From a virus, in the IMG/VR virus record IMGVR_UViG_3300035698_014770, positions 1-35,914 of that record: a stretch of DNA of 35,914 nucleotides; one strand, written 5' to 3'. A program made the translations under genes and the position numbers. The notes below the pieces were generated by a model. The model saw nothing but the letters and a program-made list of their open reading frames with translations. It had not been told where the DNA came from and made no database searches. Shown here piece by piece: positions 1-35,914 of this stretch (its first letter is position 1; each line of letters begins with the position of its first letter).

Positions 1-21
1 CCCACCTATCCCACATTCCAT

Positions 22-2226
22 TCAACCTTCTGGACTAAATCTTGTTCCTCTCGGCACTCTCTCGCCGGGTGACAGAACGATCTCGAGCCCTTCCATGTTG
101 AAGGCCCTGATATGGCCAAGCTCAAACAGATCCATCAAAAGCGAATTGAAGTACCCGCCTTTGAACCCTCCCGTGTAGTCAGATATCTTTCGCTTGTTCA
201 TGGGTTCGTCAGATCGTTTCAAAGCCGCGACGATCTTGTTGCAATCCTTTTGGTACTCGCTGGTGGTGTAACTGACCCCTAGGGCGTCCTGAACCCATCT
301 GCTGAGCGTCTTGGCGATCCGAGTGGCCAGACAGACATCTTCCAGCTCCACGACGTCTGAGAGCCGTCCTATGGCGTGCAGCGATGCCAGCCTCTGTACG
401 GCCATGGGCAACCGAGCCAGAGTGGCTAAGCCGTGATCCTGTCCCGCCGCTGCTAGGTGATGATAGTGGCCCGCGTTCTCTCGAACCAAAATCCCAAGCT
501 CCAATACCGCAGCCGGAGAAAACCGAATCATGTGTTTGGGCACACACTGAGCCAGATGAAATATGGGCTCGGGGTTTCTGGAGTTCAACCTGGCCAGGTT
601 CTCTTGGGCTGCCTCAAGACAAAGACCATCCGGGTTGAGCCCGAGCCTAAAGATGTCTTTAAGGTTGTTGATGTGATCTTGAGGTATCTTGAAATGACCG
701 GTCCCTTTCATGTTGTCGTCACCACGACGCGCATCTGGCCAGCAAAGAAATCGAGACAAGAACCCGCTCTCGACAACAGCCGGCGTGAGACAACGGGCAA
801 ACCCGACCCTGGTCGCAAAACCTAAGATCGAAAATCTTGGCAAGAAAATGTCCGGAAACTTACAAGCCCGAATCCGAGAGCCCTTCATGAGATCTTGGCC
901 GTTGAACATCTCAAGCATCATCTTGAACGAGTCCGCGTTGTAATCGGAAGCGTTGGCTCGAGTGTACTTTTGAATCATAAGGTGCATCTCGTCGTTCACG
1001 GCAAGACGAGAATTATGGATGTAAAGTTGCGCCCTCAAACCCTGAGCCGAGCCGACCTCATCAGCCACCAAAAGCTTAGAAACAGCATCACCGTACCGAC
1101 TGGCTGCAACCTTGTAGAAGTCCTTGCCGCTGCCAGGAGGAGCGATCAGAATATTGTAAAGAGACGTGCTCATGCTCGCTGCCGCCGGATCTCCAAGAGC
1201 GGGAATCATATATGAACCCTGAGCCGCTCCAGCTAGGACAGAAAACGATGTCGCCATAGCAAAGTGAGGGTAGGGGACGTGAGCATTCTCAAGCAAAGTT
1301 TCGCCAATAGAACGCACTAAGCCCGAGGTCGAAGCGAAAATATCATTCAGCTTCTGGATGTGATTATCTTTGTCTTCGGTCGTAGCGTCCGTAACAGGAA
1401 CAGGAAACGCAACCCGCGAACTGTCAACCTGTGGTGCAGCCATCTCACCTTTGGCGTACCGACAAACGCTCTTTGCTATTCTCTCAAAGTCTTTTTCCGT
1501 ATAAGGCTTGTTGGGATCTTCGTTCTGTTTGTAACTCTTTTGATGACGCATCCGAAGAAAGTCGACGATGTCGTTGTAGTCGTAGCCAAGACGCCTAAAC
1601 TTCCCGGCTTCCATCATCAAAGAGTTGTCATGATCACCCCTGGCCACAAGACTCGGTACCGCCTTAAGTGATCTGCCCGTTGAGGTCTCCCACTCTTTCG
1701 ACTCGTCTTCTTTTGTCTCTGAGATCAAATCGTAGATAAATTCTGGTAGCTCGGAAGGCTCTTCGTCACAAACCCACTCATACAAAACACCAGTTGGATG
1801 AATGCTGCCCGGACCCATCGAGTAGTGACGAACTCCGCGTAAATCAATACCCGGAGCCAAAACAACCTTGCCAGGCGGGGGGCCACGGTGCAGAAAGTAA
1901 AAGTGAAAACCATCACCGGTCTTGACCTGCATCGTGCCATCCAAAGAGCCGAACCCAAGACAAAAATTGTTATAAGATTCCATCCCGCCAAGTCTTGCAT
2001 CGACATCGAGAGACACGAGAAACCAGCCGGGCTTAAGCTCGTCGCCTAACCGGATCGCCCAATTGAGATTCTTGGTAACAAACTCTTCAAGAGGCAGGTT
2101 GCGTTTGAACGATTGCTGCCAGCCCTTATCAAGAGCCTTCTTGGTTTTCTCTTGGCATTTAATAAGCGCAAAGCCGCGCTGAGAGAGGTCCCGGAGTATG
2201 TCAAATCGGTTGTGAGAAATTGCCAT
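22..2226 (-). CDS. Primase-polymerase / helicase fusion protein
   Basis: Likely makes primers and unwinds DNA at the phage origin. Counting from the chosen start, an N-terminal archaeo-eukaryotic-type primase-polymerase domain shows LDVD (D74, D76), GDGFH (H108) and GPGSIHPTG (S141, H143), the usual catalytic and nucleotide-binding positions of the PrimPol family. A C-terminal helicase-like ATPase, resembling DUF3987-type domains, has Walker A APPGSGKD (K368) and a Walker B-like LAVNDEMH (D412, E413). The C-terminus looks like a winged helix. The frame is open to 2244, but the ATG at 2226 is preferred because GGAG lies just upstream. About 734 residues, a complete fusion. It ends 21 bases from the window edge. 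The Walker motifs are clear; the helicase family name is inferred. Confidence 0.85.
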   Translation of the reverse strand: MAISHNRFDILRDLSQRGFALIKCQEKTKKALDKGWQQSFKRNLPLEEFVTKNLNWAIRLGDELKPGWFLVSLDVDARLGGMESYNNFCLGFGSLDGTMQVKTGDGFHFYFLHRGPPPGKVVLAPGIDLRGVRHYSMGPGSIHPTGVLYEWVCDEEPSELPEFIYDLISETKEDESKEWETSTGRSLKAVPSLVARGDHDNSLMMEAGKFRRLGYDYNDIVDFLRMRHQKSYKQNEDPNKPYTEKDFERIAKSVCRYAKGEMAAPQVDSSRVAFPVPVTDATTEDKDNHIQKLNDIFASTSGLVRSIGETLLENAHVPYPHFAMATSFSVLAGAAQGSYMIPALGDPAAASMSTSLYNILIAPPGSGKDFYKVAASRYGDAVSKLLVADEVGSAQGLRAQLYIHNSRLAVNDEMHLMIQKYTRANASDYNADSFKMMLEMFNGQDLMKGSRIRACKFPDIFLPRFSILGFATRVGFARCLTPAVVESGFLSRFLCWPDARRGDDNMKGTGHFKIPQDHINNLKDIFRLGLNPDGLCLEAAQENLARLNSRNPEPIFHLAQCVPKHMIRFSPAAVLELGILVRENAGHYHHLAAAGQDHGLATLARLPMAVQRLASLHAIGRLSDVVELEDVCLATRIAKTLSRWVQDALGVSYTTSEYQKDCNKIVAALKRSDEPMNKRKISDYTGGFKGGYFNSLLMDLFELGHIRAFNMEGLEIVLSPGERVPRGTRFSPEG

Positions 2227-2535
2227 GGCTGCACTCCATTTCAAAAAGAAAAAGAAATACAGCTATGGATGGGGAATTTAACGGTGCACTAAGTTTCAGA
2301 ACGAGTCAAGCGCTTGTGCTTGTGCTTGTGCTTGTGTTTGTCTTTGTCTTAAGGCGAGACCGTCAACAGAAGTTTTTGTATTCTCTCAGTCACTCATTCC
2401 GAAGACCTCTGCCTGAAATAGAAAACCTCTCGTGCTCGTGTAGTTTGTTCTACCGCTAAGAAAAACAAACACCAAAACAAAAGAGGTTCTCATGTCGGAT
2501 TATAGCTGGCTTGCAAAATAAATTCTAAGTTTTTC
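2227..2535. other. Gene-poor spacer with microsatellite and two marginal small ORFs
   Basis: No convincing gene. It holds a CTTGTG microsatellite (2313-2350). A rightward ORF at 2265-2459 (64 codons) reads through the repeat as a Leu-Val run like a membrane segment, but has no good ribosome binding site. A nine-residue ORF at 2492-2521 (MSDYSWLAK) has AAGAGG five bases ahead of its ATG. Either could be a leader or decay product. Neither is called as a gene. Confidence 0.4.
2313..2350. repeat. CTTGTG hexanucleotide tandem repeat
   Basis: Four perfect CTTGTG units (2313-2336) are followed by two TTTGTC variants and a final TT. A six-base unit is in frame in any reading frame, so copy changes would only lengthen an encoded dipeptide run (Leu-Val on the plus strand). 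It lies upstream of the primase gene, whose promoter may be in this spacer. Confidence 0.85.
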
Positions 2536-2543
2536 TCACTTAG
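2525..2543 (-). terminator. Short hairpin overlapping the repressor stop codon
   Basis: On the minus strand CTAAGT, a seven-base loop GAGAAAA and ACTTAG form a six-pair stem that includes the repressor's stop codon, followed by an AT-rich AATTTATTTT tract. It may end the repressor transcript. The stem is AT-rich, so strength is doubtful. Confidence 0.4.
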
Positions 2544-2832
2544 GCTTGTCGTCAATCTTAGTGATCTTGTAGCCAAGATGTTTTGAAACGATTTCGAGCG
2601 CTCGCTCTAATGTTATGTCCGGGGTTTCGGAGAAGAGTTCTGAGACCTCAATCTTCAGAGCCACCGCGATCTTTTCAAGTGTATCCTCGTTACCAAATAT
2701 TCTGCGGCTTTCGATTCGCGCAATTGTATTCTGAGCTATCCCCGCCTTATCGGCGAGCCTCTCCTGAGACCAAGATCGAGCTTTTCGGTGGCGTTTAATA
2801 TTTGTGATTAGCAGTTCTTGGAGTTGACCCAT
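2536..2832 (-). CDS. XRE-family repressor (HTH only)
   Basis: A 98-residue DNA-binding protein with one Cro/CI-type helix-turn-helix over about residues 9-60. WSQERLADKAGIAQNTIARI covers the positioning and recognition helices, and TLEKIAVALKIEVSELF is the typical end of the fold. It is transcribed away from the recombination operon, across a shared control region with paired operator-like repeats, which is the layout of a lysogeny repressor. There is no C-terminal S24 peptidase or multimerisation domain, so RecA-driven self-cleavage is not expected. The ATG at 2832 has only a weak, distant purine run ahead of it. A host-type antitoxin or Cro-like role cannot be excluded. Confidence 0.85.
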   Translation of the reverse strand: MGQLQELLITNIKRHRKARSWSQERLADKAGIAQNTIARIESRRIFGNEDTLEKIAVALKIEVSELFSETPDITLERALEIVSKHLGYKITKIDDKPK

Positions 2833-3232
2833 CAGCCGTCACTTATTCCTTCGTTGTGCGCTGGATATACAGAAGAACGGGTACTCTGTTTCGTTAGTAG
2901 ATCTAAAAAAAGATCCGTTTTTATAGCGTTTTACGTATTTTAAATAATTTAATATTGCCTTTTACCTATTAAGAATTTACACCTCCCCTTACGGCTATGG
3001 ATGGGCATGGCGGCTGACAGGACTCTTAGGCGCTATATCTGGGCGCTAGCCAAATTCTGGCTGCTATCAAGGACTCTGCGGAGTCGAGCTTGACGGAACG
3101 GGCTTATTCTTAGGGTTTTTCCAAGTTGCGAAAGCAGCTTGTTGGAACAGAGACGGTGGTTACTTGATGGGTTCAGTGACCATCGTCCCTACACCGCAAC
3201 GCCTTGCTAGTCAAGGGTTCCAGGAGATGAGT
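2833..3232. promoter_or_regulatory. Divergent control region and long structured leader
   Basis: This 400-base gap separates the leftward repressor from the rightward recombination operon. The half near the repressor is AT-rich. It has a minus-strand TATAAA (2920-2925) with only a weak -35, and a weak plus-strand TATTAA (2967-2972). From about 2985 the DNA turns GC-richer and folds: GACTC (3072-3076) pairs with GAGTC (3081-3085) around TGCG, with CAAG/CTTG extending the stem. CCTTG (3202-3206) pairs with CAAGG (3212-3216) just ahead of AGGAG at 3222-3226. A long 5' leader able to control elongation or translation is plausible but unproven. Confidence 0.5.
2926..2970. promoter_or_regulatory. 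Paired operator-like direct repeats
   Basis: GCGTTTTACGTATT (2926-2939) and GCCTTTTACCTATT (2957-2970) match at 12 of 14 positions and start 31 bases apart, about three helical turns. The first lies between the -10 (TATAAA) and weak -35 of a putative leftward repressor promoter. The second overlaps the candidate rightward -10. That position suits a repressor blocking both promoters. Inferred from spacing and similarity only. Confidence 0.5.
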
Positions 3233-3436
3233 ATGGATAAGGCAACCGAGATAGCCGCACTAACTCAGATGCTGAAGATGGTTAAAGAAACGATCAGCGA
3301 AGGATTCTCTCAGGTAACGAATGGCATCGCTGATCTTACCGAGCAGATCGCTGTTTGTTGCTACGAACAGGACGAAGACGAAGAGAACGAAGGGCAAGAA
3401 GACGAAAGTGAGGGAGATGACGATGCTGACAGCTGA
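3233..3436 (+). CDS. Small acidic-tailed protein, first gene of recombination operon
   Basis: I do not recognise this 67-residue protein. The N-terminal 40 residues look helical, and the last 25 are almost all Asp, Glu, Ser and Gly. Longer starts exist in frame, from TTG 3164. The ATG at 3233 is chosen because AGGAG at 3222-3226 sits six bases before it. The stop overlaps the nuclease gene by 14 bases, so translation is probably coupled. The DNA-mimic-like tail and position suggest a partner of the recombination proteins, but that is inference. Confidence 0.65.
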   Translation: MDKATEIAALTQMLKMVKETISEGFSQVTNGIADLTEQIAVCCYEQDEDEENEGQEDESEGDDDADS

Positions 3437-4241
3437 ACTCTATGAATCAAATAGAAAGAACGGTTTTGTCGTTGAGCCAGACAGCGCCTACCACTCCGAT
3501 CCTGCTCTGTCGAGACAGCCGCTCCTTACGATGCTACGCCGCACACCACAGCTGGCTAAGCTCGCGCTGACAACGCCAAAAGAGCAGACCGCTGCTATGG
3601 GGTTTGGTTCTGCCGTGCATACACGCCTGCTTGAGCCAGAGCTCTACGACGAGAAGATCAGCGTCTACACAAAGACCCTGAGACAATCAAAAGGATTCAA
3701 GGAGGAGCAAGCTGCGCTGGAAGGCTCCAAGATCCTCATCGATCTAACCGAGACTCGTCTGATCGACCAGATGGAATCGGCTTTTCTCAGGCATCCAGAA
3801 TGCCAAGAGATCATGGCTAAGAAACGCTGCGTTGAAACAAGCGTCTACTGGCAAGACCCGGACACAGACACCTCGCTGCGCTGTAGGCCGGACATCATCA
3901 CGACCGACAACTTTGTCGTGGATCTAAAGACCACAGGAGACATCAGCGAGCAGGCTTTGATGCGAACCATCCGCACATATGACTATCTTTTTCAGGCAGC
4001 CCTCTACCTCGCCGGTGTTGGCAGCGTCTGTCAGAAACAACACGAATGGGCTTGGATATTCATAGAAAAGAGCGAGCCGTTTGATGTTGTTGTCGTCTCT
4101 CCTGATTCTGGCGATCTACACCTTGCGGGCTTTGAGGTCGAGCAGGCTCTTGAAAAATGGAGCGCCTGCGAACGGTCTGGTTCTTGGCCTGGTTACCCAC
4201 AAAAGATTTACACACTTCCACCTATGAGCGTGCTCAAATGA
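3423..4241 (+). CDS. PD-(D/E)XK exonuclease (RecB/RecE-like)
   Basis: Likely the 5'-3' exonuclease that resects DNA ends for phage recombination. The 272-residue protein has an N-terminal GSAVHTRLLEP (H66) typical of phage exodeoxyribonuclease VIII-like proteins. Its core shows E139 (VETSVYW), D157 (CRPDII), D167 and K169 (VVDLKTT), and Q191/Y195 (FQAALYLAG), which fit the RecB/Cas4 active site. The open frame reaches back to 3321, but ATG 3423 has AGGGAG six bases upstream and only a small overlap with the previous gene. Its TGA overlaps the ATG of the downstream ATPase gene. Nuclease class is secure; polarity is inferred from the family. Confidence 0.88.
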   Translation: MLTAELYESNRKNGFVVEPDSAYHSDPALSRQPLLTMLRRTPQLAKLALTTPKEQTAAMGFGSAVHTRLLEPELYDEKISVYTKTLRQSKGFKEEQAALEGSKILIDLTETRLIDQMESAFLRHPECQEIMAKKRCVETSVYWQDPDTDTSLRCRPDIITTDNFVVDLKTTGDISEQALMRTIRTYDYLFQAALYLAGVGSVCQKQHEWAWIFIEKSEPFDVVVVSPDSGDLHLAGFEVEQALEKWSACERSGSWPGYPQKIYTLPPMSVLK

Positions 4242-5062
4242 AACCCGTTACCGGACGACAAGCGCATAATTTTACATGTCTTATTTACGGCGTTGCTGGG
4301 ATTGGAAAATCAACACTAGCCTCCCTAGCGCCAAACCCTATTTTCATCGACTTAGAAGACGGACTCGCTCAGATCAACTGCGCCAGGGTCCCCGTGCAAG
4401 ATGACGACCCGGCAACATTGATCACCACCTGGGAATCGAAAGACGAAAAAAAAAGGGGTTTGATCGAAGCCATCACCGCAGCCGCGCTATCCGACTATGA
4501 CACCATCGTCATCGACACGATCACAGCGCTAGAAGAGTTATTATCAGCTAAGGTCGTTCATGACCCGAACAAGAGAAAACAAGACAAACAAGAAATAAAC
4601 AGCATCAATGACTTTAACTTTCATAGAGGCTACCTTTACTTAGCCGAAGAGTTCTCTCGGTTCATGCGGTCTTTAAAGAAACTTCAGCTTACTTACCGCA
4701 AAAACATTGTCTTGGTAGGCCACGCCACTATCCGTAAAGTCGACGACCCACAAACGGAAGTATACGACCGCTACGAACCCGTTATTCACAAGCTTTGTAT
4801 GCCTGGTCTTATCAACAACGTTGATGCCGTGTTCTTTGCAAAGAACGAGGTTTTCGTCCGAGACAAAGACACCTCAAGCAAGAAGATGGGAATAGGCACG
4901 GGCAAGAGGATTGTAAATACGATCGAAACCCCTGGCGCGTTAGCTAAGAACAGGTTTCAGATGCCAGCGACCGTTCCCATGCACCCCGACATATTTAAGT
5001 TCATGACCCATCCGGGCATTCATGTTGTCTCGAATATTGAAACGAAAGGAGATTCTCAATGA
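4238..5062 (+). CDS. Sak4-like RecA-fold ATPase (single-strand annealing recombinase)
   Basis: A 274-residue P-loop ATPase with Walker A GVAGIGKST (residues 18-26), IFIDLEDGL (from about 36), and Walker B TIVIDTITALEE (D93). A later HATIRKV segment occupies the sensor-like position. This is the AAA_24 / Sak4 pattern, a minimal RecA-like core used by phages for strand annealing beside a RecB-type nuclease and an SSB-like partner. The ATG overlaps the nuclease stop as ATGA, and its own stop overlaps the DUF669 gene in the same way, so the three should be made together. Longer upstream starts are rejected because of the deep overlap. Confidence in the family is high. Confidence 0.87.
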   Translation: MKPVTGRQAHNFTCLIYGVAGIGKSTLASLAPNPIFIDLEDGLAQINCARVPVQDDDPATLITTWESKDEKKRGLIEAITAAALSDYDTIVIDTITALEELLSAKVVHDPNKRKQDKQEINSINDFNFHRGYLYLAEEFSRFMRSLKKLQLTYRKNIVLVGHATIRKVDDPQTEVYDRYEPVIHKLCMPGLINNVDAVFFAKNEVFVRDKDTSSKKMGIGTGKRIVNTIETPGALAKNRFQMPATVPMHPDIFKFMTHPGIHVVSNIETKGDSQ

Positions 5063-5589
5063 GTTGGTTAGACTACGATGAAAGTACGATTGGCGGAGGC
5101 GGAGGAGGCAAAGCGCAGACGGTGCCACCAGGAAACTACCGTGCACAGATCACCGAGGCTTATTCCGATCAGACGGCAAAGAAGAAAAGAGGCGAAGCCA
5201 AGCGTGGCGATATGTTCGTGCTGAAATTCATGATCTTGGGAGACCAATATCACGGCACCGAATGGAGAGAATGGTACAACGTATCGAACGACAGCGACAT
5301 GGCCGAAGCAATCTCACGTGGTGCGCTGTCAAAACTTCTCCAAGCAGCTGGTAAGGCAATCGATACGACCGACCCGACCACCGAAGACTGGTGGGGAGGA
5401 CGCAAGGAACACTACGACAGGCAGTTGTCGCCTTTGATCGGAGCGACCGTGCGCGTTGACACGGCGAATCAGCAGTCAGGTGAGTACACGAATATCCGCA
5501 TCAAAGATGTCCATCCAGACAAGTCAGCGCCAAACGTTGACATCCCGTTTGGCCCGGCAACGTCTACCGCTTCGGGAGATATGTTTTGA
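5059..5589 (+). CDS. DUF669 family protein, SSB-like recombination partner
   Basis: A 176-residue protein beginning MSWLDYDES, followed by a glycine run and VPPGNYRAQITEA, the usual start of the DUF669 family. The body has the beta-rich, GDQYHGTEWREWYN-like pattern of an OB-type fold. The C-terminus ends in a small acidic/hydrophobic tip (SGDMF), reminiscent of the single-strand-binding protein tail that recruits partners. Known DUF669 genes sit beside Sak4 and nuclease genes, as here. Start ATG overlaps the Sak4 stop. Likely binds single-stranded DNA for the annealing ATPase; biochemical role inferred. Confidence 0.8.
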   Translation: MSWLDYDESTIGGGGGGKAQTVPPGNYRAQITEAYSDQTAKKKRGEAKRGDMFVLKFMILGDQYHGTEWREWYNVSNDSDMAEAISRGALSKLLQAAGKAIDTTDPTTEDWWGGRKEHYDRQLSPLIGATVRVDTANQQSGEYTNIRIKDVHPDKSAPNVDIPFGPATSTASGDMF

Positions 5590-5810
5590 CAGATCGGCGT
5601 GCACCGTTTCAGCTCTCGCCGAGAATCATGGTGCTGGCACGCGAGCTTGAACTACTTGAAAAAGAATACAAAAGAAACGTTTTAGACGGAGCCGCCAAAG
5701 GTCTAGCGCTAGAGAAACTAGATTCTAGGCGTTCGGATTTACTCGCTCAGTTTTTGCAGTATCCAATAGACCTAGTCAGCACAGGAGAATCATTCGATGC
5801 CGAAATGTAG
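5586..5810 (+). CDS. Small helical protein of unknown function
   Basis: A 74-residue protein that I do not recognise. It is mostly charged helix (ARELELLEKEYKRN, EKLDSRRSDLLAQFL). TTG 5586 is the best start because GGGAG lies seven bases ahead and it overlaps the DUF669 stop. A later in-frame ATG at MVLAREL has no such site. The stop overlaps the next gene by 14 bases. Part of the recombination operon by position. Confidence 0.6.
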   Translation: MTDRRAPFQLSPRIMVLARELELLEKEYKRNVLDGAAKGLALEKLDSRRSDLLAQFLQYPIDLVSTGESFDAEM

Positions 5811-6033
5811 CAGATACACAACACCGGTTCAGCCGTCTGGCCCAGCGATAGAAAAGTTCCTCAGCCCGGAAGAGTTGGCTACCGTGCTCGGTGTAACCCC
5901 GAAATGCGTGACCACTAACACGACGGTCCGAGGCTGGCCACACTACCGCCTAAGCAAGCAGACGGTTCGCTACCGGTTGAGCGAAGTACTAGACCGGATT
6001 GGTACGCCAGGGCACGGGGAGGCCGTATCGTGA
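5797..6033 (+). CDS. Excisionase-like helix-turn-helix protein
   Basis: A 78-residue protein with SPEELATVLGVTPKCVTTN (about residues 25-43), then RGWPHYRLSKQTVRYRLSEV. This is the helix plus wing arrangement of MerR/excisionase (helix_turn_helix_17) proteins. The only unusual point is TNTTVRGWPHYRL, where most family members have a Trp-x-x-x-Gly-x-(I/L)-P-x-x-x-(I/V) run. AGGAG stands ahead of ATG 5797. It lies between the recombination genes and an attP-like region, so a directionality factor (Xis) for the nearby integrase is a reasonable inference. A general transcription regulator is the alternative. Confidence 0.65.
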   Translation: MPKCSRYTTPVQPSGPAIEKFLSPEELATVLGVTPKCVTTNTTVRGWPHYRLSKQTVRYRLSEVLDRIGTPGHGEAVS

Positions 6034-6215
6034 ATCATCCGAGAGCGTGGGAATGTCCCGACTACTACTCACGATTTGAACTTGAGTCGATGCTCGCCGA
6101 GATTCGAACAAGGGAGAAATATCTCCTTTTAAAAGAGCGCGAGCTTCGAGAAAAAGAAGAGTGGCTAGACGATTGGCAGATAGAGCTTGAAGACAAAGGA
6201 GCGAGTTTTGACTAA
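6030..6215 (+). CDS. Small coiled-coil protein of unknown function
   Basis: A 61-residue protein with GTG start at 6030 and GGGGAGG about eight bases upstream. It overlaps the preceding stop. Residues 15-58 form one long charged helix rich in Glu, Arg and Leu (ELESMLAEIRTREKYLLLKE), likely a coiled coil. Function unknown; kept because of the ribosome binding site, operon overlap and absence of a competing frame. Confidence 0.55.
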   Translation: MNHPRAWECPDYYSRFELESMLAEIRTREKYLLLKERELREKEEWLDDWQIELEDKGASFD

Positions 6216-6294
6216 AGACGAAAAGCTTCAAGACGAGATCGAAGAGCTATTGAGAGAACTGAAAAGAGAACTTCAAAGAGACTTACTGCTTTAA
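6208..6294 (+). CDS. 28-residue helical peptide
   Basis: Starts at TTG 6208 with AAAGGA seven bases before it and overlaps the preceding stop codon by eight bases, the same style as the rest of the operon. The peptide is almost entirely Lys, Glu, Leu, Arg and Gln (QDEIEELLRELKRELQRDLL), a strong amphipathic helix or leucine-zipper-like segment. It closes the rightward operon. Too short for family assignment. Confidence 0.45.
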   Translation: MTKDEKLQDEIEELLRELKRELQRDLLL

Positions 6295-6403
6295 TGGTCT
6301 TAATTAAGAGAAAGAAAGCGAAGTGAGTACTGCATTGCCAAGTTATCAACTGTATTTTGATTTCGCCAATCTCTTGCCCAGAGCACGGCGGATTTTCATC
6401 AGC

Positions 6404-6425
6404 TGCCCGGTCTTATGGCCGGGTA
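6404..6425 (+). terminator. GC-rich hairpin after the recombination operon
   Basis: CCCGG (6406-6410) pairs with CCGGG (6419-6423) around an eight-base loop, extended by G-U and T-A pairs. It lies 110 bases after the last gene of the operon in an otherwise stop-rich stretch (6295-6472). No T-run follows, so it is at best a Rho-dependent or weak terminator. A 12-base palindrome TCTTAATTAAGA at 6298-6309 precedes it. Confidence 0.3.
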
Positions 6426-6472
6426 GTCACCCTCATTCTAGTTAGTTGCGGCTAAGCCCTTGAGTCATTCCC

Positions 6473-6901
6473 TGAACTACAGCACCTTGTCGAACTGGTG
6501 GAGATTCGTTAGGCAAGGGCAATACATGGGCGGTTGTATCATCCCCGATCAAAGGGGACCCGTTCAGCGAGCTAGAGCTCCATCTAACAAACACGGCCAA
6601 AGCTCTTTTCGGCAAACTGACCCGAGGCGTTGGCGACCAGCACGTGTTTCTAACCCGGACCGGAAAACCCCTCTATGAGAGCGCCATGAGAAAGGTATGG
6701 AACCGAGCGACCCGCCTGACCGGAGTTGGCCACATCCCGATGTATTGTGGTACAAAACATTCAACAGCTAACTACCACATCAACGAGCGCGGGATGCCGA
6801 TGGAAATGATGCGAATGATCGCTGGACATACCGACGTCAGAACTACGGAACGTTACGCTTCGAGGTCATCGAAATCGGCCTCAATTGCACTGGAAGAGTG
6901 A
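6473..6901 (+). pseudogene. Tyrosine integrase C-terminal remnant
   Basis: The frame open from 6473 encodes the end of a tyrosine recombinase catalytic domain. LHLTNTAKALFGKL and HVFLTRTGKPLYESAMRKVWNRA lead into the second catalytic box (GTKHSTANYHINERG), then AGHTDVRTTERYA with the His and nucleophilic Tyr. The first catalytic Arg box and the whole core-binding and arm-binding N-terminus are missing. A possible trace (ELVEIR) occurs in another frame near 6492-6510. Upstream DNA is closed by stops, and no ATG occurs before 6692, so a single frameshift would not restore a normal integrase of 350-400 residues. GTG 6644 could start a fragment of 85 residues. It directly precedes an attP-like site, as intact phage integrases often do. 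Confidence 0.75.
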
Positions 6902-6910
6902 GACGAATAT

Positions 6911-6930
6911 GTGGTGCAAGATGTGGTGCA
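6911..6930 (+). promoter_or_regulatory. Left pair of integrase arm-type sites (GTGGTGCA)
   Basis: GTGGTGCA occurs at 6911-6918 and 6923-6930, 12 bases apart, in the same orientation, just after the integrase stop. With the copies on the other side of the tRNA-like core they form the layout expected of integrase N-terminal-domain binding sites in attP. Assigned from pattern. Confidence 0.6.
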
Positions 6931-6974
6931 CGAAAAAAATCATACTAGGATCATTGGGAAATAGACCGATTCAC

Positions 6975-7001
6975 GTGGGTTCGATTCCCGCCGCCTCCAC
7001 T
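6975..7001 (+). other. attP core: 3' end of a tRNA or tmRNA gene
   Basis: 6975-6991 is a T-arm: GTGGG, loop TTCGATT, CCCGC pairing back with one G-U. CGCCTCC and discriminator A (6992-6999) give the 3' half of an acceptor stem. No matching GGAGGCG 5' half or anticodon arm lies upstream, so this is a gene end carried by the phage, not a complete RNA gene. The sequence resembles the 3' end of many ssrA (tmRNA) genes, a common integration target; a tRNA-Ser-type end is the alternative. Integration would restore the host gene. Confidence 0.75.
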
Positions 7002-7065
7002 CTAATTTGCCTGTCATCCCAGCCACTTAACTTTAGCTGCTCAATGCAACCCACTGAAATCAGGA

Positions 7066-7099
7066 CTGGTGCAACAAGTGGTGCAGATTTAGTGGTGCA
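7066..7099 (+). promoter_or_regulatory. Right cluster of integrase arm-type sites
   Basis: CTGGTGCA (7066-7073), GTGGTGCA (7078-7085) and GTGGTGCA (7092-7099) repeat in the same direction as the left pair, with 12- and 14-base spacing. They flank the tRNA-like core about 65 bases to its right, completing an asymmetric 2 + 3 arm-site attP. Confidence 0.6.
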
Positions 7100-7108
7100 T
7101 CCTTAGGC

Positions 7109-7294
7109 GTGAGAAAACGCCGGAAAAAACATTTGGAGCCTCCCCTCAAACCGGCCAGACCTGAGCCTGGGATCTTAGATCTTTTGGATCTTCTAGATGC
7201 CCATATTCAGAACACGGAACGGGTTATGCTTGGCCTACAGACCTGGCGCGATCAGGTAAGAAAAATCCTAGTAGACCCAAGCAACCGCAGCTGA
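7109..7294 (+). CDS. Possible small protein convergent with lysis genes
   Basis: An open frame of 61 residues from GTG 7109, basic at the N-terminus (MRKRRKKH) and helical afterwards (ILDLLDLLDAHIQNTERVML). The ribosome binding site is weak (TTAGG). Its last 27 bases overlap the end of the M15 peptidase gene on the other strand. Plausible as a coding gene by composition, but not recognised. It could be chance. Confidence 0.35.
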   Translation: MRKRRKKHLEPPLKPARPEPGILDLLDLLDAHIQNTERVMLGLQTWRDQVRKILVDPSNRS

Positions 7295-7627
7295 CTCCCG
7301 GTCGTCTATGTGGATGTAGTTGGCGTGGATGCCGATCCCTGGAAACACGATCATTGCCAGCCGCAAGAACCGGTGACGATCGGTGCTGGTGCTTATCTTG
7401 ATGTCGAGCGCCAGACCTTCCAGATGCAGCGAACTTTTGGCTCCGCCCATCTTCTCGTTGTGTTCTTGGCACCGCATACCAGAAACAACCACCATAGATC
7501 TTCCGTAGGCCGACCTGAGTTCTTGAACCTTATTCATAAACCGCATGTTCATAGCAGCGAGACCGCAGCCGCACCGACACTTGACCTCGTCCGTACGAAA
7601 GTTTTCTGTGATGTAGACGCCGCTCAT
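7268..7627 (-). CDS. Endolysin: M15-family zinc peptidase
   Basis: Likely cuts peptide cross-links of peptidoglycan at lysis. The 119-residue protein carries the M15 metal site: VSGMRCQEHN, then SSLHLEGLALDI (H68, D75), then NYIHIDDR (H106, with D108 next to it). It is a single-domain enzyme with no signal peptide, so it needs a holin or another route across the membrane. ATG 7627 (MSGVYIT) is preferred to GTG 7636 because it overlaps the upstream TGA as ATGA and has AAGG eight bases ahead. Last gene of the lysis cassette. Confidence 0.85.
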   Translation of the reverse strand: MSGVYITENFRTDEVKCRCGCGLAAMNMRFMNKVQELRSAYGRSMVVVSGMRCQEHNEKMGGAKSSLHLEGLALDIKISTSTDRHRFLRLAMIVFPGIGIHANYIHIDDRESAAVAWVY

Positions 7628-7860
7628 TGGATACACCTTGTAGCCATGGCTGAAAAATCGCTATACGACAGGCATAGAAATTCATCAAACCGGGGATCTT
7701 GACAAGAGATCTCGATGCCGTCTCTACGAATACCGGCCCGAGCGGCATGAGCCGCCCAGATCTCGCCGGTCCAGATATCGCACCGTGTCGTTGGCTTCTC
7801 GATCGGAGCGGATACACAGCCAAGCAACCAGGCCGAGCTAACGATATTTCTTAAGAACAT
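7624..7860 (-). CDS. Lipoprotein, Rz1-like outer spanin candidate
   Basis: A 78-residue protein with a basic N-terminus, a short hydrophobic stretch and a lipobox LLGC (Cys15), so it should be cleaved and lipidated. ATG 7860 is chosen because AGGAG is seven bases upstream. The gene start lies inside the end of the preceding gene by 23 bases in another frame, and its stop overlaps the endolysin ATG. That nested arrangement is what Rz/Rz1 spanin pairs show. The mature part has several Cys residues and no long Pro-rich region, so it is not a classical lambda Rz1. Outer-spanin function is inferred. Confidence 0.6.
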   Translation of the reverse strand: MFLRNIVSSAWLLGCVSAPIEKPTTRCDIWTGEIWAAHAARAGIRRDGIEISCQDPRFDEFLCLSYSDFSAMATRCIQ

Positions 7861-8023
7861 CTTCAAGCTCCTTGGTCGACCCAGACTGCCTTGCTGTTTT
7901 TAAAGCCGTCTTGATCTGACAAACCGCCTCGGTGCGTTCTACCTTGGTCTCAGACCGTGAGCTTAGATACCGAAACGCTTCTCGCATTAGAGACAAGACC
8001 GCTAGGATCAGTTTGATGTTCAT
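7838..8023 (-). CDS. Small N-anchored protein, inner spanin or holin candidate
   Basis: A 61-residue protein beginning MNIKLILAVLSLMREAF, a short hydrophobic N-terminus, followed by a charged helical region ending in KELEDVLKKYR. ATG 8023 overlaps the upstream stop as ATGA. The longer open frame to 8182 runs inside the previous gene and is rejected. Position before a lipoprotein gene that starts within its 3' end suggests an Rz-type inner-membrane spanin. It is short for that family, and a holin-like role is possible. Confidence 0.55.
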   Translation of the reverse strand: MNIKLILAVLSLMREAFRYLSSRSETKVERTEAVCQIKTALKTARQSGSTKELEDVLKKYR

Positions 8024-8307
8024 GCCCGAAACTCGTCGACAATCCTCGGAATGTAGGCCGCAACCAACGTAACAAGCTTGATCGTCTCTTCCAGAGATAT
8101 GTCGTCCATCTCGGCTGGTACTTGTTGAATGCCGTCGTAGGCGGTTTGGATGAGCACGCGAAACTGCTCGTCGTCTCGCCACTTTTCCCAGATAGCGAAA
8201 AAATCAGATGTTTGAGCGCCGTCTTTTAATTGTTGGATCAAAAATAAGGAAAGTTCCATCACGCCAACAAAGGCTTCTTCTGTTTCTTTTATCCCGAGCT
8301 TTTGCAT
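8020..8307 (-). CDS. Unknown 95-residue protein, first lysis-cassette gene
   Basis: Not recognised. It is an acidic, mostly helical protein (VELSLFLIQQLKDG, EETIKLVTLVAAYIPRIVDEF) with no clear membrane span. GGAG lies seven bases ahead of ATG 8307. It starts just after a terminator that closes the packaging operon, so the lysis cassette probably has its own promoter in 8356-8430 or depends on read-through. Coding status is well supported by the binding site and ATGA overlap downstream. Confidence 0.65.
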   Translation of the reverse strand: MQKLGIKETEEAFVGVMELSLFLIQQLKDGAQTSDFFAIWEKWRDDEQFRVLIQTAYDGIQQVPAEMDDISLEETIKLVTLVAAYIPRIVDEFRA

Positions 8308-8325
8308 AGTAAATCTCCAGGTTAT

Positions 8326-8355
8326 AAATAATAAAAGGCGAGGACCACCCTCACC
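8326..8355 (-). terminator. Rho-independent terminator after scaffold gene 1
   Basis: On the minus strand GGTGAGG, a five-base loop GTGGT, then CCTCGCC form a seven-pair stem (8337-8355), followed by TTTTATTATTT. A second small hairpin (CTAC/GTAG) precedes it. It sits 76 bases after the scaffold stop and before the lysis genes, exactly where related module 2 has its capsid gene. Confidence 0.75.
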
Positions 8356-8430
8356 CCGTCTACCGCTGTAGCGACGTTTTTCAGCCCCCGCCTCATCTGT
8401 TTTTCTCTTGGATTTGCTAGCTCAATATTA

Positions 8431-9444
8431 TCATTGGATGCCTAGACGCGCACGAACTTCCGAGAAATAATCATTGGCTGATACCCCGCCCTCCGAGCGC
8501 TTTCCTTGTATCGGTTGAGAATCGCCTTTACTGAACGTGCGCCTCCCTTTGGCCAAAGAAAGATTGTACTCTTGGATCTCTTTTATCTTTTTATCGCCAA
8601 GCATTTTGATCAACCGCTCAACCGGCTGATTCTGGTACAAAGCTTTGTGTTCAGCCTCGTAGGTTGATTCGATCTCCGCGACCACCTCACCCAGGCTGGG
8701 ATCGTACCCGTTTGCCCTGGCCGACATCATGAACTTTGCCATCCGTGCTATCGTCTCCGGGCTTCTTGGTAGCGATGAGCCTTCGAGAGCTTCTATAAAT
8801 TGTTTCTCGTAGGTAGCCCTAGCAGCGTTCTTAGCTTCCGATTCAGCCCTTTCCTTAGCCGTCATCTCTTCTCGGTTTTTGTCTTCTTTTTGCTTTTGAT
8901 CGTGTTCGGCTCGCCACTTTTTCAGGTCCTGGTATTCGAGTTGTTCTGGGCTCATCTTCTGGCGCTGAATGTCGTTCCATAAGACCTCTTCTGCTACCTG
9001 CTTGAAAAGCTCCGGTCCGACCAGTTCCATCAGCATGTGCGGGTTCTGAGTAAACGCTTCTTTTAGGCCAAGCTTTTCCGATGCTGCGATAGGATCGCTC
9101 TTGGCCGCTCGGAGAACTTCCTCGACGGATTTTCTCAGCTCGGCTGCCTCCTCAAACCGCCTATCGGCAACCGATGCTTTTTGCGCTCTCGATATCACGT
9201 CGTCGTAGTCTAACTCTTCGTAGCTGTCTTCTCCGAGCTTGAGCTTGTGTTTGGCCGAGCGCCAAGGCTCGACATCTTTTTTCGGCTCCTTATCCACGCC
9301 GACGGCTTGGTCTGTTGCCACACCTTTGGCCGAAAGAGCGTCTGCCGAATGTTCCGTTTGTGCGGCTGTAGCTGCAGATGGTGTTGCGGTTGCGCCTGCG
9401 CCTGCGGTTAAAGGTTGACTGATTGGCTGGTTCTGTTCGCTCAT
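8431..9444 (-). CDS. Scaffolding protein, module 1
   Basis: Probably the internal procapsid scaffold. 337 residues: a low-complexity Ala/Thr/Gly-rich N-terminus, then HKLKLGEDSYEELDYDDVI (about 66-84), a long charged helical middle and a C-terminal helix SANDYFSEVRARLGIQ. The same plan appears in the module 2 protein at 27937-29013 (KLKLKVNGQEREYSEEEVI and a C-terminus ending LRKKAGI). A basic amphipathic C-terminal helix is where P22-type scaffolds bind capsid protein. It follows the portal gene by three bases, the expected order, but no capsid gene follows. Family by analogy; no enzyme motif. Confidence 0.7.
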   Translation of the reverse strand: MSEQNQPISQPLTAGAGATATPSAATAAQTEHSADALSAKGVATDQAVGVDKEPKKDVEPWRSAKHKLKLGEDSYEELDYDDVISRAQKASVADRRFEEAAELRKSVEEVLRAAKSDPIAASEKLGLKEAFTQNPHMLMELVGPELFKQVAEEVLWNDIQRQKMSPEQLEYQDLKKWRAEHDQKQKEDKNREEMTAKERAESEAKNAARATYEKQFIEALEGSSLPRSPETIARMAKFMMSARANGYDPSLGEVVAEIESTYEAEHKALYQNQPVERLIKMLGDKKIKEIQEYNLSLAKGRRTFSKGDSQPIQGKRSEGGVSANDYFSEVRARLGIQ

Positions 9445-9447
9445 ACT

Positions 9448-11511
9448 TTAAGCTCCTGGCATTGTCGCAGCGTTGGCTACGGCTGGTTGAAACGTCTCAC
9501 CCGTTAGCGGGTTTGTCGGCATGTTGGGGTTTGACGGCATCGCGTCTTGCAAGGTTTCGTTTGGCGAACTCAGCACGTCGGTGCCAAGAGGCGGCGCCGT
9601 CCCGGCAAACTCACCACCCGCCTGACCAGACCCACCAGGACCAGGACCAGGACCAGGCGCAGGAGCAGGAGCTGGAGCGATAGGTTCAACACCGACCATT
9701 CTCAGTAGATCTGGATCGGTTTCTCTGGCCAGCCTGACGTGCTCTTGAATGTGAGCCGAGACTAGCCCGACGATCGACGGGTTCTTTCTCGCCTCGGGAT
9801 CATCCAAGATCGACTTGTGCTCTCTGATGTGTAGCGAATGATTGTCAGCCCACAACGCCTGGACTAACTCGCCCGAGCGAAGATCTTCGTTCTCGGATTT
9901 GATGTTTAGAAGTTCTGTCCTTTCCGACTCGATCAAAGGCTCAAGAGATCCCGTTCTGATGACCGACAGGTACTGCTCAGGCGATTTGATCAGCCCGGTG
10001 TCTAGTAACGTCTTGGCGATGTCGACTTTTCCTGCCGTGGTCTTTGATACAGCCGAGGTTCGCTTGACCACCACCCGGTCGATACGTCCGATGTCTTGGC
10101 CAGAAAACTCCTTGAGATAGGCACGCTTTCCAATCCCGGAGATAAGAGCGACCCGAGCGCTCGAAGCGTACTCTTGTAGAATGTTGATGATTCCTGTTCC
10201 GACGTCCTCGCACAAAAATTCGTACTCACGCTGCAACCCGTAAGAAAACTGGATCGCTTGCGAAGCGAGTAGAGCCATCGCAGCGCCAGAAGCGCCGGAT
10301 AGTTGGCCTTGCGGCTGACCACGGATGATCGAGTTCAAACCAAACACCTGCTCGGCCTTGGCAGAAAGAATATCGAGATAACGAAAAATCTCTGGCGGAG
10401 TTGACGTCAAGTTCAAAGGCTTTGGCTCCATACCGGGCTCGGTCTCGATGACGTTTAACCCACCAGATAAAGATTCCATCGAGACGTTATGACCGCGAGG
10501 CAGCCAGATGTTTTGTACGCCAAACGATGCCTGGTTGGTTAGAACGGTCGAGTTCAACCTATCCAGACCCTCCTGGATACCAAGCCCGTCGATAGCCGAC
10601 GAATAACCGTAGGGAGAATCAAACAGCCTGGCCGGTTGGATGCGGTAGATCGGGATCTTTTTGAACGGAAGGTTGCCATCAAACAACACCTCGCTCGATG
10701 GCAGAAACGTCGTCATCCGACCGTCTGGCACCGCGCCCGATCTTTCGTGGTAGAAGTCAAACACCGGGATCTCGTCTGTCGACGAATTATAAGATCTTCC
10801 CATCGTGTAACGGTTGGTCTGATGCGAGCGGTCGTCGACTCCCATCAACTCGGCTTCTTTTTCTGGATACTCCGAGATCAGATCAAACCGGTTGACGTAG
10901 CGGCGAACGATACGCCATGACGGATCATCGGCGCTCGTGAACGGATCACATAGGATGTCTAGCTGGTGTTTGGCAACACAGGTCAGATCGCCCTCGTGAT
11001 AGATCATCCCGGTCTCTGGATCGGCATCGATCTGTCGGCCCTTGGTCGTATCCCAGCCTAAAACGATGTAGCCGCCGCACAGGGCAATGGCGTACTCGGT
11101 TGCTTGAACGAGCGTTCTTTCTAGTCGTTTTTCCGTTAGGTAGTATTCGAGAAGACCGTCTGCCAATTCCTGTTGTGCCTGGGATTCGTAGTCGGTATTG
11201 ATCGCCATGGCCTCTAGGGCTGGCCTTTCAGCGGTCGTCATGACAAGAACGTGCTGGATCAGGTTTCGAAACTCGTTGATCTTAAAATCCCAGGTTTCTC
11301 CTTGCGTACCACCCCGAGATATCCCGTGCGACTGAAAAACACGGGTGTTGTCAAACGAGCTGCCAGACGATCCGAAATAATAATGGTAGAGCTTTCTAAG
11401 AAGCGCGAAATACCCTTGAGATTCAACGTCTCGGTAGTACATGTCGACCTTGGAGCTTAGCTCCACGCCGACTTCGCTTGTGTCTTTCGCCGCAAAATAC
11501 TCTTGTTTCAT
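9448..11511 (-). CDS. Portal protein, module 1
   Basis: The dodecameric DNA gate of the procapsid. 687 residues, about the usual size for P22-like portals. It matches the module 2 portal throughout: N-terminal M(K/H)xEYFA, INTDY about residue 105, STVLTNQASFGVQNIW about residue 325, LTSTPPEIF about 370, then ASQAIQFSYG. That clear homology, with a terminase gene immediately upstream and a scaffold downstream, makes the call firm. The C-terminus carries Ala-Pro and Pro-Gly dipeptide runs encoded by hexamer repeats (9640-9675), absent in module 2, and a disordered tail. ATG 11511 is seven bases after the terminase stop. Confidence 0.88.
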   Translation of the reverse strand: MKQEYFAAKDTSEVGVELSSKVDMYYRDVESQGYFALLRKLYHYYFGSSGSSFDNTRVFQSHGISRGGTQGETWDFKINEFRNLIQHVLVMTTAERPALEAMAINTDYESQAQQELADGLLEYYLTEKRLERTLVQATEYAIALCGGYIVLGWDTTKGRQIDADPETGMIYHEGDLTCVAKHQLDILCDPFTSADDPSWRIVRRYVNRFDLISEYPEKEAELMGVDDRSHQTNRYTMGRSYNSSTDEIPVFDFYHERSGAVPDGRMTTFLPSSEVLFDGNLPFKKIPIYRIQPARLFDSPYGYSSAIDGLGIQEGLDRLNSTVLTNQASFGVQNIWLPRGHNVSMESLSGGLNVIETEPGMEPKPLNLTSTPPEIFRYLDILSAKAEQVFGLNSIIRGQPQGQLSGASGAAMALLASQAIQFSYGLQREYEFLCEDVGTGIINILQEYASSARVALISGIGKRAYLKEFSGQDIGRIDRVVVKRTSAVSKTTAGKVDIAKTLLDTGLIKSPEQYLSVIRTGSLEPLIESERTELLNIKSENEDLRSGELVQALWADNHSLHIREHKSILDDPEARKNPSIVGLVSAHIQEHVRLARETDPDLLRMVGVEPIAPAPAPAPGPGPGPGGSGQAGGEFAGTAPPLGTDVLSSPNETLQDAMPSNPNMPTNPLTGETFQPAVANAATMPGA

Positions 11512-11518
11512 TCTGGTA

Positions 11519-13054
11519 CTACCTTTTCGTTATAAGCTTTGACAGTGGATGATTTCGGTTTTGTGCTCGCAGGGAGGCCGACGTGTTGAAAACATCGACC
11601 CCGAAGTTCGTAGGATAGGGGTTGGATTGTCTGTCGACATGCCGCACGAAATAGATCGCCGCAGCCAGACAATCGAAATGGCCGTTACCAACTGTTCTTT
11701 CAAACTCGGTGCGCCTCTTATTCCAGATGGCGTAACGAAGATGTGAGGACACGTTGATAGCCCTCGGTGAGATGACGAGAGTCTCTCTTTGTACGTCCAG
11801 TCTTAGATGGTTGACCTGAGCTTCGAGATGATCTTTTCGAACCTTGTTGACCGTACAACCGTAGCGGCCCATCTCTTGGAGAACAATCAGATCACCGTCG
11901 CCGTAACGACCACGCACCGGACGATCTCCCCACAAAGCTCGCTCTTTTTCTAGGATCTGCTTGGACAAAGATTCGATGTTGTTTCCAGACTCAGAAAAGT
12001 TGATCAACATGTCGTCTTCGATGACACACACACCCGAATCAAAATCGTAGTAACCAAACACGATGCCCGTGTAGTCGATAAACCCCGTATCGATCACTGT
12101 GTAGGGATAGAACATCTTCGGTCTTGCGTGAGGTCGAATGATCCTCGCGGCTTTCTCTTCTGTGAACTCTGGGATGACGGCCCGGTCTGGATCGACAAGA
12201 CACTCGGCCTCAAGCTCCCTCCGGAACGTCACCGACTTAAATGCAATCAAAGACTGCGCCCAAATTGCATCGCTCAGCTTGGTCTCGTGAAACTCAACAT
12301 TGAACCGGTCCCAATCGATCTCGCAACCAAGCTCGTCGGCAAACTGGAGAATCTGTTTGACGTTCAACAGAGGGTTCTGCCAGATTGTCTTTTTGATCGC
12401 AGCGTCCTGGGCTTCACACTCGGCCAACAGCTGAACAAAGTAGTGATCGGGAGATAGAGGAGGCGTCGAGCTGATAAGACCAAAACCGTTTTTGGCATAC
12501 ATCAAAGTCGGCGTTAGGATATCTGATATAACGGTTTTGAGATCGCTAATAAATCCAGCTTCGTCGATCACGTAGTAGTCAGCTCGGATGCCCCTTATTC
12601 TCTCGGCGTTGCCATTATCCGTGCCAAACAGCATGATCTTCGAGCCGTTGTGACCAAACACAAACTCGTTGTCTTGAACTCGGTACTTCGGACGCAGCTG
12701 TCTCGGGCAATCTCTTAGGATCTCGTTGAACTGCGGCAAAACAATTTTCTTAAGAGCTGACGCCGTTGGCGCTGCAAACGGAATAGAAATATTCGGACGG
12801 CGGAGGCATTTTTCCACTGCGAACACGCCAAGCGAGAACGTCTTTCCAAAACGTCTTGCCGTTCGCATGAGACCCCTTGGTTTTGATTGCGCTTCGATGC
12901 GATCAATAAAGCTAAAAAGATCAGACTGTCCATCGTGGAGCTTCCATCTAAGATCGCCGCGACGCCATAACTCTTGTGCAGCTTTAAAGGGATCTAATTG
13001 TGGTTTTCGCAGCAAGACGAAGTTCCTCAGAATCCGAGTCCGCAAACTCGGCAT
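11519..13054 (-). CDS. Large terminase subunit, module 1
   Basis: DNA-packaging motor and nuclease, 511 residues. ATPase: Walker A-like RTARRFGKT (K71), Walker B YYVIDEAGF (D164, E165), and a coupling motif SSTPP near 195. RNase H-like nuclease: D322 in TVIDTGFIDYTG, D386 in YGDGDL, and D461 in GHFDCLAAAIYF. The ELWRRGDLRWKLHDGQ start region aligns with the module 2 enzyme (ELWRRGILAPWKLYETQ), which supports the start although it overlaps the small-terminase-like gene by 71 bases. All catalytic residues are present, so this copy should be active. Confidence 0.93.
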   Translation of the reverse strand: MPSLRTRILRNFVLLRKPQLDPFKAAQELWRRGDLRWKLHDGQSDLFSFIDRIEAQSKPRGLMRTARRFGKTFSLGVFAVEKCLRRPNISIPFAAPTASALKKIVLPQFNEILRDCPRQLRPKYRVQDNEFVFGHNGSKIMLFGTDNGNAERIRGIRADYYVIDEAGFISDLKTVISDILTPTLMYAKNGFGLISSTPPLSPDHYFVQLLAECEAQDAAIKKTIWQNPLLNVKQILQFADELGCEIDWDRFNVEFHETKLSDAIWAQSLIAFKSVTFRRELEAECLVDPDRAVIPEFTEEKAARIIRPHARPKMFYPYTVIDTGFIDYTGIVFGYYDFDSGVCVIEDDMLINFSESGNNIESLSKQILEKERALWGDRPVRGRYGDGDLIVLQEMGRYGCTVNKVRKDHLEAQVNHLRLDVQRETLVISPRAINVSSHLRYAIWNKRRTEFERTVGNGHFDCLAAAIYFVRHVDRQSNPYPTNFGVDVFNTSASLRAQNRNHPLSKLITKR

Positions 13055-13247
13055 CTATGGTCGTTTCATCTACTGCATGTTTCGACAGCTCTGCGTAAAT
13101 ACGTAGAACCAACTCAGACTGAGAAGCGCTAAGACATCCTGTCCGCTGCGCCTGCTCTTCTAGACCTTGTAAGATCGCCCGTAAAAGCGATTCAGCATGT
13201 TCTTTGGCATTCAATTCACACTCGTCTTTGTTGAGCTTTCTCGGCAT
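12984..13247 (-). CDS. Putative small terminase subunit, module 1
   Basis: An 87-residue, acidic helical protein (EHAESLLRAILQGLEEQAQRT) directly upstream of and overlapping the large terminase gene. ATG 13247 (MPRKLNKDE) is preferred to TTG 13262. The pattern of a charged helix, then LS..(E/Q)L..L resembles the 79-residue gene at the same place in module 2. Position strongly suggests the DNA-recognition subunit, but no helix-turn-helix is obvious and the protein is short. Call is from synteny. Confidence 0.5.
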   Translation of the reverse strand: MPRKLNKDECELNAKEHAESLLRAILQGLEEQAQRTGCLSASQSELVLRIYAELSKHAVDETTIDAEFADSDSEELRLAAKTTIRSL

Positions 13248-13437
13248 ATAGGATTGCAACACGGTCGCGTAACGTCATCAACTGAGACTCAAGCTCGCTC
13301 GTTTTAGTTGCTACGGCTTTAAACCTGTTTTCCAGCTCCTCGCCTCCCACGTCGCGCTTTGGCTTGAACGCATTGATCGCGTGAACCGAGCTGATAAGAA
13401 GGACGACCGGCCATAAGACCAAAGAATAATCACCCAT
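13216..13437 (-). CDS. Membrane-anchored coiled-coil protein, module 1
   Basis: 73 residues: N-terminal hydrophobic segment YSLVLWPVVLLISSV (about 4-18), then a charged coiled coil with a Lys/Arg-rich end. Starts at ATG 13437 with GGAG seven bases upstream, overlapping the previous gene by eight bases. The module 2 gene at 32719-33042 has the same membrane-plus-coiled-coil plan at the same relative place. Could be a holin or an inner spanin; it is separate from the lysis cassette at 7268-8307, so the role is uncertain. Confidence 0.6.
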   Translation of the reverse strand: MGDYSLVLWPVVLLISSVHAINAFKPKRDVGGEELENRFKAVATKTSELESQLMTLRDRVAILYAEKAQQRRV

Positions 13438-13627
13438 TGCTTGGCTCCACAGCATGATTGTACATGTCGTCCATCAGACGTGAGATGATGATCTCTTGTA
13501 GGTTTTCCTGCTCTTCGTGAACTAACTTTGCACCTTCGAATCTTCGGTAGATCCAATGACCTCGGTGTCTAGCTAGTTGAAACGTCGGCGCTTTGGGCTT
13601 CGATGGTGTCGTTTTCTTTTGACTCAC
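13430..13627 (-). CDS. Small conserved module protein (65 aa), module 1
   Basis: Starts at GTG 13627 with AGGAG six bases ahead and lies within the end of the preceding gene by 59 bases. Sequence is basic at first (MSQKKTTPSKPKAP), then RHRGHWIYRRFEGAKLV and an acidic helix. The module 2 counterpart (33054-33248) has the same spacing of a Trp, a Gly-x-x-(V/L) turn and an acidic helix. No function recognised. Confidence 0.5.
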   Translation of the reverse strand: MSQKKTTPSKPKAPTFQLARHRGHWIYRRFEGAKLVHEEQENLQEIIISRLMDDMYNHAVEPSNG

Positions 13628-13823
13628 TGCCGCTCCTAGAAAGTTCCTGGATTTGGAATACGTGCGATTCGATCACACCGTCTAGCCACTCGTGCGCTCT
13701 AAGAGATTGCTCAAGCAGGCTAGGATCCGAAGGACACTGCGAAGATCGCAACACCTGCTTAAGAAACTGAACGGTTCTATGTCCACTCTCTAGCGCTCGA
13801 ACCTTTGTTAGCCGGTCTTCCAT
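13569..13823 (-). CDS. Small conserved module protein (84 aa), module 1
   Basis: 84 residues, mostly helical with acidic, Ser-rich C-terminus. A central helix (RAHEWLDGVIESHVFQIQEL) resembles the region AESAHFIGAVLATMEASALP of module 2 gene 33235-33438, in the matching operon slot. ATG 13823 follows an AGAGG. This is the first gene of the duplicated block. Function unknown. Confidence 0.5.
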   Translation of the reverse strand: MEDRLTKVRALESGHRTVQFLKQVLRSSQCPSDPSLLEQSLRAHEWLDGVIESHVFQIQELSRSGSESKENDTIEAQSADVSTS

Positions 13824-13897
13824 TGGAGCCTCTCATTAGATCTTCTTTTAGATAGTACCAGATGAGTATCAGAAAATCTTATGAGTTGGCAACTAGC

Positions 13898-16060
13898 CTA
13901 GTTTGGAACGGCAAGCCCAGCATCCATTCCCTGGTTATCATCTTCTCCCTGATTCTCGGTAAATAGACGCCGGTACTCGGGATGATTTTTCCACAAAAGA
14001 AAGTGAGTTGTACCAACAGCGGTCTCGCCGCGTTGAGCTGCATTGAGTAGTGGAGCGGCATATTCTCCAAGTCGTTCCGGCGCTTCTCTTACTAGCCGCG
14101 TAACGTTGTTAGCAGCTGGAACGCCTCTTTCTGCCGCAAAATCAAGAGCGCCTTTAAAGACCCTACCGCCAAAACGATCTACGCCAGCACCGATCGCAGC
14201 GCCTGTCGTCGCGCCAAAAGGTCCGCCTGCAAAGCCGCCAATGACGCCACCAGTGACAGCCCACCTGTGACCACGACCGCCAGATTGATCGGCGTCGAAT
14301 GCGCGTTTCGTCGATAGATCTTGTATTTGTTCGCCCAACTCGCCTCGGTATTTTCCGTCTAGATATCGGACCACTTCTTGTTCTTTGCGGTTCGATTCAT
14401 TGGCAGCACGACGGATCAATGCTTGTGGTGAACTCACCCCTGCGACAGGTTGCGCGGCTATACTTGCCTCGGCTAGCACGCCCTCAGCTTCACGCAGCGC
14501 CGATGTTTCTGGCAGCATGGATTGTCGCTCCCTCAGCACAGAAGGATCTAACAGCGCTGACTGAGCGTCCTCGTAAGACTGCAAACGAGATAACCGGTCA
14601 CCACCCGTTGCCTCGTCCATCTGAGATAGCAAGGCCCTTTCTTTCTGAAACTCGGGACGAGACAACCGTCCAAGCTGGGTTCGTGTATTCCTGCCGCCGA
14701 ACACCTTGTTAGCTTTTTTCGACAAGTTTGTGAGACCAGCCAGCGGTCCCATCACTTCTTTGTACTCATCTATCTTTAGCAGCTCGTCGTTTAGATCTGA
14801 TCGAAAATCCATGAACGCTCGCTCGCCTTTGTTTGGCTTCCCACCGGCCATGCTTCTTTTTGCATACGCGTCTTCTAACTCGCCGTCGATCAGCTGGATG
14901 AACCGTTTCATGTCGGGAGCAGATATCGTTTTTGACTTTTGCGTTAGCTCGTCGAGGTAGTCACGGTAATAGGTCAGCTTGTCATAACCAGGCGTCCCCT
15001 TCGGAGGAGCTACGCCGTTGATCTCAAATTCTTTTAGAGACTTAGTCAGAACGCCCTTGATCGGCGCTAGCTTAATGTTTTTGTCTGCCATGGTAAGAAC
15101 ATCAAACGCCTCGGAACTTCGTTTTGACGTTTCTTTTCTCAGAGCATCGAGACCCTCTAGTGTGTCATCAACAAGCTCACCCGGGACCTTCTCTTTCTGC
15201 AATCCCTCCTTGAAAAGACGGTCAGCCATTCGTTTCTCGCTTTGCGCAATCTTGACATCTGTCCTTGCGTTTTTGACCGAATCTTTCAGCTCACTAATTT
15301 GGTTCGCGGCAGTCTCTACTAGAGATCCTTCGTCAACGCTGTTCACGGAGGCTCGTCTTGCCATGTAGCGTCTTGCATCTTTGTCATCCACACGAGAAAC
15401 AAGTCCACCGAGCTTTCTTGCTCCGGTGCCAGCCAGCTCGACACCATCGCCAAACTTTTCCGCTAGGTAGTCATAGATTCCTTTTGCACGTGGAGCGTTT
15501 TTCGATGCTACCTTAGCGATTCCACCGATCGCGGCAGCGCCGCCAGCGCCAAACGAAGCACCGACACCGGCATCTCTTGCCAGATCGGCTGCGTTTTCGG
15601 ATTCAGAATATCCAGCTCCGGCAACACCACCCTCGGCAGCTCCAAGCGCTACCGCCTTGCCAAGAGTCAGCCCTGCTTTCGCTCCCTGTGCACCCTTGAC
15701 TAGTAGACCACCCGCCAACATCGAAGACGCGATACCGCCACCGAGTTCCGATGCGCCGTATGTCCATGGATTGTCTTCTCTCGCTTGCCGGTTGTAGTCT
15801 CGCCAAGAATCGCGCCTAGTCTTGTAGGCATCATCGAAAGGTTTTTCGCCGCCAGACAGAGCGTAGTCACCGACCGCTTGTGCGCCGCCGAGAAGCTCAT
15901 CGGAGTAACCAAACGTTGCGCCTTGACCGAGCCCGGCAACGCCAGATGCTACGGCAGAAGTGGGAGGATCGACCGGCGTGCTCGCTCTAGCCTGAGCAGC
16001 CCTGGCCCGCTCCAGTCTTGCTCGTTTGAGTTTGAGTCTTTTCTCGTCCAAAGATGACAT
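13898..16060 (-). CDS. Large internal virion / DNA ejection protein candidate
   Basis: 720 residues. N-terminus is a basic charged helix, followed by Ala/Gly-rich hydrophobic stretches (about 95-190, e.g. ELGGGIASSMLAGGLLVKGA) able to span membranes, then long charged coiled-coil regions, and another Ala/Gly-rich patch (VTGGVIGGFAGGPFGATTGA, about 615-635). That alternation is typical of podovirus proteins injected ahead of DNA. It starts two bases before the preceding gene's stop region (16063) and is followed by a 74-base gap. No enzyme motif, such as a transglycosylase, was seen. Role by composition and neighbours. Confidence 0.6.
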   Translation of the reverse strand: MSSLDEKRLKLKRARLERARAAQARASTPVDPPTSAVASGVAGLGQGATFGYSDELLGGAQAVGDYALSGGEKPFDDAYKTRRDSWRDYNRQAREDNPWTYGASELGGGIASSMLAGGLLVKGAQGAKAGLTLGKAVALGAAEGGVAGAGYSESENAADLARDAGVGASFGAGGAAAIGGIAKVASKNAPRAKGIYDYLAEKFGDGVELAGTGARKLGGLVSRVDDKDARRYMARRASVNSVDEGSLVETAANQISELKDSVKNARTDVKIAQSEKRMADRLFKEGLQKEKVPGELVDDTLEGLDALRKETSKRSSEAFDVLTMADKNIKLAPIKGVLTKSLKEFEINGVAPPKGTPGYDKLTYYRDYLDELTQKSKTISAPDMKRFIQLIDGELEDAYAKRSMAGGKPNKGERAFMDFRSDLNDELLKIDEYKEVMGPLAGLTNLSKKANKVFGGRNTRTQLGRLSRPEFQKERALLSQMDEATGGDRLSRLQSYEDAQSALLDPSVLRERQSMLPETSALREAEGVLAEASIAAQPVAGVSSPQALIRRAANESNRKEQEVVRYLDGKYRGELGEQIQDLSTKRAFDADQSGGRGHRWAVTGGVIGGFAGGPFGATTGAAIGAGVDRFGGRVFKGALDFAAERGVPAANNVTRLVREAPERLGEYAAPLLNAAQRGETAVGTTHFLLWKNHPEYRRLFTENQGEDDNQGMDAGLAVPN

Positions 16061-16062
16061 CT

Positions 16063-17109
16063 TTAGTTCACTCCTAATGCTTCCAATTCAGCATCTAGTT
16101 CGGCTTCGCTCATCTCGTCCGCTGACTTCAAGTTAGACGGGCTAGCCGGATCCGCATAGGCCGAAGGTACAAGTTCAAAACCTCTCGGCTTCGGTTTTCT
16201 CTCGGCGACCGCCGCCCTTGCACTGCGAACCTCGTCAGGAGAAAATCCAAGGTTTTGAACGCGCAAACTTAGCTCTTCGTTTAGTTGGGCGAGTTTTCTC
16301 TTTTGAATATCGGCAGAGTCGTTCCATTTCGGAGCCATAAGACGAAACCGCTCTTCCTCTTGCGCGTTGATCGCGCCACCCGATTGCATTCTGCCGAGGG
16401 CTTCCGTAAAGTTTCGCATGGCCATCGTATACGAGTTGTCCCCAATGAGAGAAAAAGTGTTCTCACCCTCATCGATCAAAGCTGTTTTCATTAGATCTAC
16501 GGCATTCAGGCCCATTGCAGCCGAATCAAACCGCTTTCTTTCCTCGGCTCCCATCTTTGCCAGCCGTTCCTGGTATGAAGCTGGCTTTTCTTTCACCTCG
16601 TTTTTCTCGGCAAGAATAGATCTCATGCTTTTTTCTTTTGCTTCTTGCAGGGCGAGAGCGTCCTTAGCTTTTTTGTCTTGCAAAACGATGGCTTGTTTGT
16701 CTCTGGCCTCTTGCAAAGCGATGGCTTGATCTTCTCTTGCGCCAAACAATCCCCGTTGAAAGTCTTGTTGTGCGAGGCGGTTGTCCAGCCCTTCTCGTCT
16801 TCGGATGATGTGTTGTGCGATCTGCTCGGAGCGGTCCATTTCTCTTTCAGCCATCCGTTGAGCTTGCAGCGGCATAGCCTCGGCTTGGTTGATCATCTGA
16901 TCATAGGCTGCGGTGTCCGGTCTTGTTTGCGAAAAACCAGAGCCGATCTTCTCGGCTGCTTTGCCGAGCTGCGAGTAAAGCGTTTGTTTGTTGGCCGCAC
17001 CCTGCGAGTCGATAGCCCTAAACGCTAGGTCTCGGTCTAGTCCGTCTCTTTCTGTATGGCGCTTTAATAACTCCGCATAGAGCTCATCTTTATCTACCTG
17101 CGTGGCCAT
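16063..17109 (-). CDS. Internal virion protein candidate, coiled-coil rich
   Basis: 348 residues dominated by Gln, Glu, Ala, Arg helices. Four near-repeats of Q(A/K)(I/L)(A/V)LQ(E/D) around residues 125-160 (DQAIALQEARDKQAIVLQDK) form a heptad-like array. It lies in an uninterrupted leftward string of structural genes with three-base and two-base gaps on either side. The profile fits ejection or scaffold-like structural proteins of short-tailed phages. Function inferred from place and composition only. Confidence 0.5.
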   Translation of the reverse strand: MATQVDKDELYAELLKRHTERDGLDRDLAFRAIDSQGAANKQTLYSQLGKAAEKIGSGFSQTRPDTAAYDQMINQAEAMPLQAQRMAEREMDRSEQIAQHIIRRREGLDNRLAQQDFQRGLFGAREDQAIALQEARDKQAIVLQDKKAKDALALQEAKEKSMRSILAEKNEVKEKPASYQERLAKMGAEERKRFDSAAMGLNAVDLMKTALIDEGENTFSLIGDNSYTMAMRNFTEALGRMQSGGAINAQEEERFRLMAPKWNDSADIQKRKLAQLNEELSLRVQNLGFSPDEVRSARAAVAERKPKPRGFELVPSAYADPASPSNLKSADEMSEAELDAELEALGVN

Positions 17110-17112
17110 GCA

Positions 17113-18141
17113 TTAGCCTCCCCAACGTTTGTTAGCAATCTCTCTGTTCAGGTCTCGGTCTTTCTCGCCCTCGTCGTAGTTGCCATACGCAGCCGCGCCT
17201 TGACCGACACCCGATCCGACGTTCTGATACATGTTGCGCGTGTTCTGAGCATCAGCCATGCGACCAGACGCCATGTCCTGATAAGCGTTAGCCTGACCCG
17301 ACGCCTTGGAAAATGCGTTGCCAAACGACATATTGCGGACATCGTTGTTGGCCTGGGTTCTATCCCACTGGTTAGCCGTCATGTTCGTGTTTCTCTTGTC
17401 GATCTGTTGTTGGCGCAAGGCTTGGTTGCGCATCTGGTCGTCGTTCATCCGGTTTGTGTTGGCCGTCCCGACGTTCTGGCGGTTAGCTGCGTTCCATTGC
17501 GAGATGGCGTCTTGAGCTCTGGCCACGTCGGTCTGTTGACCAAAATCTTGCGAGCGCATGTTACCAGCTAAATTCGCCCGGTCAGCCAAAGCTTGCAAGG
17601 CAGCTTGTTGTGCCATAGCAGCCCGCTCCATCCCAGCCCTGTTCGCCTCGCTAGCACCAGCTTGTTGGTTCGACATCTGAGCCATCAGCTCGAGTCCGGA
17701 TCCAGACATTCCTCGTTGTTGCATGTTTTGTGTTATCGCATCCCGCGCACCGCGTTGTCTTTGACCTACCGAATCTTGGACCGCAGAAAGCGCCACCTCG
17801 TCTTGTGCTCTCATCCCGCCTTGAGACAACTCGGCTAGCTCGGATAGAGCCGACATCTGCGCTTGCCTGGTCGCTGGATCTAACGAGATGCCAGCCATCT
17901 GAGAAGGATCTAACGATACGGCGGAATCTTTTGCCGAAAGAAAATCCGAGATGTTGTCGTAGTTTTCGAATGGGAGCGTCCCCAGCTGTTCGTACTCCGG
18001 CAACACGAGACCATCAAGCCTAGCCATCGCCTGCTCTTGCAACCGCCTTGCAGCCTCCTGGTCGGCTCTGGCTTGTTGGTTGCCAATTATGCCCCCGATG
18101 ATCGGTGCCGCTATGGTCGCTCCTGCTATGGCTGCTGACAT
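17113..18141 (-). CDS. Internal virion / DNA transfer protein candidate
   Basis: 342 residues. N-terminus AAIAGATIAAPIIGGIIGN is a hydrophobic glycine-rich segment like a fusion peptide or membrane helix, then a long region rich in Gln, Asn, Ala and Met with DNMRNQ/AQ-type patches. P22 gp7- and gp20-type ejection proteins share this plan: amphipathic N-terminus followed by low-complexity helix. GAAAGGA precedes the ATG. Family assignment is by composition, not a conserved motif. Confidence 0.55.
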   Translation of the reverse strand: MSAAIAGATIAAPIIGGIIGNQQARADQEAARRLQEQAMARLDGLVLPEYEQLGTLPFENYDNISDFLSAKDSAVSLDPSQMAGISLDPATRQAQMSALSELAELSQGGMRAQDEVALSAVQDSVGQRQRGARDAITQNMQQRGMSGSGLELMAQMSNQQAGASEANRAGMERAAMAQQAALQALADRANLAGNMRSQDFGQQTDVARAQDAISQWNAANRQNVGTANTNRMNDDQMRNQALRQQQIDKRNTNMTANQWDRTQANNDVRNMSFGNAFSKASGQANAYQDMASGRMADAQNTRNMYQNVGSGVGQGAAAYGNYDEGEKDRDLNREIANKRWGG

Positions 18142-18178
18142 CGTGCTAGTCCTTTCTTTCGTTTCACTCTACCGTTTT

Positions 18179-19657
18179 TCAAAAGAATATATTTCCATCC
18201 AAACGACCGCCAGGATCTATTGACCGTCCCCGGCGTTCTTGTTCTTGTCTAGCTAGTGCCTCTCGCCTTTTCTCTTCTTCTGTTGGCGGCGTGTAAGGTC
18301 TCTCCAACGCCTCGCCCACACTGGCTGGTGCCGCTCCGGGTTGTTGAGCAATCATCTGTTGTCTTAGACGTTCTTGTTCGGCTCTAAAAGCTGCATTGCG
18401 ATCCGATTCTTGTTGCACAAGCGCTTGGTAAGCCTGCGTGAAAGCATCCTGATCGATCGTATAAGGACTTTGCGAGCGTCCTGTCGCTGCGCTCATCCAT
18501 CCTGGTTGGTTGCCAGACATGTCGGCCAGAGCTTGATACTCGGCCAACTGCTGAGGTGTTGCAAAGTCTCCGATCCCCATGTCGCCAGTGTATTGAAGAC
18601 CACCGGCAGATTGCAACGCGCGTTCTATTCCATCAACGTTACCGCGAAACCCAGTTGAACTCTGCAAAAGCTCGCTAATTAGATCGTCTTGAACCCCACC
18701 ACCCTGTAGCAGTGATCTCCATTCGGGGTTCTGTGTCAGCCCAGTTTGTCTGTTCTGTGCAGCCGCAAACTCAGCCTGTCTTCTCTGGTTCTCGGCCTGG
18801 GTTCTTTGGTCTAGCTCAGAACGCATCGAGGCAAGACGTCCCTGCATCGCCTCCTGAAGTTTGGCGTTATAAGCTGCCGCCTGTCTCTGTTGCTCAGCCG
18901 CCTGTTGTGCTAGCGCCGGATCTTGTCTGGTCAGCGTCTGGTCTATCCCGGCGTACTGGTTTCTTAGGTCCGAGAAAATCTGTTGAGCCGAATCATCTGC
19001 GCCAAGAAGAGCCGTATCAAGCGATGCCTCGCCAGCCGAGTACCGAGGATCTGCCGTGACATCCCGCAAAAGCTGCTTGGTTTGTCCAGGCACGCCGGTC
19101 TGCGTGATCTTCTGGTTGGCCCGGTCTAGGCCCGCCTGTGCGTCCTGAAAACCTTGAACGTCGGTAAGATTTTTCGGTCCCTGGTAGGTGTAGTTTGTCA
19201 GCCTGCTAAGACCATCCCTGTCGACCTCGGTTGCACGGCCAGACTGGATCTGCTCGATCTTCTTGTCAGCCGTTTCCGCGCTGAATGCGTTTTGGTTCTT
19301 TTGCGTGCGAAAATCTTCCACCACCTGACCGGCTGTCTGTTTTGCGCCGTCAGCCGTAGAACTAAGCGATCCTCGGATGGCCTGGCCCGTCGCTCCGATG
19401 TTGCTTCTGTTGGCATCAAGGTAGCGGTCTAGGTTGACAAATCCGGTGCCTCGGGATGTCGATGACTGCGGGGACGAAGCCACCGACTGCCCAGGCTGGC
19501 CACCAGCCACAGCCGCTTGGCCCGAACTCCCAAGGCTACCGGAAGATGTCGACAAAACGTTTTCGGACGTCTGGCCCTGACCTTGACCTTGCCCTGCCGC
19601 CGCAGCCGCCGCTTCTTCTTCTTCTTTGTCTTTTTCCGATGGAGGTAGATACGCCAT
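18179..19657 (-). CDS. Structural protein, Gln/Ala-rich, ejection candidate
   Basis: 492 residues. The first 25 hold a Glu/Ala run then GQGQGQGQ, followed by a disordered Ser/Gly-rich stretch. The remainder is Gln-rich helix with repeated QQAAEQQRQAAAYNAKLQEA-like segments. It is adjacent to the previous gene's stop with no gap. The protein sits between the tail accessory gene and other ejection-like genes, so virion-internal or tail-associated are the main options. No specific domain recognised. Confidence 0.5.
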   Translation of the reverse strand: MAYLPPSEKDKEEEEAAAAAAGQGQGQGQTSENVLSTSSGSLGSSGQAAVAGGQPGQSVASSPQSSTSRGTGFVNLDRYLDANRSNIGATGQAIRGSLSSTADGAKQTAGQVVEDFRTQKNQNAFSAETADKKIEQIQSGRATEVDRDGLSRLTNYTYQGPKNLTDVQGFQDAQAGLDRANQKITQTGVPGQTKQLLRDVTADPRYSAGEASLDTALLGADDSAQQIFSDLRNQYAGIDQTLTRQDPALAQQAAEQQRQAAAYNAKLQEAMQGRLASMRSELDQRTQAENQRRQAEFAAAQNRQTGLTQNPEWRSLLQGGGVQDDLISELLQSSTGFRGNVDGIERALQSAGGLQYTGDMGIGDFATPQQLAEYQALADMSGNQPGWMSAATGRSQSPYTIDQDAFTQAYQALVQQESDRNAAFRAEQERLRQQMIAQQPGAAPASVGEALERPYTPPTEEEKRREALARQEQERRGRSIDPGGRLDGNIFF

Positions 19658-20056
19658 TTAGTTACTCGCAATCATAAAACGAACCGTGTATTGATCCCCG
19701 TCCGTAAGGCCAAACAGTTGTTGGATACGAACGGTGCTACCATCAAAATCCCATTCCGCCCAGACGGCTCCGGTCGGTGCTGCAGCTCCCGGCCCTCTAA
19801 CCACCGAGCTGACCCACAGATCCGTCGGCCTACTGCCAAGAGACCAAGAAAACGAGATGGGGAGCTCCGCCGACCGGTAGATCAAGCTCAGCTCTCTAAT
19901 CTGCCCTCTGATGTTTTCCGAAAACGTTAGGTTTCTATTGAGAGCCGAATAGACCGATGTCATGAAACGGTTGAGCGGCCACAAAAGTTTTTCAGCCCAA
20001 CTCTCGCCCGGAAAATCCTCTTTCTTGATCGCTGTGATGGGAGGAAGTAAAGCCAT
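19658..20056 (-). CDS. Tail/head accessory protein, 132 aa
   Basis: Starts as TAATG overlapping the nozzle stop. The first half is helical (WAEKLLWPLNRFMTSVYSAL). The second is beta-rich, with LPISFSWSLGSRPTDLWVSS and YTVRFMIASN, like a small jelly-roll or fibritin-type domain. It stands next to the nozzle-like gene in a conserved-looking morphogenesis string, so a tail-tip or internal-core accessory role is likely. Not recognised at family level. Confidence 0.5.
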   Translation of the reverse strand: MALLPPITAIKKEDFPGESWAEKLLWPLNRFMTSVYSALNRNLTFSENIRGQIRELSLIYRSAELPISFSWSLGSRPTDLWVSSVVRGPGAAAPTGAVWAEWDFDGSTVRIQQLFGLTDGDQYTVRFMIASN

Positions 20057-22572
20057 TACCTAGAAAACCTTTCTGAGATAGCGCGGTAAAAAGCCGACAT
20101 CCCAGCTAACTTGAAACTAGAAAACGCTACGGCATGGGAAAAGCTTAAGCTCAGCTGCGTACACCGCTGCTTAGCTCGTGGCACCCACGTCCTAATGGGA
20201 ACACGTCCCGCCTCGCCACCCCAAGGCAGCGATCCCCAAGAAAAGAAACCCCAGTTGCCAAACCCTCCGCCGACCAACGTCAAAGCTTCCTTCGAAGCCG
20301 ACGCATCGGTCGAGAACCGGGCTAGAGCACGGATCAAAAATGATTCTTTGAAGATAAACGAAATCTCGCGGAACTGTTTGATCAACCCTGGGTTTCCACC
20401 CGTGATCGGAAGCCATTCAATCTCGGTGTCGATCGCCTTGTAAACGGTCGCTGCAGCCACGCTAAGATCGCCGTTGAAATTCACGCGCACAGAACCCGCG
20501 TCGGTGTCGACCGAATCCACCACAGAAAACGCCGTATCGGACTGCCAGATCACATCGCCTGGGACCATCTGAGACGTATTGCTAAGCGTAACCACCAGCC
20601 CGGTTACGTCTGATATCGTTGTGCCGACACGGTAGTCCGCAAAGTCAAACCCAGAATACGTTTTTCTCTCTTCGAGAAGATAGTTTGCCGTACTCGGAGC
20701 GAGATAGAGAAGATCATCCTGCGAGAAAACCCGCGCCGTTTCTGCCGATAGATCCTCCCAGGTTGTCCAAGCGTTTGTGAACGTGTTGTAGACGTGAAAG
20801 AACGTGGCATTCGTATCGTCTGAGCTAGTCGGAACGCCGAGTATGTATTTTCTTTCCGTCTCGTAACCAACCGCAAAACTATAGGTCGAGATATTGGCAA
20901 GACCCACCTCGCCGTACAACTCTAAGATGTCTGTTTCAATAGGACGCGAGATGACCGAGATGCCCGTCTCCGTCGCTTGAACTACACCCTGGTCCGAGAG
21001 AAAAAACAGCGCATTGTTGAGTGTTGCAGCCGTTCTTGGCGCTCTGATCCTAGCCGTATCATCGAACAGCTCTACTCGGAAGTTCGATGCGTTCTCGCCG
21101 GTAAGCCGGTAGACGCCGTCGTCTTTTAGAATGAACAGAGAATCTCTAAGCGCGATGATCCTTCGTCCTTCGGCATCAGCCGAGCCGACACGAACGATAT
21201 TGGTTAGAGGAACAGACTCCGGTTGTTGAAACTTTGAAAAAACAAGCGCGTTCTTAAAAGCATCGTTAACCGAGCTTACCGCCGTGCCAGAGCTTGGAAG
21301 CTGAGGCTGAAACGGATTGCCAGCGTGAGAGTTCGGCGTGTAGGTAGCGGCATACTGCGCTCCGTCTACCGTGCGAGACTCAAGCAAGATCTGACCAGGC
21401 GTCGAATCCAATCCCGAAACATAGTAAGCATAGATGGCGTTAGCGCCTGTATTGGAAGCGCTCTGATTGATCACCTTGATCAAAGCTAGCGAGGTGTTTC
21501 TAATGTTTTCCGATGCCGTACCACCCGTCGCCACAGCAAACTGGTTACTTGCAACCGTCGTCGATGCCTTGCCCGTATACGCTACGCTACCAATCGTGAT
21601 GACATCGTCTAGTTGCAGCGCCGTACCAGGCGAATCGCCGCCGTCGGCTGCTAGGATCGTAAGAAAAAGCCGGTGCTTTGAGCGTGTGTTGAGAAAAAAC
21701 AGATGACCCTTGAAGACAGCGATGTCCTTGCACAGAGGCGGAACTTCGTTGGCCTGCGTGATCGTCTCTTGCGAGGGAGACGTGTACAAGGTTGCGCCGA
21801 GCAAAGACTCGTCTCTGTTGTCTGTGACGCTCATCGATTTTGCCGTTATCTGTGACGGCGACGGAAAAACCTCTAGAGACAAGAACAGCTCTTCCGATGG
21901 TACAGCCGAAGCGGCAGCGGAGCGGTAGATCTGCACGAAATGATCGGTCGTTATTCCCTCCGGAATAGACAAACTGATCGATACGTTTCTAGATCCCCCA
22001 GCGCCGTTTGTGATGACGACCCGCTCGGATGGTGAGCCAAGGAACAGGTTGTTGTTGGCGTCCTTGAAACCCCAAACAGCACGGTAGGCGACGGTACTGT
22101 TGCCCGAGTTGGCAAGAAACCCAGACGATCCCGTGAGAGACGGCTCGATCGTCAAGCCTTTTGGAATGCCAGCCCGAACAGGTTCGCCCGTAGGTACATC
22201 GAGCCGCCAAACACCGGACGACGTCGTAAAATAAAGGTTCTCGCTTGCCTGGACACCACGAACAGGGGTTGTCACATCAGGCGGAGCGTAAGCCCCCGTG
22301 TAGTCCGACCACGCCGAGCCGGTATCTCGTGCAAGAGACGCCGCGTTGTACTGGACAAGAAGCGTGTTTCGGTATTCGAGGATGCTCTTGATCCGGTCGT
22401 CCGCATCACCGAGCGCATAGCTCATCCGGTCAAACCCACGCCTTGGCGTAGCGATAGAATCCCCGTCGATATTAATGTTCTTGGCGACCGCAAGCGCTCC
22501 CTCGGGAACTTCGCTCAGATCGTTTGGCAAAGTGTATCGTCCCTTGATTTTTAGATTCAAGGTTTGCGACAT
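20056..22572 (-). CDS. Tail nozzle / DNA stabilization protein candidate
   Basis: 838 residues, about the size of T7 gp12-type nozzle and somewhat larger than P22 gp10-type stabilization proteins. It opens LNLKIKGRYTLPNDLSEVPE and GALAVAKNINIDGDSIATPR, then repeated beta-blade-like segments with Asp-Gly-Val-Tyr-Arg-Leu (e.g. DGVYRLTG) and DQGV turns typical of the nozzle beta-propeller. The 22573 adaptor-like gene directly precedes it and the 132-residue accessory follows, so the head-completion order is adaptor then nozzle. Family by overall pattern; not tested. Confidence 0.68.
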   Translation of the reverse strand: MSQTLNLKIKGRYTLPNDLSEVPEGALAVAKNINIDGDSIATPRRGFDRMSYALGDADDRIKSILEYRNTLLVQYNAASLARDTGSAWSDYTGAYAPPDVTTPVRGVQASENLYFTTSSGVWRLDVPTGEPVRAGIPKGLTIEPSLTGSSGFLANSGNSTVAYRAVWGFKDANNNLFLGSPSERVVITNGAGGSRNVSISLSIPEGITTDHFVQIYRSAAASAVPSEELFLSLEVFPSPSQITAKSMSVTDNRDESLLGATLYTSPSQETITQANEVPPLCKDIAVFKGHLFFLNTRSKHRLFLTILAADGGDSPGTALQLDDVITIGSVAYTGKASTTVASNQFAVATGGTASENIRNTSLALIKVINQSASNTGANAIYAYYVSGLDSTPGQILLESRTVDGAQYAATYTPNSHAGNPFQPQLPSSGTAVSSVNDAFKNALVFSKFQQPESVPLTNIVRVGSADAEGRRIIALRDSLFILKDDGVYRLTGENASNFRVELFDDTARIRAPRTAATLNNALFFLSDQGVVQATETGISVISRPIETDILELYGEVGLANISTYSFAVGYETERKYILGVPTSSDDTNATFFHVYNTFTNAWTTWEDLSAETARVFSQDDLLYLAPSTANYLLEERKTYSGFDFADYRVGTTISDVTGLVVTLSNTSQMVPGDVIWQSDTAFSVVDSVDTDAGSVRVNFNGDLSVAAATVYKAIDTEIEWLPITGGNPGLIKQFREISFIFKESFLIRALARFSTDASASKEALTLVGGGFGNWGFFSWGSLPWGGEAGRVPIRTWVPRAKQRCTQLSLSFSHAVAFSSFKLAGMSAFYRAISERFSR

Positions 22573-23463
22573 CTAGTTGTATCCCCACAATTTGTTGCCG
22601 CCAAGACTGGCTACGATCTTTTTCGCTTCGCCGTAAAGTCTTGGCTGGATCATCAAGAGCGCATCTTTTTTCAAAGCGTCGAGATCTTTCTCGCATCGAG
22701 CCATAGCTTCAAAATCGCCCTGACTTTCAAGCATTTTAAAGACGGTCCTCTGAGCCAGTAGAGGCTGAAGCTCACGGGGTATCTGCGGAATCGGCGAGTA
22801 CTTGGCAAGACTCACGTAGTCGCCGATACCAAGATCAACCGGCAGACTAGAGAACGTCACCGAGCCGGCTCCGACGCTTTGTGCCGATTGATCGGTAGCA
22901 AGATAGGGGAAGATCCCTTGGGACGAAATAAAATCGTAGGGAACCGAGCCTGTGAACGTGGCCGGTAGAGACGAAAGACCCAGCTCGCCCGTGTCCCGGT
23001 CGATCGTTGTGATACGACCAGCAGCCGTCTGTTGGATCAACTCGCCCGGACGACAGCAGTAGGGTACTTTCAGTACGCCGCCTGGGACGTTGCCAACCAA
23101 GATAAGTTGATTCCATTTAAAATAACAAAAAAACCCAGACCGAGATCCTCGCCTTTCAGGGCTTAGAAGAGGCACCGATACTTCGTCTTTACTGCTACCG
23201 CTCCGAGAAAACAGGACGTCGCGTGCAGCACCGCCCATCGCCCTGTCTGGTAGCACGACGTAGCCGGTCGACGAGTTGATGTCGTAGTTCTTTTCTAAAA
23301 CAAAGTACTCTTCCCTGGCCGAGATCATCATGGGGACGACATACGAGTACAACTCGTTGGTAGCAAGACGCAGGATATCGGAGTCTTCGTAAGTGTTTTG
23401 AGATGTCGTTACGGCACCTCGCTGTTTGATCTCAACCAGTAGATCTGCCGTCGTGTAAGACAT
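22573..23463 (-). CDS. Head-tail adaptor (connector) candidate
   Basis: 296 residues. Begins MSYTTADLLVEIKQRGAVTT, with a helical N-terminal half (DILRLATNELYSYVVPMMIS) and a beta-rich centre, ending in a long helix. This shape resembles gp4-type tail accessory or T7 gp11-type adaptor proteins that bind under the portal. The start is just after the stop of the 60-residue gene and its own stop abuts the nozzle start. Call is based on N-terminal pattern and neighbouring nozzle. Confidence 0.58.
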   Translation of the reverse strand: MSYTTADLLVEIKQRGAVTTSQNTYEDSDILRLATNELYSYVVPMMISAREEYFVLEKNYDINSSTGYVVLPDRAMGGAARDVLFSRSGSSKDEVSVPLLSPERRGSRSGFFCYFKWNQLILVGNVPGGVLKVPYCCRPGELIQQTAAGRITTIDRDTGELGLSSLPATFTGSVPYDFISSQGIFPYLATDQSAQSVGAGSVTFSSLPVDLGIGDYVSLAKYSPIPQIPRELQPLLAQRTVFKMLESQGDFEAMARCEKDLDALKKDALLMIQPRLYGEAKKIVASLGGNKLWGYN

Positions 23464-23464
23464 C

Positions 23465-23647
23465 TTATCGTCCTATGGTGATAGTCATCACGCCTTGTCT
23501 TGCTGCAAGATCGTCTTCGTCTTCGTCGTCATCGTCATCTTCTTTGCCAGCGCCTTTTGCCTCATCTTTTTTCTTTTGCATCATCTTCTTGATCGCCATG
23601 TCGTAGATGTCTTTTAGAACGTCCATCTTGTGATCTGTTTTTTTCAC
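23465..23647 (-). CDS. Small Lys/Asp-rich protein, 60 aa
   Basis: GTG start at 23647 with GAGGAG about ten bases upstream. Basic helix (KKMMQKKKDEAKGAGK) then a 13-residue Asp/Glu run, ending in a short beta-like tail. Between the fibre and adaptor genes. Could be a head-tail cement or chaperone; no family recognised. Confidence 0.5.
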   Translation of the reverse strand: MKKTDHKMDVLKDIYDMAIKKMMQKKKDEAKGAGKEDDDDDEDEDDLAARQGVMTITIGR

Positions 23648-23683
23648 GGGGTGTCTTCTCCTCTATGAGTTCGTAACGACTAA

Positions 23684-25852
23684 CTAACGAGCTTCGAGCG
23701 CTTCGATGCGAGCAGTGAGTTCGTCGTTTTTTGTGGATAGTTCTTGAATCGCAGCCACTAGTCTTGCGGCTGTCTTGTCCCAGCCAACGATGGAAAGGGT
23801 TCTGTCGTCGTCGTCGCCAACAGCTACGCTGTCGGGAAAAACTTCCTGCATTTCCTGCGCGATAAATCCTGAATTGCTCCCGCCCGCGATAAAATCAAAG
23901 CTGCATGGCCGAAGCGATGTGATCTTTTCCAGCATGCCTGACAGGGAAACAATATTTGTTTTGCGCCTACGGTCCGAGATACTTGAAAACGCGGCTGCAT
24001 CCGCACCATTTCCGACAATTGCGCCGTTGTTAAGGCTCCCATTGTTAGACAGAAACCATAAGAACTTGTTACTAGACGACGAGTCATTTGCTGTTTTTTG
24101 TAAAATCAATGCCGGACGTGAAATATCTCCAGAGGCGCGAGACGCTACGCGCAAAACCGTGTCTGCTGTATTGCTATTTTGGATAACGTGGCCATCGGTT
24201 AGTCCGGTATCGGGACCGGCTACCAGTCTATTCGCTAACACAGACCCTTGTCTCTGTAAGGAAAGAACTTGGTTTGATGCTGTCCCATTAGAGATGGTTC
24301 CGAAACCAAAGTTGATCTCGGCATTCCCTCCGTTGTTAGAGGCTATGATTGTGGTTTTTCCGCCATCAAAATCTAAGTAGTACAGCGCTGAGTTGCTATC
24401 GCCCGAAGTACCGACCAGACCCGCATAGTTGCTTGTCGGCCTGGTTACTCGGAAAGAATCGCCTGTTGATGTTATGGTTCCTGATGTATTGATTGCAGTT
24501 GACCCGGCGATAGTGCCGGAGGTTATAGCGCCTCCCGATACCTTTCCTGCGGTCGAGATGGTTGCGAGCTTGGAGTCTGCAATCGCAGCGCTGTCGTTCA
24601 CATCCGCATTTAAAATGCTCCCAGACAGAGCGAGCTTCGAGTACGCGATTGCAGCCGATGCGCTCACATCCGCGTTGACGATCACGCCAGAAGAGATCGC
24701 AGCCACGCCGGTATTGTTCACTGTTAGATCGCCTGATATCTGGCGTGCTGTCGCAACATTCGAGCCGTTACCAATGAAAAAATGCGCGTCCGTCAGTGTC
24801 GACGACAAAGCCGCAGCCCAAGCTGTGTTAGTACCGTCTGTGGATAAGATTCTGCCAGCGTTTGATGCTTGTGTTGGTAGTAAAGCGTTGAGCGCTGCGT
24901 TGGCTGTTGTTTGACCCGATCCGCCGTTTGCGATTGGTAGGGCTCCGGTAACTTGGGAGGTCAGTGCCAAACTTCCGCCTAGATTGGCCAAACTTAGTTC
25001 GTCTTCTGCAACGTCTAGGGTAGGATTGCCTGATTCGCCGCTTCCGTTGGTTATTGCTACTTTGGCGCTGCCTGCGGCGATAGTACGCCTAGCGTAAGTG
25101 TTGGCTGCGGTCTTCGTGAGAATCCCGGCTGCTGCGTCGAGAGCTGCCAGTGCGGCCAAATCGGCATCATGTGCTTGAACGTCTGTTCCTATGGCCACTC
25201 CGAGTGCGGTGCGTGCTGCTCCTGCCGAGTCCGCGTTAGTTCCGCCGTTGGCAATGGGCAGTACTCCCGTTACTCCGGTAGTCAGTGGAATATTCGTAAT
25301 GGTGTTGTCTGCACCGCTAATGGTTTTATTGGTGAGTGTTTGCGCGTGGGCAGCAAAAGTAAAAGCATCGTCGGCTGCTAGCAAGGGTAGTGTTACCGTT
25401 CGATCGGCTACTAATTCGCTAACAGCAACGATGTATTTGTGGTCTGCGGAGGTGTCATTTATGTGGGGTGCTGTCAGAGTCTTGTTGGTGAGGACTTGCG
25501 TCGCCGTGGTTGTAACAATAGGAACAGCATTAAATTGCAGTACATCGGTACTGACGGCCAGCGCAAGATTGTCATTATCAGCATTGTTGCGCCACCCTAT
25601 TGTATCCGCTTGGGCAAGTCGGACAATGCCCGCAGAAGATGGGGCGGAGGTTCTTGATCGAAAGTAGGCAGAGCGGAGACCGTGCGTCGCCCCAAAGTCC
25701 ACTTCAGCTGTAAGAACAAAGTCTCCGCCGCTCTTCTGCAAACATCCTGAGGATACTGCGATTAGGTAGTTGGATAAACTAGCTCCCCACAAGTCGCCGC
25801 CGACCGAGGGAACGTTATAACTTGAACCATTGAAGGTTATTGCAGTAGCCAT
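23684..25852 (-). CDS. Tail fibre/spike with S74 self-cleaving chaperone domain
   Basis: 722-residue receptor-binding or side fibre protein. The shaft has repeats: two IANGG(T/S)-type units (LPIANGGTNADSAGAARTAL and LPIANGGSGQTTANAALNAL), two LTNKT units, and two (I/V)NADV..SAAIA.SKL units, as in trimeric phage fibres. The C-terminus is an intramolecular chaperone of the S74 type: SDRRRKTNIVSLSGMLEKI (about residue 630, Ser at the cleavage site), GFIAQEMQEVFP, and a closing coiled coil NDELTARIEALEAR. The chaperone folds the trimer and cuts itself off. Ribosome binding site GGGAG overlaps an RNA-hairpin region (25855-25915). Confidence 0.88.
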   Translation of the reverse strand: MATAITFNGSSYNVPSVGGDLWGASLSNYLIAVSSGCLQKSGGDFVLTAEVDFGATHGLRSAYFRSRTSAPSSAGIVRLAQADTIGWRNNADNDNLALAVSTDVLQFNAVPIVTTTATQVLTNKTLTAPHINDTSADHKYIVAVSELVADRTVTLPLLAADDAFTFAAHAQTLTNKTISGADNTITNIPLTTGVTGVLPIANGGTNADSAGAARTALGVAIGTDVQAHDADLAALAALDAAAGILTKTAANTYARRTIAAGSAKVAITNGSGESGNPTLDVAEDELSLANLGGSLALTSQVTGALPIANGGSGQTTANAALNALLPTQASNAGRILSTDGTNTAWAAALSSTLTDAHFFIGNGSNVATARQISGDLTVNNTGVAAISSGVIVNADVSASAAIAYSKLALSGSILNADVNDSAAIADSKLATISTAGKVSGGAITSGTIAGSTAINTSGTITSTGDSFRVTRPTSNYAGLVGTSGDSNSALYYLDFDGGKTTIIASNNGGNAEINFGFGTISNGTASNQVLSLQRQGSVLANRLVAGPDTGLTDGHVIQNSNTADTVLRVASRASGDISRPALILQKTANDSSSSNKFLWFLSNNGSLNNGAIVGNGADAAAFSSISDRRRKTNIVSLSGMLEKITSLRPCSFDFIAGGSNSGFIAQEMQEVFPDSVAVGDDDDRTLSIVGWDKTAARLVAAIQELSTKNDELTARIEALEAR

Positions 25853-25854
25853 TT

Positions 25855-25915
25855 AAGGTCTCCCATTTGGGCTAATAGGAAGTTAGACCTTTATGTCCCT
25901 GTTCCTATTAGCCCA
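25855..25915 (-). promoter_or_regulatory. Perfect 14-bp hairpin with possible RBS-masking pseudoknot
   Basis: TGGGCTAATAGGAA at 25868-25881 pairs perfectly with its complement at 25902-25915 around a 20-base loop. The loop contains AGACCTT (plus strand, 25885-25891), which is complementary to AAGGTCT at 25855-25861. The latter overlaps the 3' part of the fibre gene's GGGAGA ribosome binding site and spacer. Both pairings can coexist as an H-type pseudoknot in the leftward mRNA and would hide the site. No T-run follows, so it is not a classical terminator. Confidence 0.5.
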
Positions 25916-25920
25916 CGTTG

Positions 25921-26454
25921 TTATACGCGAGAGAAAGCGATCGGTGTGCCGGTAACTGCGCCCGCTCCGCTCGCTAAAACTGCCCCGCCAAGCGTGATTG
26001 GGTCGCCTGTCTTAGACAGCGTTATGAAGTTTCCGACTGGACCCGCTTGGAGTGCTGTTACGGTAACTACGGCAGCGGCAGAAGTGGCCGACACTAATGT
26101 ACGTAAAGTGGGGTTTGCGTTAATTACAGCAGCCAATGAAGCGGCATCGGCGGTATCTGTTCCGGCTTGGCTAAATTGCGCCACTCCTGTGGGAGAAGCT
26201 TTGGCTGTTAGGGTAACTCCAGCAACTATAACAGTGTCGTCTGCTGCAACTGTTTCCAAAGTAATGGTCTGCGATGCTTTTACCGGGGCTGCGGCAGAAG
26301 TATAAAAGTCAAAAGAAGCGTGTCTGTTACCAGAAGCCAGATCGCGGAAATATTGAGAAAGCGCCAGGCAGGCTTCGCGGTCTGCTGTGGAGTCTTGCAA
26401 AATACGATCGACAAAACTAGTGGAACCAGAGGCAACAATAACAATGCTAGGCAT
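25921..26454 (-). CDS. Putative capsid decoration / head protein
   Basis: 177 residues from ATG 26454, which has AGGAG eight bases ahead. The longer open frame to 26502 crosses a terminator. After a short helix (ACLALSQYFRDLASG) the protein is almost all Ala, Thr, Val, Gly with short strands: TITLETVAADDTVIVAGVTL, AASLAAVINANPTLRTLV, AVVTVTALQAGPVGNFITLS. That beta-rich pattern with (A/T)-V-T-(V/A)-A and GxxGN occurs in phage tail-sheath-associated or head decoration domains. Location directly after the capsid gene favours decoration. Not firmly identified. Confidence 0.5.
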   Translation of the reverse strand: MPSIVIVASGSTSFVDRILQDSTADREACLALSQYFRDLASGNRHASFDFYTSAAAPVKASQTITLETVAADDTVIVAGVTLTAKASPTGVAQFSQAGTDTADAASLAAVINANPTLRTLVSATSAAAVVTVTALQAGPVGNFITLSKTGDPITLGGAVLASGAGAVTGTPIAFSRV

Positions 26455-26465
26455 AGTAACTCCTG

Positions 26466-26500
26466 AAAAGGAAAAGGGGGGGGCCATTAAACCCCCCACC
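26466..26500 (-). terminator. Rho-independent terminator after major capsid gene
   Basis: On the minus strand a run of six G (26492-26497) pairs with C (26478-26483) around TTTAATGG, followed by C and TTTTCCTTTT. It ends five bases before the capsid stop codon region and stands upstream of the decoration gene. Likely lowers expression of the following gene relative to capsid. Confidence 0.65.
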
Positions 26501-26504
26501 AAAA

Positions 26505-27728
26505 TTAACTGTTTACGATACCAGAGATTTTAACTAACCATGCTGGACGCTCGCAGAACAAGTTTCCATCATAGAAGAGACGCATTTCGTATCCGGCATT
26601 CGAAGGAAGCTGAAGCATTAACTGCTCGTCGCTCATTCCGGGGAGTCTCATTGTTACGTCAGTAGAACCGATTCTTTTCAGACGCTTTAATGGAGCGCAG
26701 AAAGCCTCGCCTTCTTTAACGTAGATGCTGCAAACGATTTCGATTTCGCCGTTTACGCCGTGGTAGCTGATCGACTCGAAGCCGCTAGTACCTTTGGCTT
26801 TGCTGTAAGACTTGTCAAATTCGCGGAGTGCAGAAAGGTCCGTGTTTAGGTTGGCCCAGCTAGCAGGCGAAACAAAGACAGTTACTTTCTCGTCCAAACC
26901 TTTTGCAACTGCAAGAGCTACGGCAGCTTGAACTTTACCCATAGTTAGGGCTCCGCCAGAAGCGTAGGTATTGCCTTTCCATAGGGCATAACTAGACGCG
27001 TTAATTCCGTGCAGTACGCCAGTGTTAGTTGCATGCTTGTCCAAGCCCGAGAGCTCATTGGCATAGAAGCCGTGGAAAAACAAGAAGTCTCCAGCAGCAA
27101 CGCCAGTAGCATTGTTAACAGTTACTGTACGAGCAACCAAGTCGACAGATGCTACAGTCATGAATCCTGCGGAAATTGTGTCTTGGCGAGCTCCACCAGA
27201 AATTGCGTCGTATGCCTGAATTGCAACCCCTTCAGCGCCGGCCCAAATGCCAGAAGCAAAAGAAGCGGTAGTGAGCGTAAGAGTTTCGCTAGAGACAGAA
27301 GCAACTTCGGCAAGTGAAGAAGAACCGTAGAAGTGAAGGATTTCAAGACGCTTAGTGAAAGAGCTAGTCATGTTGCCGACGATTTGCTCGGACCATTTCA
27401 TGAAAGCTTTTTTGTTGTTACTTGCGCTCGACATTGCATCGTAAGAAACCGATGTGCGGAGAAGTAGGTTTTTGCCTTGGACTTGGGCTTCGGCGTAAAC
27501 AGCTGCGATACTGTCACGAAGAGCGAAAGCGCCAGAGCCGACTGAGAAACCAAATTCGTGAGTTAGTGCAACAGGCTGAATGTACTTGTCGCCTGTTTCC
27601 TTGTCGCCAGAAGCGAAAGGGATTGCTTTTAGAAGACGGACGCCTTCTGGAATGAGTGACTGAATGTTGTCTGCATAAATTTCTTTCAACCATGCGTTTA
27701 CGGTTGAAGCTGCGTTGGTCTGAGCCAT
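26505..27728 (-). CDS. Major capsid protein (HK97-fold type)
   Basis: 407-residue shell protein. Order of features matches HK97-fold capsids of short-tailed phages: N-terminal helix (STVNAWLKEIYADNIQSLIP), a beta hairpin (TGDKYIQPVALTHEFGFSVG), long helix (SASNNKKAFMKWSEQIVGN), a large domain with internal helix KVQAAVALAVAKGLDEK and VFVSPASWANLNTD, and a C-terminal MRLFYDGNLFCERPAWLVKI strand. It is the only capsid-type gene in the window, follows scaffold 2 by 208 bases, and ends at a terminator. AAGGA lies 12 bases from ATG 27728, rather far. Call from fold pattern and gene order. Confidence 0.78.
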   Translation of the reverse strand: MAQTNAASTVNAWLKEIYADNIQSLIPEGVRLLKAIPFASGDKETGDKYIQPVALTHEFGFSVGSGAFALRDSIAAVYAEAQVQGKNLLLRTSVSYDAMSSASNNKKAFMKWSEQIVGNMTSSFTKRLEILHFYGSSSLAEVASVSSETLTLTTASFASGIWAGAEGVAIQAYDAISGGARQDTISAGFMTVASVDLVARTVTVNNATGVAAGDFLFFHGFYANELSGLDKHATNTGVLHGINASSYALWKGNTYASGGALTMGKVQAAVALAVAKGLDEKVTVFVSPASWANLNTDLSALREFDKSYSKAKGTSGFESISYHGVNGEIEIVCSIYVKEGEAFCAPLKRLKRIGSTDVTMRLPGMSDEQLMLQLPSNAGYEMRLFYDGNLFCERPAWLVKISGIVNS

Positions 27729-27936
27729 GGGTGTGTACCATCCTTGAGGTGAGATTTTTGTGATGTGAAGACTGCTGGAACTTGCTTGAGGCCGCCTCTT
27801 TGGTGGGCCGGGGCACTGGTAGGGCTTTTACAGGTGGGATCGATCCAAGAATGGGTACACATCCGCCAAAAGGGCCTCTACTTATATATGGTAGAATTTG
27901 GCTAAAGTTTTTTGCGGATGTGCAAAATAATTTGTA
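27729..27936 (-). promoter_or_regulatory. Intergenic region before capsid gene, possible capsid promoter
   Basis: 208 bases between scaffold 2 and the capsid gene. A 9-bp inverted repeat (CACATCCGC at 27858-27866; GCGGATGTG at 27914-27922) encloses an AT-rich segment containing minus-strand TATATAAG. The long mRNA leader would allow extra control of abundant capsid synthesis. No convincing -35 seen; promoter is a suggestion. Confidence 0.35.
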
Positions 27937-29013
27937 TTAGATTCCTGCCTTTTTTCTCAGCATTTCGCGCCAGTCGTCCGGGCTCAAATATTCCTTGGTA
28001 TTACCGCTACTTTTGCGAGGAGCCGTGAAACTTTGGTCCACTTGTGCCGCTGGAGTAGAGGGTTCGCTGGAGGCTAATTTGGATTTAATTTGGGCCAGGT
28101 CGTGCTTGCGAATCTTCTTGGCCAAATCTGGTCCCACCATGCGAAGGAGGCTGTCTCCGTCCAGGGCTCCAAACATCTGTGTCATGTCGCTGAGGTGCTG
28201 CTCATAGACCATTTCGGCGGCTGTTTTTGCGTCGAGATCGTAGCCATAATCCAGTGCGTTGGCCATTAGCTGCGCTACCTTCTTGATGGAGTACGGGTTT
28301 TTGGGCAGGTTTACTTCATTGAGGGCCTGGGTAATCTTGGTGTCATAATCCTGCTGATACTGGCCTCGCAGTTGTTCCTGGCGCTGAGTCTGCTGCTGCT
28401 GTTGCTGCTGATCTGCTGCTTCTTTATCCCTGGATCTATATGTTTCCAGTTCGTGGCGCATCTGTTCGCGTTCCAGATCTTCTGGTGCCATCGTTTCTTT
28501 GCGGTATTCTTCGCCCAGGTACTGAGTCGCTATATCGCGGAAATCGATGCCCAAATCGGGGTGTGTTAATACGGCTAGCGGGTTGGTCTTGAGCGCCTGA
28601 AGGAATTGCTCTGCAATACGGTGTTTCTCGGACGCTTGCTTGAATCTTTCGTCGGCTGACTCGGCCATCTGTGCTTTGCGGATAACTTCTTCTTCTGAGT
28701 ATTCGCGCTCCTGGCCATTGACCTTCAACTTGAGCTTGCGGATCTCTTTCTTAATTTCCTCTTCTACCTTCTTTTCGGTTGCCGTTTCGGCTGCTGCATC
28801 GACGCGTTTCTCGGAGTCGCTATCACCTGACTCGGATTCGCTACGTGGTTTTGGGGCGCTGGCAGAAGGTTCTTTGGGCTCGCTGGCTGGCGCTTTTGGA
28901 ATGGAGGACTTGCCTACCGCACTTAGGTCCTTGTTTTCCGGGGTTTGTGTTTCTGTTGCCTCTGATACTGATACTTCTGGTGCTGCTGGTGCAGTCGCTA
29001 TTCCGTCAGACAT
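27937..29013 (-). CDS. Scaffolding protein, module 2
   Basis: 358 residues, homologous in plan to the module 1 scaffold. Acidic/Ser/Pro/Glu-rich N-terminus, KLKLKVNGQEREYSEEEVIR (about 98-118), charged helical middle containing a Gln run near residue 200, and C-terminal SPDDWREMLRKKAGI (the capsid-binding end by analogy with P22-type scaffolds). AGGAG precedes ATG 29013. Between portal 2 and capsid, the classical order. The poly-Gln (CTG repeats at 28388-28410) is absent in the module 1 protein. Confidence 0.72.
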   Translation of the reverse strand: MSDGIATAPAAPEVSVSEATETQTPENKDLSAVGKSSIPKAPASEPKEPSASAPKPRSESESGDSDSEKRVDAAAETATEKKVEEEIKKEIRKLKLKVNGQEREYSEEEVIRKAQMAESADERFKQASEKHRIAEQFLQALKTNPLAVLTHPDLGIDFRDIATQYLGEEYRKETMAPEDLEREQMRHELETYRSRDKEAADQQQQQQQTQRQEQLRGQYQQDYDTKITQALNEVNLPKNPYSIKKVAQLMANALDYGYDLDAKTAAEMVYEQHLSDMTQMFGALDGDSLLRMVGPDLAKKIRKHDLAQIKSKLASSEPSTPAAQVDQSFTAPRKSSGNTKEYLSPDDWREMLRKKAGI

Positions 29014-29063
29014 TTGCTACTCCTGTGTGAAACGTATGTGGTTTTTTCTAACAACTAGATCGA

Positions 29064-31058
29064 TTAGGTTTGTGGGACTTGTGGGATATTGGGCATGTTT
29101 TCGGCTATCTCTGGTGGGCTGTTGGGTGGTGCCTCCATTGCCTGCTGTGGAGCCTCCTGGGGCGGTCCTCCTGGGCCTTGAGTGCTTTGTGGGGGTGGTG
29201 CCCCTCCTGGGATTTGCGAGGCTCCTGCTTCGGGTGGCATGGTTCCTAGAGGGGCCTGGCCTAGCGCGTTAAGCAAGTCGGGGTCTACCGAACGTAGGTG
29301 CTGGATGTGCTCCGATATGTGGGCCAGTGTTGCTTCCACAAGTTCCGGCTGCGACCTGGTGTCTGGGTCTGCCAGAATTTGCCTGTGTCCCTGGATATGC
29401 TGTAAGTGCTGATCAACTGCGAGAGAGATAACTTGGCGACCTTCGCGCAATGCTTCGTTTTCTGCCCGCACTAACAAGAACTCTGTTTGCTCGTCTTCGA
29501 TCAATGGTTTGAGGCGGCCCGTAGCCATAACTTCGAAGTATTGTTCGGGGCGCTTAACCAATCCTTGTTGCAGCAAGTTTTCCGCAAGCTGCATACGTCC
29601 ACTTATCGTGCGGCTTACTGGGTTGCCCATATCGACTACAACGCGGTTAAGGGTATCGATGTCGTCCCCAACAAATTCGCGCATATAGCTTTGGTTGTCC
29701 TTGCCCGCAATGACGGCTGTACGTGGCAGGGTTGCTTTGCGTCTAAGCGTGCGTAGAATTCCGGTGCCGGTATCTTCCATAAGACGAGTGTATGCGCCCT
29801 GGATACCGTTGCTAAACTGTACGGCTTGGCTGGCAACTAGAGCTAGGGCTGTTCCCGATTTCAGCGAGGCTTCTGGCTGGCCTCTGGCTACCGAGTTGAC
29901 GCCCGACAATACTTCTCCCAACTGCTCAATGCCTTTGAGGAAGTTAAAGATTTCGGGTGGGGTGTTTGTCAAGTTGATTGGTTCTGGTTTCTCAGAAGAT
30001 TCGAATACGTTTAGGCCGCCTGCCATCTGCAACGGGCTGAGGTTGGTTCCTGGCTTTACCCAAATGTTCTGCACGCCAAACGTGGCTTGGTTGCTAAGTA
30101 TGGTCGAATAAAGAAGATCGGCAGCTTCCTGTACGCACAACAAGTCGAAGGCAACCGTATAGCCAAACGATGTCCCATACTGTGGGTGTGCACACATACG
30201 GTATACAGGCAGTTCTGCGTATTGCAGGTCCGAGGACTCGAGCAACACGTTGTTTACGAACATGGCGTAGCGTCCCTTGGGGCATGCTGGCGTTTTCGCA
30301 TGGTAGAACGTATAAACTGGCACGCTGTCGTCATCTGTAACGTCCAATTGCGTCGTCATGTACTGAATGGCTTGGTGCATGGAGTCGTATGTGGCGCTAG
30401 AGGAAAATATCTCGTCTTTGTGTTTTGGGTAACGAGCTGCCAAGTCGTAGCGGTCTTCTGTGCGGCGTAGGATGTACCAGTCTTGCTTGGTGTCAGTGTC
30501 AGACCTACTGCTTCGTACCACGTTGAAGGGCTCAAACACGCGGGCCACAATGTCCCCGGTTCTGATTTCGGAGCCGTCGTCGTCCTGGGCTGCAGCCTCA
30601 CCGCGCTCTTTGTCCCATTCGACCGACATGTAGGATTCGGCATATAACAGGCAGAGTTCGGCAGCTTGCTTAAAATGCTCTTCTAGACGTTGTTCGCGCA
30701 TGTAGAATTCAAGAATGCCAGCCCCGAGGATTGTTTGAACTTGGGATCGGTAGTCCGTGTTGATTGATCGGCAGTCAAACGACGGACGTTGCTGCGTAAT
30801 CATGACCAGTAAATGTGTTAGCAGGTTTCGGAAGTGATTGGCCTTGAGCATAGATAGCTCGCCTTGTTCGCCGCCGCGCTGGATTCCCGACGCCTCGTGC
30901 ACGTTCCACTCGTTCAGTGCGTAGTAGGCCCGGTAGGTTTTACGCCACAAGCTGGCTCGCCCATTGTTTTCAATCTCGTCGTGATAATTCTGCACCTTTT
31001 CGTACAGTGCTGCGGCGAGTTCTTCCCCTTTCAGGGTGGCAAAGTATTCTTTATGCAT
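29064..31058 (-). CDS. Portal protein, module 2
   Basis: 664 residues, second portal. Matches module 1 over its length: MHKEYFA start, SINTDYRSQVQ about residue 103, STILSNQATFGVQNIW about 323 (13 of 16 identical), INLTNTPPEIFNFL about 360, and a C-terminal Pro/Gly/Gln-rich tail. The two tails differ in length and repeats. AUG 31058 is two bases downstream of the terminase 2 stop. Both portals look intact, so neither can be dismissed as a remnant. Confidence 0.88.
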   Translation of the reverse strand: MHKEYFATLKGEELAAALYEKVQNYHDEIENNGRASLWRKTYRAYYALNEWNVHEASGIQRGGEQGELSMLKANHFRNLLTHLLVMITQQRPSFDCRSINTDYRSQVQTILGAGILEFYMREQRLEEHFKQAAELCLLYAESYMSVEWDKERGEAAAQDDDGSEIRTGDIVARVFEPFNVVRSSRSDTDTKQDWYILRRTEDRYDLAARYPKHKDEIFSSSATYDSMHQAIQYMTTQLDVTDDDSVPVYTFYHAKTPACPKGRYAMFVNNVLLESSDLQYAELPVYRMCAHPQYGTSFGYTVAFDLLCVQEAADLLYSTILSNQATFGVQNIWVKPGTNLSPLQMAGGLNVFESSEKPEPINLTNTPPEIFNFLKGIEQLGEVLSGVNSVARGQPEASLKSGTALALVASQAVQFSNGIQGAYTRLMEDTGTGILRTLRRKATLPRTAVIAGKDNQSYMREFVGDDIDTLNRVVVDMGNPVSRTISGRMQLAENLLQQGLVKRPEQYFEVMATGRLKPLIEDEQTEFLLVRAENEALREGRQVISLAVDQHLQHIQGHRQILADPDTRSQPELVEATLAHISEHIQHLRSVDPDLLNALGQAPLGTMPPEAGASQIPGGAPPPQSTQGPGGPPQEAPQQAMEAPPNSPPEIAENMPNIPQVPQT

Positions 31059-31060
31059 TG

Positions 31061-32524
31061 CTAAGAGATCCTTCCTGTTTTGAGTCGTCGGAGGACTGGA
31101 AACATGTTTTGAATGTGTTCGTTAGTGGTGTTCTTGTGTTGGCGCGGGAACCCCCAGTCCGTGTATTGATTCCACCCGTGGGATGCTGGGATTGGATTAG
31201 AAATACGGTCTAGGTGCTTACTAAAGTAGATAAGGGCCGCAATTAAGTCCCAATGGCCACCGCTGGCACTTCGCGAAAACTTGGACCGCGACTTGTCCCA
31301 CGTAGCAAACTGAAGCTGACTAATTAGCTGCTTGCATCGTGGATGTATGACGATTGTCTCGTTGGCAATGTCCATACGCACGCGGTTAACGTTGGCAGTC
31401 AGATCGCTCTTGTCGGGGGCGTGACACCGAAACTGGTGGAGCTCGTTCATGTCTGCAATTGCCAGCGCGTTGCCGTCCACGATCCTGGATCCTGGCTGCT
31501 GGTCGCCCCACAGATAACGTTCTTTCTGTAGAGCCGCCGCAATGATTTCGGAGCTTGTAGATTTGTTTATTAAAACTTCGTCTTCAATGACGAGCTTGCC
31601 GGCAGGAAAATGCCAGTAGCCACACAAGATGCCCGTAAAATCCACGTAACCAAGATCGAGAACCGTAAGGGGTTTCCAATGCGATGGGCGCGATATGTCG
31701 AGCACTATTTTTTGTATCTTCTCTTCGGTCGCTTCTGGAAACAAAGCAAAGTTGCGGTCTGTTACTGGATTGGCCAGATACTCGCGTTGCCACGTTGTGG
31801 AGTCTTCGCCGCCTGCTTCTTCCATGTACTCGGCGATTTGCTCGGGGGTCAGAAGGTTGTTGTCGTAAATGGTGTACTTGGCATACGCGTTGTCCGCGAT
31901 TGCATTGGCCATGTACCGACTAACGAATGGATGATCCGGGGTAACGGGCGGCGTAGATGCCAGAATGATTTTTGATCCGGGGCGCGTCAACGTTTGCGGC
32001 ATAAGAACCGACTCAATGACGTATTCCAGATCCGAACAGAAGCCAGCCTCGTCAATCAATCCTAGGTCGCAAGACTGTCCCCTAAGGTTGTCAATCTGGG
32101 CTAGCTCGGTTCCTGCAATGTGAATTTCGCTGCCATTGGCAAACTCGAACACACCGTCGAAAGAGGTGAACTTTGGTTTGAGGTGCTGCGGCGCGTTCTC
32201 CAATATCTGGCGCATCAAGGGCATGATAATCTTACGAGCCATCTTCTGGCTGGGTGCGGCAAACTTGATCTGCTGGTGAGGATTCTGGAGTGCTTGCTCA
32301 AGCGCCAACACACACAACGCGTAAGACTTGCCCAATCGGCGGCTGGCATTGATTACAAACTTTTTCTTCGGGGACGCCCGAATAGCCGCAACCATTTTCT
32401 GTTGCGTCTCATAAAGCTTCCATGGCGCAAGAATGCCGCGTCGCCACAGCTCTTCTTGCTTCTGCTCGTTGGACCACTTACTTTTTTGCGGTCTTCCTAC
32501 GGGCTTCTTTTGGACTTGGGTCAT
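31061..32524 (-). CDS. Large terminase subunit, module 2
   Basis: 487-residue packaging ATPase/nuclease. Walker A NASRRLGKSYAL (K66), Walker B LGLIDEAGF (D158, E159), STPP at about 190. Nuclease carboxylates D290 (VLDLGYVDFTG), D350 (VDGNAL), D426 (GHWDLIAALIYF), at the same spacing as in module 1. The start region overlaps the preceding small gene by 47 bases. All motifs are intact. N-terminal basic stretch KKPVGRPQKSK replaces the module 1 sequence. Together with module 1 this gives two apparently functional packaging motors. Confidence 0.93.
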   Translation of the reverse strand: MTQVQKKPVGRPQKSKWSNEQKQEELWRRGILAPWKLYETQQKMVAAIRASPKKKFVINASRRLGKSYALCVLALEQALQNPHQQIKFAAPSQKMARKIIMPLMRQILENAPQHLKPKFTSFDGVFEFANGSEIHIAGTELAQIDNLRGQSCDLGLIDEAGFCSDLEYVIESVLMPQTLTRPGSKIILASTPPVTPDHPFVSRYMANAIADNAYAKYTIYDNNLLTPEQIAEYMEEAGGEDSTTWQREYLANPVTDRNFALFPEATEEKIQKIVLDISRPSHWKPLTVLDLGYVDFTGILCGYWHFPAGKLVIEDEVLINKSTSSEIIAAALQKERYLWGDQQPGSRIVDGNALAIADMNELHQFRCHAPDKSDLTANVNRVRMDIANETIVIHPRCKQLISQLQFATWDKSRSKFSRSASGGHWDLIAALIYFSKHLDRISNPIPASHGWNQYTDWGFPRQHKNTTNEHIQNMFPVLRRLKTGRIS

Positions 32525-32717
32525 TCTTGATGTCTTCTAATAAGTCTTCTAGTGGGAGTTCTTCGGGGGCTGCTGAAGTCTCGCCAATGAAGGATTTGTA
32601 AAGCTTGATTAGCTTGTCTAGGTAGGCCAGTTCGACGGTCGATAGTTGCTGCGTTTTGGACTGCTCGTTTAAGCGGGTTGCTTCGCGCAACAGGATCTCG
32701 TGTATTTTCTCATGCAT
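32478..32717 (-). CDS. Putative small terminase subunit, module 2
   Basis: 79 residues, charged helical (MHEKIHEILLREATRLNEQS) with acidic middle and basic KKEARRKTAKK-like end. Immediately upstream of terminase 2 and overlapping its start. Resembles the module 1 counterpart at the same place. No clear DNA-binding motif; small-terminase function is by synteny. Confidence 0.45.
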   Translation of the reverse strand: MHEKIHEILLREATRLNEQSKTQQLSTVELAYLDKLIKLYKSFIGETSAAPEELPLEDLLEDIKNDPSPKEARRKTAKK

Positions 32718-32718
32718 G

Positions 32719-33042
32719 TTAGGAGTTGTTTCTCGAGCCGGGGCGCAGTGTGTCGCGCATTTGCAGAGCTGTCACCTTTGTTTCGAGTTTGCCCAGTGCT
32801 TCCTGTAGGCTGACTGCCTCGTCGGCGGAATTGACCGGCTTGCCTGTGCCTATGCGTCTGATTTGGTACCCAATAACCGAGCTCACAAACACAGCCAGAT
32901 CCTGAAGCTGCACGTGCTCGCGGGTCAGTATGTATCCCAACGTAAACAGGACGGATAACTGCGTGATACTCAGGTCATTGTTGACGTCGATAATTCGCAA
33001 AAAGCGCAGAGCGCGCAAAGCCTTGTCGGTGTATAACTCCAT
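32719..33042 (-). CDS. Membrane protein with coiled coil, module 2
   Basis: 107 residues from ATG 33042 with AGGAG upstream; the longer frame to 33177 runs through the previous gene. Two hydrophobic stretches (LSVLFTLGYIL about 30-40, LAVFVSSVIGYQI about 49-61), then a coiled coil (SLQEALGKLETKVTAL). Same membrane-plus-coil plan and same position as module 1 gene 13216-13437. A holin-like or spanin-like role is possible; not identified. Confidence 0.55.
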   Translation of the reverse strand: MELYTDKALRALRFLRIIDVNNDLSITQLSVLFTLGYILTREHVQLQDLAVFVSSVIGYQIRRIGTGKPVNSADEAVSLQEALGKLETKVTALQMRDTLRPGSRNNS

Positions 33043-33053
33043 GTAGATAACTC

Positions 33054-33248
33054 CTAAACCCAGAAGATGGACATTTTGCGGCGAAGGGATTCCAACGCAA
33101 TTGCTCGCATGTCTGGTTCTGTGGACTTGCGCTCTGTGACCTTGCCGTTTACGATCGTGAATTCCGTAACAACCCAACCCAACTGCGTTCTTCTCAGTCC
33201 GATGGCAAGCTCGCTAACTTCGGGAATCTTCTCTTCATTTTTCGACAT
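33054..33248 (-). CDS. Small conserved module protein (64 aa), module 2
   Basis: 64 residues, overlapping the previous stop by 14 bases, with GAGGAA upstream. Contains RRTQLGWVVTEFTIVNGKVT and an acidic helix, then a basic end. Counterpart of 13430-13627 by order and pattern (Trp, Gly turn, acidic helix). Function unknown. Confidence 0.5.
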   Translation of the reverse strand: MSKNEEKIPEVSELAIGLRRTQLGWVVTEFTIVNGKVTERKSTEPDMRAIALESLRRKMSIFWV

Positions 33249-33438
33249 CTGATTTTGGTTCCTCGGGAAGGGCGCTGGCCTCCATGGTGGCGAGCACTGC
33301 GCCGATGAAATGTGCGGACTCGGCTACGTGAACAGCAACTTCGCCCGAAAACAATCCGGCGCTCAAAAGGCTCCGAACGTTCCGGTAGATACGAATGGTT
33401 TCCTGTAACTGGTTGATTTCTGGTAGGGGTGCGGTCAT
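33235..33438 (-). CDS. Small conserved module protein (67 aa), module 2
   Basis: 67 residues, helical (NQLQETIRIYRNVRSLLSA, HVAESAHFIGAVLATMEAS) with acidic end. ATG 33438 follows GAGGA. First member of the module 2 seven-gene block; matching slot in module 1 is 13569-13823. Not recognised. Confidence 0.5.
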   Translation of the reverse strand: MTAPLPEINQLQETIRIYRNVRSLLSAGLFSGEVAVHVAESAHFIGAVLATMEASALPEEPKSDVEK

Positions 33439-33467
33439 AAAATATCCTCTCTATTTAGTATGGTAAT

Positions 33468-33854
33468 TTAAGAGACATTGATTTGAAGTTGCTGGTAAAC
33501 TTTTCCGAATTGCTCCCCAACATGGTGTCGGTAGGAGCGTTCCAGAAGTTCCATGGTCGACATGGGCGGCTTTTTGGACTTGAATATTTCGTCGGCTATC
33601 TCAACAAAGTTCTCGGTGGTCGCGGCCCAATCCAACAGGACTTCGCGGGTTGGCACGATGGGGCTGGCGTTGTCTGCGATTATGATTAGCGCGGCGTGTA
33701 GTGCGGCTGGCCAAAACGCTTCCGGGCTTAACCTGGCCAAATTACGCAGGGGCTCGGGCGCGGATCCCGTCACAAACGGAACTCCCCTATCGTCAACAGC
33801 CCAGAACCGCAGATAGAATTTGGCCGCATGTCTTATTTGGTCTTTTGTGTTCAC
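33468..33854 (-). CDS. Unknown 128-residue protein
   Basis: GTG start at 33854 with GGAG ahead, two bases beyond the ClpP-like stop. Contains KFYLRFWAVDDRGVPFV, a hydrophobic helix (EAFWPAALHAALIIIADNAS), then charged helix. No module 1 counterpart is seen. Possibly soluble phage protein of the upstream late operon. Not identified. Confidence 0.5.
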   Translation of the reverse strand: MNTKDQIRHAAKFYLRFWAVDDRGVPFVTGSAPEPLRNLARLSPEAFWPAALHAALIIIADNASPIVPTREVLLDWAATTENFVEIADEIFKSKKPPMSTMELLERSYRHHVGEQFGKVYQQLQINVS

Positions 33855-33856
33855 AC

Positions 33857-34408
33857 TTACTCCGCTATGTAGTCCACAAGACCCAGGGCCAGTGCCTCGT
33901 CGGCTGTGAGTACCAAGTCGGTACGTAGCTTCCGATTCCAGAACGCAGGGGCTCGGCCAGATCTGGCAGCCAGGATGTTGTTAAATATCGTTTTAGTTTT
34001 GTCCGAATGGGCTATCCATGCCGAGGCACTCCAGGAGTCTGAGTCTGTGCTTATGGAGCCGTGGTGGGCCATCATGACGGTGTTGGGGGTGATGCCCCTA
34101 CAGTTCACCGAAGCTGCCTGCATGATGATGGCAGCCATCGAACACACACTACCCGTGCCCACAATATGGATCCGGCGCGGGCATGCTTTTATCGCATCGT
34201 ATATTGCAAACCCATCGCCGACGTCTCCGCCTTCCGAATTGAGAACGATGCGGATTGCACCGGGGGGTTCTGCTGCCAAAGCATCCAGGCCCGCACAGAC
34301 CCGCTCTGCCATCTGCTGGTTTATTTCGCCAAAACACAGGATCTGACGACGTACCACCGAGATGCCTTTTTCCATGTACAGCGCGGTATCCGATACTCTG
34401 TCTCTCAT
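33857..34408 (-). CDS. ClpP-like serine protease (S14), possible prohead protease
   Basis: 183 residues with the full ClpP pattern: RIVLNSEGGDVGDGFAIYDA, TGSVCSMAAII (Ser90), NTVMMAHHGS (His115 or 116), and RTDLVLTADEALALGLVDY (Asp164). This is the size and motif set of phage-encoded S14 enzymes that process capsid or scaffold, though these usually stand between portal and capsid. Here it is several genes upstream of terminase 2. Start overlaps a small membrane-peptide gene as ATGA. Active-site residues are intact. Target unknown; scaffold or capsid processing is inferred from family. Confidence 0.85.
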   Translation of the reverse strand: MRDRVSDTALYMEKGISVVRRQILCFGEINQQMAERVCAGLDALAAEPPGAIRIVLNSEGGDVGDGFAIYDAIKACPRRIHIVGTGSVCSMAAIIMQAASVNCRGITPNTVMMAHHGSISTDSDSWSASAWIAHSDKTKTIFNNILAARSGRAPAFWNRKLRTDLVLTADEALALGLVDYIAE

Positions 34409-34506
34409 AGGACAACCCCCCAGGTGTACAACAGCTCTGCGACCACAATCACCGATACCAGCAGGACCACAACGCGAATAAGACAGAAAAGAAAGTTAGC
34501 TGGCAT
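34405..34506 (-). CDS. 33-residue membrane peptide
   Basis: Starts ATG 34506 as TAATG overlap with the preceding stop, GGAGG nine bases ahead, and ends as ATGA overlap with the ClpP-like gene. The sequence is nearly one transmembrane helix: RVVVLLVSVIVVAELLYTW. The precise overlaps at both ends support translation. Could be a mini-holin, membrane effector or anchor for the protease. Unclassified. Confidence 0.6.
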   Translation of the reverse strand: MPANFLFCLIRVVVLLVSVIVVAELLYTWGVVL

Positions 34507-34838
34507 TAGAAGTCGCCTCCATCGAGCAGGTTGTGTTCTTGTAGGCGGTTGCAGGCGTCTTCGTGGGCTTTGCCCAACCCAACCCGCAGACCGGTATTGA
34601 AGATGTCGCGCCGCCGTGCGTTGTCGCGCTTGTAGGCAACTCGCTTCTCTGCGACCGTGTGCGGTATTGCGGACTCATTGGAAAAGTTGGTGTGGTAGTA
34701 TTGGAGGGAAAAGTTGTTTAGCCAGTCTTTGTCGTCGTCGGACAGCTTGTCAACGTAATCGAAGTCCACGCAATCTTTGAGACTTCTTTTCCCATACTTG
34801 CTGAAAAGCCCAAACAACAGCTTCTTGTCTTCTGGCAC
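34506..34838 (-). CDS. Unknown 110-residue protein
   Basis: GTG start at 34838, preceded by AGGAGG at about six bases, an almost perfect ribosome binding site. Acidic/basic helical protein (FSKYGKRSLKDCVDFDYVDK, DARRRDIFNTGLRVG), no membrane segment. HEDACNRLQEHNLL near the end. Located between a non-coding gap and the peptide gene. No family recognised. Confidence 0.6.
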   Translation of the reverse strand: MPEDKKLLFGLFSKYGKRSLKDCVDFDYVDKLSDDDKDWLNNFSLQYYHTNFSNESAIPHTVAEKRVAYKRDNARRRDIFNTGLRVGLGKAHEDACNRLQEHNLLDGGDF

Positions 34839-34989
34839 TGCAACCTCCTGTCGCGGGTGGCGATCCCTGCCACTCTTTCTTTACGGAAGATTCTGCGTAT
34901 TACTTAAGTATGTGCATAAGTGCCAGGGACTCCGGCAACTTGCGGCAACAGTATTTGCGTGGGACACCTGGGGTACTGCGAACGTCCAG

Positions 34990-35184
34990 CTACAGGTCCG
35001 TCGATTGTGGGGTAAACCCGGCGGGAGCACTTACCATACAGGCGTCTCCCTGGCCAGCGTTGGGCATACGGGTAACAGATTGCCGCTCGTAGCACTGCTC
35101 CAGGCGGTCCAGGTGAACGGAAGTGCCCAGGGTGGTACCAATGCCCATGCCCGCGCCAAATAGGAGGATAGCTAGTAGGATCAT
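34990..35184 (-). CDS. Small exported or membrane-anchored protein
   Basis: 64 residues; N-terminal hydrophobic MILLAILLFGAGMGIGTTLG, then a polar stretch with two Cys. ATG overlaps the zinc-ribbon gene stop (ATGA). Could be a membrane-anchored or periplasmic protein. No lipobox Cys at the right place. Unidentified. It is followed by a 150-base gap (34839-34989) with no gene. Confidence 0.55.
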   Translation of the reverse strand: MILLAILLFGAGMGIGTTLGTSVHLDRLEQCYERQSVTRMPNAGQGDACMVSAPAGFTPQSTDL

Positions 35185-35441
35185 ACGTCTCTCTCGAGCC
35201 TGTTATCCACGACATCGTCCAACGTACTTCGGATGTGCCGCAGGTATACAAGCTCTTCCGGGGTCCACGAGACATGTCGGCGCAATTCCGTGGTCCGGGC
35301 TAGTACTTCCTCCAGGTCCACCAAGATGCATGGGGGGTCCGTATCATCCTCGTCATACAGCTCGTTTAGCTCCATACAGTCGTCGCAGGTAGCCCCGTCT
35401 TGCGGGATCGAGATCATACATCGTGTGCAATCGAATGTCAT
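35181..35441 (-). CDS. Zinc-ribbon-like protein, first late-operon gene
   Basis: 86 residues with Cys5, Cys8, Cys19, Cys22 in a C-x2-C-x10-C-x2-C zinc ribbon, then an acidic stretch and a long charged helix. GGGGAG precedes ATG 35441. As first gene after a 473-base control region it could be a late transcription regulator, but only the metal site is visible. Function inferred weakly. Confidence 0.6.
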   Translation of the reverse strand: MTFDCTRCMISIPQDGATCDDCMELNELYDEDDTDPPCILVDLEEVLARTTELRRHVSWTPEELVYLRHIRSTLDDVVDNRLERDV

Positions 35442-35914
35442 AATCTCCCCAGTTGTGAATGATTACAGTCTTGTAACTTAGTACTGGCGCCAGTAACGGA
35501 TCCCTGTTACGATGACCACACACGCAGTGGGCAAACCCCGTGCGTACTATAGAAGGGACCTTTTTGGGAGGACAACCGCTGATGTTGCGTTGTACTATCC
35601 CAAACCTTCAAGCTCGGTAGTGACTGTTGCGTAAAGTAAGTTCCAAGTTACCCTGACTGTTTCCAGCCTCCCGCGGGTCGAGAAGAAAAGACAAAACAAA
35701 CTCGTCTGGAACTCTCTCGTACTCTAATCACTTGTCCCGAATTATATAGTCCATGGTCTCTGCAAGTGTGGTCCCTCTCGATCCATTATGACGGTCTCGA
35801 GGCCTTTTCCCACTCGGTAAGGGGAGTTACATAACCCGTCGCCCCATCCTGTGGGACTGACCGTATCGAGGCTTAGGCGACCAGTTCTTAGATTAAGGTG
35901 TATAGAACTTGTGC
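35442..35914 (-). promoter_or_regulatory. Gene-free control region at right end
   Basis: No ORF of note on either strand (a 12-codon rightward ORF at 35581 has GGAGG upstream but is too short to support). Minus strand has a consensus TATAAT at 35741-35746 with only a loose -35, so a leftward promoter with a leader of almost 300 bases before the zinc-ribbon gene is plausible. A perfect palindrome is annotated separately. A hairpin (ACGCA and GGG pairing with TGCGT and CCC) lies about 35529-35552. Confidence 0.45.
35482..35495. promoter_or_regulatory. Perfect 14-bp palindrome, operator candidate
   Basis: TACTGGCGCCAGTA is fully self-complementary, 40 bases ahead of the first late-gene start, and is flanked by GTAAC and GTTAC motifs (35472-35510). 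This is the shape of a dimeric regulator site. Which protein binds is unknown. Confidence 0.5.

Follow-up and report, generated by a model that had tools for sequence, protein, structure and literature searches.

A DNA-packaging block that appears twice in one short phage contig raises the question of whether two packaging systems share a virion or two related phages have been joined. The contig is the IMG/VR record IMGVR_UViG_3300035698_014770, the whole of which (35,914 bases, linear, without closure, open at both ends and free of Ns) was analysed here and is referred to as the window. Its profiles and gene order are those of a family of tailed phages with a phrog_156 portal and a phrog_2 terminase, and its terminase, portal, scaffold-like, capsid, 838-aa and 342-aa tail proteins are all related to other members of this family. 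Read on the minus strand from high to low positions, the window encodes the protease, small ORFs, terminase B, portal B, scaffold-like protein B, the capsid protein, a 193-aa protein and the fibre, followed by proteins of 60, 296, 838, 132, 492, 342, 348 and 720 aa. Further small ORFs, terminase A, portal A, scaffold-like protein A, a 95-aa protein and an M15-peptidase endolysin come after the 720-aa protein (Table 1). The major capsid protein, the protease and the fibre were each found once in the window. At 6520-7010 (+) lies the remnant of a tyrosine integrase (Pfam Phage_integrase, E 4e-7), of which only the C-terminal part is open, with stops upstream; it is followed by a sequence resembling a tRNA or tmRNA 3' end, GTGGGTTCGATTCCCGCCGCCTCCAC, which we read as a decayed attachment site. 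A terminator-like hairpin with a T-rich tail at 8335-8357 (-) directly follows scaffold-like gene A, ahead of the 95-aa and lysis genes; such hairpins are as common in shuffled sequence.

Table 1. Features of the window, with positions counted from its first base.
Feature	Position	Strand	Basis or remark
Left piece, A-last phage type: early, lysis, block A and tail/ejection genes	1..23646	.	Markov ratio and trees; right limit uncertain (23.6-25.0 kb)
Scaffold-like protein A, 337 aa	8431..9444	-	homologues adjoin portals in G106 and G055
Portal A, 687 aa	9448..11511	-	phrog_156, E 3e-17
Large terminase A, 511 aa, motifs intact	11519..13054	-	phrog_2, Pfam Terminase_6N
Small ORFs ahead of terminase A, span 12984..13823	12984-13247, 13216-13437, 13430-13627, 13569-13823	-	positional counterparts only
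Tail/ejection genes: 720, 348, 342, 492, 132, 838 and 296 aa proteins	13898..23463	-	order as in G055 and G106
838-aa tail protein	20056-22572		
Junction zone: 36-bp gap (fibre stop to 60-aa gene) and 3' half of fibre gene	23647..25040	-	change points; 3' half of fibre gene neutral in composition
Tail fibre, 722 aa, C-terminal Peptidase_S74 chaperone domain	23684..25852	-	PHROG tail fibre matches; Peptidase_S74, E 3e-13
Right piece, usual-order type: fibre 5' part, capsid, block B, protease and upstream small genes	25041..35914	.	Markov ratio and trees
Major capsid protein, single copy	26505..27728	-	phrog_14242, E 2e-13
Scaffold-like protein B, 358 aa	27937..29013	-	41% to G003 homologue at the same place
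Portal B, 664 aa	29064..31058	-	phrog_156, E 3e-16
Large terminase B, 487 aa, motifs intact	31061..32524	-	phrog_2, E 5e-31; 57% to G003
Small ORFs ahead of terminase B, span 32478..33438	32478-32717, 32719-33042, 33054-33248, 33235-33438	-	
Head maturation protease, single copy	33857..34408	-	phrog_94, E 5e-28

The terminase, portal and scaffold-like genes of blocks A and B agree in order and strand, and all six are intact. BLASTP detected homology between the two terminases (37% identity, E 2e-103), the two portals (39-40%, E 7e-166) and the two scaffold-like proteins (23%, E 3e-17). An earlier reading made from the sequence only had described seven genes present twice; this holds for these three pairs and fails for the four pairs of small ORFs, which match in position and size only. 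BLAST gave no match between them, the z-scores of the claimed pairings against shuffled sequence did not exceed 0.6, and their homology is thus not shown. Several small ORFs ahead of terminase B have homologues in the relatives L021 and G003, and none of these was detected in block A. Profile matches in PHROG and Pfam identify the portals and terminases of both blocks; the scaffold-like proteins match no family in either collection and take their name and presumed function from their position. Alignment showed that both terminases keep the Walker A, Walker B and nuclease acidic residues, as had been claimed, and the two copies are full length and align over the same 468-residue span, which rejects a split or intein-interrupted terminase. 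In terminase A and its relatives in G055 and G106, the ATPase and nuclease parts are separated by an insert of about 27 residues, absent in terminase B and the other relatives, and the portals of the A clade share the motif GQLSGASGAAMALLA. Elsewhere in the family, the terminase of L021 (6172-8401) is spread over two overlapping ORFs, and its halves are separated by additional sequence that weakly matches an HNH endonuclease, possibly a homing insert or intein.

One packaging block per genome is the rule in this family, from which the window departs. Related records were collected with short peptide patterns and are a sample rather than a census; 120 others encode a relative, 66 of them at least 30 kb long as counted from the search tables. 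The double module was looked for in these 120 records and is absent, each having one portal and no second one in portal searches. Terminases were checked in 22 records, two of which (G105 and G117) gave two matches. The two matches in G105 belong to one terminase that is cut by the ends of a circularly permuted contig, and those in G117 are 97% identical with one at the very start of the contig, which makes a strain or end overlap likely. An apparent doubling in CP017838 (L019) was likewise rejected as a scaffolding artefact: an identical stretch of 3258 bp at 22520-25777 and 31582-34839, adjacent to a string of Ns, gives the false appearance of another terminase start.

We read gene orders in the relatives with profiles for the capsid, portal, terminase, scaffold and two tail proteins, and found two late-gene layouts. 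In the usual order, the terminase, portal and scaffold genes precede the capsid, fibre and tail genes (G003, L021, G105, G118 and dozens more contigs, in some of which further genes separate portal from scaffold). In the rare order, here called A-last, the capsid, fibre and tail genes come first and the terminase, portal and scaffold genes last, following the homologue of the 720-aa protein. This order is seen in G106 (IMGVR_UViG_3300048591_000615), where the capsid precedes, and in G055 (IMGVR_UViG_3300020042_007859), whose contig starts just upstream of the tail genes, leaving the head genes outside it. G106 has an exact 127-bp end repeat and is therefore a closed map, a complete circle of 35.8 kb with a single A-type block. 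In the window, the right side follows the usual order and the left side the rare one. From the two layouts, block A stands where A-last phages keep their sole known block, and block B where usual-order phages keep theirs. A misplacement of block A by misassembly at 13.8 or 8.4 kb was considered and rejected, as G055 and G106 hold the same block after the same tail genes; G055 also has an endolysin homologue downstream of its block, as in the window, together with a weak homologue of the 95-aa gene. Independent genomes with one module each, which the sequence-only reading had set against a genuine double module, were thus found: the only block of G106 is of the A type, and G003, G105, G118 and the closed genomes G108 and G109 each carry one block, at the usual position. 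Still other arrangements occur in the family, with about 9 kb between portal and scaffold in G004 and the portal after the 838-aa homologue in CP017838.

The closest relatives of the two halves are different phages. G003 (IMGVR_UViG_3300020219_000021) and L021 (IMGVR_UViG_3300020203_000125) resemble the window in block B, protease, capsid and the order from protease to fibre; the window capsid is 66% identical to that of G003 and 38% to that of G106. G003, however, has a single block, with none after the 720-aa homologue, and the tail proteins of G003 and L021 are more distant from those of the window than are those of G055 and G106. The latter two share the tail gene order and the position of block A, with identities of 55% for the 838-aa protein and about 47% for the terminase and portal of block A, whereas G106 has an extra 311-aa gene between the fibre and a 62-aa gene. 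Apart from two records that fall outside the clade, a viral scan with A-clade portals returned just G106 and G055. The nearest phage record in the databases is Proteobacteria phage MWH-Nonnen-W8red 1 (CP017838, from a Silvanigrella aquatica culture), with related tail genes and a portal of 28% identity, but its portal lies far from the terminase.

Phylogenetic trees placed the pieces in the same way. The window capsid groups with G003 and L021 (support 100/100), and portal B with G003, L021 and L004 (100/100). In contrast, portal A (100/100), terminase A (99/100) and the 838-aa tail protein (100/100) group with G055 and G106. Forcing the capsid to group with G106 or the 838-aa protein with G003 cost 50 and 56 log units, respectively, and both alternatives were rejected by the AU test (p ~2e-5 each). 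The sister groups on the two sides of the junction therefore differ, as in a recombinant. Blocks A and B fall in different clades, which bears out the earlier view of an old divergence rather than a fresh tandem copy. An ancestral double block with later losses fails to explain why the capsid and tail proteins conflict, since the histories of two single-copy proteins would not diverge in this way through loss from a doubled ancestor.

These results indicate that the contig is, very probably, a single join of two phages of this podovirus-like family with differently ordered late genes. The right piece would derive from a usual-order phage, in which the terminase, portal and scaffold precede the capsid gene, and the left piece from a phage of the rarer order, in which they follow the last tail/ejection gene. 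The join would lie within the tail-fibre gene or immediately past it, at a point equivalent in the two non-collinear layouts. Because it links equivalent points of non-collinear genomes, the packaging block appears twice and the other late genes once, and a single join accounts for every feature of the window without a special function. The proposal that two related phages had been joined is thus supported by the conflicting phylogenies, the two gene orders and a switch in composition. No parent of either piece at high identity was found among the relatives, which counts against a single join and means that the join is not seen from outside.

The compositional switch puts the junction within about 23.6-25.0 kb, either inside the fibre gene (3' half) or in the 36 bp that separate it from the next gene, close to the earlier estimate of 25.85 kb though not at that exact place. 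Codon usage changes at 23503 with a gain of 178, compared with at most 39 in codon shuffles and 32-70 in nine relatives. Markov models gave change points from 23745 to 24932, different models placing the switch across the 23.6-25.0 kb interval. Scored in 1-kb bins, the third-order strand-symmetric Markov ratio changes sign once: all bins between 0 and 24 kb are positive and all those past 25 kb negative, with the 24-25 kb bin close to neutral. Both ends of the window (the early region and the last kilobase), which were held out of the Markov training, keep the composition type of their own side. Gene by gene, left-type composition marks the large structural genes to the left of the fibre, and right-type composition the fibre gene, the capsid gene and those of block B; the protease and a few short genes are neutral.

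Two of these results weigh against the single join. The shift at four-fold sites is nearly an exact reverse-complement change (p 3e-20 directly, 0.18 after complementing), and a replication-strand effect could produce much of the codon signal. The relative G004 (L016-L018) has a compositional split near 12.5 kb that is as large as that of the window. The codon change point is therefore weakened as sole proof, being nearly a strand-skew inversion. The strand effect is not the whole story, because strand-symmetric dinucleotide distances are 99 between left and right, versus 40 between left and early regions (and 40 between the right piece and G003). Given the strand-skew and G004 caveats, our case rests on gene order and trees, with composition as support.

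The single join may be a recent real recombinant or an assembly chimera, and we hold the two to be about equally probable, each a little short of an even chance. In a real recombination, an A-last phage co-infecting a cell with a usual-order phage would have received from it some 11 kb comprising head genes and fibre, and both packaging blocks would have stayed, since they were located at different places. In its favour, the contig is gapless and without Ns, the genes flanking the junction are intact and in register, and the junction falls at the fibre gene. On the other hand, a second junction would be required in a circular hybrid; this open contig shows none, and each of its ends keeps the type of its own side. 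An assembly chimera, which has the same standing, would arise if two phages of one sample were identical over some stretch at or close to the fibre gene, where the assembler then passed from one to the other. The single junction fits this explanation, and the signature differs over the full length of the two sides with no blending begun. The linear, unclosed record and doubled core genes unseen in the 120 relatives likewise favour a chimera and count against a real molecule. However, for a chimera the identity would have to extend over at least one assembler word, whereas the family shares no exact stretch longer than 15 bp with the window's fibre gene. A generic fibre repeat was thus rejected as the cause and did not fool the assembler, and the absence of a gap argues in the same direction.

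Both blocks of a real molecule would appear functional, judging from the ATPase and nuclease motifs kept in both terminases. A real phage in which either of two complete but divergent terminase-portal-scaffold sets does the packaging, with a single capsid, is nevertheless very unlikely. A stable lineage with two working packaging systems, using both portals or both terminases, seems very unlikely. The full length and conserved motifs of both terminases and both portals would suit it, but the left and right trees conflict, the composition is unblended, closed relatives need one block only and there is only one capsid; we found nothing in support of the earlier suggestion that two packaging systems share a virion. 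Two large-terminase genes have been reported in Enterococcus phage vB_EfS_SE (PMC11510935) and Parabacteroides phage phiPDS1 (PMC10773633), and the authors' accounts of such pairs are a homing endonuclease gene between the genes or two domains of one split terminase. Unlike these phages, the window has two full-length terminases, each with its own portal, and our literature search, mainly of freely readable papers, found no phage with two divergent terminase-portal blocks. A duplication of the phage's own block, whether old or fresh, is hardly credible: the three homologous genes do agree in order and strand, but a tandem origin is rejected since A and B are not nearest relatives and lie in separate supported clades with different outside sisters, and the single-copy capsid and tail genes conflict too.

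Should the single join be a real molecule, block B is probably the head builder because it goes with the only capsid protein present, and the simplest working model is that block B would build the head and block A would be a redundant leftover, expected to decay. A real hybrid would be a recombination between two phage gene orders caught soon after the event, with both blocks intact. It would also bring a portal conflict between head and tail, as portal B belongs with the capsid lineage and portal A with the tail lineage, and if either block packages, such a phage would offer a natural test of how portals are matched to capsids and to tails. If the join was instead made in assembly, the window is an example of a metagenome virus contig with seemingly doubled core genes, in which gene order and conflicting trees are shown to expose the false doubling. 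Whether the hybrid is real or not, this family has a rare second order of late genes, for which a closed genome is evidence.
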